This document shows, one piece after another, positions 1-64,000 of a DNA stretch of 64,000 nt. A program made the position numbers and the translations under genes. Each line of letters starts with the position of its first letter. The first letter of the stretch is position 1. Where the stretch lies: positions 72,497,093 to 72,561,092 of the forward strand of contig OX344763.1 in the NCBI GenBank assembly GCA_947034895.1, read 5' to 3'. The notes under the pieces were generated by a model. The model worked only from the letters and a program-made list of their open reading frames with translations. It was not told where the DNA came from and searched no databases. Source of the DNA: Rhytidiadelphus loreus. Lineage: Eukaryota; Streptophyta; Bryopsida; Hypnales; Hylocomiaceae.

Positions 1-249
1 ACTAGACGTCGCGCGACGTCTGTCTGTCGCGGTGTCGCGCTGTCGTAGCGAACAAACCTGATCGCGGAAGCCAGTTCTTCGTTGGAGATTTGGCGCTCTT
101 CGTGTTCACGTTGTCTTGTTAGTGTGTTCTGTGTTTTTCTTTGTTTGTTCTGTGTGTGTGGATCCTTTTGATCAAGTGTATGTGGAGGCGCGCTAGGATG
201 AGGCGCTTCGTATGTTATGTGTGTTTCTTCGAGTGTTGTGTGTGTGTAG

Positions 250-447
250 AGGCACGCTAGGGTGAGGCGCACTTGAGCTGAAGGAGGGTGATTCGCGGTT
301 CGGGGTGAAGAAGAAGCATACCAGCAATTCGGATGTTTTAGCTTGGATCAACGATAAGTGTAGACTGCATCAAGGAGGTTGGATTCTGCTTGACGATTGT
401 GGTTTTCAAGAGCTCAATGTGACAAGTGCTATGAATCAGACGCTTAG
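250..447 (+). CDS. Candidate exon of an unknown gene at the left edge
   Basis: An open frame runs from about 250 to a consensus splice donor (CTTAG|GTGAGT) at 447/448. It reads as ordinary mixed-composition protein, for example GGWILLDDCGFQEL and TSAMNQTLR, unlike the low-complexity DNA around it. No upstream start can be fixed; the frame opens after a stop near 260. It could be a 5' exon of copy A, which begins 1.6 kb downstream, or the end of a gene outside the window. I do not recognise the family. Confidence 0.3.
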
Positions 448-619
448 GTGAGTTGGTTGTTTCTTGCATTCAATTTTATTTTTTGTTCTGGAGGTCTTCA
501 GGCTTTTTAGGTTGCGCTTCAAGTGAGGCCATTTGTGTGAGGCCATTTGTACAAATTTTGTCATGCACAATGAGCTTCCAACAAAAGTTGCATCTTGCTT
601 GGAGATTCTGCAACTCAAC

Positions 620-865
620 GTCACGAATGATGGACATTTGTTCTTGTTTGTGAATGATGGACGTCTGCTCTTGTTTGTGAATGCTGGACGTCTGCTCTTA
701 TTTGTGAATGCTGGAAGTTTGCTCTTGTTTGTGAATGCTGGACGTCTATTCTTATTTGTGAATGTTGGACGTTTGCTCTTGTTTGTGAATGCTGGACGTT
801 TGCTCTTGTTTGTGAATGCTGGATGTTTGCTCTTGTTTGTGAATATCACATGTTGTAGCTGAATT
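620..865. repeat. 27-bp tandem minisatellite, about 8.5 copies
   Basis: The pentamer GAATG recurs exactly every 27 bases (625, 652, 679, 706, 733, 760, 787, 814), with the unit TTTGTGAATGCTGGACGTCT plus GCTCTTG. The period is divisible by three, so frames stay open on both strands and read as nonapeptide repeats such as FVNAGRLLL. I see no sign that either frame is a gene. The array lies in what would be the intron after the candidate exon at 250–447. Confidence 0.9.
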
Positions 866-1128
866 CCGTGTTTGGATTGCGTCTTGCTTGGAAATTCTGT
901 AGCTCAGCGTCACGAATGCTCTTGTTTGTGAATGTGGATTTATGGTGTAGTGTTTTCAACAATGTGGCATTTAGGTTTTACATGTAATAATAGTTGATGG
1001 AATCTTTCATTTTAAAGTGCTTTCAAATGGTAAGACTTTGAAAGCATCTTTACAATTATAGTATCCCTTGCAACTCTAGTTCAATTTTTGCTACATGTGG
1101 TATTCACAAACATGTCTTTTGATTTCAG

Positions 1129-1205
1129 GTGTTCCTAATACTACTAAGAATTCAGTGATAGTATTTCTCGATTTCTTCTTGGAGGACTGCAATTCCAAGT
1201 TTCAG
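1129..1205 (+). CDS. Possible small exon between AG and GT sites
   Basis: A 77-base stretch sits between TTTCAG and CAG|GTAGAA and can be read as VPNTTKNSVIVFLDFFLE. Its phase does not match the candidate exon ending at 447, so the two cannot simply be joined. It may be chance. Downstream, 1206–2057 is AT-rich, has interstitial TTTAGGG-like bits near 1235 and contains only the palindromes listed separately. Confidence 0.18.
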
Positions 1206-1453
1206 GTAGAATACTACTTCTGTCTGGATTAGGGTTTAGGGTTTTAGATTAGGGTTTTACCACTAGTCTTACCGCCACTATGTTACATTAGGGTTTGGGT
1301 TTACAATTCAAGGTTTCAGATCTAAAAACCAGGACTACCATTTCACATAAATAGGAAATCCTGAGCTAAATAAACATTATCCTCAAGTCAACGATAAGTA
1401 ACCGTTTATTAAAATTAAAACCTTTCTCACAAGCAAGGAAGGGAATCTCATTC

Positions 1454-2007
1454 TATCGTCGACTCGAGTATACATCAATATCGAGGAGCGAAAAAAAAAA
1501 AGCAGAGAAGATAAAATACGACTACATAAGCCCCTCATGTAACACTGAAAATTTGTATCTTCGAGTCGAGGATACAAACAATAACCAAGAAAAACTAAGA
1601 CATATTGATCAATACATGTCACAGCTCAATAGTAAGAAAAACTAACTAAATCACACCTCACTAATCTGCAATTAAAAGACTCCATCAAAACAATGAAACG
1701 CTAAGTGAACCCAACCCCAAATGAATACAATAAGAAGACGAAGCTCAGAACAGAATAGTGTGGAGAAAGAAAAACATATCATCAAATCGACGATAGAGAA
1801 TACTTAGAATATAATTATTTTCCTCAAGAATTAGTTTCGAGATGAAAGTAAAACACATCCTGGTAAAATTGATAAATCGGAAAATAATGCTTAAAGTCAT
1901 AGATAAGAACAAAAAATATACGTAATTTCAAAAAAGATTTTCTATTACAATACTTGATAACAAACAAACAAACTTTATACTGCTGATTATTATCGAGTCG
2001 ACGATAC
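1454..2007. promoter_or_regulatory. Three copy-A-type palindromes upstream of copy A
   Basis: Three sites lie in the 600 bases before the copy A start, at about 1454–1472, 1555–1575 and 1988–2007. The clearest (1555–1575) has arms GTATCTTCGA and TCGAGGATAC around a single central G. All share the TCGA-N-TCGA centre, with outer arms built on TATC/GATA. They correspond in position to six copy-B-type sites before copy B and five copy-C-type sites upstream of copy C. A one-base spacer between inverted half-sites suggests a dimeric DNA-binding protein or a hairpin; the function is unknown. Confidence 0.75.
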
Positions 2008-2057
2008 AGTTGCTCAAAACTAAACCATGTACAAAACATCTGTATATCACATCCAAT

Positions 2058-3763
2058 ATGGAGCATCTAGACAACTACGACTACTCCACAACAAGTCATC
2101 ATCTCCAACCATTTGTTAACCCCATTCTTGACGACCCATTCATTACAGAAATGGAAGACACATTTGGGTCACTTTGGGAATTCAAGGACCATGTTCCAAA
2201 TTGGACATTCGGCGTCAACCGGTGGAAAAATTACGTGTACATACGCTTCCGCATACAAGGGAAGACAAATTACACGCCCTTGAACATCAAGGAGAAAGTT
2301 ACCTTGATTGAGGAGCACTATAAGAACTACGTGGTTATCATCCTCCGTGAAGTTGATGACAATGGAAAACATCTGGATCACTGTCACTCCATTGTCATCG
2401 ACGTCAACTCATAGAAAGGAAAGTTTGACTTGGATAACTTGATGACTTTCCTAGAGGGGTCTCAAATGGAGTCCTTGAATGAAGATTTTGAGAAACAAGG
2501 GTACGTGCCATGGAAAAACAGCACAACAAAGTCAAACGCCTCTCGGCTTCGTTTGATTTTTCAGACAATGGATCGCTATGCGTTGGCAAACGTTGAACAA
2601 GCACCAATGCTGGGACGACCGTCAACAGAAGTAAGATGACTGACTACGCCATCCAACATCGGCGGCTCCAGAACGAGAGCTAATCGTCCTGCTCAGGCGC
2701 GATCCAAGCCAAAAAAGAGAAACACGACCCATTCAGATGGAGGTGAATCGAGTCGCAAAAGAAAGAAAAGTCTCCCTAGTGATATTGTTGGGGCTAGAAG
2801 CTCCGAATCAGCGCTAACAACCAACTCTGCTGGAACAAAAGAACGTCTACTAGAACATGTGAAGTTCGCGGCTATTCAGAGGAACTTTTGGTCCGACTAT
2901 TAGGACTACTTTTTGTAGGGGATGCAGTCCGTCATTGTTCACATTAAGTAGTGCATTATTGTATGCAATCAATATGTGATTCGGACATTGCAGAGAGACA
3001 TCGTTGACACAGTCAAGAAGGAGCTCATTCAATTCATTCACTAAAAGAAAACCAGAAGAAACTGCGTTTTACTTCACAGAAACTGCGTTGTACTCAACAA
3101 AAAGTATCATCTTGATTTTGTTGAGTTCTCCCTTCGTAATGCAAAATTTTGTGTTCCAACAGTTCAACACAAAATTTGACAAAGAAAATGCAGATTTTTG
3201 ACAAGTAAAACGCAAAATTTTGTATTAGAATGCAAAATTTTGTGTTACAAAGGGAGACCTCAACAAAATCCAGATGATACTTTTCTATTGAGTACAACGC
3301 AGTTTCTATGAAATAAAATGCAGTTTCTTTTGGTTTTCTTCTAGTGATTCATATGAAGCAAAGGCAAACACTTTGTCTTACTCCTGTCGATTCTAAGAAG
3401 TAGTTGTTGAAAGTGAAGCCCAAGAATTGGAATGACATTAAAAATGACCAATTCATGATTATCAATGGCTAGCACAGTGTAACAGCTTCAAAAGAGCTTC
3501 AAGTTGAAGGCTGCGGAGAAGAGTGAAGAGTCCAGCTGCAGACGTGGGATGCTTTCATTGTGTGGTCTCTAGATCACAACAAACTTAGGAACATCTCAAA
3601 ACACTACAATTGCACAAACCATTTGGATCACGCTCAACCGACTTGGGGGAACCAAATTATTGCTTGCCGCAATATCTGGAAGACCTACAAGCGACCGACG
3701 GACGAAAAGGATGAGGCCGTCCATAGAAAGAATAATGCATTATTCAATGTCCAGAATTATAAG
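2058..3763 (+). pseudogene. Copy A exon 1: N-terminal region plus ParB/sulfiredoxin-like stretch
   Basis: The ATG at 2058 opens a frame equivalent to the first exon of copy B (39948–41378). The N-terminal part (MEHLDNYDYS...) is unknown. A basic KRK-rich linker follows near 2700–2790. The end, ING-stop-HSVTASKEL then TWDAFIVWS and ISKHYN, aligns with copy B MVNGQHCVAASQRM, WDCFVVWN and ISAYYN, and resembles the ParB/Srx fold (IxxGxHR, then the hydrophobic strand and N). In-frame stops are TAG at 2412, 2901, 2916, 2949, 3401 and 3470, and TGA at 2637 and 3524; there is no TAA. The TGA at 2637 could instead lie just inside a GTAAGA donor. A MITE (3039–3346) interrupts the frame; removing it and one ATT target copy restores phase. 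The exon ends AAG|GTATAAG in phase 0. It is probably a pseudogene unless stops are recoded. Confidence 0.65.
3039..3346. mobile_element. 308-bp CACTA-type foldback MITE, target duplication ATT
   Basis: The element starts CACTAAAAGAAAACC and ends with the matching inverted copy GGTTTTCTTCTAGTG. The inverted arms extend about 140 bases each, including GAAACTGCGTTGTACTCAA and its complement, so almost the whole element folds back. ATT at 3036–3038 is repeated at 3347–3349. CACTA ends and a 3-bp duplication are the marks of the CACTA (En/Spm) superfamily. It has no coding capacity. It sits inside copy A exon 1, and removing the element plus one ATT rejoins the exon in frame. Confidence 0.88.
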
Positions 3764-3786
3764 GTATAAGATTCAGTTCATTCCAT

Positions 3787-3944
3787 GTATCGTCCAGTCA
3801 ATGATACTCTTCATTTACTCTTGATTTGTAATTCATTATTGATTTCTATTATCCTTAAACGGTTTATGTAGGTATTTTCATATAACTTCTCTACAAATTT
3901 TAAACACTTAAGCGCGAACGATGGTATCATCGAGCCGATGATAC
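3787..3944. promoter_or_regulatory. Two copy-A-type palindromes in copy A intron 1
   Basis: The intron 3764–3996 (GTATAAG...GTGCAG) carries two 21-bp sites. One at 3787–3807 is degenerate. One at 3924–3944 has arms GTATCATCGA and CGATGATAC around the centre. The equivalent intron of copy B (41379–41504) also has two palindromes, but of the copy-B type. Confidence 0.75.
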
Positions 3945-3996
3945 TGAGAGCTATTTTTCTTGACTATTCTAACGTCTTCCTGTACATGCCGTGCAG

Positions 3997-5322
3997 AAAT
4001 TCACTGACGCAGTCATTGAGCAATTCCAAAATATAAATCCAGAAAAAGACAGCGCTTCAATCACTGGAACATCAGATCTGAAGAATGAAATTCAGATTAT
4101 AACCTTGCCGGACGAGTTGTTTGCACATTGGGAATCCTTCCTTACGAAGCATACGGCTGGAGAGTTGACCGACCTAGTTTCTATGGAACTGTTCAACGCC
4201 AGCAAGGGGTTCAAGATGAAGAATATGGCATTGAAGAGGGAATTCTTTAAACATTGTGGCTACTTCACGGACATCGGTTTTGGAGTATTCACACAACACC
4301 TTCTCGGCACTACTCCCAATCGCAAGGCCACGTATCCAAAAGTCTTTGTTTCAAGGACGAAAATTCCGATTTCGGACAATCTCTCATACGCAGATTGGGT
4401 CGAAAGAAGAAAGCGCAAAAAAGTTGTGCTTCAGGACTTAATGGATATCAAGAAGTCTCTACACTTTATTGATGCTGGTGGAGACGTTATTGACGAAACA
4501 TGGATGTCGTGGAAGTTGCGACATCAGTTTACCTCAGCATCGTGGGATTTTTTCATTTCTCATTCCAAAGCCGAGTACTTCAAGAAGCGCCTTCGGAATG
4601 ACGCTTGGACAAGGTGAGCAAAGGACCTTGAGCAGCAGTTTTCTGAAGTTCTACATATGTTCACCAGATTCATGAAGTTAAAATATCAACTTCCAAAACC
4701 AATTGGGGGAATTCAAATTCAAGGGATTGACATTCAAGCAAAGGCAATGGTACCAAGCACGGCGTACCAGTATGAACGCCGTGAAGTAAACCTTGCAGTT
4801 CTTGATGTCAGAGAAATTCCAAGAGCAAAGTCATCAAAGAACATGAGCTCCATTGATCCCTTTGTGACTTTCCTCGTGAAAAAGCTCAACCCCAAAATGT
4901 CAGAGCCAAATATTTGGCTCTTCATTTTGCAAGACAAGGAGGATCTTAAAGATGCAACAGTTTTTGCATCTTCGCACATGGATCAATACGAGAAAGTGTT
5001 GACCACATATGTTCCGAGCCGAGCAAAGATGATAAATAACGTAACGAATCGTGGTACTGCTCCGCACGTGCCTTTACTTTTCTTTTTTAAGAAAAGTAGT
5101 GACTTTGCCAAATACTCCCGCACGTTGTTGAAGCCCAAGTATGATATGCTAGCAAACTGCGTATATTATTTGGAGGCCTCAAAAAATACGAAGGCCAAAT
5201 GGAGAATTGAGGCAAGTGAACTTCGCATGGAGTTTTACCTAGACATTCTACGAGATTTCGCGAAACCGGAGGAGAATGTTCTAGGAATTTTTTTAGGCCC
5301 GAAGTTCATGCTTGTGTCTAAG
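3997..5322 (+). pseudogene. Copy A exon 2: degenerate DNA-methyltransferase-like region
   Basis: The exon lies between GTGCAG and AAG|GTGAGA and is 442 codons in phase 0. It aligns along its length with copy B 41505–42878 and copy C 57070–58416: KFTDAV/EFKTAI/EFEKAV at the start, REFF near residue 80, RRKRKK near residue 140, LAVLDVREIP near residue 260, and ELRMEFYLDILRDFAKPEEN then FLGPKF at the end. The last block resembles motif I of permuted DNA N6/N4 methyltransferases (kP..ll..li...s.pgd.vlD.F.GsG), preceded by a possible motif VIII-like segment (WLFILQDKED...LLFFF). No DPPY/NPPY tetrad is visible, so catalysis is unlikely. The only internal stop is TGA at 4615. The assignment needs profile searches. 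Confidence 0.6.
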
Positions 5323-5332
5323 GTGAGAACTG

Positions 5333-5412
5333 GCTATCCTCAAGTCGAGGATAGCTATTATTTAACGTTAATGTTTTCATGTGTGACTGGCTATCGTCGA
5401 GTTGAGGATAAC
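5333..5412. promoter_or_regulatory. Two copy-A-type palindromes in copy A intron 2
   Basis: Two sites, 5333–5355 (arms GCTATCCTCAA and TCGAGGATAGC) and about 5390–5412, lie just after the donor at 5323. The acceptor expected before the ATG at 5486 reads GTGTACAC, whereas copy C has TGTGTAG and copy B CTGCAG here. Copy A may therefore have lost this acceptor AG. Confidence 0.75.
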
Positions 5413-5485
5413 ATTAGTTGACATCAAAAATAATGATTCCGCTTGATTACTAAATAGTGTCGTCTGTTTAAATCTCTGTGTACAC

Positions 5486-6984
5486 ATGTTCGGAGCATTT
5501 TTTTATGGTTTTGTTAATCAAGAAGAAGCCAAACCATATCTGAGGATTGCGAAGGTAACGGATAAAATGGATAAGAATGATTTTCTGTTCTCAAATTCTC
5601 CCTGCTCGCTTTCGTATGAGAAATCACCCACCCGAGAACCAGTCACGGTTGATACAGATTTACCATAGTCGCCGCCCATGATGCTGAATTCACCACTACA
5701 AGGTTCTTTACCTATAGACCAGGAGAGGGATTCTGTTGGTCTTCATGTCGCTTTTGACCTCGGTGTTGAAGGAATCAACGAGTTCGGAACTAACACGTTC
5801 CAAATTCATACTTGGAGGACATCTCCTAGTGTACCCACTATCCCTGACTTGACTCTACCGTCTTCATCGCATCAACCTGTACATGATGAGGATGATTACG
5901 AGATGGACACTGATTACGCCAGGCAACGTCTAGGGGATGCGGCAATGTCCTTGGATGGACAAGGTGCTCAGGTTGAGGAGGACACTCTAATGGAGGTTGC
6001 GGTAAATGTTCCCGCTGTACAAACGGCAACGATTCCCATCATTGACCTTAGTAGTGATGAAGATATTGATCATCTTCACTCCTTAGACGATGATGATGAC
6101 AACGACAGTGGACTTCCTTCAGTAAACGAGACAAAACCACTCCTCTTGCCTTTCGGCATTGTCGTGAAAGTCAAGAAGGATTACTGGTAGAAGGACAAAG
6201 AGAGACAGGACCAAAGAATTGCACGAAAGGCTAAGAGGGAGGCACGTGAAAAGGAGTTGAAGGAAGAAGTTGCCGGCATTGCGGAGACGAAAGCTGAAAT
6301 GCAGAAGCTTCAATAGGAGTCAAAGGTATAGATGCAGAAGATGCAAGAGGAATCACAAGCGCAATATTTTGCTCTCCAAAGTCAAGTGGCACAGCTTCTG
6401 GAGGCGGTGAAGCCGCAATCAAGCCAATCGCTAAGTCAACCATTGCATGTTGACTCTCTTACAAAATCCGATGAGGTTCCTGTCGATTCTCCTACAACAT
6501 CCGGTAAGGTTCCTGTCTCGGATGAGGTTGCCTTATCCTCTAGGTTCCCTTATCCTCGAATCGAGAATAAGGCTCATGTAGTGCCTGCTCCTATAGAAGA
6601 TGTTATCGCCATGACACCAGCATCCCAACTTCCAAAGCGTCCGTCTCTAGATAGGCAAGCTTTTGAAGCTGTTGTTTCCATAGGTGTGGATGTCTGCCCT
6701 TCTAGAGCTGGTTTGCATGACAGTCGGATTTATTATCGAGGCGATGATAGAATTAGAGCATCAACAGCAACCGATGTTGTTGCCGTAGTGGAGGCTGTCC
6801 CGATTTGTAGAACATCTTTCGACTCTCTACATGACAATCCCTCATCAATGTCAGTTGATGAGGAGAAGGTCGACTATGAGGCTAGTGACGATGATATGCA
6901 AGACACAAATGCGGTACAAGAGGGAGGGCCCTCAGGTTTGGCAGTTGTGGAGGGGGTTGAGCCTCAAGCGGCTGAATCCGCTCA
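5486..6984 (+). pseudogene. Copy A exon 3: end of methyltransferase-like region, acidic and coiled-coil linker
   Basis: The start (MFGAFFYGFVNQEEAKPYL) continues from the motif-I-like end of exon 2, as strands II and III would in a permuted methyltransferase. A KMDKNDFL block matches copy B NMDKDDFL and copy C TLDKSDFL. An acidic segment (DDDDDNDSG near 6090) and a glutamine/lysine-rich coiled coil (6190–6410) follow, then serine/proline-rich low complexity. In-frame stops are TAG at 5666, 6188, 6314 and 6329. All sit where glutamine would fit the coiled coil or linker (for example LQ-stop-ESKV-stop-MQKMQ). The probable end is the donor CTCAG|GTACAA at 6985. I see no frameshift in 1.5 kb. Confidence 0.55.
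6548..6750. promoter_or_regulatory. Two copy-A-type palindromes inside an exon
   Basis: At 6548–6572 the sequence has 12-base arms CCTTATCCTCGA and TCGAGAATAAGG around one base, with a single mismatch. At 6731–6750 there is a weaker site (TATTATCGAG, then GCGATGATAG). Both lie in the open frame of exon 3, unlike most of these palindromes, which are in introns or upstream. Weaker exonic relatives occur near 12671 and 12768 in the last exon. Confidence 0.6.
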
Positions 6985-7512
6985 GGTACAATCCTCTGAC
7001 CCTTACTATTTTGATTGAATCCAAGATAATAATGTGAATCGGTCACAATTGTCTGGTGTTGGTGTTGCCTCCAATTCTCTGAGTAGTGTTGAATCTCATT
7101 TCTACTCATGCTACTTGATAGGATGGTGTGGCTACTTCGTGATTTCTGGGCGCGGACGGCGATCCCGTCTATTCTGCCTCTTGGTGTAGTATAATGCAGC
7201 ATAGTTTTGAGTGTACAATTTTATTGGCCAATAAAAGAAACGTTTTTTGTCTATATTGTGTAACATATGTAAATAAAATATGCGAATTTCAAAACATCTA
7301 GTGTTCGTCGGTCTGATGAACTTTTGTTTTCAATGTTTGGTTTCTCAACTCAAAAAAATCTATAGCGTGCAACATCTACTGCCACTAAAAGCTTTATCTA
7401 ACGAACGACCGCAGTTGCTAAACGAAATTCAATGCAAACAATCGATTTTTGGCTCTCCATCTCCTGCATTTTTACAGGTAACCCCATTTCTTTGTTGTCA
7501 TGCTATGATCAG

Positions 7513-8225
7513 GTAGAAACGGAGTGCGGAAGAGAGATTGTGCCGAGGAATGTGCCCTTGTTAGTGCCTCCAACACGGAGGAAGTAGTTGAACATTGTCT
7601 TCGACTTGAACGGGGTCCTCTGTCAGACCGCCATGAAGTCTTATGCTAATAAATTTAGGCCCTATTGAGTCGAAGACAAAGTTCTGTGTCATCGGAACCC
7701 CACCATTATTGGACCCAAAGCGGTATTCGCTCAGCAAAATCTGGGTGAATTCCTCCGACAGGTTTCGGCGATCACGAACAATGTCGTGGTTTGGACCACG
7801 ATGTTGAAACGTAATGCCGATCCCATCGCCAAGCACCTATTTGGTGGGTGCAGATTGCCCTACGTTGTCCTAGGATAGGAAGAATGTACCAAGATAGAGG
7901 TCTCTCCCGGATAGTTCTTTCATCATTGGGCCAAAATGCTGTGTATGAAAGTTCTTTCCGAGACATTGTTTAACAATACTAGCGTGACCACTTCGTTTAC
8001 CGCGGACAACACCATTCTCATTGACGACTCTCCGGATAAGAGCGTCTGTAATGAGTATAGTAATGCCATTTTTTTAGAGACGTGGAGCCATGACAAACGA
8101 AGGGACGACGTGCTTGTGGGACAGCTCCTGCCGTGGCTCCGTCGTCTAGATGTGAATTGTGATCCTGGCCAATTGCGGCGATACGTCAAAGAAAATAGGA
8201 TTGGAAGGAACCCTCTATCGGTAGG
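7513..8225 (+). pseudogene. Copy A exon with FCP1/NLI-type HAD domain, interrupted by an insertion
   Basis: Following ATCAG at 7512, the frame reads LNIVFDLNGVLC (HAD motif I with DLNG), NNVVVWTTM (motif II, V-W-[ST]-[ST]), and NTILIDDSPDKSV (motif III/IV), then LLPWLRRLDV. These match copy B (exon 45009–45983) and copy C (60236–61030). In-frame stops are TAG at 7585 (tryptophan in B), 7876 (glutamine in B and C: LGQEQC, LGQDFC) and 7912, and TGA at 7666. The frame is broken after RIGRNPLSVG by the element starting at 8226; homologous sequence resumes at 12032. FCP1-like HAD proteins dephosphorylate serine or threonine, but DLNG replaces the acid/base aspartate, so activity is doubtful. Confidence 0.75.
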
Positions 8226-8750
8226 TGTCGTACGCGCAGTCTAGGCGTAGGTATCTTTAACACCACAAAAGCGTTAAGATGACACGAGTTATCGTCCCAG
8301 GGAATTTCAGATGTTGTCGTGATAGATAAGTGTCCGGAACTACGGATCTACCCGGAAATGACAATCCGCTGTAGGATCCGGCACAACACAAACACCAAGT
8401 TCCGGAAATACTGTCTTCCGGAATCAAATCCGGATCCACCTTGATCCGGATTTCTACTCTCACTATCCGTCACACTGGTTTTTGGTACCTTTGTTTTATC
8501 CTCAGAGGGTCCTCACTTGTTCTTTCCGAGGGGTGGGGAACATCACCACTCAAGTAACACACGTATCGATTCCTAAACAACAAACCACTATCCGTCCTCA
8601 AAGTTCTCAATCCGGTAAGGAGGAAAGATGGTCCCTCTCACAACATTCCGGGTGGCCACCCGGAAGGTAGGTCACACAGAGTTACACCCTCACCCGCCCT
8701 TACTACAACGACACTCAACTATTTTCCGAATCAAGCTTTCGCTTACTCCT

Positions 8751-9156
8751 GAGGTTGGCAGACCTTCCGGTGGTTTGGGAATATTCCACTAGGCGGTTGC
8801 CGACTTCCGCACAGGACTACTCTCGAGTTCCCGGACTAGCTCCCTGACCACTACCGGATCCCACCAGATCACCGTTCCAGCGATTTAAAGGTACCACGCA
8901 CAGCTCCTCACTTGTAAACTAGACTCAACCGCAAAACAACCGCGGATAGTTGGAATCCGGAACTAAAGGGCTTACTTCCTAGCTGTTGACCGTTCTTGAG
9001 GTTGGCAGACCTTCCGATGGTTTAGGAATGTTCCACTTGGCGGCTGCTGACTTCCGCACGAAACTACTCATGAGTTCTGGATTAGCTCCCTGACCACTAC
9101 CGGATCCCACCGGATCACCGTTCCAGCGATTTAAAGGCACCACGCACAGCTCCTCA
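8751..9156. repeat. Two-copy direct repeat, offset about 247 bp
   Basis: GAGGTTGGCAGACCTTCCGA at 8751 (one mismatch) and again at 8998 starts a stretch of about 160 bases present twice. Both copies end in CACGCACAGCTCCTCA (to 8910 and 9156). It lies in the non-coding 3' part of the inserted element. Confidence 0.85.
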
Positions 9157-9585
9157 AGTTCAATCTAAACTATTCTGCAAAACACCTTCAGCCGGATCCA
9201 GATACCAACCAATCCGGACTCCTACCTTGCACACTCTCCCGGATTCACACACACAAGTAATCAAGACGCGATACACAAGATAATGATTCCCAAGGTGTTT
9301 ACTCTTGGGTGCTCAGATTGAATGACACAAAATGGAATGACAGGCCACAGGCCGGCCCGCCCTTAAAAACCAAAACAACACGACCAAAGCGGTCCAAAGA
9401 AAAAGCAGCCAACGGCTAGCTGAAAATCCGGACAACTGCCAAGTGATTGTTCCGGGAAAAATGGAAAGCCGTTAAATTCCTAGAAATCCGGAACTACTTA
9501 GCATTCCGGATCAGCGGATCCCACATCCGGAAAACCCGCGATGAAGACAAAACACTAAAACTAACAATCCAACTACGCAACCTAG

Positions 9586-11505
9586 TCATTTACCCTTCCG
9601 CGCCTTCTTCGCTGACGTTCCGCCCTTCGAAATCCGGGTTGGCGCCTTCGGCCGGATCTGCTTCGGCGGGGTGGACTTCGTTGCGGATCGGGTCCTTGGC
9701 GGACCTGGATCCGTCTCCGTATACTCCAACTCGGAAGACGAGTTCGTCACTGCCTCCTCTTCATCCGATTCAAGAACCTCCTCCGGATTGCTGCTGACCT
9801 TCCGCCTGGTGGCCTTCTTCTTCTCCAGGTCAATGATCTCGATGGGGGTTGACGGTGGTGGCCGCGGAGGAGTCTCCTGCTGCATATGTGTGAACTCCTC
9901 CGGATGGGTCCGGGCCGGATTTTGAATCCCAACCGGATCCTCCGTCATCGCCGTTACGTCTGCAGTGGGATCCGGAATGGGTGGGAAGAGGTTTACCGAA
10001 GTATTCCGGGGTGTCAAAACCGGATCCGGAATCCTCCTCCCATCCGTCATCTCCTTCTGCACCGAGGATCTTCCGAGTTGCTGGGCTGACGATCGTGCTT
10101 CCAAGTTCAGCTGTGTTGTCTCTTGGAACTCACCTCCGGGTATTTCCGGAAACTCCTCCAATCCACTGAGTGGATCGAAGTGGACGACCAAGTGACGCAT
10201 TTCCTTCAATGCGACCTCGATCCGCGCCTCGAACTCTACCAATATCTTCACAACCTTGGTTCCGGAAATGTGGCCTTCCCGGGTCATCTGGTTGTTCCAG
10301 AGCGCGGATCGGGTGATGATATCCGCTGGCGGGTCGATGAGGTCTCTCAACTTCCGGACCAGCTCCGTCGCATCCGTCGCTCGTTTGTTGGCGGTGTTCA
10401 TCTCCCTTTCCGCCCACGTTGCGCAGTTTTGAAGATGGTCGCGTTCCGCCTCCACTGCCCGGATCCGTCCCTCCAACAGGCGAATCATCTCCGGATCCGG
10501 TCTGCTCTTGATCGCCTCCACGATCTCCGTCTCGTCCGCTACCTTTAATACTGTGCAGACTCTCCGGATCAAGGTGGCCATCCGGTCGTTGGAAGCCTTC
10601 TGACTCCGCAGCTAGGAGATGGTCGACTCGAAGATATCCAGATCCGGATCAGTGTTCCGGGATGGAACAAGATCCGGAAGCTAGCTCTTCCCTCTTGATT
10701 CTGGGTCCATGCTCTTCCGGCGGGAGTCGTGCCTCTCCGTTGAGTCATGCTCCACTTCCGGCTTCTCCTCCTCTTCCGGCTCCTCATCCGTCGGATCCGA
10801 ATCCGGAGGAAGACCGTATCAGAGCAAGCTATCTCCCTACCGGTAGATGATGTCTTCCGGACTACTGAGTACCTCCTGCTTGTGATACAAGTGGAGGAGG
10901 TACGGACTGATGGGACTGGATTTCTTTCCCACCAGGTTTCCGGAAAGCTTATCCACTATTGACTGGATAATGAGCCCCCAGCTAACTGGTCTAGGGGCCG
11001 GTTTCCCCCTTTCCCCCAAGGCTCCAAATACCGTGTTTGCCAGGGTTACTGTAATCCGGCTGGGCTTTTCCGGATACAGGATGGGGCTCAGAAACTCTAA
11101 GAGTCTTTGGTCCCTAGGGTTCCGGCAGTCGGACGCGGTGTAACCCTCCTTTGGATCCGCCGGGTTCCGGAACCTATCCGCGGCGAATTTCTCCATCCGT
11201 CCGGCCCATCCGGATCGTCTAGAGGACGCGAAATAGACTCCGGCCCATATCTCTGCTGTCCAGGACTTTAGACGACCCCTAACGGTCAGGTGATACTGGT
11301 TCGGAGCGCCGTAGACTAGCTCATCTATCATTTCCTCGCTATGGATATTCCAGGGTCTCTTTAGAAACCCCAGACACCCCATATCCGTCAAGTCATCCTC
11401 CAGCTGATGGTGGTGTTCCGGATTCTCAGGGATTTCTGAACTGATCATCCGGGCCGTGATCCCTGACTTCCGTAGCACACTGGGTCTTGCCATAACCACC
11501 GACAT
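9586..11505 (-). pseudogene. 640-codon frame of the inserted element, unknown product
   Basis: On the minus strand one reading frame runs from the ATG at 11505 to a TGA at 9586. It is broken only by TAG at 10839–10837, TGA at 10821–10819, TAG at 10683–10681 and TAG at 10614–10612. The N-terminal 220 residues (LGFLKRPWNIHSEEMIDELV, RSGWAGRMEKFAADRF) look globular and recall the plant transposon-associated domains found in Gypsy-like gag or putative plant transposon proteins. The middle has a heptad-like coiled coil (EGRIRAVEAERDHLQ). The C-terminus is disordered, with an acidic IEIIDL motif like a SUMO-interaction site and a lysine-rich tail. No zinc knuckle, protease or polymerase is present. 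The three TAG codons fall where glutamine would read naturally (TIS-stop-LRSQ). Confidence 0.55.
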
Positions 11506-12031
11506 ACTCTATCCTTACTTCCGACTCACTTCCGCTAATGTTTCCGCTAAGTTTCCGTTAAGTTTCCGTCGCCTGATCCGCTAAGTTTCCGCTAATCTTC
11601 CGTTCTACTTTCCGGTGCGATCGGCACCGGCCTCCCCTTCTCTCCCTAACGCGTTCCTATCTCACCACACTTTCACTCACTAAGCGCCATCACGATAATC
11701 ACGTGGAGAAAGAGGAAGAATGAAGAAGACAGCGGGGGTTAAGTAGCTTTTTGGCTTGGCGTTTCCGCAAGTTCCCTAGCCGGACTAGGCTCTAGGGCCT
11801 ACTTGGCCGGAACTTTCCGGTTTCCGGATTAGGGTTAGGGTTTCCAGATAGGGTTTCCGGATCCGACTGTAACCCTAATTACAGTTTAAGGTTTTCCGTA
11901 AAGCCTCTAATTCCTATTTCTGGTTTTAGGCTTCCTATTCCTTACCCATTACGGAAATTTTGAAAATTTCTACTCTATATAATTACTATTGTCTATTATT
12001 TATGTTTATATGGATGTTGCGTACTTCCACA

Positions 12032-12200
12032 GTAGGTGACGACCGCTTAGAGCAGATCATTGGCGGAATGAGAGAGTCCTCGAAGATGATGGGTTTCCGA
12101 TTTGAGCTTCCTGGGATAGGAGTGGTCGTAGAGAAAGGGCGACGTAGAAAGTATGCTCTTTTGTAGATTTGTTGTCTCTAAGGATTCATACTCTTTGTTG
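12032..12200 (+). pseudogene. Copy A: remainder of the HAD exon after the insertion
   Basis: From the second GTAGG the frame reads VGDDRLEQIIGGMRESSKMM and then a basic GRRRKYALL. This corresponds to ADQSKYKELQRALAVSNRL and the basic KRKELT of copy B exon 5. TAG at 12164 and TAA at 12179 follow. The FVD block of copy B (KFVDDVVV) appears to be matched by LFVD just after. The alignment is loose. From here to 12395 I see only intron-like AT-rich sequence. Confidence 0.4.
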
Positions 12201-12395
12201 ACCTTTTTTTGTATCTTGAGGTTTTTATACATAATATATTGAATTTACATTTGACTCACTTGATTCTCATGTCTTCTGATTCAGAAATATCTTTCTATGG
12301 CTACCAGTTTGTCTCTGTTTTCACTGATATTGAAGTTGTTCGTTTCTTATGAAATGGTATTAAACGTAGGCTTAAGGAAACTGTAGTTGAAGTAG

Positions 12396-13310
12396 GTTGG
12401 AGACTTCACTAATCCACCAAAAAGACAAAGAGTGATGAGAAGTCTGCTTTCAAGATCCGAAAAGTCCATCTCTAGGGGGTCCGCTTCTGTGGGTGGAAGC
12501 TGTGGGACTGCTCCACTTTCCAAGCCGTATATGCTGTACTCTACAACAGATGCAGCTTTTGCCACCATAGACTATTCCAAAGGAAACATTGAGGATGGGG
12601 TCGTAAACAGACCCCCAAGCCATGGACCAGGTAGGACTCCCGTGTATTCTCCGTCGCCACTCAAACGGACATCTTCGAGTCGAGGGCACTCTTTGCCACT
12701 TGATCAACGGACAGATGGTTCGACGAGCCGAAGATTAAACCTTTCCGTTCTAGAGGCACACCGTTCTCCTCGAGGCGAGGATGGCATTCCATCCTCTCTT
12801 CCTAGTACCGATGTGAGTACGTCAACAACGCCGAGATCCACATCTCTGTTGGAAATTGACTTACACAGTGACTTATTGAAGACGGATGCTCCTATTGCTT
12901 TATCTGAACTTCAGGATACACGACTTCGTCCCTTGCACTCCATGCGCCCTAGGCAGTGTTTGTCCGGCGGCATAGTATTCCGTCAACAACTTTGTAGGGA
13001 ACAACGGCGTTCTCGTATTGGACATTCCGTCATAGAAAATGGCAATGTGTCGCTACCAAGGCCACCTCTTTGAGGGTCGAGATCTCTTTCGGCTTCCGAG
13101 GTCCCACAAAGCATCCAAAAGTCAAAGCGCCAAGTGAGTGGATTTCAAAGGCACCTCCTACATGATGTAGTGGACGTTCCAATTAGATTGTTCTCTCATT
13201 CTCGATGTGAGGATATTATGGGAGGACTAGCAAAGTTCAAAGCAATGGATGGAGCCAATAGCAATTGTACAATCAACAGCCAATCCTATGGAGGTGATGT
13301 AAATTTTTAA
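12396..13310 (+). pseudogene. Copy A last exon: Ser/Pro tail with SPPS...SPSPLK block
   Basis: The exon opens after AGTAG at 12395 in phase 0 (VGDFTNPPKRQRV). It contains the family block: FATIDYSKGNIEDGVVNRPP, then RTPVYSPSPLKR. Copy D has ATIDFSKGNVEKDVVDSPP, copy B MDIDDGVVDSPP...HSPSPLKS, and copy C VPIEDGVVDSPP...SPSPLRS. Proline-directed S/T-P sites and basic residues suggest a phosphorylated, possibly nuclear tail (inference). An in-frame TGA at 13071 interrupts the frame, which continues to TAA at 13308. It ends with EDIMGGLAKFKAM and ANSNC, matching copy C PEILKAMEKLRANSNC. The 13311–13950 stretch is AT-rich, with no supported gene. Confidence 0.65.
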
Positions 13311-13951
13311 TCACTTAACCTTCTACGACTAACTTACTATTAATAGCATCATATACAGAGAAAATCATCTAGAAAAGAGATGGAATTTTTTGAACATCTC
13401 ACTTTCATCTGTGAGCCTTACTATTAATAGCACCATTTATAGAGAAAAAGAGTTATACTAGTTGTATGCATCGTTTTTAGACTGCCTTTACATATGTTCT
13501 TTGAAATCTTTTGGCTTGATGCTACATTCCGTTTAGTAGACATTGAAAGCGACTGTTACATACACTGTGTGCATTTGGACTCCACAAATAAAGCAATGTT
13601 AATGTACTTAAATTCACTCGCATTTCCACGTCTTCTTATGTATGAATGCATTTGGAGTCGCTTCCCCAAAGTCATTATGGGCGACATGTTATAGTCTTTC
13701 AATCATTGCTTTGATTTGAGCAGTACTTATTGTAGAGCTCAACAACTATAAATTCAACAATGATTTGCAATCCTTTTTCAAAATCTCAAAATCATGATTT
13801 TGTCTCAAATTAACGAATAAGGCCTTGTTTCAAGATTTTGTGACATCCGCTCAGGCAATAACATGTTCAACTAAAGTTGTAGCTGAAATGGTCATGTTGG
13901 CTATGGAATTGGCTAAGAATTTAGCCACACTATCACATCCACTATTGAAGG

Positions 13952-15080
13952 GTGGATTTGCCTTTTCACAAGTTTGCTAGTGGAGTGCTATCACTTCTTG
14001 ATGAGAAGTACAACTACTTGCAGAAAATCTTGGAGTTGGAGCAAAAGAATGACAAGTGGAGTAAAAAGTATGAGAGGGTCGTTGAAAGCTATGAGTTTTT
14101 GGAAAGGCAATTGCTGATGTCAAGGAAGAAGTATCGCGACAAATATTTGAAGGAACAAAACAAAGAACAAGGCCTATCCAAAATGGAGAACCAACTACTA
14201 AGGTCGCAAGAAACTGAAGAGAGCGATCAACTCTCTCTTCCATTTGAAAAGGCCAAAGTAGTGGAAGAATTTGAGACCTGTAACATGGATGAGGTTCCAA
14301 CTTGGAGTGAGTTGACTCAAAGATTGAATGAGGCAAACCAAAAAAACATCCTTCTTCAGTTGAGGTTGGACCGGATGAAACAAGTGGAGAACATGGATGA
14401 ATGTATGCCGGAGAGCAGATCGGAGTCTTGGTGGTTGACATGGATACAACAGCTTCAAGACAAACCGTCTTTAGCATCTTGGGCAATGATCGGGCTTTGC
14501 ACCCTTGCAATGAAGTTGGATGAAGATTGCAATGTCGTTGAGGCTTCTTTGAAGAAGTTCAAGAGCGCGCTCGAGCAACATTCTTGGAGGTCAATGCCAA
14601 TGACATGTTGAGGAGACATGGATGCCATGTACGAGCGATTGAACCATTTCAAGAAGGAATCACTAGCCCATAATCACAACATCAAATGGGCTTTTGAAGG
14701 AGAGGAAGGATGGATTCCTTACACAATGCTTTCAACACACATTAAGAAGAACGAGAAGATAGTTGTGCATAGATCTAATCCAGACAATGAAATGTTGAAG
14801 GGTCATTGTAGCATTTGCCAAGGTCCTTTTGGGTCCGAAGGAGCCTTCACCATGGGCCATTGTTGCCACATTTTTCATATCAAATGCGTTGTGCAAGCAT
14901 CCCTTTTTCGGTCCGCTTGTGGCCGAGTGCCGTTCTCCTTTGAGTCCTAGGTTCTATAAAATGTTTGGTATCTTGAAAGGTATGCCCCCTAGACACGAAT
15001 ACAATAGATGGATTCTTCCACTTAATCAAATGCCATGCAAATTTCAAAATTATTCGCATTAGGAGAAACCTCTCATATGG
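13952..15080 (+). pseudogene. Relic of a coiled-coil protein with a RING finger
   Basis: A frame of 219 codons from 13952 is rich in E, K and Q and heptad-like (LDEKYNYLQKILELEQKNDK, YERVVESYEFLERQLL). TGA at 14609 interrupts it. The next 110 codons continue in the same sense and include CSICQGPFG...GHCCHIFHIKC, the first part of a C3HC4 RING. The last zinc-binding pair is found only in another frame (LVAECRSPLSPRFYKMFG, from about 14910), so there is a frameshift inside the RING. RING proteins of this kind are usually E3 ubiquitin ligases. Broken as it is, this copy is unlikely to work. It may belong to a repeated or transposon-associated family. Confidence 0.55.
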
Positions 15081-15872
15081 GATCTAAAGGAGCAGAAGCA
15101 TGAACTATATGATGGATCTAAGCAACCGGTGGATTCTTTTATGTGGATGACCTAAAATAGGGAAGTGGAGTTGCAGGCTTATGCCATTAATGATGGTGAG
15201 GCTTGTAAATTGTTTTGTCGCAGCATGGGAGGGCATTGGAGCATGCAACACCAGAATTTTTTCCGGTTTCCTGAAAAAGAAGTGCAGAAAGGGCCAGATA
15301 GCAATTGGATAGAGGTAGAGCATTTTCTTGGCTTCAGTAAATAATAAGAGGCATACAACCACGTTCCCATAGGTAGGGCACTGTTCTTATCAAAGCTGGA
15401 AGAAGTTGCATCAATTTGTATTCTTGTGGAAATGGATGGAGAATCAAACAAAGGGAATTTGTTCGTGGAGGTAGCAGGGGCATTTGATAGGAGGGTGGCC
15501 GAAATCATAGATCAATGGAGGGCGTTCGTATTGGAAGGAGCCACCAAAGGAAGCACATTATACAGTTCCAATGATGACGAAGTGGTGAATGGGATAGTAA
15601 ATCGAGTGGACGCTACTTTGAGAGCCTTAAAGGCAAAGGATGTAAATTGACTCCAAAGTGAAAACAAAAGTGGAAGATTGAAGATGACGATGACTATTCT
15701 CCGGAAACAGTTTGACAATTTGGCATTGTTGACAAGGCAAACAAATCAAAACAGTTCTTTGGCTCGAAAAGCCTTAGGAAAAATCTCGTTGGGAAAGTCC
15801 AAGGATCGCTACTCAAGTGGCGCAACACAATCAAGAGGGGTCCTCTGGTGGTTTGGGAGAGGGCAACAATGA
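15081..15872 (+). pseudogene. Downstream continuation of the RING relic, unknown domain
   Basis: Reading on from the RING gives ordinary protein broken by stops and frame changes: IWDLKEQKHELYDGSKQPVD, GDAQAYAINDGEACKLF-like text, FRFPEKEVQKG, then EMDGESNKGNLFVEVAGAFD (15426–15650) and a basic segment (15678–15872). I recognise no family. It is on the same strand and close behind the RING, so it may be the 3' part of the same gene. The stretch 15873–16140 is AT-rich, 3'-flank-like sequence. Confidence 0.35.
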
Positions 15873-16145
15873 TTTAGAATTAAATAGAAATGGACCAATA
15901 GGTCTATTACAATAGAAGTAATAGAACTATATACTCTATAGACTTTTGTTTGAATGTCACGAGGATTCAATAGTAGTAAATAATTGTAATCACAATATTT
16001 CTTGTTTTGCCTTTTATATCTATGTATAAATGTCTTCTTTTTTAATATATAGCTATGTATATTTTCATATTCATAATATGTTTCGATCTTCTTGCAAGTT
16101 TCAATTCATGCTAATTTGAGTTCCACCTTTTTGTCAAATGTGGCC

Positions 16146-16650
16146 TTTCACTCGCAATGATATAATGATTTGTTCATATTATATGTAGTCCTTTTCCATC
16201 CATCCATTATTTCATTGCAAAAAATATGAACTCAAAAAATTGTGGTACAAAAACTCTAATCAATACTTTTAAGCTTGTTAATCTAAGTTTGGGTGATTAG
16301 CATGCTTGAAAGTATTGACTAGAGCCGAGAGTTGAACCCTTGACCTCCCCGAAAAAAACAAGCCAAGTGCTTGGATTACACCTCATGGTTCAATGTTGCC
16401 TCTAACTTCTTTCACTGTGATATCATGATTTGTTCATATTATATGTAGTCCTTTTCCATCCATTCATTATTTCATTGCAAAAATTATGAACCCAAAAAAT
16501 TGTTGTATTACAAAAGCTCTAATCAACTCTTACAAATTTGTTAATCTAAATTTGATTAGCACACTTGAAACAATTGACTAGAGCCGGAATTTGAACCTGT
16601 GACCTCTTTGAAAGGAAGAAGCCAAGTCCAAATGCTTTGGTAAGCCTTGT
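16146..16650 (-). repeat. Two tandem SINE-like units with tRNA-type B boxes
   Basis: Two related units of about 250 bases share TTTGTTCATATTATATGTAG and a tail read on the minus strand as GGTTCAACTCTCGGCTCTAG (first) and GGTTCAAATTCCGGCTCTAG (second). GGTTCAAATTC is a good pol III B box. They look like degenerate tRNA-derived repeats. A boxes are not convincing. Confidence 0.4.
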
Positions 16651-16718
16651 GTTGATGATGGGAAACAATTGTATTTGAAACTAAACCTACCTAAAGTCTT
16701 GAATCTATACCAACAAAT

Positions 16719-16808
16719 CGGACGGGATGGCCCGATCGGACAGCCTGTTCGGACGGGATGGCTCGATCGGACGGCTTGTTCGAACGGGTTGGCCAGATCG
16801 GAGGGCCA
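16719..16808. repeat. GC-rich minisatellite, about 3 units of 31 bp
   Basis: The word CGGACGGGATGGC followed by CGATCGGAC repeats about three times with small changes. It is GC-rich in an AT-rich setting and lies just upstream of the hAT relic. Confidence 0.75.
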
Positions 16809-17159
16809 TCTACGTTTTTTTGAGCTTGTCCAGGATAATTAGTTTGTTGGTAATGATTTTTAAATTCTTATTTCTGAATAATAGTCAACACCACATGTAT
16901 TGAGCTACAGAGTATAAATAGAAGAAAGAAGGCATATGAAAGCACTCCAAATCCACTGAACACTACAATTTCCAAGGGCTAGGAGCTGCAATTTATTTTG
17001 TGTCCCTTGGTTGGTAATGCATCGTTTGGTGGAAAGAGGGCCTTGAATTTCAAGGCTTTGTGCATGAGCTTATTGTCCAATTTTAAACATTGGTTCACTT
17101 GTGTTTACGTTTTCAATAACTTTCGAATTTGAAGAAGTTGAAGTTCAAAAGTTGTCACT

Positions 17160-20100
17160 ATGAGCAAGGATTTTTCCGCTTGGTATGGCATCCCATCCAT
17201 GAGTAAATTACAATGCAAGATTTACAACTCCGTCTTTGCCAAGAAAATGAGTCATATGTTGAGTCACTTAGGATATGAATTGGCAATAGGTTTCCGTGAT
17301 AAGAGAGTGAGTTTGTGTTTTAAATCGTCTTTGCAAATTCAAACTCTATTTCTTCAATGCAATGGGACATTTCCACGAAGATGTGTTGTTGAAAATGTGG
17401 ATGGCAACAACACGCTTATGGTTGAATGCGATATGTCAAATGGGAGGGGCATGCCACACTCTACCTAAGAAGATTCTTGTACAATACTGGAAGAAGTCAT
17501 TGGTGGGGGTTCTAACATAATCCCAAGTATGCAAACATGTAGGGCATGTGAGACTCCCAGGGCCTCAAGCATTAGGCCTCCAATGCAAAGTAGGCTTTTG
17601 GATGGCTTTCAAGAAGCAAACAAACAGAAGTTGAATGCAGTGTGGGTCTATTTCTTCTATGCAGCAAATATACCATTTTCTGTAACCCGAAACGTAGCTT
17701 TTAGAGAAGTAGTGAAAAAAACGTTCGAGTGTAATAGGTCCTACACTTTGCCATCATATCATGATCTACAACATAAATTGAATGTAGTGTGGGCCCATTT
17801 CTTCTATGCGGCAAATATACCATTTTCTGTAATCCGAAACGTAGCTTTTAGAGAAGTAGTGAAAAAAATGTTCAAGTATAATAGGTCCTATACTCCGCCA
17901 TCATATCATGATCTACAACATAAATTGCTTGAGCAAGCCAAGGCAGATGTTGTAGTGAAGGTGCATAAAAGGACTGAAGATAGCGTCAGAAAGTTTGGAG
18001 CAACATTCTCCATTGATGGATGGAGCTCAGTTACAAATTGTCCACTGATAAATGCCATGCTTGTAATTTGTATCTTTAGTGGGTGAGTAATTCCTTAGAT
18101 TGGTGGATACAAGTGGGGTTGAAAAGACTAAAGATATTTTACTATTGTTTTAGAAAAATTCATAGACCAAGTGGGTCCTACAAATGTGGTGCAAGTGAGT
18201 GCAGACAATGCTCCAGTGAATCCAACAGCATGGAATTTGGTATCCAATAAATATCCACACATTTTTTTTCAAGAATGCATGGTGCATGCCTTGAACTTAC
18301 AAGTTGCTCAAAGATTGGAGAAAAGAAAAATGGATTGAAAAGTCGGTAAAGAGAGCCCAAATCGTAATGAATTTCTTCAAGAAAAGACACATGCCACTTG
18401 CTATATTTTGGAAGTATGAGACGAAGTACAATTTGTTGAAGCCGATAGAAATAAGGTTCGCCTCTGTATTTATCATGATTGATCGTATGCTAGAAGTCAA
18501 AAGAACATTGTAACAAAGTGTAGTGGACCCACAATGGGTGGCATATGTGAATATACTGAACAACTATGGCAAAGCCAAATCTCGCATAAAGTCTCGTGAT
18601 GTGAAGAGGTACATTTTAGAAGAACATTATTGAAACCAGTGGACAAATTTGCGGGAATTGGTGGCCCCCGTTGTGTATGGTCTATGTGATTTGGATGCAA
18701 AGACGTCGTGCATGAGTAAGGTGTTGCATATTATGAGGAATTTAGAAAAACATGTCCTTAGTCTAGAAGGGCATCCTTTTTGTTTAGCAACAAACTTGGC
18801 TGAACCACTAGAGCAATCATTTTTTAGACGCCGTGAAATGGGGGAGACAGATCTACATTATGCAGGAGCTCTTTTGAATCCGTACCTTCTGCATGATAAA
18901 GAACTAGCCAATGACCAAGATGCAATGGATGCATGTAAGCGTGTTCTAATGAAAATTTGTAAATAAGGAGAGTATGCCTCGGTCGTAAAAGAACACTAAT
19001 AGATGTTTTATTTGACATCACTATTAACATGGAAAACATGTGAATGTCTAGAAAAAACTGTCAAGAAAAACGTGGGTTTCTACTAGTGGAATTTGTAGCC
19101 TTCTACCATAGGGAACCTCCGTTTCACAACATGCTGAAATTGGATGAGCAACAATTGTTGACGCATGCTTAGTGGGATTTTGAGGGTGCGTGTAGGAAGC
19201 TCATTGCTCCAATTGCCAAGAGAATTTTGGCCTAACCGGTATCTTCGTCTTCATGTGAATGAAATTGGAGTAGTTATTCTTTTGTTCACAACAAATCTCG
19301 AAACAAGTTGACGACGCAAAGGGCAGTAGACTTGGTGTATGTGTACACCAATTCCAAAGTCTTGGCAGCATCCAAGGAAAATGATGAGAAGAAGTGGTAC
19401 GATAACAACGTGGATTAGGAAAATTCAAAGGAGTCTATCTCGGAAGACGAGGAGGATGGTGGGTCAAGTGGGCCTCTATTGGATGACAAAGATGCCATAA
19501 ATTACAACGAGCACAATTTTGATGATGAAATGTTCGATAGTTCAAGTCGGCCCAATGAAGATCTTGGAGGCAATCATCGAGACATCTATGACTTTTCATT
19601 GGATGAGGATAATGATGGGTATGATGAAGATGTACGTTCAATAGCTAGATTCGTAGATGAAAGTAGGTTCATGAGTAGCGAAAAAGTTTTATCGGAAAAA
19701 GAAGATGCTTGTGTAGAGGCCAATGAGAAAACGATTCCAAATGATGGAACTCAAAGAATGGATGAAGATCTTCAAATTTTTGAGTCTCCGTTTAGAGGAG
19801 TGGTGTGAGCAGAAGAAAATGACAAATACATTGGCAAGGAAGGATGTGAGCCTTGGGAGGTGAATGTCAAAATGAACATGGGCAATACAAGTGTTGAATC
19901 AACAATTGTATTGGCAAGCGCAAATAGTGGTGAACCAAGTATTCCAAATCCTAAGCCAAATGAAGTAGAGAAGAATGTTGATCTATATGTAGTGGGGTTT
20001 AGAAGTCCAATTTCTTGCAACAATGGAAAAAGCAAGAAGCAACTCATGCAAGATCTCGAAGTACCACTATCTAGCATCTCTACACATGCACAATTGAAAA

Positions 20101-20558
20101 CCACTAGTCAAACTTGGGATGGCGTTGGAAGCTTAGGGCTTGGAAAACGGCTTGCAAATATTTCAAAAGAAAGGTGGCCTAGAGTCACTCCAAGTCAAAG
20201 CATTTTATCATTCACTGATGTTGATAAAGATGAGACATTGGTTGCAATGTTCATTCGGCATTTTTGTCATGCACCACCACGACGCCCTACAAAATTGTCA
20301 ATGTTTACACCAGAATCTTCAAACACACCAAAGATAATCATTTATGGAGGCAATGGAGGGCCCTCAACAGGAAAATTAGAGGGCATAGGGTCACCTAAAG
20401 TCAGTAAAAAAAGAGTTATGCAACCTTTTGTAATATCCCCAATGAAAAAAACAAAAGTCATTGGAAACCCTTTTAATGCACGTACACATGTTCCGAACTC
20501 AAAAAGGACACATGAACAAGACCCCTTCCATCCACGCAAGTACAAAAGGGAGGAGTGA
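17160..20558 (+). pseudogene. Decayed hAT-family transposase with DUF659 domain
   Basis: Several frames together read as a plant hAT transposase. The DUF659-type block is at 17529–18086 (FSIDGWSSVTNCPLINAMLV). VSADNAPVNPTAWNLV and MVHALNLQVAQ (CxxH/ALNL) follow to about 18310. RRREMGETDLHYAGALLNPY is at 18830, and the dimerisation motif SSSCERNWSSYSFVH with TTQRAVDLVYVYTN is at 19240–19350. Stops of all three kinds and frame changes break it. An acidic tail (19479–19808) and an intact 232-codon frame (19860–20558; SKKRVMQPFVISPMKKTK) end it. hAT transposases cut and paste DNA using an RNase-H-like DDE site. This copy is dead. Flanking 8-bp duplications could not be fixed. Confidence 0.75.
17625..17935 (+). 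repeat. Internal duplication in the hAT relic, about 144 bp twice
   Basis: The segment encoding KLNAVWVYFFYAANIPFSV through SYHDLQHK occurs twice in direct succession in the same frame, with a few substitutions. It is a 48-codon tandem duplication upstream of the DGW motif. Confidence 0.85.
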
Positions 20559-23500
20559 TATGTCTAGGCTCTTCATCAGATGATATGAAAGACACATCTG
20601 ACAACGAAGACGCAAGATTGGGAAATGGGTGTAAGAGTAGTGGGACAGAGGTGATAGGAGATGTTGATTACAATCCTTAAAAATAGAAAGGACATAGGCT
20701 TAGATGTTTATGTACTCATATTACATAGAGCACAAAATGTTGTAATGACAATTGATTGTTTGAGACTTTGATTGTTATATCCTAAACTTATTGATGGTGG
20801 TAATACTATTATTTTTGGAGAAGGCACTAAACCAAAGATGAATTCAATACAAAATATCAATTGATTGTGTGCTATTTTTCTTCAATGAAGCATGATATAT
20901 TGCAAGATGACTAAATAATTTAAGAACTTTGACTTCATACTTGTTGTAATTTAAATACTTTTGAAAGGCAAGAGGATTATGATTTGTTTCATATTTTCAA
21001 TTTAGGAGGACAGCTGCGATTGCATCCAAAATTGGACGCCCCTAAAACTAGGTCTGATTTTGGACGGCAGCAACTACATCCAAAATCGAACGCCTCGAAA
21101 ACTGCATCTGAAATTCGATGGCCGCGATTGCGTCGGAAATTGGACGCAGGCGATTGGATTTACTCCAAGGTAAATCGGACGGACAGCTCCGTTTTACCCA
21201 GCGGACGCAGCATTTGCCACATTCAGACATCTTCATTTTGGACGCGATTTTGGGTTAGACGTTCAAATTTGTCAACCCTGTCTAAACCTGTTGTTCATGT
21301 GAACACAAATTGGCTAAAAATGGTTCGAGGGGACTATGTGAGAACCCTAAGATAGTTTTCCCATTCCACCGATGAAATAGTAGAAATCCCAATTATTAGC
21401 CTATAGGTGAAGAAAACTCAAGATAGACCAAAAAATGGCATCTACAACCTAAGTTCAATGATTTGAAGTGAGAATCATGCCAGAAGTCCAGCGACGGAAT
21501 CGGTTTGCCAAGATTCCCTTTCGTTGGAAGATAATCTATTTACCAGAAATTAAAGGAGATAGCAAGATTCGATTCTCCTTAGAAAAGGTACAAGGTAAGA
21601 AATCTAAACTTGCACATATATTGTGGAATTCCATGAGAGGTTCCACAAAAGTCTCGTTTTTTTCTGATCATCTAAAGATCTTTTTCCGAGTGGTCAATCG
21701 CCTAAACCTACGATAGGAAATTCATGGAAATTACTCGAGGTGCGGTAAAATCTCACTAAAAATCAGCATAGCTTCCTTTAAGTTAATAATGTGCTTTAAC
21801 AAGTTTTGTAGTGTTTTGATAGTTGGAAGTATAAAAAATAAACAAGATCCTCCAAGACCGATGAATTTGAAGATTTAATGTGGAGTTGACCAGCGTATCG
21901 GGAGCACATGGAGTTGGAATGAAGTCAAAAAGGGGTCTTTTCTTACTCCCTTATACCTACTAAAGAGCCTAGGCTAGTTACATTTTATAGAACAATCAAA
22001 CTCCAAAAGTTGGATTTTTACTCCATTTTAGTGTTAAGTTGGCGCTAAGATTCTTTGCAGTTTAAGCGTCGGAAAAAGAGATAGAGATTCTCTTGGGCTA
22101 AAAATGGTCTTCTGAAGCCAATGGCGCAATTTTTTTGGAGTTAATCTTCAAAAGTTATGGTTTTGGACCAACGTAGAAGTCAAAATTGGAGAATTCAGGA
22201 TCAAAATCCTAAACGATAAGTTTACCTTGTAAAAATGAGAGGAGGTGGGTGCCCTTGGAGGAGTATATAAGGGCACCCCTTTTCTCTCAAAACACCCCTT
22301 CTAGCCATTTTCCGGCTTTATAACACGTTGGTTCATTTAGTTGAATTTTTTGGTCATTTTGAGATCAAAGTTGCAAGACACGTATTTTTGGAGCTTTTTA
22401 AGCTCTGAGTTGTGTTGTTGTATGAGTTTTGAAGGACTTTGGGGTCCCTTCAAACCTTACTAACTTATTTTATGTCTTTGTAAAGTTTTTGTGCACTAAC
22501 TTTGGTCATTTCGAGAAGTTTATTTTGTTGTACTAATCCTAGTTCCAACCCTCTATTGTACCTTGGCGATGCCGCTTTGAGGGGCTTCTAATGTGTGTTT
22601 CATGAATATCTAACCTTCTAAGTGGGAATTCCTTAATTGAGAAATTCCCTAGAGTTTATATATGTGTGTACTAACTTCTTTGTATACGTTTTTGTACTAA
22701 CAAATGGTTGTACTAATTTCCTAGATCTAAATGTGTTATGATGGTTTTTGACAAGTTGGCTTGTCAAAATTGTCTCGTATGCTCGTGGTTTTTTCCCAAA
22801 TACAGCAAAGCTTTGACTCCCCCTTATTTAGAAGTTATTAGAATTGGAGTCATATTTAAAAATACAGCAAAGCATTGAAACCTTTAGAACTTACCTTGTA
22901 GAAAAGGACTCTCCTCATGGCTTAGAAAATAGAATGTAGAAGCCTTGTGATATTCTAGAAAACCACCTTAAATTTTAGTAGTAAACAACAACCATTTGTC
23001 GTAGAAAATTTTCCAAAAAATCCAAACTTTTGTTGATTGTGAAAGCCAATCCTTCTTCACAGGCCCAAGAGCCTCCGGGTGAAGCCTAGGATCCCTTGGG
23101 TAAGCCCAAGAGCCCTCGAGTGAAGCCTAGGAGCCCCCGGGTAAAGCCTAGGAGCCCCCGAGAGAGGCGAGAAGGCATAAAGAAGGGAAATTGACCCCCC
23201 CTCAACAAAACAAACTAGGAATTTGTTTGTTTTTTGTTTGTTTGTTTGTTTGTTTGTTTTATTAGTTAGGAAAAGAAGGAGAGTAGGAAGAAAAAATAGA
23301 AGAAATTAGGAGGGATAAGTTGAAATTAGGAAAAAAATTAAAATCGAAATTAGAAGGAAATTAGGAGATGGTAATTCTCAATTAGGAAGAAGGGTTTAGC
23401 AACTATCTCACAAACTCTTTCTCTCTTCTAGCCTATATAATGAGTTCCCAAACTCAATAGTGATGAAATTGTGAAGAATGAGTGGAGTTGGAAGGTAGTT

Positions 23501-23799
23501 ATATCAAGTTGGAAGGAGAATTGAAGAAGATAGGAATTAAGGCAAAAATTTTAGAAGTTCATTTCAAACCATTAGTTGTAGATAGAATAATAATTGACTT
23601 GGATAGGATAGGAAAGTCAATTATTAAAAACATTATTGCATCAAATTTTAAGAGTTGACTTGAAAATCAATAATGTAGTTTCAATAGTGTAAAAGGAAAA
23701 GAGGTTGGGTAGAAAGAAAGAAAAAGTCTAAAAATTGGCAACTTTGTATCAAAACTCCAATTTTAAGCTGTAAGCAAAAATTGTAATCTCATTCAAACC
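20559..23799. other. Gene-poor stretch with a possible promoter or decayed LTR
   Basis: No protein-like frame of note. Between 21010 and 21260 words such as TTGGACGC and GATTGCATC recur loosely. GAGTATATAAGGGCACCCC near 22261 is a good TATA-box context followed by a pyrimidine-rich start region, as in plant promoters and LTRs. I could not find a matching second LTR. At 23072–23165 the word AAGCCTAGGAGCCC recurs about four times, and a (TTTG)n run lies at 23223–23260. Confidence 0.4.
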
Positions 23800-23862
23800 A
23801 TGGCAAACGCTGTGGAGTGGGAAGAAGTCTTGAATAACCTTCCAAATGACGTCCTTCCCGAG
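23800..23862 (+). CDS. Orphan first exon candidate: ATG to consensus donor
   Basis: A 21-codon frame (MANAVEWEEVLNNLPNDVLP plus E) runs from an ATG in a plant-like context (CAAACCATGGC) to GAG|GTAAGT at 23863. A TATA-like CCTATATAATGAG lies 370 bases upstream near 23432. No following exon could be identified in the AT-rich sequence up to 25190. It may be a remnant 5' end of copy D, a young gene or chance. Confidence 0.25.
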
Positions 23863-25199
23863 GTAAGTTCATAACCCCACTTATTGCTATTAGTTTTTAA
23901 AGTTGGCTCTCTAGAATATAGTGGCCGAATTAGCCTTTCAATTCAGAGTGGTAAGATCAACTTTCTTTCAAGTTTTAGATTCAAAATGTTGTAAAGTTAG
24001 TTTAGAGGTTTTCAGACTTAGAGTTCCAACTTAAAATAAGAAAGTTAGAGCTAGATGAAGTTTAGATAGCAAAATGAATGAGAAATAGATAGAGTTGGGA
24101 AATTTGAAACAAGTTGAGTAGAATTGACAAAGATAAAAATCTAGAGGTCAGGAGTGAAAGAAAAATCCAAATCCAAGTTATCAATTAAGAAAAAAATAGG
24201 GATGAAGTTTGAATAACCAATTAGCAGTCAAACTTCATCCACCCATAACTTTTAATAGGAAGATCTGATTAGGAAGATTAAAATCAACTTAGGAATCTAG
24301 AATCAAGACCTAAAAGAAAAAAATCTTAAAACTCTAAAAATAGTAAATTGACATTAGTCAGACTACAGCTTAGAACTTAACCAAGATCTTTGAAACACAT
24401 CTAACATGGATTAGAAGCAGATAATTAGGGACATAGGTGCATAGAAGAAGCTAAATTAAGTCCAGAAGTATCATTCAATTTGAACAACAACTCCAAATTA
24501 GAAGGAAACTAGAAGGATGAAGTTTAGACTTGAATTAGATGAAAACCTAAAAGAATTATCCAAAGTAGGTGAAACTTGACACACCAGTAGAAATAATCAC
24601 TAAGAGGTTACATGCAAAGTTTCATCCTATTTCAATAGTTAGAATCTTAGAAACCTATGGATGAAGTTTAGAAGACCGATTAGTAGTCTAAACTTCATTC
24701 TTCTATAATTTCCACTAGGAAAGTCGGAATGGAGTAAATTTTATAGTGTTAGAAAGGGCAAGAGATGTTCTTTAAATATAAATCAAAAGCATAGGTCTGA
24801 ACCAACTTCTAGGAAAAAACCACAATGACTTTAATATTGGCTAAAAGCATCAATTAAATCTACTTTGAACTTAAGTTTTCAGTTATTTTCACTACTTGAG
24901 TTACTTAGGCATTACAAAATATTCATTGCTTGGAAGGCACAGTGAACCAACGCCTAGGCACTCTATAGTAGAATAATTGAAAATAAAATACAAGAACCTA
25001 GTTGTGTTAGGTTGATTACAAGGATGGGTAATCAATCGCTCACAGGCTCGAATCTATGGTCTTAGTGTATAGACTTTGATGGTTTTTGAACATATATTAT
25101 ACAATTTTTGATTGCCGGATAATAAACTTTGTAAATTTTACAATCTTGTTAATATATAGGGGGGTTTTCGAATTATAAATCAAGTCTTTATGTTTGCGC

Positions 25200-25470
25200 G
25201 GGGGTTATTCCTTTGTTTCAAGTGGGTGCATCACATTTTCCTTGTTGTCCCCGGAGAAGCAATTGACAAAGTGCTTACGTTCTTTAACTAAGGCATCATT
25301 GTCTAGAAGTTTAGATTCAGCCGGGGGGAGCTGCTTGCTGACTCATTATTCCAAGCCTTATGTGATGTGCTCCGCCATAGACGTGGCGGCGGCAACCATT
25401 GATTTTTCTAAGGGTAATGTGGAGAAAGATGTTGTTGATAGTCCTCCAAGTCGAGGTCCGCCTAGGATAC
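25200..25470 (+). pseudogene. Copy D, 3' part: last exon up to the CACTA insertion
   Basis: The frame reads RSLTKASLSRSLDSAGGSCL, YSKPYVMCSAIDVAAATIDF, SKGNVEKDVVDSPPSRGPPR. It matches copy A's last exon (SLLSRSEKSISRGSASVGGS, LSKPYMLYSTTDAAFATIDY). No upstream ParB-, methyltransferase- or HAD-like exons of this copy are visible between 20.6 and 25.2 kb, so D is a 3' fragment. The frame is cut at 25471 by the CACTA element and picks up again at 27750. Confidence 0.7.
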
Positions 25471-27749
25471 CACTACAACAACGGCAATGTTTTATGACTG
25501 CAAAAATATGATTGAAGATGACTAGTGACTACTTGCAGTCATATTCTTGGAGGTCAATACCTTGGGGAGAAATATGACTGCAAAATATGACTGCTAGTCG
25601 TTTTTGGGCCTTGTACTTCACAAGCGTATATTATACGTCCATTGAAAACACCAAAGTATTTCATAGGGAACGGTAGGGAACTCGTTTGAGAACATTGAGT
25701 TATATTATTAGTCATATTTTCATAGTAGTAACATTGTTTTTGTTTTTGGGCAACCTAAGAAAAACATGGGCAATAAAAAAAAATATAAAGAAGCCATTGT
25801 TTAAAATTTTAAAACCTAATCACCACTTTTTAAGGGTTTTGAAACCCTAGCCACCACTTTTTAGGGTTTTGAAACCCTAGCTACTACTTCTTTTGACTCT
25901 TCTTCCTTACCTTTTGTTGTCTCTTAGTTCTTACCTATTATTGCTTTTTCTTTGTTACTTCTAAGTTGTTTTTTGTTACATCTTTATTCTTGCTTCTTAG
26001 TTGTTATTTTTGTTGCATCTTCACTCTTGCTTCTTAATTGTATTTTGTTGCATCTTGAGTTCACTCTTGTTTCTTAGTTGTTGTGTTTTGTTGCATCTTG
26101 AGTTACTCTTACTTCTTAGAGTTGTTGTCTTTTGTTGCATCTTCACTTGCTTTTTCTTTTTTTTCTTACATCTTAATTCTTTCTTCTTCTTCTTTCTTCT
26201 TTCTTACTTTTTGTTCTCTCTTTTTGTTTCTTGTTTCTTTTTGTTGTTTCTTGTTACCTCTTAGTAGTTGCTCCTTATTGTTTCTTGTGCAATTTAACTT
26301 GTATTGTTGTTATCTTTTAGCACTTGTTGCCTTTTTTCTTCTTGTTCCTTGCATCACCATTGTTTTTCTTCTTACCCTAAATTTGTATTACATATTTTTT
26401 ATTGTTGTAAACTTTTGAAGATTGAGCTTTGTTGTATGTTCATTAAAAATTAACCTCCTATTTCTTTAATTGTATATGTAGGCAACAAAATTGGAACAAA
26501 GTTGTTAGAGGCTACTTGCAACTCACTTCATATTATTGTAAGAAATATAGTCTCTATTGACTTGTGTAAATAATTCATTGTGATATATATATTTTGTATT
26601 TGTGACTAATAAATTATAAATGTCATTGAAAGGAGTTACATTCCTTCTTATATATTTCCTCTCTAATATAATTGTTTCTTGTATATATCTTTAAAATCAT
26701 ATGTGTTTGTTTTTAACTACATGAAATCTTTTATTCAATTGTTAAATCATTTTAATATATGATTGCAATGTGTCAAATCCATTTAAAATGTATGGAAAAC
26801 ATGATTGTAGTTTGTAATTGAAGCTATTTTGAACCTCAATCACAAATAACACACACAAATCTAAGAAATATGATTGTTAATCATCTAGAATATCACTTGC
26901 TTGAATTATATTTCATAATATATATTGACCCAAATATGACTACCTATAGTCATATAATGCTCATAGTTATGTACACTAAAATATGACTATGCTTCCCAAA
27001 ACATGATTGCAATCAATCATAAAATTACCAATGACATCCACGTAAACTACCATGCCAACCGAAAATATGACTCATGAGAGTCATATTTCACATCGTTCAA
27101 AAATATAACTCAAGAAAGTCATATTCCAACATTAGTTAAAAATATGACTTACTGCAGTCATATTCTACATCAACAAAAAATATAACTCACCGTAGTCATA
27201 TTCCACATCAATAAAAAAATATGACTCACTGTAGTCATATTCTACATCAACAAAAAATATGACTCACCGCAGTCATATTCCATGTCATCAAAAAATATGA
27301 CTCAACACAGTTATATTTCACAATAACAAAAAATATGACTCACCTCAATCATATTCCACGTCATCAAAAAATATGACTCAATGTAGTCATATTCCACAAT
27401 AACAAAAAATATGACTCACCTTAGTCATATTTCACGTCATAAAAAAATATGACTCAACGTAGTCATATTCCACGTAGAATTTTTTCATTTATTCGGGCAG
27501 CTCAACAAAAAGTCAAAGATAGTCAAAATATATGCCTTGTTGGCATACAATGGATAATTATGGTTATTTATACCCCTCAACTTATATGACTGCCAATATG
27601 ACTGATGTCTGAAGTGACTGCTTCTAAACGACTGCAGTCAGTTATATTCCGAGTCATCTACAGTGATTTCTGCGTGAGTCATATTTTTTTATTTTACAAC
27701 TCACTGCAGTCATATTTTGCAGTCATAAAACACTGTTTTTGTTGTAGTG
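25471..27749. mobile_element. 2.28-kb non-autonomous CACTA element, target duplication TAC
   Basis: Left end: CACTACAACAA, then TGTTTTATGACTGCAAAA. Right end: the inverted TTTTGCAGTCATAAAACA, then TTGTTGTAGTG. TAC at 25468–25470 is repeated at 27750–27752. These are the exact marks of a CACTA (En/Spm) transposon. It contains no transposase. The inside has GGGTTTTGAAACCCTAG duplicated near 25835 and 25870, a pyrimidine-rich tract (25900–26420) and, towards the right end, a palindromic subterminal array. Both ends are intact, so it could move if a transposase were supplied. It splits copy D's SPP...SPLPLK block. Confidence 0.95.
27060..27478. repeat. Subterminal array of 11 palindromic units of about 38 bp
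   Basis: Units have the form AAAAATATGACTCA, a short variable centre, AGTCATATTC, then CACATC or a similar linker. They repeat about every 38 bases, and each can form a hairpin through ATATGACT/AGTCATAT. The same ATGACTGC words recur near both ends of the element. In CACTA elements such subterminal repeats bind the TNPA-type protein (known from En/Spm), so this is the likely role here. Confidence 0.85.
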
Positions 27750-28310
27750 TACCCATTTACTCGCCATTACCTTTAAAACACACAACCTTCACACCTGAAC
27801 GTGAGCATACTAAGGTGACGCCACATAAAAAATTATATGCTGACGTCTTCAACAACGATGGAACAAGGAAAGAAGGTCAAAATGGCTTCATCCGTAGATG
27901 ACTAATTTACTCATCTCAAGGATAGAGGTGTCATCTCCTCGTAGTCAATGAGAACGGAGTCTACCACTTCAAATGGGTCTAGTTTTTGGCGGAGGATTTT
28001 ACGTGGAAGTAGACGATCAACCGAGTCTTTTCAATTTGGAAATGGGCATGTGTGCACAAACAATTTGTATAGGATGCAGACAAAGTTCTATCCTCGACGT
28101 TCTAAATTCCTTTCAAACTCCGAGATTCTTCCAATATCACGGAAGAAAATGGTGAAAGATAATAAGTCACTCTCAGTTGGAGCATGCAGAGCGTTCATTA
28201 ATGGATGTGGGCCATCAAGGCATTCTTGACGTGAAGATATCTTAAGAGCAATGGCAAATGAGAAAGCAAAGGAGTTAGCAAGGAATATTAGCCTGGACCC
28301 AAGCAATAGT
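27750..28310 (+). pseudogene. Copy D, end of last exon after the CACTA element
   Basis: Directly after the element the text continues with the family tail: YSPLPLKHTTFTPEREHTKV, then HKKLYADVFNNDG (copy C TQRKLYEDANYP). It ends in REDILRAMANEKAKELARN, which corresponds to copy C PEILKAMEKLRANS. TAA, TAG and TGA codons and at least one frame change lie between, so this copy is a pseudogene apart from the insertion. Confidence 0.55.
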
Positions 28311-31243
28311 TAGGCAAAAATCCATATTATTATTATAAGTAGAATAGAATTTACTATAAATAGTATAAAGCATATTATTGAGGAAGGCAATGTGCTTTGT
28401 GTACAATCGGCATCTTAGAAAGAGTTCATCAATTGAGTGCATCTTCTTTTTTGTAAAATTCTCATTTTTGTAGAATGGAAAGTACTTTTTGGCCTTCCCA
28501 TGTAGAAGAGAATTTCTCATTACATATTGTATAGGTATATTTGTGTTTGACTTATCTAAGATTTTGGTCGAACAAACTTCAATAATTTGAATTAGTGTCA
28601 TTTCTTTGTGTTCAATTATCTTTGCCTTCAACAACTATCTTTGAAATGAAGCCTCCAATAAGTGTGCTAGGATTTCTTAATGTAAGCATTTTCTCTCAAT
28701 TTAATGAATATGGCCTTATCATGTATATACCCATGAATCAAAAAATATCGTTTGTTCTTGCACTTCTTCAAGCATGCATCATTACTACAATTAAAGTCGG
28801 GGAAGCTTCAACTAAGTGAGTATACAAAACAATCCAATTGTCCATATCTATAAAATAACAACCACAATGAGAGTTATTTGATGTTTAGGAATTCAAAACA
28901 ATATGAAAACCTTGATAGTCTCAAAAAACAACATGATACCTTAAATACAAATATAAATATAAATATTAGTAATTCAAAAAATAAGTATATTTGAAAGCTA
29001 ACCTTGCTTCTTCATGCTATTGAACTTGTTATACATTGTACCTCTCAAGTGAATGAAGTTGACAACTCAATATTCCTCCCAATTTGGTCTTCATTGGGTT
29101 TTTTTCATTTCATCCAAAGTTTGTACAATGTGAGGGTGGTCTTTAACCTAGATCCACCTTTTCTCTTACTCTTTGCTTTTTGCTTTAAAACCCTAAAACA
29201 CTTCTTCAAAGCAGCTTCAAGCTCCTTCTGTTGCAAAGTGTCATGTTTTCTAGTCTCTATTTCAATATGCTTGTTGCAATATTCCAACCTTCATTTCTCT
29301 CCATACATCAATTCTAGCAATCCCGGAGGAAATTGGAGGAATTGACTATCTTCGTTGTTATTAGGCGTCTTAGAGGGGAACCTAAAGTACATGATGGAAA
29401 ACTTGAAACAACAAAAAAACTCTTGGTATAGGAAAAATTTAATAAACCCTACATCATTTGAAAATTGAGACAATCCTAGAACAAGCTCAATTGTATCTAA
29501 TCATAGAATCCCTGTTGTAGAATGAACTTGTGTTAGAGAAAGATATTCCTTAAATCCTCAAGCAAATACTAAAATGAAAGGATATTCCTTGAATTCTAAA
29601 CCAAATACAATAGCTTGAATTGGTATATACCAACTATTGATATATTTTTTATATTTTCATAATCAATAAAGAGTCTAGAAGTCTAGGAAGCAAAATTATA
29701 GCCAAATGGATCTTTGTAGTTTGAAATGGGGAGAGGATTGTGAAATTATCAATCCGATTGCTTCGAAGCGATTTCACAAAAATATTTTCCTTGATCTTAT
29801 GTTGATGATAAAATTTACTACGCAGAATTCACCAAATACATTTGCTTGAATTGGATGATTCATGGATCATCACATGTCAGAAGTTCATAAATGTAGAATA
29901 AATCATTACAAATTACGTAAGTTGTTGGATATAAGGTGGTGGTCCCCACATGATTTTCAATTGTAAGCTCAATTTTGAAGATGGCTTAATCTATGAGCTT
30001 AAAAGTCTAAAAACGTTTGTCATTGAATTGGTTTGTATTTTATCTTTTTGACTCTAAGGTTTAGGGGTGATCATTGGATGACAAATGAGATAAAAAAAAT
30101 ATATTTAGCCATCATAGTTTTTAGTGATGCACACCCTACAATAACAAACTCTAAACAACAATCTAACAACATATTCAACAAAGTTTTTTCAAATGTTTGA
30201 AAGTTTGACGATTTTTCATTCTTACATAGTTCAAACAACTTTAGTTTCAAAGAGTTTTTTAAAAGCAAAAAACATAGATACGTTTCAGATATTCAAAAAA
30301 TTGACTTGGTGCCAAATTTGTCAATGATTGGGTGGGAGTTTTTGATGATGTGGACTTTTTGCAAAGTTTTCGTCTGTCAAGTGTGAAAGCCCTAGCTTAC
30401 AAAACTTGGCCTGTGACCAATAAAATTGCAAAAAGTTTTGTGTAGAGGTTGTGGACATCCATGTTTGAATTGGATTTGAGGCCCATTTTATGCATGGACG
30501 TCCACAAATAGTGGATCAAATTCTATAAAATTTCATTGGTCAAAGTCTAGGTTTTGTCCAATGGGGTTTTCACACTTAATGGATGATTGCTTGACGAAAT
30601 TGCCATGTCATCATCCACTCCCGCCAAAACTCAAGATGAAGCCCTAGTTATAGTGGGCAAGTTTGGGGTCACGTTGGAAGGTGATCCCAAATTTTGTCCC
30701 ATGGACTAAATGGATTTGTTCAAGAAGAAAGGAATTGTGAAGAAGCTTTCATGAAACAATAATGCAACTACAAACGAACTTTTACAAATATAATTTTACA
30801 GAATGTCTCATTCCTAGTGTGAATCCATCCACCAAAGGAACAAACCAATGATGACATGACAATTTCCCTCCGCATCAAGGGGACAAAGGGTTTCGTCCAC
30901 AAGCAGTGGACGTCCATGTATGAACGGGCCTGAGTTAGCCCGCCCTCTCTTTCTCACCCTAATTTTTTCCACCGAGCCGATGAAGGATCGGTAGGACGGT
31001 GTGTTCCATGACTGAGTTTTTCCAATTGCGCACGTCATGAGGTTTATTTTACTGACTTTGAGCAGAAATTAAACCTGTTTTTTGGTGGTTTGGCTTCAGC
31101 TTGGAGAATGAAGGCAGATTATAAGATGGTTTCTCTATTTCACGGTTTCTGACGCTTTGGAGTGTGTATATGGAAAGAGCGGTTTCGATTTGAGAGGCAT
31201 TGAATAGCTGTGGTAAGGGTGACTAGAAGAAAATCAGGGCAGC
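28311..31243. other. AT-rich spacer without a supported gene
   Basis: I see only short chance frames. One imperfect foldback is described separately (30329–30632). The last few hundred bases are the upstream region of the LUC7-like gene. Confidence 0.5.
30329..30632. repeat. Imperfect foldback repeat, about 300 bp
   Basis: The left side (GGTGGGAGTTTTTGATGATG, AAGTGTGAAAGCCC, GACCAATAAAAT, GTGGACATCCATG) reappears inverted on the right (CATGGACGTCCAC, ATTTCATTGGTCAAAG, GTTTTCACACTT, CATCATCCACTCCCGCC). It looks like an old MITE. Target duplications are not clear. Confidence 0.5.
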
Positions 31244-33949
31244 ATGGATCCTAAAGTACTTCTGGATGAGCTCATGGGAAAGGACCGAGACCTTCCTTTG
31301 GATCAACAGAAGAAGAAACGGCTAAAATTTGATGATCCTCAGGTATTGAAGTATTTTGCAGTTGTGAAGGAATGCCTTCTAGTACTATTTACCTGTACGG
31401 TTCTTAACTTGTGTCCTGTGTAGGTTTGTCACTATCATCTGGTGGCTTTCTGTCCTCACGATTTGTTTCCAAATACGAAGAGTGATCTTGGCGCTTGCGA
31501 AAAGCTACACGACGAGACTCTGCGAGCAGAATTTCTGGAGTCCAATAAAGTTGTGCAATATGAGGCTGAGTTTCTAGGCTATTTAGAGCGTTTGATATCT
31601 GACTTAGAGAGGTATGAATTATAATGTTTTCCGACAGTGTCGCTACATGATCACTAGAGCAAGCAAGTCTTTCTAAGTCATCCTAATGGCCTTGATGCAT
31701 CTGTAGACTGTGCAAACGCTGGGAGAGTCCGATGTGGAGTACAGTAGACGCTTTTTAAAAGTTATTTCATCAGTTAAATCGGAGTTTCGCGTAAAAATCG
31801 CTCGATTTATCAAAATTCTCGTTCCTCATGAAGTTCTATACCTATGTGACAGGAAGATAAAAAGGTGTCATGAACGACTTGACAAAGAGATGCCTCTTAC
31901 AGATCATGTACGGTCAAATAGTGATCGTATTTCAGCCATCGCAATGGAAGTGCAATACTTGTTGAAGCAGGCTGAAAAAGAGGGTGAGGATGGTCAGGTG
32001 GATCATGCTCAAGCCACCATGAGCAAGGTATGGAGTGTGTGGGACTTCACTGGATTTAAGAAAACGGTCTTCTGTTCTGTGATCAGATTTTGAAATAACC
32101 TTTGTGTTCGTGAGGTCTTTTAAAAAAAGCATTGCCTGATTTAATTGTGACATCATTTAGAGTGGATTGGATTCGGGTTTGTCAGGTGGATGTTCTTAAC
32201 AAGGAGAAAGATCAACTCGTGCGGGCTGTAATGCCTGAATTTGGTAGCATACTCGAGAAGGAGAAGCGCATGCAAGTATGTGAAGTGTGTGGGGCAATGC
32301 AAGCATCTACAGATACAGAAAAGCGTCTTGCTAGTCATCTGGAAGGAAAGCAACATTTGGTATGATATCAATGGGGACGTTTATTAACTCGTCGTTTATT
32401 CCGATGTTCTGATCGATAATTGCGTTGTATTTGATCGCGGTGTACGAAATTTTCTTATGCCCCTTTCCCAAATATTCTTTTTGAGAATGTTGGGACCCAC
32501 ACATATATGGCGTAATCGAATACAACGGAGTGATACCTAGCATTGCAGCTGAGAACCAGTTCATGAAAGAGAACATGTGAATGCAAACTAGATATTCGTA
32601 ATGGCTTGGTGCTATTTCTCAACACGCCCACTTACCAAACGTCAAGTGAGAAGGGGACATTAGGATGATACTTATGTCTTTGTGCTGTTGTGGGTTGGGT
32701 CTATAAATATGTCTGTAAAATATGGTTAATACATGATGGTGTGTATGATCTTCTGGATTGCAGGGCTATTTTAGGATTAGACAAACTGCTGCAGACCTCC
32801 GCAAGAAGAAAGAAGATCGAGAATCCCGGAGGCGAGACCGGGAAACTGCAGAAATGTCTCTGGAGAATGATTGCAAGTTCAAAGTGGAAGAGGTGGCCGT
32901 GGAGGATTCCAAAGACTCTGACAAGGTGCTTTGTTCCAGCAGACTTGACAATAATGATATGCTACTAGTTTTTGCGTCATCCTAGTCTATGCATCATCCA
33001 TTTTTGGTCTGTGGTCGTTCATGGATGTGAGACTTATGAATTGAAGTTCGAGCTTTTACAAGCGGGACTATTCAGCTTTTGCGTTCTTTGTTGATTTTAT
33101 GCTGAGTCTCCAACACACTGCAAGCAGTTATTGAACATTGACATCTCCTATATACAGAATGGTTCTCGCCCCGATGAGAGAGAACGATATAGACATGAAC
33201 GCAGGTACAGTTTGCATACTTCGTAACTGTCCGTGAATTTTGTCGAGTTCAGATTTTGCTCTTCAAAGTTTGCCTGATTGTTTGAATCTCTTGGTTCCAC
33301 ACGCCGTCGTGTTTGGAATGCCAAATTTATTGCCATGGAAGAGTGCTCTTCTACAGGATTGATCGTAATTTTCTTTGTGAAATGGAGGACGCTCTGATTC
33401 GAAGCATGTTTTTGATTCCCGTTGTCCGTATTGGGCAACTGCCACTTGAAGTAGATGTAATGTCGGATATGGTTCTATTTACTTGTCAGTTTTTGGAACT
33501 TTGATTTGCTTTCATCAAGATGACATTTGGCGTAGGAAATTCTTTGGTCACTGTCTTGAGATCAGTTGAAGGTTTTGATACCCTTGAGGTTAGCTGTGTT
33601 TGATTTCCTTGAGGTTATGGTGCTGTATTTCTGAATAAGTACGTGATCATGGATCTGACAACTCATCTTTTCAATCTCTATTGACAGTCGAAGCAAGGAA
33701 AAATACCGGCGCAGATGCCGCAGTCCTGAACGAGTCCGTGATCGAGAATCTGACAGAGATATCAAGGATCGGGAGAAGGATAGATATGGAGATCGTGATA
33801 GAGATAGAAATCGTGGCCTCAGAGATAGGGATCGAGAGCGTGATAGAGAAGAAGGGTGTAGGGACAGATGTAGAGGTAGAGATGGAGACCATAACAGGGA
33901 TAGAGAAGGAGGTAGTCGAAGACAAAGCCGTAGTAGGGATCATAGATGA
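31244..33949 (+). CDS. LUC7: LUC7-like U1 snRNP splicing factor, seven exons
   Basis: Coding exons are 31244–31342, 31424–31611, 31853–32027, 32186–32359, 32764–32925, 33158–33204 and 33688–33949. All junctions are GT–AG and in phase, giving 368 residues ending in TGA. The protein begins MDPKVLLDELMGKDRDLP, the LUC7 signature. It has a CCCH zinc finger (VCHYHLVAFCPHDLF...GACEKLH, residues about 34–63), a coiled coil, a C2H2 finger (QVCEVCGAMQ...HLEGKQH) and an RS/RD-rich tail (RDRDRNRGLRDRDRERDRE). LUC7 proteins sit on U1 snRNP and influence 5' splice-site choice. The sequence around the first finger and the YEAEFLGYLERL helix looks closer to LUC7L3 than to LUC7L (impression only). No in-frame stops; this is the best-preserved host gene here. 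Confidence 0.92.
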
Positions 33950-34774
33950 CTGGATCAATGCTGGACTTCGTGGGTTATGAAAGCAAATCTTTAGCTGAAG
34001 TTTTTATGGCAGATGCATGGCCAATATACCTGGTACATTTGGTAAATATGTGAAGTCGTTTGGGTTGAATTTGGAATTTTCAAATATCGAACAACTGTGT
34101 TTTTCTATTTTAGGGTATATTGCTTATTAGTGGTCAGGTGAACATTGCTTACCGAGTAATTAATCAATGTGATTCGGCAGATGCTTAAAAATAGAAAGAC
34201 TCGTTTTTTTCCCTGCAAATAATATCCTAATAATTCCAGCATGCTTTGTTACGATTAGATTTTACAGACCCTGACCATTGTTCAGAGTATGGCATGTATA
34301 GCCACCTTCTGTTCAAATCTTTTATTTTCTTCATTCTCTGTAATTTTTGGTGGCAAAATACTAAGAAATTCAAAGCTTCACTGTTGTAGGTGTTCAAATT
34401 TTAAGAAACTTCAGTGCACCCCATTTTCTTGGGTATTTTCCAGCACTAGTAAAAATAGCACTGTTGGTTCTTGGTTTAGGATTAGAGAGATTTGGGTTAC
34501 AAGTTAGCAATTTGTAGAAGAGTTAACGTGGGATTTCAAAGGCAGTGAAGTTTGCATAGAAGGCACTAAACCCTTGTGCGTCACAAAGAGAATGGTGGAA
34601 GTGACAAGCTTCTGGGGCAGGTCCTAGAAGTGTGGTAATTTCTAGTCTACTGGTTTGCTGAAAAATTCACCGTTGCATCTTGAAAACAACTACTTGATGA
34701 GTGCGGATGTGCAATTTTCACACCAATCCACCGTACGGATTTGGATATTATAGTATTTGATGAACAGGGTTTTA

Positions 34775-35037
34775 GAGCATCCCCACCAATCTGTTTTGTA
34801 TCCCTAAATATTTAGGGAGAGGACCTCAAATGGGGATGGGGATACAGAAGCTTGCGCGCACCAATCGCCAAACAAGATCTCTACCCCAAATTTATAGAGA
34901 ACTCGGTAAAAGTTGGGCCCAATTCCCTATATTGGAGCTCATATAGAGAACTCGCGAGGTCTCATCTCTATAAAGTCAAGGTTGACTAGTTTGAGGTCCC
35001 AAGTTTGGGGATAGAGAACACATTGGTGGGGATGCTC
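34775..35037. mobile_element. 263-bp Tourist-like MITE, target duplication TTA
   Basis: The termini are perfect inverted repeats GAGCATCCCCACCAAT / ATTGGTGGGGATGCTC, flanked by TTA at 34772–34774 and 35038–35040. A TTA duplication with short GAGC... ends points to the PIF/Harbinger (Tourist) group. It contains no coding sequence and lies 0.8 kb behind the LUC7-like gene. Confidence 0.9.
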
Positions 35038-35040
35038 TTA

Positions 35041-35668
35041 AGATGATCCAGGACATTTTGGGGCATGTCAAATCTTTGAGGACTTGTGGAGGGTAGAGCA
35101 CGAATGAGATGTGTGTAGAAATTGAGTATGATGTAGTCTGCCGAGATAAGAGTGGGGGAAATTTTTGGAACAAACTCGACAAATTCAACCTGTTGTTGCG
35201 TCCGAAAGCACGATTTGAGTCAGCTCTCGTTTGCTAACGTCGTACAATTTGGTGAGAGCCAAGTCGTAGCCGATTTTACCAGCGCTCAGATGTCTACCTG
35301 TCTGGCGCGGCTAGCAAGACCTAGGCTTAGACCCCACCGTAGACTTCAAACAAGAAGTCCCAAGCCCAAGACACAGGCAACAGTAATTGTCTCAAGGAGG
35401 GTACAATTTCCGGAAAAACACTAGCCACCAGTTACGCATACAATTCAAAATGTGAACCTTGGTATTTCACGATGCCCAATCAATATCTCAAGCAAGTTTG
35501 CAATACTAGGTACAAGATGTTTGCACAACAAATCCAAACAACTACGGAACACAAAAAGAGAGCTGCAGAAAACAAAACTGTTTGTCTATCAAAAACTACC
35601 CTAAAGACACGACACAAAGTTTGCCTTGTTGAGCATGACGTATATGACCAAGTCCGATGCAGAACAAT
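35041..35668. other. Spacer, no supported gene
   Basis: A 90-codon + frame at 35152–35424 (R/P/Q-rich at its end) has no recognisable domain. I see nothing else here. Confidence 0.4.
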
Positions 35669-36900
35669 CTAAAGCATGGTCGGTAGTGCATCATCCAATA
35701 GGGTATTGTTGTCACTGCCAATTGGAGTGGATTCCACTTCATCCAATGTGCAAATGTTGGGGAGAGGAAATTTGGGCTCAATGAGGGCTTGGGCGACTTT
35801 GTAGTTAAATTCCTTTTGCATCTCTAATTTCTCTAGTCTCCCTCGCATATGTTCACTATACAATATCCAACTATTCTGGAGATTGGAATTTAAAACGAAA
35901 AAAAACATTTAATGCCACCACTTGTGATTGTGAAACTAGTAGGTATAATCTCTCCGCATCTGATCTACGACATCAACTCCCTTCATATTCTTAAAGTATT
36001 CCAATTGCGTAGGAGTAGTATCAATGTCTTCATGAAAACCATTCACCCAATGCTTATACGTAGGTGGTCTTGGAGCTATAGCATGTGCACTAGTATTTAG
36101 AAAAATTACAGGCTTTGTGTTAAACCATGTTGTGGCTATCATCTAGTGGTCCTCATAAATGAGCCAAAAGAAAGTTGAACAAGGGTGTTTGCTTCTCTTC
36201 AATCCACAAAGAAGTGACAGTATACCAATGCGCGGTCCCTTCAGCATTCCCATAGCATAAGTTCCAAGGTCAAGGAGCTTGTCAAACAAAGAGGGTGAAG
36301 TAAAGAAATTATCTACTACAATGATGTATTTCCGGTATTCAAGTTTGTTGATAAAGTCTAGAACGATGTGCTCACTTTGGCCTACGTCTACCTCTCTTTA
36401 CTTGCCCAAGTATAGAATGACATTGTAGATATAGTGAGACTCTCTAGACACAACTATCAAAAATTTGAAATTGTACTTTATAGGCTTTGCTACCATATAC
36501 ATATTGTCTCAAAGCATAATAACGCCCTCTTTAAGCTACCATCATTTTGTCGACTGTAATGTATCTATCAAGGTTATAAAACTCTTTCGATCTACTCACG
36601 AAGTGGTCAACCATAAACCTCATTTTTCCTATCTTATCATATTGGGAATGTGATCTATCGGTTTGTACTTTGCAAAGAGTCATTATCTATCACGTGGAGA
36701 CAACATAGGAGGACTTTAAATCTCACAATTGAAACCTTTTGGAATTATGGGGCATCAATAGAATGGATCCCTCTTCCAATAATGCCTAATAGTAGAGAAT
36801 TATTTGATGGTCATGAAAATGAAGCACCCTAGCCAAACTCTCATCTCGGCAGGACAAATGTCGTACTACCCTTTTCAACAATTTGTTCTATCTGGATACT
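35669..36900 (-). pseudogene. Remnant of a piggyBac transposase (DDE_Tnp_1_7)
   Basis: Read on the minus strand, the order is: TVDKMMVA-stop-RGRYYALRQY (36540 region; family DE.M..F.GR), EYRKYIIVVDNFFTSPSLFD (36340; family DNFFTS), LDLGTYAMGMLKGPRIGIL (36240; family GT.r.NR), TTWFNTKPVIFLNTSAHAI (36140), then PTQLEYFKNMKGVDVVDQM (35970; family YN..MGGVD..DQ). A last frame follows (35669–35908, FFFVLNSNLQNSWILYSEH; family N.w.ly). Stops and frame changes break the middle. piggyBac transposases cut at TTAA. This one is dead, and its ends could not be fixed. The assignment rests on several blocks in the right order. Confidence 0.7.
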
Positions 36901-39538
36901 TGTAAGACGCTTGTGCTGCATACCAATTGGTTTCATGTACTAAGCGATCTATAATGATGTCATAAAAAAAAGTTCAAAAAAATGGATTGGAGGTTGGGTA
37001 GCTTGAGCCAATCGACGTTTGGCACTAGGTTCAGGCCCCAATAATGTGGTGCCATCACCAACTAATGTCTAGACTTGAAGCACACCTCATGCTCACCTCT
37101 CAGCATACCTCAAACACACTTGGGGGTTCACTTTAAAAGAATTTGCTTAAGTTCTTTATTCAGAAGATGGTTTTGCATTAGGACAATAGTGTTGTAATTG
37201 CATGTTACTTAATTTTGAATAGGTACAAATTTTTATTATTACAATGTTGTGTTGGGGTAGATAGTCATTTAGGCATTATGCTTAAAGGTAAATGTCAAGT
37301 TTGATTACTATCATTGACTGCTTAAATAGAGGTCACACTAATCACAATTGATATAATCGAAGAAATAAAATCGCATAAACCCCTCAATTTTTAAATACAC
37401 TTGATTTTTACATGATAATGAATACAATATTGACAAAGTATGTATGAAATTTGTTGTGATGGGTTGAAATGTAACACTCTAAGTATAGTGATTTTATACA
37501 AACTTCTTATTAGTTACTTAAATTGCCTAATTGAATAGTAGTGTTCATATTTTAATCTTAGATTTTATCTCTTCCATTATTTATACACATCAGTAGTATA
37601 ATTTTATTATAAAATGGAACTATAAAGAATGAGGACATTTGCCATTGTTAATTTAATACAATTAAATTAAGTAAAAATCAATAAAAGAAAAGCCAGTCTT
37701 GAGATGTGAAGAAAAGAACTGACATTGAAGAAAATTTATGAGCATTGGAGAAAATCTTCTAAATTGTAGTAGGAATAGAAAGTCTAGTAATGTGTGGATG
37801 TGTGTAGTAAAGTTTATAATTTATTTAACTATCTCCAAACCTTACTGTAATTTTTGTCATACCTTTTCAATATTGATGACTATCAATGAAATATTATGAA
37901 TCTTACAATGTGATATATCAAGTATGCAAAATTGATTTAGACTTCACATTAGGGGTTTAGAGTTAAGGTATTGACAATTTGAGGATGAAATGTACTAAGG
38001 TAGGAGGTTCTAAAATGTATACTATTTGTACATGTTGTTTTTTCATAGCCCTTAGTAATGTATCCAAAGTGTACATTCTAGGAGGTGAGCCATTTTGGGG
38101 CCCTATGCCATTTCAATTGCAAAATTTAATAACTAATTACAAAAAGCTCCAAAAAATATGAAACATTTTGGATTAGGTGAGAATTCCACTTGTCATTTAG
38201 AAAAAAACTTATTGACTTTTTTTTAAAGATGTTTCACCTACCCAAAATTCAACTTTAGCCCCTTACAAAATCCATGTATAGACCTCCTACCATTTGTGTC
38301 AAAAGAAAAATTAAAAAAATTAAAAATTAAAAATCAGCATGCCTCAAGTCCAAATGAGCATGCCAGCATGCTCATTAAACTTATGTCCTGCCATACTCAT
38401 CATGCCAGCATACTCATTAAACTTATGTCCAGCCATACTTGAAGGCTAAATGCTCTGAAGACAGCAATTGTTAATCTGGACGCTTCATTGCTGTGGAGGG
38501 CCCAGATTGCACGGCCTTCCCCGAAACTTGAGTGTGCCTAGAGATTTGGGTTCCCGTGCCTTCCCTCTCTCCACCGCGCCTTCCCTCTCTCCGCTGCGCC
38601 TTCCTTCCCCCCGCCGCGCCTTCCCTGCCCGCTGCGCCTGCTGTTCCACCGCTTGCTGCGATGTTCTTCTCCGCCCCTGCCTGCTGTTCCTCATTGTGGC
38701 AATTGCAATGTTAGGGTGTCTTTGAGTGCTTGAGAAGTGTGGTTAGGGTTTAGGGTGGTAACGCAGTTGTTGAAAATTTCTTGGGGAGCACAACGTTTGC
38801 TGCTTCGTCGAATTTTAGGGGAGGTTGTGTGTGAAGCTCGTTTTTGGTTTCGTGTGAAGCTCATTTTTGGTTCCCTCGCCTTCCCGCGCCTTCCCTCTCT
38901 CCATCCACAGTTGAAGTTTGCAGGTACGGCGGATTTGAAACTTTTGATGATTTCTTGTTAGTTTGTTAGTGCATTGCAATGCATAGCTCTTGAATTCTCA
39001 ATTTTGAAGCTTTTAGTTCGTGTAGGGTTTAGGTCTGAGGTTTTGGTCAGTTAGTTTTGGAGCATTACAATTTCATCGATGAGAGATTGTCTACGTTGAA
39101 TTGGTTGTTTGTTGTTGCGCTGAATTGGTTGCAAGTTTGTTTTCTTTGTGTGCCAGTCGTGGCTCAGTTTTCGTGCAATTCTTTTATTCAAAGCTCGTAC
39201 ATTTGTTGATGTATGCAACTGTTGTGGCCTTGGATTCAGTTGTTTACTTGATGATTCAATTTTTTTTTAGAATCCTGCTCTGCTGTATTTCGAACTGTTG
39301 AGAGTCCAGGGTTTAGTCGTTGGAAATTGGTGTGACAATATTCAAAAATCAGTTGTTCATGGCAATTTAAGTCAATGGTAATTTAACTCGATAATGCATT
39401 TTTTGAAGGATTTCAGTCGTAGAGCCGTCAAATTTTAACTTGATTTGAGTTAAAATTCTAAGGAAACTCACTTACAGACGTAATCGGAAATGGCAATCAA
39501 CCAGACCACAAGAATAAGAAGAGACAAAAATAATTTTT
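36901..39538. other. AT-rich spacer with short repeats
   Basis: No supported gene. At 38350–38445 a unit of about 47 bases (GCCAGCATGCTCATTAAACT...) occurs twice. At 38540–38640 a pyrimidine-rich word CGCGCCTTCCCTCTCTCCG recurs about four times, with one more copy near 38885. The stretch 38737–39300 could hold 5' exons of copy B, but I cannot place any. Confidence 0.4.
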
Positions 39539-39917
39539 TTTAACTCAAGCCGAGTTAAAAAGCCGACAAAGACAACTCTGCTCGCAATATTTAATTTGAG
39601 CCGAGTTAAATAAAAGAATAGCAAGTTTATGAAACCAATTTAACTCGAACCGAGTTAAAGAAGAAAAGCCTCCAAACATTTAACTCGAACCGAGTTAAAT
39701 AACTAAGTCATTACAAAGTAACCAGGCATGACAAGTAATACTCACATTCTCATACCCTCGAATTACATGACACTCTGAATCATAAGAAAAGTGAAATAGA
39801 TGAGTTCTAACTCGAGTCGAGTTAAAACACTGAAGCATTCAATAGACATAGAAGGAATAGCAGAAGGAAAATGATTTCAATGAAATATGAAACAATGTTT
39901 AACTCGAGTCGAGTTAA
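39539..39917. promoter_or_regulatory. Six copy-B-type palindromes just upstream of copy B
   Basis: Sites at about 39539, 39590, 39639, 39679, 39806 and 39898 have arms TTTAACTCGA and TCGAGTTAAA (with small changes, for example CTCGAACCGAG) around one base. They sit 30–410 bases before the ATG. Just before the ATG there is TGTGCAG|CA, so the sites may lie in a 5' intron or in the promoter. Confidence 0.85.
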
Positions 39918-39947
39918 CAATGTCAGTTGTTATATGGTTGTGCAGCA

Positions 39948-41378
39948 ATGGAGGCACAAGTCGTTGGCCTGGAGGTGTACTTGAAACATTTTATCATCCC
40001 TGAAGAAAACCGGGACGAGTACGGAGATGCCAACATGCTTGGTGAATGCTGGGAGTGGCAGGAACCTCATGAAGTTGAGTACTGGACAATAGTCCTCGTT
40101 CCCATGAACCAGCACCTCTCTTTCCGAACGAAATACAAGAAGGTCGAAGGCAACCTCCCCGTCACACTGATGGAGGCTGTGCGAGAGGTTTTGACTAGTC
40201 CAAATGGACTTCTCTTCATTTGCTGCAAGACAGTCGACCCCCAGCAAAAAGAAGAGTACATATTTTCATACGTCGTGAACAACCGAAAAACAACATTCTC
40301 CGTGTCTATCTACTACAGGTCGCTGGAAAACACCGACTACCAAGCGCTTCAGAAGATCATCGAGAAGCAACTTGAGGAGAAGAGATGGAAAACCAAAGAC
40401 GGAGGCCCTCTGCAGTCAATGACATTGGCATTCAGGGTGAACTCCCTCGTCACCGGATTTGATCAGCTGAAGGCTTCACTGGCTAGCCGAAGCGACAGAC
40501 TACAGCCAGTCTCTCTCACACGTGATTACAGCAATCAGCCAAGTCACGGATCCCTCGTAATAGTAACACCCGAGACTGGTCGAAGCCACACACGTCTCAA
40601 GCACACGGAATGTTTTGGTCGGGGAGAACCATTGGGGTCTCCGTCCAGGGCGCCTAAACCACAAGGAGTTGCGAAACGAAAGGATTCCCTGGTACCCAAA
40701 AACAGCCTGTTCTCCGAGATTGTAGACATTCCGCAGGACATTGGCGGAAAGGTTAAGGACATCGACTACGAGGTGGCCTGCAAATCATATTCCAATTACT
40801 GGTCAGCATGCACAGAATCTTACATTGGAGGGATTGGAGAGAAGTTTGAGATTTCCATAGACCAGCTGGAGAAGCCGCCCCAGAATCTCAACATTCGAGT
40901 GCTGGAAGAGCAGGGTGTGATGAGTTCGCTCAACTTCTTCATCAATATGCCTGACCCCGACAAGAAGATGACGCTCTGTGCTTATCCACAAGGGCAAAGA
41001 TCCAAGCCTACAAAGTTCTAGGACATGAAGGATGGAAAGTTCTAGATGGTGAATGGCCAACACTGTGTGGCAGCCTCCCAAAGAATGCAAGGGATGGAGT
41101 AGATTCCTGATGACAAGAAGGCGAAGTTCAAGAAATGGGATTGCTTTGTCGTCTGGAACAAGGACGACAGTGTCATTAGGAAAATCTCGGCATATTATAA
41201 CATGGTCAATCATTTCCAGAACTTCATGCCAACATGGTCGACCAACATTTTGGCATCGAGGTCTGTCTGGACAAGTATGGGAAGTCCAGCACCGCCAAGA
41301 GAACCCACAAAGCTTGGAAAGATGGTAACCCCGACTAGGAAGTCGAAGGCTGACGGCAACAATCAGAGATTGTTTGCG
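39948..41378 (+). pseudogene. Copy B exon 1: N-terminal region plus ParB/sulfiredoxin-like stretch
   Basis: The frame starts at ATG 39948 (MEAQVVGLEVYLKHFIIPEE) and runs 357 codons to TAG at 41019. It continues in the same frame through TAG at 41043 and 41100 to a donor GCG|GTAAGT at 41379 in phase 0. The last 150 codons read SSLNFFINMPDPDKKM, KF-stop-MVNGQHCVAASQRMQ, KKWDCFVVWNKDDSVIRKIS and YYNMVNHF, the pattern of a ParB/Srx domain (y.ivdGxHRvaAa, then p..vv....d....ls...N), with H kept and R changed to C. In bacteria ParB-like domains bind or cleave DNA, or act as CTPases. The N-terminal 250 residues are unknown. The three stops are all TAG, at positions that would read well as glutamine. 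Confidence 0.6.
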
Positions 41379-41393
41379 GTAAGTTCATCACCT

Positions 41394-41468
41394 TATTTCG
41401 AGTCGAGTTAAAATCCTTAATGTTCTTCCTAGTCTGCATCTCTCCAGTTTTAACTCGGATCGAGTTAA
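41394..41468. promoter_or_regulatory. Two copy-B-type palindromes in copy B intron 1
   Basis: Sites at 41394–41413 and 41448–41468 (TTTTAACTCG, GAT, CGAGTTAAGA) lie in the 126-base intron 41379–41504. The matching intron of copy A carries two copy-A-type sites. Confidence 0.8.
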
Positions 41469-41504
41469 GATTTCCACTGACATTGTGGATCCGTGAATTT
41501 GCAG

Positions 41505-42878
41505 GAGTTTAAGACCGCCATTAAGCTCAGATTCTATATAATTGACATCAAAAAGAACCAGGGCTATCTGAGCAAGAAGAACCAGAAAGAAATTGACATT
41601 CACAATGAGATCAAACTCATTACAGCTTCTCAGGATGTCTACAACCTCTAGGCCGAGGTAATCTCCAGTCAGTCGCAAGGGGGCCTCATCGACCCAGACA
41701 CTTTGATGGCATTCAAGGACGTCAAGGGCTGGGACGCAGACAAGGATGGAGTCATATCTCGGGAGTTCTTCAAGTGGATCGGGAACATTACCGAGAATGA
41801 CCTCGGAAGGCTTGCGTTGCATCTTCTATTCAAAACAAAGAACCGAGCGCACGGGCATCCAAAGGTTGTCATGAAGGCACCTAAGTCAATCCTCCCTGAC
41901 TGCTACACTGCAAAGGACTGGCTCGAACGAACCAAGAGGAAGGCCACTGTGAAGATTCAGCTTCACAACCTGGACTCGAAGCTCAGGTTGTTTGACAACG
42001 ATGGGAACTCCAGGAAGAAAGCATGGAAGGACTTCAAGCGTGACTATAACGTGACAAAGGCCACAAAGAACACGTTGCTCACGGGGCCAGGGGAGACCTT
42101 TTTCACTCAAATGAAGATGCCTTCCAATAAGAAGAAGACCATCGATGAGCTATCTCCTATGGCCAAGGAGTTTTTCAAAGTTTTCTTGCAGAGCAAGGGT
42201 CGATTCCTGAAGCCAGAGGCGAGCGCTTTTTTCAGACCCTACGAAATGAATGACGACGAGCTCGGAAATTGGGATGCAAATGTCTGGGATGAGGAGGTGT
42301 AGTCGAGGATCAAGCTGGCGGTTATCGACTTCAGAAACGTCTCGGGTGTCATCAACAAGGGTCCGAACGACAGCGAGTCTCTATACTTCGAGAAATTCAT
42401 GGGTATTCTTGGAGATGACCTTGAGACAGACCTCACCGATCCAGAGACAGACCTCACCGATCCAGAGGTGTATCTGTGGATCGCAGGGGAAAAGGAGGTG
42501 GAACTGGAACTTCGTGGATTTGTCAGGACTTCCATTTTTGGGAAGAACTACTCGGTGCACTACGCCGACTACATTCCATCCAATTTCGAGAGGATTGGAG
42601 ACGTCCCAGAAAGGAGTACTCGTGCAAGGGATCCTATCCAGCTGCTCTTCCTTGTGAAGAATGGGGCCACCATGAAAAATCGACATATTCCGAGATCTTT
42701 TTTCGTATCCCCGAAATCGCACTACAACACCAGAAGGTAGACAGTGGAGGTTGAGTACAGGATCTACAACACAGAACTCCGAATGGAGTTTTATTTGAGA
42801 GTGCTGGACCACTTCGTCAGTGCAAGGGATGTCGTGCTGTCGTATTTTGCTAGAGGCAAATTCACATGTGCTGCGTGG
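41505..42878 (+). pseudogene. Copy B exon 2: degenerate DNA-methyltransferase-like region
   Basis: The exon lies between TTTGCAG and TGG|GTGAGT and is 458 codons in phase 0. It aligns with copy C exon 2 and copy A exon 2. Landmarks are SREFFKWIGNITENDLGRLA, DCYTAKDWLERTKRKATVK, SPMAKEFFKVFLQSKGRFLK, LAVIDFRNVSG, LLFLVKNG, and EYRIYNTELRMEFYLRVLDH followed by SYFARGKFTCAAW. The end resembles methyltransferase motif I with the glycines partly lost. Stops are TAG at 41649 (tryptophan in A and C), 42300 and 42738. A small duplication (GDDLETDLTDPETDLTDPEV) is present. No frameshift. Confidence 0.6.
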
Positions 42879-42930
42879 GTGAGTGTCTAGCCATACCAGA
42901 ATATGTATATATGAATCCCCCTACCAACAC

Positions 42931-43225
42931 TTTATCTCAAGTCGAGTGAAAATTATTTCTAGTATCTGATTATCTGATAGGCTGCTCTCGTTACCTCCAA
43001 TGCCTGTTCTAAATGAACTTGGTTAAACTCGAGTCGAGTGGAATCTGTTGTTGATATCTTTTAATCAGATTGGTTGCTCCAGTTTCCCCTAATTTCTGTC
43101 AGACTTGGAATCACTTTAACTCGAGTCGAGTGAAAATGTATTGCTGGGATCTGCTCATCTGATAGACTGCTCTTCCCCACCAAGTTCTGTCAGAACTTAG
43201 ATGACTTTAACTCGAGTCGAGTGAA
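42931..43225. promoter_or_regulatory. Four copy-B-type palindromes in copy B intron 2
   Basis: Intron 42879–43266 contains sites at about 42931, 43023, 43114 and 43205, most with arms CTTTAACTCGA and TCGAGTGAAA. The 3' arm has GTGAAA instead of GTTAAA in all four, a shared change within this intron. Each site is followed by a similar stretch (GATCTG...CTGCTC), so the sites multiplied together with flanking sequence. Confidence 0.85.
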
Positions 43226-43266
43226 ATCTTTTGTTCTCATGGCTTGCTCTTGTCCGTCTTCTGCAG

Positions 43267-44242
43267 ATGATGTCGCTTGATCATTTCGTTGTCGCGGATA
43301 GCAAAAAGAAAAATGAGTTCCTGGCCTTGTGCGCCGAGTCCGAGAACATGGACAAGGATGATTTCCTTGACTTTGTTTACTTCCTAGATGAGGAAGACTT
43401 TGAAGGCAACAAGGCACGGCCGTCACCATCGTCGAGAAAGGGGAAGGAGCCTGCTTGACAATACCGCAAAAAGATCCCTGATCTGTCACACGGAGATGAG
43501 GTGATCGAATTGGCGGACGACGCCAAAGAAGGCCCGGCAGAATGGATGGATCCGGTTGAGACTACCTTGGGATTGAGTGCTGGAATGCCAAATATTTCGG
43601 TTCCCAATCTTGAACCGAGTGAGATGAAGGGATCCTCAGGTTCTTCGGCTCAAGAGCATCGGACGCCAGTCTCGCGGCCTCGGGTCTCGCAGAAGAAGAA
43701 GGCCCAACCCCCTCCGTTTGAAGCACCGATCAGTCAGTAGTGGATCTTGGATGTGATCCAGAAGAACAATGAAGCACAGGAAAGAAAACGGAGGGAAGAA
43801 CGTGAGGAAGTAAGGGAGGAGAACAAGCGGGCCCGTCAGGAGAACAAGGACATGATCACCCAATTGATTGGGTCGTTGCCGGATGTCATGATGAAGATGA
43901 TAGCCGCACGTCCGATGATGATGTTCGATCCGACTGCAGTGCCATTGCAACTCATGATAGCAAATCAGGCGCAGGGATCGACTGATAGTGCAAGGTTGGC
44001 GCAGACGCCGTCACTTAATGTCACGGGGGTGCCGTCCGCATCTGAGAATTTGATGGCGCAAGCGTCTCCGGGATCTGCACCTAATCAAGTCGAGTTGAGC
44101 TCTGCGCCAGACCAGGTGGAAGCTGGACCTGACTAGATCAAAGCAGGACCAGACCACGACGATGCAACACCGGACCAGGACGAAGCTGGACCTGTGGATG
44201 AGCCCGAGGAGTCACAGGACCCTGTGACCAATATATCTCCAG
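43267..44242 (+). pseudogene. Copy B exon 3: end of methyltransferase-like region and charged linker
   Basis: It begins MMSLDHFVVADSKKKNEFLA, which would be strands II–III after motif I in a permuted methyltransferase. An acidic ENMDKDDFLDFVYFLDEEDF, a serine/proline segment, and a long charged coiled coil (AQERKRREEREEVREENKRA) follow. Near the end the PDQ repeat occurs: SAPDQVEAGPD, stop, IKAGPDHDDATPDQDEAGP. Stops are TGA at 43456 and TAG at 43738 and 44134. The last TAG falls exactly where neighbouring repeats have CAG (glutamine). The donor is CCAG|GTTGTT at 44243. Confidence 0.55.
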
Positions 44243-44272
44243 GTTGTTCCCTGTGACTCCTTGAACCTACGT

Positions 44273-44293
44273 TTCAACTCAATCCGAGTTGAA
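44273..44293. promoter_or_regulatory. Copy-B-type palindrome in copy B intron 3
   Basis: Arms TTCAACTCAA and CCGAGTTGAA (one mismatch) in intron 44243–44448. The matching intron of copy C has a copy-C-type site at 59674. Confidence 0.75.
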
Positions 44294-44448
44294 TTGCTTC
44301 CGAGTTTTCATGGACAGTGTAGAACAGTGATTAGCAAAATAGACTAAGCTTTCATAGTCCATTGCATGTATTGTACCATTTTCTCTTTCATAGAGACATT
44401 GTAATATATTTTTTTCTCACAAATCATTGTCTGGCTTGAATTCCGCAG

Positions 44449-44864
44449 TGGGGACCTCCATGTTTGTCACAAATGTTGATCTCCATGTTGCCTCCGATGC
44501 TACAAACACTATGCCATCAGCGTCCCCTCAACACGTGATTCAGGAGTCTGTGGATCTTAACGATGATCCGCCACAGGAGACGTGTCTTGCGGAAGAGAGA
44601 ATCAAGGATGATGGTCTTACAGGTCATGACGCTGAGGTGCTCAAAGTCATTCCAGAAGTCCCTCATGTTATCGAAGTCATTCACGAAGTCCAGGAGGGTA
44701 TGGAAGTCATCCCCGAAGTTCCTGAGATGCAGGAAATCATTGCCTATGAACCTGAGGTGCTCGAAATTATTCCGGATGTTGCTGAGGTGGTGACAGATGA
44801 TGATCCTTGCGATGAACAGCAAGATACAGAAATGTCGCCTCCCAAAGTCTCGGTGGAAGATGCG
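44449..44864 (+). pseudogene. Copy B exon 4: acidic EVIPEVP repeats
   Basis: Exon between TCCGCAG and GCG|GTATGT. It encodes an acidic, proline/valine-rich spacer with repeated VIPEVP-like units (VLKVIPEVPHVIEVIHEV, MEVIPEVPEMQEII). It has no stops and links phase 1 to phase 0. Copy C has a shorter counterpart at 59876–60075. It is probably a flexible linker. Confidence 0.55.
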
Positions 44865-45008
44865 GTATGTACTTTGTCTTGTATGTAGTAGTGTGTGTCG
44901 TCGTGGTTGTTGTGTCTGACATTGGTTGAATACATTGGTTGTTTTTCGCCTTCCCTATCGACTTTGCCCCGGTTTAATTTTCGATTTGTCTGTGTTCCTT
45001 ATGAGCAG

Positions 45009-45983
45009 GGTGCCAGTAAGGAGATCGTAGGTGATTTAATGGCGGATGTTCAAATTCGTAGTCCGTTCACATCTAGATTCAATAAGAAATGGCTCAATGT
45101 CGTTCTAGATCTGAATGGGCTTCTGTGCTTTTGTGATGATATGAGATATCACATAAAAGAAAGGAGAGTATGCTCTCTTCACGAGGTCGTCCCGAGAGCG
45201 GAGAGTTTCATCATGGAAATGGAAAGGGTCACTTTCCGACCCCATGTTAGAAGGTTCGTGCGGGAGTTGACCTCCTTTGCAAATGTCGTTATTTGGAGCT
45301 CCATGGATCAATCCTACGCGAAGCTCGTTGTTAATTTTCTCTTCCACGGCCTGACGCCCCCCTTCGGTGTCCTCGGCCAAGAACAATGTACCGTCATGAA
45401 ATCTAGAGACGGGAATGGCATGCTAAAGAACTACAGGTTGAGGGGATCACGCAAGGACCTCTTTCTCAAGCCACTGGATAGGTTGTACAAACTGAAGGGG
45501 TCCATCTTCACGAAGGAAAACACTATAATAGTGGACAATAGCCCCGAGAAACACTTCATGAATGATCCCACGAACGTAGTGCTCCTAGACTCGTGGTGTT
45601 TTGACGGGCAGGGGTCGAGAGACGGGGTTCTCATATTTGAACTCCTGCCTTGGATTAAGAGACTGCATGTAGAGAGGCCGTGGGAAATGTTTTCTTTCCG
45701 TAGAGACAATGCTATAGGGGGCATCCATCTCATGCATGACGCCGACCAATCCAAGTACAAGGAACTTCAGAGGGCACTTGCGGTCTCTAATAGACTTCAT
45801 AGAGAACGGAAAGTGGATGATTTCGGGCGTGTCATTCCTTTGCCGAAACCACGCGCAATGCCCGCAACGAAGCGCAAGGAGCTCACCTAAGAAGACATCT
45901 ATTTTCGTCCTTGTCCGCCTCCAGAACAAACTTGTCTATAGGACCTCTAGAAATTTGTAGACGACGTAGTTGTGTTTGAGAGG
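45009..45983 (+). pseudogene. Copy B exon 5: FCP1/NLI-type HAD domain
   Basis: The exon opens after TGAGCAG with GASKEIVGDLMADV. HAD motifs: WLNVVLDLNGLLC (motif I, about 45096), VVIWSSMDQSY (motif II), LRGSRKDLFLKPL (K), NTIIVDNSPEKHFM (motif III/IV), then LLPWIKRLHV. This is the FCP1/SCP/NLI-interacting-factor fold that removes phosphate from proteins such as the RNA polymerase II CTD. DLNG and VDNS replace two of the usual acids, so it may be inactive. 293 codons are open. TAA at 45888 and TAG at 45939 and 45948 follow, and the same frame runs on (CPPPEQTCL, KFVDDVVVFER) to a donor at 45984 in phase with the next exon. The true exon therefore includes these stops. Confidence 0.75.
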
Positions 45984-46070
45984 GTACGCCTTGAAATGTA
46001 ATTATTATTGTTTTATCAAATACAATTCATCATTCATATTTGGAGTGGAATATCTTTGTGTTGTGCCCAG

Positions 46071-46334
46071 GAGTTAAGGGATGCTATGGCTCCTGTAATT
46101 CGGCATGTCATATATTCAGAGGCTACTGCACAATCAACAATGGATTTTTCAATGATGGACATAGATGATGGCGTTGTTGATAGTCCTCCCAACGGAGGGA
46201 AGCGCCCCAAATTAGTGCACTCTCCATCTCCTTTGAAATCCCGTTTGCAAACTCCACGGGATCGGTCCATGGTGAATCTGGAAACGCAGAGGAAGCTCTA
46301 TGATGAAGAAATGGGTGTGGTGGCCGTTGAGGAG
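46071..46334 (+). pseudogene. Copy B exon 6: Ser/Pro tail block
   Basis: Exon between GCCCAG and GAG|GTGTGT, phase 0 to 0, no stops. It contains MDFSMMDIDDGVVDSPP and KLVHSPSPLKSR, the family's most conserved tail block, then TQRKLYDEE as in copy C TQRKLYEDA. The S-P sites with nearby basic residues look like cyclin-dependent-kinase targets (inference). Confidence 0.65.
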
Positions 46335-46442
46335 GTGTGTTATCATTGATTGAGTGAAATGTGTGTGCAAAAACATCTTTCTTTATGTTTTTCTTTATAG
46401 TTGTTGTAGGTTATGAATGTCTTATTTTATTGGTTTTGGCAG

Positions 46443-46770
46443 GTGCAAGATTCAATGCCTACCATGTTGGGCAACTGACTTCAAAGGGCGTTAAGAGTAT
46501 ACAAATGGAGAAACGGACTGTAGTAGTTGAAGGCACACTACCTCGTTTGTCTTCTTTGGATATCGTAAAACAACAATGCAAAAGAAATGATGGATTGCCT
46601 CCTCTTTATTGTGGTAAGTGGGATGCTTGGGAGTGGAGGTCCTTGAAGAAACAACGACGAGAGAATGTGCGCCAATTACCGCTAAAAGTACCGGATATAG
46701 TCGAGGGCCAGAAATATTAAAGGCAATGCAAATTTTGAAGAGTAGGTCGCAGTCATAGTATATAGAGTTA
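46443..46770 (+). pseudogene. Copy B last exon, frameshifted
   Basis: After TTGGCAG the matching protein is found in two frames: LPRLSSLDIVKQQCKRNDGL and KWDAWEWRSLKKQRRENVRQ (copy C SWDSWERRSLQAQQKEHFRQ), then from about 46685 TGYSRGPEILKAMQILKSRS (copy C TYSRGPEILKAMEKLRANS). At least one frameshift, probably two, separates them. Copy B is thus a pseudogene at its 3' end even if stops could be read through. Confidence 0.55.
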
Positions 46771-46876
46771 GCATGATGTTTAGGAAATATTAAAGGCAAT
46801 GCAGATTTTGAAGAGTAGGTTGTAGTCATAGTATGTAGAATTAGCATCATGTTCAAGCTACTATAATGTTGAGTAT
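46711..46876. repeat. 83-bp tandem duplication at the end of copy B
   Basis: GAAATATTAAAGGCAATGCA at 46711 recurs at 46794, and about 75 following bases are similar. It duplicates the C-terminal codons of copy B and 3' flank. Confidence 0.8.
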
Positions 46877-47009
46877 AACATGATCATATGCCATTATGAT
46901 CTTACTTTTGGAAATACTATGTATATTTGTTTGTTTATGTATTCTTATCTTGTCTTATCTTGTGTTTGTGTGTATAAAATTCTTCTTGCGTTCTTAGTTT
47001 ATTAAGCTC

Positions 47010-48530
47010 GTAGAACTCCTATTTCATTGGAAAACTCCCATTTTAATGAATATGATGTTATTCATGAGTTTAGGAATAATAGCAATTTGCACAACATATT
47101 TTTCCATTTTCTTTTACGTGAATTTCGTGACATTATAGTTTTCCGGAAAATAAAGTGCAGAGCAAGACCATTGTCCTAATTTTTAGTTTCACATACAAAA
47201 TCATTGAAAGTGACCACCAAGTGTATATTCTTTTCAATTCATGAGTTTAGGAATAATTGCAACTTGCACAACATGTTTTTTCATTATTTTTTACTTGAAT
47301 TTCGTGACATTATATTTTTTTGGACATTAAAGTGCAGGGCAAGACCGTTGCCCCAATTTTTAGTTTCATGTACAAAATCATTGACAGTGACCACCAAGTG
47401 TATATTCTTTTCAATTCATGAGTTTAGGAATAATTGCAACTTGCACAACATGTTTTTCCATATTTTTTTAATTGAGTTTCATGACTTTATATTTTTTTGG
47501 ACATTAAAGTACAGTGGAGGACCGTTATCCCAATTTATAGTTTCACTTACAAAATCATTGAAAAAGACCACCAAGTGCATATTCTTTTGAATTCATGAGT
47601 TTAGGAATAATTGCAACTTGCACAACATGTTTCCGATTTTTTTTACGTGAATTTCGTAACATTATATTTTTTTGGACATTAAAGTGCAGGGCAAGACCGT
47701 TGCCCCAATTTTTAGTTTCACGTACAAAATCATTGACAGTGACCACCAAATGCTTATTCTTTTCAATTCATGAGTTTAGGAATAATTGCAACTTGCACAA
47801 CAAGTTTTTCCATTTTATTTTACGTCAATTTCGTGACATTATAGTGTTTTGGAACATTAAAGTGCAGAGCAAGACCACTGCCCCAATTTTTAGTTTCACG
47901 TACAAAATCATTGACAATGACCACCAACTGCATATTCTATTCAATTCATGAGTTTAGGAATAATTGCAACTTGCACAACAAGTTTTTCCATTTTATTTTA
48001 CGTCAATTTCATGACATTATAGTGTTTTGGAACATTAAAGTGCAGAGCAAGACCATTGCCCCAATTTTTAGTTTCACGTACAAAATCATTGACAGTGACC
48101 ACCAACTGCATATTCTTTTCAATTCATGAGTTTAGGAATAATTGCAACTTGCACAACAAGTTTTTCCATTTTATTTTACGTCAATTTCGTGACATTATAG
48201 TGTTTTGGAACATTAAAGTGCAGAGCAAGACCACTGCCCCAATTTTTAGTTTCACATACAAAATCATTGATAGTGACCACCAACTGCATATTCTTTTCAA
48301 TTCATGAGTTTAGGAATAATTGCAACTTGTACAAGAGGTTTTTCCATTTTATTTTACGTCAATTTCGTGACATTATAGTGTTTTGGAACATTAAAGTGTA
48401 GGGCAAGACCGTTGCCCAAATTTTTAGTTTCACGTACAAAATCATTGACAGTGACCACCAAGTGCATACTCTTTTCAATTCATGAGATTAGGAATAAAAC
48501 ACTATATTCATTAAAATGGGAGGATTGGAC
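47010..48530 (+). repeat. 177-bp satellite array 1 (about 8 units) between inverted ends
   Basis: CATGAGTTTAGGAATAATTG recurs at 47063, 47240, 47417, 47594, 47769, 47947, 48125 and 48303, with a last partial at 48481: spacings 175–178. The array is bounded on the left by CTCCCATTTTAATGAATAT and on the right by the inverse ATATTCATTAAAATGGGAG, so it behaves as a bounded unit. It starts about 240 bases after copy B. The same repeat lies inverted at 54.5 and 62.1 kb. The stretch 48530–48737 is AT-rich and has one more ATTAAAATGAGAG end-like word near 48633. Confidence 0.9.
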
Positions 48531-48737
48531 CCTCTCAAAATGAAGTAGTCTATTTAGACGTTAACAATTGAGTTTTAATTCTAGCCAATATCCATTTATA
48601 AACACAAAATCTATTAGTTGCAAAGTGTAGTTTCCATTAAAATGAGAGTTTTGATAGTCATGAATGTACAATTGATTTTGTTCTGTGTAATACTAGTCTT
48701 CAAATTCATATAAGTAAAGATTAGGTCCTACGCTAGA

Positions 48738-48853
48738 CACCAAGTCATGAGCTCCGTGGTTGGTTGTAAGGGGTTATTTATCTCATCCACGCGGTCCGGG
48801 TTCGATTCCTGTTGAATTCGTATGAGCGCATGACAGAAATACATGACTTGGTG
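48738..48853 (+). mobile_element. tRNA-derived SINE-like element between 12-bp inverted repeats
   Basis: CACCAAGTCATG (48738–48749) and CATGACTTGGTG (48842–48853) form a perfect 12-bp inverted repeat. Inside are a tRNA-like head (GCTCCGTGGTTGGTTGTAAG) and a perfect pol III B box GGTTCGATTCC at about 48800. It does not fold into a complete tRNA. The 48854–49290 stretch is AT-rich, with no gene. Confidence 0.5.
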
Positions 48854-49292
48854 CTGCTAAGTGAGCTTTGCAGGTAGGAAAGTCGTAATGACCAACCAAC
48901 CCCTACCCAAAATGTGACAAGTACTTTACACATTATCAAAATAAAAAGTGGATATGTCCACTCCACTTTTTTTGTAATAATTACTACTATAATTTGAAGT
49001 GAAATATACTCAATGATACAAAAAACAAAAAACAAATCGAAAAACTATGATAAACGAAACACGACAATATAATAGGAAGTATATTGATATGGTATGAACA
49101 TTTCATTGTCATCTAAAAACATTAATCGCACACCAAAACATCTATACAACAACAAAAATTAAATTAGTAAAAAATCAAATGAAACCTACACCACATAAAT
49201 ATATAAAAACAAATCTGTTATATGAATGAAGAAGTTGGGAAAATCATAATTAAACCAAATTCACACCATCAATTCATATAAAACTTCAAATA

Positions 49293-51537
49293 TCATGTGT
49301 ATGATGCAAGACTTTGGTTGATGACTTCAATTTGAGCCGCCGGAATCTTAATCATGCATTGCACAGTATCTCTTCTGATTTGAGACTTCCATGTTGTCAT
49401 CAAGGCGTTTGTTTCCTCCCAAACCGGTGGTTCAGCTTCATCGACCTTCCAACGCAAACCTCTTTCACTATCCCATCTTATGTAGTTGTTCTGAACATTC
49501 TCATTTCGGGATGTTGGACGAAAGTATTGAATGAGCACACAATTTGGTTTCTCTGGATTACAAAAAGGGTTAGACAAAGCCCTTGCAATCCAAACTGGTC
49601 GAGTATCAACATTTGCGGGTCGAATTGCAACAAAGTAGCCTTCGAAGAGATCTCGAGCGACCCTAAAGGATGGTTCTGGGCGTCCTCGTAAAGGCCCGAC
49701 GTAGGCGTCATCTTCCCCGAACTCTTCGCAAACCTCACCATCTTCATTTAATTCGTCAGCAGCAGTTGCTTCAACACGAGTAGTCGGCCAAAAACCATCC
49801 TTCAAAACCAAGCCTATAGTGTATCAATGCTTCCTTCACACCACGCCAATAGTGTATCAAATGCTCATACCGTCTTCGATACTCTCCACTTACATCTAAA
49901 TCGCACAAATTCTGCCAATATCTCACAAATCCAGATATCCCTTTCAGAATGTCCTCCATGCCTCTCATTGCCCTCTGTGGAATTGGCAAAGGTGCCCCAC
50001 GTGGCCACAAACTTTGCCCTCCTGCATCTTCTTTCCACAACTTAATGCCTCTACCTTCTTCCCCTAGCCATTCTACGTCAGTGCACAACAATTTGTACTT
50101 CATGACTGGACACCCACTTGAATCTAGGTAGAACTTGACTTGTTGTGGCTTCGTGTGTCCAATGAGCCTGTCATCACCATCAAGAAATGATCCTTCAATA
50201 AATCCCTTGAAATTTGGCACCTCTTCTATAAGGTGAGGGATAGTGGGAATGGATTCCACATCCATGAAGGACTTCATGAGAGTAGGGATTGTTGGAAAAC
50301 TCTCCTTCTTCAATAGCATGCTCCATCTTCCAAACAACGCATCAATGTCATCATGTGTGTAGCCAACAATCATAAAATTTACATAAACTTCACAAAAGAT
50401 TTTGTTTGCCACAAGTAGAGACCAAAAACCAAAAACGAATCTATTTTTGTTGTCCCCAGTAGCATTATCCATTTGCACATTGAGAATGGGTGGCAATGGT
50501 GTTGCAGGAACCAATGTGTCCGTTGGTGGGGGTAGTGAGGCTTCACACATCTCTGCGCCTTTCAAGACCGCATCAAACAAAGAGGTAGACCTCGAATTCA
50601 TGAACAACTGCCGAGAAGAAGACTTTGGTGGTTGTTCGAGGTCCCGCAACAACTTCGCCATTGAACCAATGGTGTAATTTGAATCATGGGGGAAAAGGTC
50701 TAAGCCGTAATGTGCATACCGCACATCAGCATGACCATGTGCAATCATGCCAGTCACAGACAAAGGCAACTTCATTAGGCTATCCAACTCTTTACTCTTA
50801 TGAGAGAAGACCGGAGAAGCTGTTTTGGCATGATCCATCTTGTCATGCATAATTGTCAAACACTCGTGTGGAAAATTATGCGATCGATACCGATTTGCAT
50901 AGTACAACTCCCTATGTGCTCGAGCTATAGCCAGATGTTTATCAAGTAACATCTGCCACTTCAAACAAGTTTGTGATCCAGATAAAGTACCCTTAATAAG
51001 CTCTCGTAGTTTGTCACACTTCGCACAATGGGCAAAATTATCTCCAGGCTTCTTTACATCGTACTCTGGGAACCTGGAAGATCTAATCTTGCTCAAGTTT
51101 GATGAAGAGACCTCCTTCAGTCCAAAAGCAACATTGGTTTCGTTAATTTTTGCCATCTGTCCTTTCCATTGAAAAGTTGCCGAGAGAATCATGGAGACAA
51201 CCTTGTCTCCTGACTTGAGAGTCCGAGTACGATGTGGCATGTGATCCACTTCTTGCTCAAGAATGCACTTCAACGTAGTTGTAGCTTGTTGAGTATGCAT
51301 CCTAGTCTTCACTTGCCCAGTATTGCCATGAACCGTTGCTTCACGACCGTCCTTCTTATATGCTTGGTAGCGGTAGAAGGTAGACTCTGGGACCCCAAAA
51401 ATAAACATCCACGCTCGCATGCAAACATCTATCCCATCAATTGTTACCATCCTTCTCCATGCATAGTCACGATGCATTTGTCTATGCACCTTAGTCTTTA
51501 TGAAAGCTCTGTGCTTGAATGTAGAATTCTGGTACAT
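49293..51537 (-). pseudogene. DUF7869-type transposase-like protein, one frameshift
   Basis: On the minus strand a 588-codon frame (51537–49771) contains AWMFIFGVPESTFYRYQAYK, a C..C pair (FAHCAKCDKL), LTIMHDKMDHAK, LNVQMDNATGDNKNRFVFGF and MIVGYTHDDIDALFGRWSML. The last two are the DUF7869 pattern (q.DN...NKN, vGHTHeDID). The three acidic positions suggest an RNase-H-like DDE nuclease (inference). Near 49800 the frame ends RLGFEGWFLADYSC, but the natural continuation lies one frame over (VLKDGFWPTTRVEA, to TGA at 49293; 172 codons). A single one-base frameshift therefore separates body and C-terminus. The protein is otherwise intact, so it is recent. No terminal inverted repeats were found. 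Confidence 0.65.
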
Positions 51538-51738
51538 GCGTTCCCGAAAGGCTCAAATTTTCTCTCTTGGAAACGGCTGCACGCAATTTCTGCTATAGCA
51601 AACCTTGCTTGAAACTATATTGATAGAGTCTTGAGTGAGTAGGCCTCTCGTTTTTATGCATGTCTCACGAGGCGGGTTCCGAATGTCACTTGCATACGGT
51701 CAAGCAAATGTTCTCGATGGTGGATTCAAAAGACTCGC

Positions 51739-52120
51739 TTACAAACGATTATAATTATCTCGGGCTTCATGGTCATGTAGACTTGCTCCTCGACAGTGCA
51801 CTAATGTGATTGGCCAGACTATCAATGAGTACACTTGCTCTTCGGGGATGTCAGCCTCAGAAAATGATTTACAAAGATGAACAGCCACGTTCTCATCCCC
51901 AAGCGGACCATTCGCTCCAAGCACCAAATCCGAGTTCACGCTATGACAAGTACCTTCACCAACAAGTACTCCTTCAACGTTGTATAGAGTTACACACTTT
52001 GTGTTCCACAGACGACGAGGAAGACCTTCGCATTCGGGAACGTCCACAACTACTACCTGAGGCACTTATATCTCAACGTCCAAGAAGTCCATGTCACTGA
52101 AATCCTCAGCTGTGGAATTC
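51739..52120 (-). pseudogene. Probable upstream exon of the DUF7869-like gene, DUF8039-like
   Basis: The minus-strand frame reads FSDMDFLDVEI, stop, VPQVVVVDVPECEGLP, VTLYNVEGVLVGEGTCHSV, LGANGPLGDENVAVHL, EEQVYSLIVWPITLV. The LY....vvaeG....g....g.plg.d...V pattern recalls the plant transposase-associated DUF8039 domain. It has one in-frame stop near its start, ends in TAA at 51739, and lies 200 bases before the transposase frame on the same strand, so it is probably the same element. Confidence 0.4.
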
Positions 52121-52242
52121 ATGATGTCTGTATATTACAATGTCAGAATGAATAATGATAAGAACTTTATTCATATGAAAATTTACAAAATAGTACTATA
52201 AAGAATTCAGTTTCAATAAAACAGGCCACAATCGAGAGACAA

Positions 52243-52909
52243 ATCAGCTCGATTCGAGCTGATCTGTAGATCTCCCAAATTATCAAGTCTTCCTATGAAA
52301 TTAAAAACGAACATATTGAAGTTGACTCCTGATCATAATCCAGAACATCTTACTCAATTACATATGAGTTCATGATTTGATATTTAAGCAAAAGGTGAGT
52401 AGATATGCAATCAAAACACGTGGAAACGTAATGTAAACATAAAGGCATATCAGACAGATTAAAGTATGGAATATTTCACCCACTTTCATATCATACTGCA
52501 TATTAGCTCGAGTCGAGCTGATATGCAAGGACAATATATCAATCTCACTGACCTTCAATATTACTAGAGACGATTTGCATTGATTTGCGTATCAACTCGA
52601 CTCGAGCTGATTCACACCTTCTCGTTCAAGTTCATTGTATATAATAAATTAATGTATTCAAGTTCAATGTATTCAGGTTCATTGTACATAGTCGATCAAT
52701 ATTCACACAATGATTCTTAAGTTCAGATGGATCATAAATAGATTGAGATGATATATAATGTCTTGCCAACGTAAAGAATATATTAAGATTTGTAAATCAG
52801 CTCGAGTCGAGCTGATTAGCGAGATAGATTATTATTCTCGACCTTTGTTATTCCTTCCGCATGGGATTCACATATGAATAAACTACACATCAGCTCGAAT
52901 TGAGCTGAT
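52243..52909. promoter_or_regulatory. Five copy-C-type palindromes 4 kb upstream of copy C
   Basis: Sites at about 52243, 52501, 52591, 52797 and 52889 have arms ATCAGCTCGA and TCGAGCTGAT around one base, which is T, G, C, G or A. They mirror the upstream clusters of copies A and B. Recognisable copy C exons begin only at 57070, so its 5' end may have been moved away or overwritten by the satellite and other insertions between 53 and 56.6 kb. Confidence 0.85.
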
Positions 52910-54107
52910 ATGCTGGCCCATTAGAACATGAATCTATTAATAGTACCCGGGGTTTGCGGCACAGTTCTTGGAGTTCAATTCACACTACAATTATTCGATT
53001 GTGGAGAAATGTGCTAGGAAATCAAAATGAATTGCACCCTGAATGCAACATCATTATCGTTTTTGAAATGTACAGATTGAATAGAAGTATACAGAATCAA
53101 CAAACAAAAATCTCAAAAATAAGTCTGCGAATATGAATACAAAATCAACGAACAATAATCTCAAAAATAAGTCTGCAAATTCTATGAACGTAGAGCAGTG
53201 CAGTGGCTGAGGAATTGCGACTGACTTACAGTAATCGAAGTGCGGTGAAACACTTCCTCTCAGAATGTAATGGTACAGAAAGCAACGTATTCCTAAAGAC
53301 CTCTTCTAGCCTCCCTAAACATGCACAAAACTAATCATTACATGCTGAATACAATCCGGAAAGAAGAAATGCACAGAGAGGTTCATACAATTGAAGAAGA
53401 AGTGGGAAATGAGGTTTGGAATTGGGGTGACGTCGTACACCTCAATGTATGGCGGGAAGAAAAGAGCGCCATCTTCAGGACGTTTTGAAATGAGAATTTC
53501 TGAAAGTCGGGAATCCCTGAATACCATGGACCTGCCCACCTTTACCCTAGGAAACGACACAAAATGTTTGATACAGTAGTTGACCCCACGAAAATTGTGG
53601 TGTCAGCAAGGTTGATGAGATTCCTTTTAAAAGAAAATGTTGACTTTCCTAACTATCGTGGCTCTACTTCGGGTCCGCGGCCTCTCGGTTATCTACAACG
53701 TCAATATCACGGGATCTTTACATTCCATGTATTAAAAGTAATATAACAGTTGCCTAGGAGTACCTTTTCAATTTTTAGTAAGTTGGAATATCTTTGTGTC
53801 TAGTTTTTTAAAAATGAGTAACTTTCGGGGTTCCCCCCCCCAAAAAAAGGCAATTTAAATCTTCCATAAATAAATTGATAATGAAGGATTCACAGTAACT
53901 TTTAGTAGTTGTTGGATTAGGGTATAGGGTTTAGGGTTTAGGGTTTAGAGGTAGGGTTTATCATTGTTTTGGATTGGCTCTAGGAATCATCAAAACACTT
54001 GCATAATCCAATAAAAACACGATTTTCGGGTTTAGTAAAAATTAGAATTTGAGTGACAAATGTTTTGAAACAAATGAATGCAAATGCTTTCAATTGGGAA
54101 GCCATTT
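52910..54107. other. Spacer with an interstitial telomere-like tract
   Basis: TTTAGGG occurs about three times in succession at 53927–53955 (GGTATAGGGTTTAGGGTTTA...). A short CCCCCCCC/AAAAAAA run lies at 53835. Frames at 53391–53746 could be remains of a copy C 5' exon (VWNWGDVVHLNVW vaguely recalls copy B WEWQEPHEVEYW), but I cannot support it. Confidence 0.4.
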
Positions 54108-54359
54108 CATTTTTGCTTCTCTTTATGCAATGATTTCTTGCACTTGAAATTCCACAAATATCGATCATAGATAGAGAAGAAGATTCACTACCTATTTCAG
54201 ATGTAGCTAATTCTAATAACAAAGCTTCTCTGTCATTTTTGCTTCTCTTTATGCAATGATCTCTTGCACTTGAAATTCCACAAATATCGATCATAGATAG
54301 AGAAGAAGATTCACTACTTATTTCATATGTAGCTAATTCTAATAACAAAGCTTCTCTGC
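54108..54359. repeat. 126-bp tandem duplication
   Basis: CATTTTTGCTTCTCTTTATG begins at 54108 and again at 54234, and the whole 126-base unit is nearly identical. The period is 42 codons, so a minus-strand frame stays open through both units (DICGISSARDHCIKRSKND). No gene is implied. Confidence 0.9.
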
Positions 54360-54485
54360 AAAGAAACAAGTGTTTTCATTATTGATTATATTCCTCTAAT
54401 CTAATGTAAAAATATAAACCAACGAACTTATGAAACAAAAACTTAAGCACCCAACCTACTCAAGAACTCCCAAAAATATGCACTT

Positions 54486-55025
54486 CATAGTCTCTCACTT
54501 TGAATGATTTTGTACATGAAACTAAAAATTGGGGCAACGGTCTTGCCCTGTACTTTAATGACTGTCCAAAAAAATATAATGTCATGAAAATTCACGTAAA
54601 GAAAATGGTAAAACATGTTTGTGCAAGTTGCATTTATTCCTAAACTCATGCATTCAAAACAATATGCACGTTTGGGTGGTCACTTTGAATGATTTTGTGC
54701 GTGAAACTAAAAATTGGGGCAATGCTTTAATGCCTGACCAGAAAAATATAATGTCACGAAAATTCATGTAAAGAAGATGGTAAAACATGTTTGTGCAAGT
54801 TGCATTTATTCCTAAACTCATGCATTCAAAAGGATATGCACGTTTGGGTGGTCACTTTGAATGATTTTGTGCGTGAAACTAAAAATTGGGGCAACGGTCT
54901 TACCCTGTACTTTAATGACTATCCAAAAAAAAATAATGTCATGAAAATTCACGTAAAGAAAATGATAAAACATGTTGCGCAAGTTGCAATTATTCCAAAA
55001 CTTTTGAATTCAATGTGCGATTTCT
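54486..55025 (-). repeat. 177-bp satellite array 2 (about 3 units), inverted
   Basis: Units with CACTTTGAATGATTTTGT at 54496, 54681 and 54853, each followed by GAAACTAAAAATTGGGGCAA and CCTAAACTCATG-type words, are the reverse of array 1. The copies are more diverged from the 47- and 62-kb arrays than those are from each other. Confidence 0.8.
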
Positions 55026-56600
55026 TTCATTGGTGCTTATTTTGACCTTGTATGTTAAATTATAATTTAGGGGTATGAATCGGTCATTGTACATTATACC
55101 CTAAACCCTCAACCCCTCAACAACCTCAAATCTAAATATGAAATTCATGTGAAACGCTACTACGTGAAAACTAAGTGACTTGACTACTAAAACCATGTAG
55201 TACTAGTTACAATGATGCGAAATGAATGATGTTTGTTAGATGACATTATTTAATGTTACATAGAACTCTAAAACCGAAATTGATTTATGAAGTCTTGAAC
55301 CAATGAGCTTTTTAATTGTGTCATAATAACGTGGTTGCCTCCGTCACACGAAAGTTAAATATTTGCTACTGCTTCTCTGATTTGTTAAATCTCATTGTGT
55401 ACAAACAATAGTGAAGTTAGTCATGAACCCTCCTAGCCTCGTGCAGTGCATCTTTACAGTAAAACATACAAAGCATGTAAAGAATGATTTTCGGTTCATG
55501 AAAGATTGACCAAAAAACAATCCCTACAAGAGAGAAGTGCAACTGTGCGTCTCACTTCCAAATTTGGTGTAAGAAGTAAATGATTTCTAGAGTATTATAA
55601 CATTCAACAAAGGTTTAATGTTTTATGATCATAAGATTAACTAAAGAAAAAGGACTCAGTGACCCACAATTTTATGCTTCCAGCTATGCATTGTATTATT
55701 ACTTGCTTGCATTAAAGTTTTTTTGTATCTTCCAAAAGGTTAGTGTAGGACTGGACAAGTCCGGGTATTTGGATAGGTCCGGGTATGGCAGACAAGTCCG
55801 GGTATAGCAGATAGGTTTGGGTATACGCAACTCCAGTATGTCCGGGCAGTGACGGAGCTAGGGTTTCGTGATTTCTCGCGCATTGTTTTGACGCGGTTGT
55901 TTGTTTCCCTTTCCCCTGTATTGTAGTAAACCGTCGTGCATGCTTGCGAGCATGGGGGCTTCTGCTGGTGTTAGGGTTTGGTTTCTTTGGCGAGGCTTCT
56001 GCTGGAGGGAGTTTCTGCTGCCGTTAGGGTTAGATTTTTTGGCGGGGCTTCTTCTTGTGTTAGGGTTTCGTTTCGGGGCGGGGCTTCTGCTGGAGGGGCC
56101 TTCTGTTGGAGGGGGGCTTTTCAAACTGCGCGCCGGAAGCGTTAGGGTGAGATTCAGGCGGCGAGGCGTTTGCCAACGGTCTTCACGGAGCGAGATTGAG
56201 TTCGGGTTCGTGACATTGAGGAGCTTCCGAATGGTCTTCACGGAGCAAGATTGAGGAGGCTCGGCCGACTTCAGTGAGTGGTAATGTACTTCAATTCTTG
56301 GGCGTTGGGGTTTGTTGCATTTGCTGCGTGTTTGGTTTCCTAGAAAGGCGTTGATTGTTTCCTTCCTGGGCGCTGCATGTTTGGTTTCCGGGTTTTGTTG
56401 CACTTGCTGGGCACGTATGCTGGACGTTGAGGCGATTGGGGTGGTTTGCTGTCTTCACATTTGTAGGAGTGTGGAAGCTTCAACAAATTTGGTTGATCAA
56501 ACCTGCGTTTCCGGATGCGACGTTATGTACTTTGAGAATTTTTATTTAACCATGATGTGGAACAGGAGTGTGAGGATCAGCAAGAATACACCTTGAGATT
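55026..56600. other. Spacer; G-rich GCTTCTGCTGG repeats at 55950–56110
   Basis: The first part is AT-rich without a gene. From 55740 to 55850 GACAAGTCCGGGTAT-like words repeat about four times. From 55950 to 56110 GGCTTCTGCTGG and GTTAGGGTTT words alternate. Frames here are repeat-driven and unconvincing. Confidence 0.4.
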
Positions 56601-56679
56601 CAACTGAATGGCTTGTGTGTGATTTTGTAGCGGAGGATTTGGTGACTGGTGTTCGGTGTGATGTCTTGGTTTAGGGTTT

Positions 56680-56819
56680 AGAATTTTCCTCAGGGAGGAA
56701 TCGACTGCGGATGGTCTTGTAGAGCGCACCATTCCACTTGCGTCTTATTTGACAGCACTTCGAGTGAAGAAGACAAAGCCACCGCCAGGATTCAGCAATG
56801 CTTCCTCCGCAATCCCTTG
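56680..56819 (+). CDS. Candidate exon before copy C exon 2
   Basis: An open stretch ends at a consensus donor CCTTG|GTAAGT (56820). In the frame that would join in phase with the next exon at 57070 it reads CVLFDSTSSEEDKATARIQQ, CFLRNPL. It shows no clear similarity to the ends of copy A or B exon 1, so it may be a replacement 5' exon or chance. Another frame is also open. Confidence 0.3.
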
Positions 56820-57069
56820 GTAAGTAATGACGTTCATAACCTAATTTCTGTGTTTCTGTAAAGGTGACAACCAAGCATTTGATGTGGAGAGAGGGCAATG
56901 TTAGATTTCATGATCTTGAATGTTCTTCTTCAGCATTACATTGTCCTTTTTTTGGAACCTTGCTTGCATGAGCATATTGAACATATCCAACCACTGAGGT
57001 GATGTACTACATAACCGAACGAGAGTCGCTTGAGTCGGAATTGCTGATCCCCTTCCTCATTGTTTGCAG

Positions 57070-58416
57070 GAGTTTGAAAAGGCTGTATACGTTCGGTTCT
57101 CCTTGATCAACGTCAACAAGAATTTACAAATTTCCAAGAAGAAAGGCAAGGAGGAGAAGCTAAAACTCACAAATGAGTTAAAGTTGATAACAACTCCAGA
57201 AGACGTCTATAAACTCTGGAGCGATGTTATCACAAATGCCGCGCATGGAGAGCTCATCAACGCGGACACGGAGAAGCAGTTCAACGCAAGGACAGATTGG
57301 AATCCCGAGAACTGTATGTTGACAAGAGAATTCTTTAAGTTTCTCGGGAATTTGAGTTATGATGAATTTGGGAAGCTTGCAATGCATATTCTTAACCAAT
57401 CTGGTGGGAAGCGCAATCTGCCATATTCGAAGGTGACTATCAAGGCGATCTCATCGGTCCTAGATAGTTGCTATACAACAAAAGAGTGGGCAGAGCGGCG
57501 GAAACGGAAGCATTTAGTTAAGAAGGAATTGCATACAATCAACCCAGATCTCGGTCTACTCAACGCCAGAAATGAAATAATAACTGAAAATTGGAAGGCG
57601 TTCAAGAAGGACTGGTGCGTTACGAAAGCCACCATAGATGTTCTTCTCGACCGGCCTGGAGAGGCGTACTTTGCTCAAGCAAAGCAAGTCAGATCGAAGA
57701 ACAAGAGCTGTGCAGAACTATCGGAGCACGCCTATGAGTTCTTCAAGGTCTTCCTAGAGCACAGGAAGAACTTTGTGAAGCCCACGGCGGCTGGATACTA
57801 CCGAACGTACGAAACCGAGAAGAATACTCACTCGGATTGGATGAAGTACGCATGGGTATCGGATACACCAAGGAGAATGGCCCTTGGTGTGATTGATTTT
57901 AGGAACTTGCCTGGGATTGAGAAGAAGGAGAAATCAACAATCGATAATCCTTTCTTCATCGAAGTTATTACATCTTTGTGCAAAGCAAAGAAACCGACAT
58001 TCGAGGAAGTTCCATTGTGGCTCTTCATCTGCGCAGATGAAAAAGAGCAGGCTCAAATACTTCGCTTCGTAGAATCGAACGAAGTCTTGAGCTCATATAC
58101 TGTTGACTTTGCAATGTATAGCGCGAGCAAGCACGATAGATTGTGCAATCTTCCAGTGTCAAAGACGCCGAAGAAAGTGTTGCTCCTGTTCTTACAATGC
58201 ACAAGCAATACGAATCCTGTTGAAATTCCAGAAGAGTTTGGCTGCCCTGAAACAGCTCGCTACATGAAGGCAAGGGCTTACAGCGAGCTTGAGTACCGTA
58301 TTTACAATATGGAATTACGCATGGAATTATATTTATGGCTCATTAAGAAGTTCTGCAATCCTGGCATGTACATATTCTCAGGATTCTCAGGTGGAAAATT
58401 TACATGCGCTGCTATG
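57070..58416 (+). CDS. Copy C exon 2: methyltransferase-like region, fully open
   Basis: The exon lies between TTTGCAG and ATG|GTACGA: 449 codons in phase 0, without a stop. This is the best-preserved version of this region. Landmarks: EFEKAVYVRFSLINVNK; LTREFFKFLGNLSYDEFGKL; SCYTTKEWAERRKRKHL; LGVIDFRNLPG (possible relic of motif IV); VPLWLFICADEKEQAQILRF and KKVLLLFLQ (motif VI–VIII-like); EYRIYNMELRMELYLWLIKK, FCNPGMYIFSGFSGGKFTCA (motif I-like, F-S-G-G). The order IV–VIII–I is that of beta-type DNA N6/N4 methyltransferases. No [DNS]PP[YFW] is present. Later copy C exons are frameshifted, so the whole gene may be dead. Confidence 0.6.
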
Positions 58417-58506
58417 GTACGAACTAGTCCCAAAATAATGGTCGCAACCAATTCATTCATCGTGATTGTATTGACTTATGATCATTTTTGTTCTTTCATG
58501 TGTATG

Positions 58507-58527
58507 ATCAGCTCGACTCGAGCTGAT
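58507..58527. promoter_or_regulatory. Copy-C-type palindrome in copy C intron 2
   Basis: Perfect arms ATCAGCTCGA and TCGAGCTGAT around C, in intron 58417–58577. The equivalent introns of copies A and B carry two A-type and four B-type sites. Confidence 0.85.
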
Positions 58528-58577
58528 TCGTTACTTGATTCTACCCTTCATCTGACATTTAGTGTTCGATTGTGTAG

Positions 58578-59636
58578 ATGAGTTCGGTTGATATTTTCGC
58601 ATCAGGTCCATCTGACCCTGGTGGCAAGATATCTGTACCAAGGCCTTGACTTTAGACAAGTCGGACTTCTTGGAGAGTGGATACCTTGTGAAATCTTCAA
58701 TCGTCCCTCCAGGATTATAGACCCCTTCATCGTCATGGCGTATACTGCGATCCAGTCAGGAGTCGCCTCGCACTCATCTGAGGAGGCCGCCTACTCCAGT
58801 AGTCAACAATGTTGAGGAGTTATCCTCAGATGACGCAGACGATGGAGAAGACATTGATTTGATGGAAGTTGAGCGGTTAGATGATATGTCGATGCCAACA
58901 AGTCGCATGTTTGGTGATGTCCTGAGATCGTCTAGTTCGTCGATGCTGCCGCCCTCGTCACAGACTCCATCTGGGGCTGCGCAAAAGAGAAGGAAACGAG
59001 ATACCATGGCAAGCGTCGTACAGCAGATGGCGGATATGAACCAGAGGAATAACGAGACCATCACAAGAATGTAGGAGCAGAATGAGTTGTCGCAGAAGCG
59101 AACTAAGCTCGCTATTGCGACATTGCGAGCCCAACAAGCTGAACAGCGGGAACTCAATATGCAAATGCATAAGAATACGCAGCAGTGGATGCAGAATGAG
59201 TCTCAGACGAACAGGGACTTCTTTCAGGCCCTATTGACAGGGAAAGTGATTTCACCGTTAGCGTCAATTGCTCCGCCGAAGTCGTCAGCACAGTTGTTGC
59301 TTCGGGAACATCCGACTACGTCCAACGTCAACAGAGCATCAAGCCATCCGATGTCGCTGAGCCAACGTCCTCCTTTACCTGTCGATGCACCTCAATCTCC
59401 ACCTTGTCCTCCATCAGGTGATCCGTCGGCGTCGGCTGCTATATCTCCACCTCTTCCTCCTACAGATGATCCATCGGCGTCGGCTGTTACACTTGACTCT
59501 TCGTCAGATGAGCCCCTTGGTGGATTGGAAGTGGCGTCATCATCAGTGGATGTTGCCATTGGGCACAACCTGACCTTGGATGCTTCCAACGTGGAAGTCG
59601 GAAGTGGTGTGCAACCCGCCGATGATCCACCAGCAG
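58578..59636 (+). pseudogene. Copy C exon 3: linker with coiled coil, frameshifted near its start
   Basis: After TGTGTAG the exon begins MSSVDIFASG (copy B MMSLDHFVVA), but the family block TLDKSDFLESGYLVKSS is in another frame. A frameshift therefore lies at about 58600–58650. From there one frame runs to the donor CAGCAG|GTTGTG. It has an acidic segment (ELSSDDADDGEDIDLMEVER), a basic QKRRKRD, a coiled coil (LRAQQAEQRELNMQMHKNTQ) and PPLPPTDDPSASA repeats. In-frame stops are TAG at 58718 and 59072 only; the second sits in a glutamine-rich helix (ITRM, stop, EQNELSQK). Confidence 0.5.
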
Positions 59637-59673
59637 GTTGTGCCCAATGATCACCCCTACATTGTTTTGTAGT

Positions 59674-59696
59674 TTCAGCTCGAATCGAGCTGATTT
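59674..59696. promoter_or_regulatory. Copy-C-type palindrome in copy C intron 3
   Basis: TTCAGCTCGA, A, TCGAGCTGATTT in intron 59637–59875, at the same relative place as the copy-B-type site at 44273. Confidence 0.8.
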
Positions 59697-59875
59697 GAGT
59701 GGTTGTGCGGCAGGTGTAGATATAGCATTCATTTTTGGCGGACCACCATGCCCAAGGGTTGTGGGTCCTAGAGTTCAGATGTTTTGATCTTAGTTTTGTA
59801 TCCTGGAACTCATTTTAAGAGCATGTAATATATGATTTTCTCACGGACCGTTATGTACTCTATGTTCAATGGCAG

Positions 59876-60075
59876 GCCCTCTGAATCTTCCAATTGTGAA
59901 TGATATTTGTCAATTCCCCTGCATTCACACTTGTATGCAAGCACCGCCGATCATCAATGACATCTCTGCATCCACTAAGTGCTCCAATGAACATATCGCC
60001 CAAGCCTCTGATTTGGATACTGCACCTGCTAGACTTGTAGATGCGGATCACTCATTGGATGCCATGGAGAGAAAG
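59876..60075 (+). pseudogene. Copy C exon 4: short linker
   Basis: Between ATGGCAG and AAAG|GTACAA, 200 bases, joining phase 1 to phase 0 as copy B exon 4 does. It reads GPLNLPIVNDICQFP, then APPIINDISASTKCSNEHIA. No stops. It lacks the EVIPEVP repeats of copy B. Confidence 0.45.
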
Positions 60076-60235
60076 GTACAATAAGTCTCTTACAATTATA
60101 TCTGATCCTAGGATATTTCAGCATCGCGTTTTGTTGTTGATCACCATTGATTTCTTGAATGATCTGTTTCTCCTGGACGTAATAAGCCAATATTTTGATT
60201 GTAACTGGTTCTACGATTCGTCCGTTTCCTAGTAG

Positions 60236-61030
60236 GAATGCGATCCTATCGTAGCTCTTGAGGGAACCTCTGAGACCATCCATCGTCCATTGAGGTCCGG
60301 GGTGGTGGAGAAGTGGGTCAACGTCGTCCTAGACCTCAATGGGATTCTATGTGTAGCCGAAGATTGGAAGTCCAAGGGGACGGTGGCACGGTTCAACCAC
60401 TACTTTGAGCCGCATCCTGTGACAGTTGCCGCGATTGTGGGGCCGAAGGCGGTGTACGTCCGGCCCAATTGCTCTACGTTTCTAATTGAATTAGAGAAGA
60501 TTGCATTTATTTCAGTGTGGAGCTCCATGAAAAAATCCACCACTGATGAGGTTTCCAAGTACCTATTCCATGACGGAGTCATGCCCATTCATATTTTGGG
60601 ACAAGACTTTTGCAAAACTGTTAAGGTCAGGGATAGGTTCGGAAGATTGACGTCCTATAAGGAACCGGGGACTCAGAAGGATTTGTTCCTTAAGAATATG
60701 GATTCGCTCCTCTCGGGGTTCCGAGGGTGGTTTACTTGCGAGAATACTATATAGTAGACGATAGCCCCCGAAAGCACATCATGAACAAGCCGGAGAATGT
60801 AATACTTCCGGATTCATGGTCAAATCGGGGAAATGGGGACAAGGACTCATTTCTCATGAATGTACTATTAACCTGGTTCAAACGATTGCATGTGAACGGC
60901 AGCGAGGGGCTAAGGTCTTTTCGGTCGAACGGCCTAGGGAGGATTGGTTATAGAATGCTCTGCGATGAAAGGAGGCGGCGGGAGTACGACAGGCTCCTAG
61001 AAGTAGTTTGTGGGTCGGCTAGTGTTAGTT
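60236..61030 (+). pseudogene. Copy C exon 5: FCP1/NLI-type HAD domain with one-base deletion
   Basis: After CTAGTAG the frame reads ECDPIVALEGTSE, then KWVNVVLDLNGILC (motif I, DLNG), FISVWSSMKKST (motif II), MPIHILGQDFCKTV and GTQKDLFLKNM. At about 60754 copy B has ACTATAATAGTGGAC but copy C ACTATATAGTAGAC. One base is missing, creating TAG TAG and shifting the rest. The remainder is in the next frame (VDDSPRKHIMNKPENVIL, LLTWFKRLHV). The deletion removes the link to motif III/IV, so this copy cannot make a full HAD domain. Its 3' end, donor included, is unclear. Confidence 0.7.
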
Positions 61031-61054
61031 AGTGCTAGGCTTAGAGATATGTAG

Positions 61055-61076
61055 TTCAGATCGGGTCGAGCTGATG
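61055..61076. promoter_or_regulatory. Degenerate copy-C-type palindrome before the last exon
   Basis: TTCAGATCGG, G, TCGAGCTGATG lies in the intron before 61186. The left arm is mutated and the right arm is intact. Confidence 0.65.
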
Positions 61077-61185
61077 TGTGATACATTGTTGTACCTAGAC
61101 ATATCTTTTCGCAATCATTGTACCTCATTGTTCCTCTGCGAATGGGTGGTATGTGGATTACTAATTTACACTTGTTGCAATCCAG

Positions 61186-61824
61186 ACGGCTAGCACGTCC
61201 ACGGCCCTCGCATCTCATGGTCACCTCCAATGCCATGTGTCAGCCGATTCTATTTTGGACTACGGGCAATATGTCATCCTTAGTACCGGGAACTTTTTGT
61301 GCTCTGCTCCCACTGTCAACTCGTCTATGGACTTTTCTGTGGTGCCCATTGAAGACGGGGTCGTGGATAGTCCTCCTGATCGAAGGCCGCGCTTGCCGGT
61401 GTCTTGTTCACCATCGCCGTTGCGCTCTAACGACCGTAATGGGTCGCCTAAGTCGACGTCTACATTAGGCAAATTGACACAGAGAAAACTCTACGAAGAC
61501 GCCAACTATCCAATGTCTGTGCCGGAGTTGAATCTACAGGTTCCCACTCATGCATGTCAGGATGCTCTGAAGGCCTCAGTTATTCCACCCACGCTCCCTC
61601 GTCATAGTGGACCGTCTCATGTGAAGAGGTTCAGAAGAAGAGATGATGGACGATCATGTACTACCCAGAGCTCTAGTCGGAGTTGGGATTCTTGGGAGCG
61701 AAGGTCTTTGCAAGCACAACAAAAGGAGCATTTCCGCCAGCAGAGAGGATCTAACAAAACTTATAGTCGAGGACCTGAGATTCTAAAGGCCATGGAGAAA
61801 TTGAGGGCTAACTCGAATTGTTGA
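61186..61824 (+). CDS. Copy C last exon: Ser/Pro tail, open to TGA
   Basis: After AATCCAG a single open frame of 212 codons runs to TGA at 61822. It holds MDFSVVPIEDGVVDSPPDRR, SCSPSPLRSN, LTQRKLYEDANYPMSVPELN, a basic HVKRFRRRDDGR, SWDSWERRSLQAQQKEHFRQ and the end GPEILKAMEKLRANSNC. This is the most complete example of the tail and serves as reference for A, B and D. It is probably disordered and phosphorylated (inference). Sequence to 62100 is 3' flank. Confidence 0.65.
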   Translation, partial: TASTSTALASHGHLQCHVSADSILDYGQYVILSTGNFLCSAPTVNSSMDFSVVPIEDGVVDSPPDRRPRLPVSCSPSPLRSNDRNGSPKSTSTLGKLTQRKLYEDANYPMSVPELNLQVPTHACQDALKASVIPPTLPRHSGPSHVKRFRRRDDGRSCTTQSSSRSWDSWERRSLQAQQKEHFRQQRGSNKTYSRGPEILKAMEKLRANSNC

Positions 61825-62099
61825 CAAATGACTGTAGTAGAATCCCGATTGGTAGTCTTGGATACATATTGCGTAGAAGTATGTACATGAAACTTGTCCA
61901 CAATATGCCGTATATATATATCATTCTTCGTCATTGTTGTGGCACTCTTCTTCTTTTATACGTGATATGCGTGAATATTTCTGAATTCTTTCCATGTCAT
62001 TGTGACTTTTGCCATCATTTACGTGTTTTGTATGTCACTCCATTGCATTTCTATTTCCATAAGAGAAATTATCCTATGAGTTTAGAATTTATGTGATTG

Positions 62100-64000
62100 C
62101 TATGACTCTCATTTCCCTGGAAAACTCTCATTTTAATGAATATAGTGTTATTTCTAAACTCATGAATTGAAAAGAATATGCAGTTGGTGGTCAATGTCAA
62201 TGATTTTAAACGTGAAACTAAAAATTCAGGTAGTGGTATTGCTCTGCACTTTAATGTCCAAAAAAATATAATGTCACGAAATTGACGTAAAATAAAATGG
62301 AAAAACTTGTTGTGCAAGTTGTAATTATTCCTAAACTCATGAATTGAAAAGAATATGCACTTGGAGGTCGCTTTCGATGATTTTGTACATGAAACTAAAA
62401 ATTGGAGGAACGGTCTTGCCTTGCACTTTAATGTCCAAAAAAATATAATGTCACGAAATTCACGTAGAAAAAAATGGAAAAAATTGTTGTGCAAGTTGTA
62501 ATTATTCCTAAACTCATGAATTGAAAAGAATATGCAGTTGGTGGTCACTGTCAATGATTTTAAACGTGAAACTAAAAATTGGGGTAGTGGTCTTGCCCTA
62601 CACTCTAATGTCCAAAAAAATATAATATCATGAAATTCACGTAAAATAAAATGGAAAAAATTGTTGTGCAAGTTGTAATTATTCCTAAACTCATGAATTG
62701 AAAAGAATATGCACTTGGTGGTCACTTTCAATGATTTTGTACCTGAAACTAAAAATTGGAAGAACGATCTTGCCCTGTACTTTAATGTCCAAAAAACTAT
62801 AATGTCACGAATTTCCTGTAAAATAAAATGGAAAAACTTGTTGTACAAGTTGTAATTATTCCTAAACTCATGAATTGAAAAGAATATGCACTTGGTGGTT
62901 GCTTTCAACGATTTTGTACCTGAAACTAAAAATTGGAGGAATGGTCTTGCCCTGCACTTTAATGTCCAAAAAAATATAATGTCACGAAATTCACGTAAAA
63001 TAAAATGGAAAAAATTGTTGTGCAAGTTGTAATTATTCCTAAACTCATGAATTGAAAAGAATATGCACTTGGTGGTCACAGTCAATGATTTAGTACATCA
63101 AACTAAAAATTGGGGCAACGTTCTTGCTCTGCACTTTAATGTCCAAAAAATACAACGTCACGAAATTCATGTAAAATAAAATGGAAATATATGTTGTGCA
63201 AGTTGCAATTATTCCTATACTCATGAATTCAAAAGAATATGCACTTGGTGGTCACTTTCAATGATTTTGTAAGTGGAACTCAAAATTGGGGCAACGGTCC
63301 TCCACTGTACTTTAATGTTCCAAAAAAATATAAAGTCATGAAATTCAATTAAAAAAATATGGAAAAACATGTTGTGCAAGTTACAATTATTCCTAAACTC
63401 ATGAATTCAAAAGAATATGCACTTGGTGGTCACTGTCCATGATTTTGTACGTGAAACTAAAAATTGGGGCAGTGGTCTTGCTCTGGACTTTAATGTTCCA
63501 AAACAATATAATTTCACAAAATTGACATAAAATAAAATGAAAATATATGTTGTGGAAGTTGCAATTATTCCTAAACTCATGAATTCAAAAGAATAAGCAT
63601 TTGGTGGTCACTTTCAATGATTTAGTACATGAAACTAAAAATTTGGGCACAGGTCCTGCCCTGCACTTTAATGTCCAAAAGAATATAATGTTACGAAATT
63701 CACGTAAAAAGAAATCGGAAACATGTTGTGCAAGTTGCAATTATTCCTAAACTCATGAATTCAAAAGAATATGTAGTTGGTGGTCGCTTTCAATGATTTT
63801 GTACGTGAAACTAAAAATTGGGACAACGGTCCTGATCTGCACTTTAATGTCCAGAAAAATATAATGTCACAAAATTCACGTAGAAAAAAATGGAAAAACT
63901 TGTTGTGCAAGTTGTAATTATTCCTAAACTCATGAATTGAAAAGAATATGCACTTGGCGGTCACTGTCAATGATTTTGTACATGAAACTAAAAATTGCAG
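62100..64000 (-). repeat. 177-bp satellite array 3 (at least 10.5 units), runs off the window
   Basis: CATGAATTGAAAAG-type words recur at 62161, 62338, 62514, 62692, 62869, 63046, 63222, 63400, 63578, 63754 and 63931 (spacing 176–178). The left edge is CTCTCATTTTAATGAATATA, the same boundary as array 1, but the units run in the opposite direction. The array begins about 280 bases after copy C. Since 177 = 3 x 59, a minus-strand frame stays open for 338 codons (62069–63085) and reads as a 59-residue repeat (FFSIHEFRNNYNLHNNFFHF). I treat this as a by-product. Confidence 0.92.

What the first reader, a model, noticed from the sequence alone, without database searches (positions are those of the whole stretch)
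39539..61076. Each paralogue carries its own version of a 21-bp palindrome, upstream and in its introns
Copies A, B and C share a site with centre TCGA-N-TCGA. The outer arms differ by copy and are kept within a copy: A has GTATC/GATAC-type arms (about 9 sites, 1454–6750), B TTTAACTCGA/TCGAGTTAAA (13 sites, 39539–44293), C ATCAGCTCGA/TCGAGCTGAT (8 sites, 52243–61076). The central base varies freely (G, A, C, T), as expected for a dimer site with a one-base spacer or a hairpin loop. Sites cluster upstream and recur in corresponding introns. Chance cannot give about 30 such sites with copy-specific arms, and common descent alone cannot explain why the arms changed together within each copy. Possible roles: an operator for a co-diverged dimeric regulator (perhaps the ParB-like product acting on its own locus, a parS-like relationship), a copy-identity tag, or a spreading miniature element that targets its own copy.
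Basis: partly seen in the sequence, partly recalled or inferred. Interest (0 to 1): 0.93.

Follow-up and report, generated by a model that had tools for sequence, protein, structure and literature searches.

The report
Plant transposons with subfamily-specific palindromic sites
A large family of plant jumping genes carries many copies of a 21-letter mirror-image DNA site in its own control region and introns, each subfamily with its own version, and encodes a protein whose predicted parts resemble the bacterial ParB clamp and a DNA-methylating enzyme, which makes it a good candidate for a private self-recognition system of a genomic parasite.

Summary
In detail: copies A, B and C hold 9, 14 and 8 sites; the stricter class numbers 19 against 0.4 expected. 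The sites are subfamily-specific, not copy-specific. In the 407-Mb genome, exact B, C and a fourth (G) type occur 120, 145 and 68 times; reversed controls 0. Of 50 listed sites each, 38 B, 41 C and 40 G lie within 12 kb of a gene found with their own clade's query, none near the compared clade. Type A is weaker. Arms follow the protein tree of 57 loci. The constant core is CGA-N-TCG.

Copy C is a DNA transposon with terminal inverted repeats; seven of seven sister elements have 4-bp target duplications. The site-bearing gene encodes a predicted ParB-like fold, a beta-class adenine-methyltransferase fold lacking DPPY (0 of 48) and a NIF phosphatase-like domain.

Best reading: the protein binds its own subfamily's palindromes as a dimer and marks or de-silences its own element, as Arabidopsis VANC proteins do with different proteins and sites. 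Binding and function are inferred. The searches made found no report of it.

The parts
48498..62149 (.). Copy C: DNA transposon bounded by inverted termini
   Evidence: Termini paired in inverted orientation here and around sister elements
48498..48522 (+). Left terminal inverted repeat of copy C (AACACTATATTCATTAAAATGGGAG)
62125..62149 (-). Right terminal inverted repeat of copy C
49293..51552 (-). DUF7869 gene (two open stretches), divergent partner gene and candidate transposase
   Evidence: PF25273 E 5.4e-40 for 49771-51552; head-to-head with the site-bearing gene at 44 of 47 neighbouring pairs
52243..52909 (.). Copy C upstream cluster, 5 sites: 52243, 52502, 52591, 52796, 52889
57067..58416 (+). 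Copy C exon 2: helical part, then beta-class N6-adenine methyltransferase-like fold
   Evidence: Predicted structure and PDB comparison; DPPY absent in 48 of 48
58507..58527 (.). Copy C site in intron 2
59674..59694 (.). Copy C site after exon 3
60236..60990 (+). Copy C NIF phosphatase-like region (reading frame breaks near 60750)
   Evidence: PF03031 E 2.8e-07 for 60236-60751
61055..61075 (.). Copy C last site, between the NIF region and the last open frame
61165..61824 (+). Copy C last open frame of the gene
   Evidence: ORF; homologous to L040 4202-4852
39434..39918 (.). Copy B upstream cluster, 7 sites: 39434, 39539, 39590, 39639, 39679, 39806, 39898
39948..41378 (+). Copy B exon 1 (in-frame stops near its end): N-terminal domain and ParB-like domain
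   Evidence: ORF, borders read by eye; fold predicted on a sister element
41392..41469 (.). Copy B intron 1, 2 sites: 41392, 41449
41505..42878 (+). Copy B exon 2 (contains in-frame stops)
   Evidence: tblastn extraction and tree; borders by eye
42931..43226 (.). Copy B intron 2, 4 sites in a 91-92 bp tandem array: 42931, 43023, 43115, 43206
44273..44293 (.). Copy B site in intron 3
44892..45890 (+). Copy B open frame with NIF phosphatase-like domain
   Evidence: PF03031 E 1.2e-14
47039..47059 (-). Terminus-like sequence, 2 mismatches; possible right end of the copy B element
1453..2007 (.). Copy A upstream sites: 1453, 1555, 1776, 1987
3924..3944 (.). Copy A intron 1 site
3973..5421 (+). Copy A exon 2 region (two open stretches with a stop between)
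5334..5411 (.). Copy A intron 2 sites: 5334, 5391
6550..6750 (.). Copy A sites 6550 and 6730, inside an open reading frame

Best explanation
The copies belong to a large dispersed family of plant transposable elements. SHOWN: each subfamily carries many copies of its own version of a 21-bp palindrome (constant core CGA-N-TCG, variable arms) in the 5' region and introns of one element gene; the arms track that gene's phylogeny; listed B, C and G sites lie mostly within or beside such elements; C-clade elements are DNA transposons with inverted termini and 4-bp target duplications. SHOWN BY PREDICTED STRUCTURE ONLY: the product joins a ParB/Noc-type fold and a beta-class N6-adenine methyltransferase fold without DPPY; by profile match it also has a NIF phosphatase-like domain. 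INFERRED: the product binds its own subfamily's palindromes as a dimer, the methyltransferase-derived part reading core and arms and the ParB-like part possibly spreading from them; the element is thereby recognised as self and kept open against host silencing, as VANC proteins do for VANDAL elements in Arabidopsis. New specificity arises when protein and sites change together, helped by local tandem duplication of site-bearing units.
For: Genome counts 120, 145 and 68 for B, C and G types with 0 in reversed controls and 0 for a same-core palindrome with other arms; 38 of 50 B, 41 of 50 C and 40 of 50 G listed sites near own-clade hits, 0 near the compared clade; arm label needs 6 changes on the tree of 57 loci against 23 in shuffles; half-sites step TTTAGC-GCGA, TTTAGC-TCGA, ATTAGC-TCGA, ATCAGC-TCGA along one branch; sites less variable than flanks in 12 of 13 columns, equal in 1; ParB/Noc fold; methyltransferase fold; termini and 4-bp target duplications at 7 of 7 sister elements; VANC precedent of family-specific motifs in noncoding parts and tandem repeats (PMC5735166, abstract and passages).
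Against: No binding, methylation or expression data. Structure matches rest on predicted models; no Foldseek match has E below 0.001, and no sequence-profile match to ParB or methyltransferase families was found. The window's own copies are damaged: C has no recognisable exon 1, A and B have in-frame stops. Of 50 listed A-type exact matches 26 sit in one 40-copy repeat with no family gene found near. Co-divergence cannot by itself say which linked gene reads the sites. Shuffles and site-versus-flank contrasts are helped by near-copies and by the choice of palindromic columns.
Confidence: 0.5

Rival explanations
1. Same binding protein, opposite use: the palindromes are operators through which the ParB-like product represses its own and its divergent partner's promoter, limiting copy number, as KorB-type proteins repress plasmid operons.
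For: In C-clade elements a site cluster lies between two divergent genes (copy C 52243-52909; L039 1308-2094). ParB/Noc/KorB folds are among the best matches.
Against: Sites recur in introns 1 to 3 and after the NIF region, where a simple promoter operator is not needed.
Confidence: 0.2
2. The sites are binding sites of the partner DUF7869 protein, the candidate transposase, like subterminal repeats of other transposons.
For: DUF7869 genes are paired head-to-head with the site-bearing gene in 44 of 47 neighbouring pairs.
Against: Sites are not near the termini: in copy C the first is 3.7 kb from the left end and the last 1.1 kb from the right. They lie in introns of the other gene. Only 2 of 56 A-clade and 2 of 42 B-clade hits tested have a scored DUF7869 hit within 25 kb, yet those clades carry sites (scored hits are 74 of 1962 candidates, so weak).
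Confidence: 0.1
3. The protein is an active adenine methyltransferase and the palindromes, each holding GANTC, are methylation targets that tag the element's DNA.
Against: DPPY absent in 48 of 48 aligned proteins, replaced by D-[FL]-R in 44 of 48; the motif I region is also altered.
Confidence: 0.05
4. No protein reads the sites: repeats inherited within each subfamily, or RNA hairpins.
For: Within a subfamily identical arms need only recent descent; copies are decaying (57 in-frame stops in exon 2 of 57 loci).
Against: Between subfamilies many sites of an element carry the new arms together; sites vary less than flanks in 12 of 13 columns; no wobble excess, G.T 72 against A.C 75.
Confidence: 0.1

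Closest known systems
VANC proteins and their motifs in Arabidopsis VANDAL transposons (Hosaka et al. 2017, PMC5735166; abstract and passages seen)
   Same: Element-encoded protein; short motifs accumulated in the element's noncoding parts and introns; motifs differ between related families; tandem duplication of motif-bearing units.
   Different: VANC motifs reported there are short and not described as palindromes (YAGTATTAY; AGTTGTCC/AGTTGTAC); here 21-bp palindromes with a constant core. Here the protein has ParB-like, methyltransferase-like and NIF parts and, in C-clade elements, the partner gene is DUF7869. Anti-silencing is untested here.
ParB/Noc/KorB and parS-type palindromes of bacteria
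   Same: Predicted fold of the exon-1 C-terminal part; palindromic sites clustered near the gene.
   Different: The conserved box reads NGQHSV rather than the arginine box of ParB (that box is recalled); no CTP test; host is a plant; site sequence unrelated as far as recalled.
Bacterial ParB-adenine methylase fusions such as Bce_0392 (named in a passage of PMC5512222)
   Same: ParB-like and adenine-methyltransferase-like folds in one protein.
   Different: Catalytic DPPY missing in 48 of 48; extra N-terminal domain and NIF domain; intron-bearing transposon gene.
CcrM and other beta-class N6-adenine methyltransferases
   Different: Altered catalytic motif; 21-bp rather than 5-bp site. The GANTC match may be coincidence.
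Sola1 transposons of Physcomitrella (named in a table of PMC9033089; 4-bp target duplications are recalled)
   Same: Large moss DNA transposons; 4-bp target duplication.
   Different: No comparison of DUF7869 with a Sola transposase was possible; the ParB-like partner gene is not known to me from Sola.

Membership tests
DNA transposon with terminal inverted repeats (C-clade elements) | Inverted termini bracketing the genes | tested here: met
   Termini at window 48498 and 62149; 14 inverted pairs 5-40 kb apart in a hand-transcribed part of the listing, 12 of them with a scored DUF7869 gene inside
DNA transposon with terminal inverted repeats (C-clade elements) | Target-site duplication | tested here: met
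   4-bp duplication at 7 of 7 sister elements with both flanks read; not seen at copy C itself, which lies between inverted 178-bp arrays
DNA transposon (A- and B-clade elements) | Termini and transposase gene | tested here: inconclusive
   Only one degenerate terminus next to copy B; scored DUF7869 near 2 of 56 A and 2 of 42 B hits
VANC-type anti-silencing system | Family-specific motifs in the element's noncoding regions | tested here: met
   exception: two A-clade sites in an open frame
VANC-type anti-silencing system | Protein binds the motifs and causes loss of DNA methylation | not testable with these tools
   No binding or methylation data
VANC-type anti-silencing system | Homology to VANC proteins | not tested
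   No VANC sequence was fetched; no VANC-like Pfam family appeared for the exons scanned
ParB/Noc CTPase family | Fold | tested here: met
ParB/Noc CTPase family | Sequence-profile match | tested here: not met
   No ParB family in Pfam or NCBIfam for exon 1
ParB/Noc CTPase family | CTP-dependent clamp at a palindrome | not testable with these tools
   Needs biochemistry
Beta-class N6-adenine DNA methyltransferase | Fold | tested here: met
Beta-class N6-adenine DNA methyltransferase | DPPY-type catalytic motif | tested here: not met
   0 of 48; D-[FL]-R in 44 of 48

The most novel reading that the evidence does not exclude
A eukaryotic parS-like system: a transposon-encoded ParB/methyltransferase-like/NIF protein loads on subfamily-specific palindromes, a retired GANTC-type methyltransferase fold giving the specificity, spreads along the element to mark it as self, and brings its phosphatase-like domain to the element's transcription; subfamilies are born when protein and palindromes switch together.
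Probability: 0.2. Interest if true: 0.95.

Novelty: new variant of a known kind. Interest (0 to 1): 0.83.

Why it matters
Element-encoded, sequence-specific anti-silencing is documented for VANDAL elements of Arabidopsis (PMC5735166). A second case with other protein folds, palindromic sites and several subfamilies in one genome would suggest that transposons repeatedly evolve private recognition codes. It offers a natural series of half-sites (TTTAAC, TTTAGC-GCGA, TTTAGC, ATTAGC, ATCAGC and TATCN types) with their linked proteins, so that the open question of how a DNA-binding protein and dozens of scattered sites change specificity together becomes directly testable. It would also be a ParB-like fold at work in a eukaryotic mobile element.

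Tried and rejected
Copy-specific reading: rejected, arms are shared by subfamilies. TCGANTCGA as the universal core: rejected by the G subfamily. RNA hairpin: no G.T excess. The 178-bp arrays as the element's ends: rejected, the termini lie inside them and the seven sister elements read have other flanks. Family searches of exons 1 and 2 at sequence level found no known domain (Pfam; NCBIfam; PDB sequences for exon 1). A scan of viral contigs with the exon-2 alignment found no relative among 151 pattern matches. The 26 A-type matches in a 40-copy repeat are unexplained. Transposase superfamily: not settled; DUF7869 was not folded. Host species: not determined; named Physcomitrium patens proteins match exon 1 at 48% identity, so probably a bryophyte. 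Searches for earlier reports: ParB, transposon, methyltransferase, moss; ParB, eukaryot, transposable element, CTP (90); ParB domain, DNA methyltransferase, eukaryot, transposon, adenine (91); DUF7869, transposon, Physcomitri (94); ParB, Physcomitri (108). Their listings show no report of this system; the library lacks most subscription papers, and Bao et al. on Sola elements is not held.

Full report
WHAT WAS CHECKED. The window is C3:72497093-72561092 of a 407-Mb genome. Recounting gives 14 B-type and 8 C-type sites and 9 A-type sites; 19 of a stricter class against 0.4 expected, at most 2 in 200 shuffles. The sites lie in the 5' region and introns: copy B has 7 upstream, 2 in intron 1, 4 in intron 2 and 1 in intron 3; copy C has 5 upstream and one each in intron 2, after exon 3 and after the NIF region; copy A has 4 upstream, 1 in intron 1, 2 in intron 2 and 2 in an open frame (intron borders read by eye).

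GENOME-WIDE TEST. Exact matches: B type 120, C type 145, G type 68; reversed-pattern controls 0 for each; a palindrome with the same TCGANTCGA core but other arms, 0. Only the first 50 places of each type are listed. Of the 50 B sites, 38 lie within 12 kb of one of the 95 B-query exon hits used (random mean 0.27) and 0 near the 50 C-query hits used; of the 50 C sites, 41 lie near C-query hits (random 0.17) and 0 near B-query hits. Of the 50 G sites, 40 lie near rows 51-94 (mostly 62-67% identical) and 0 near rows 1-30. Hit lists are lower bounds. By the coordinates, 8 of the 9 remaining C sites lie within 14 kb of DUF7869 copies at C2:14404594, C3:54543697 and C3:63210553; one (C3:63253747) does not. 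Type A is the weak case: 87 exact matches, 50 listed; 19 of 24 with other spacers are near A-query hits, but 26 are GTATCTTCGA-W-TCGAAGATAC, 0 of them near an A-query hit. That sequence lies in a repeat with 40 scored copies, most 96-100% identical, and a search with the subfamily whose arms are most alike found no hit there either.

ARMS FOLLOW THE PROTEIN TREE. Consensus half-sites were derived for 57 loci and set on a maximum-likelihood tree of exon 2. All 24 TATCn loci form one branch (100/100). All labels together need 6 changes against 23 in shuffles; near-copies inflate that contrast. Three loci (L016, L031, L033) break the pattern in the C clade, with few or decayed sites. Along the C/G branch the half-site reads TTTAGC-GCGA (G), TTTAGC-TCGA (L034), ATTAGC-TCGA (L032) and ATCAGC-TCGA (most C loci). 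Rows L005 and L044 are copies C and A of the window, and copy A appears twice (winA). In three subfamilies, site columns are less variable than flanks in 12 of 13 cases and equal in 1; columns were chosen for looking palindromic, which favours this result. Site-bearing units are duplicated in tandem: 62-bp steps in B-type arrays (coordinates) and about 91 bp in copy B intron 2.

WHAT CARRIES THE SITES. Copy C has inverted termini at window 48498 and 62149. Seven sister elements with both flanks read show 4-bp target duplications (TATC, GAAG, CCAC, GTAG, AAAG, GTAA, GACT); copy C does not and lies between inverted 178-bp arrays. In a hand-transcribed part of the terminus listing there are 14 inverted pairs, 12 of them 16.3-19.8 kb apart and 12 with a scored DUF7869 gene inside. 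Of 74 scored DUF7869 genes (1962 candidates), 47 have an exon hit within 25 kb (random 2), 44 of these head-to-head. This pairing is shown for the C/G branch; only 2 of 56 A-clade and 2 of 42 B-clade hits tested have a scored DUF7869 gene within 25 kb, so those elements may be built differently or carry diverged copies.

STATE OF THE COPIES. The window's own copies are damaged. Copy C shows no match to exon 1 of its sister element and its NIF frame breaks; copies A and B have in-frame stops. The sister element on C2 has open frames for exon 1, exon 2, NIF and the last exon.

MECHANISM. The best-supported account is a self-recognition protein acting on its own subfamily's palindromes, by analogy with VANC (PMC5735166, abstract and passages). 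Shown: the sites, their clade specificity, their concentration in the elements for B, C and G, and the transposon nature of C-clade elements. Inferred: binding, which domain reads the site, spreading, anti-silencing. A repressor-operator role is the main rival and is not excluded.

Noticed in passing
window 47060-48497 and 62148-64000; L039 3391-3986; L041 614-951: 177-178 bp tandem arrays flank copy C in inverted orientation, at about 88% identity, and related repeats lie inside sister elements. A further terminus lies just beyond the window (C3:72562990).
   Followed up: partly
exon 2 of 57 family loci: In-frame stops are TAG 34, TGA 15, TAA 8. An excess of TAG would fit loss of methylated cytosine in CAG (CHG) context; not tested further.
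   Followed up: partly
G000:C1:1676312 and similar; L080-L082: A repeat with 40 scored copies, most 96-100% identical, carries one GTATCTTCGA-W-TCGAAGATAC palindrome and has no family exon found near.
   Followed up: partly
G000:C3:67241418-67258698: This element sits inside another family member: its right flank reads AAAGGCAAGTTCATGATTATAAACGGGCAG, which would translate as KGKFMIINGQ, like the conserved exon-1 box.
   Followed up: no
window 50943-52142 against L039 1-1200: The DUF7869 side is 90% identical in DNA between copy C and a sister element whose exon 2-3 region is only 72% identical: stronger constraint or exchange of modules.
   Followed up: no
G000 chromosome C3, about 48-84 Mb: Family copies look concentrated in this part of C3 in the hit lists; not tested statistically.
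   Followed up: no
window 17469-18086 and 9586-11508: Other mobile-element debris: a weak DUF659 match (below its cut-off) and long open frames inside copy A between 8.2 and 12.4 kb, probably a later insertion.
   Followed up: no
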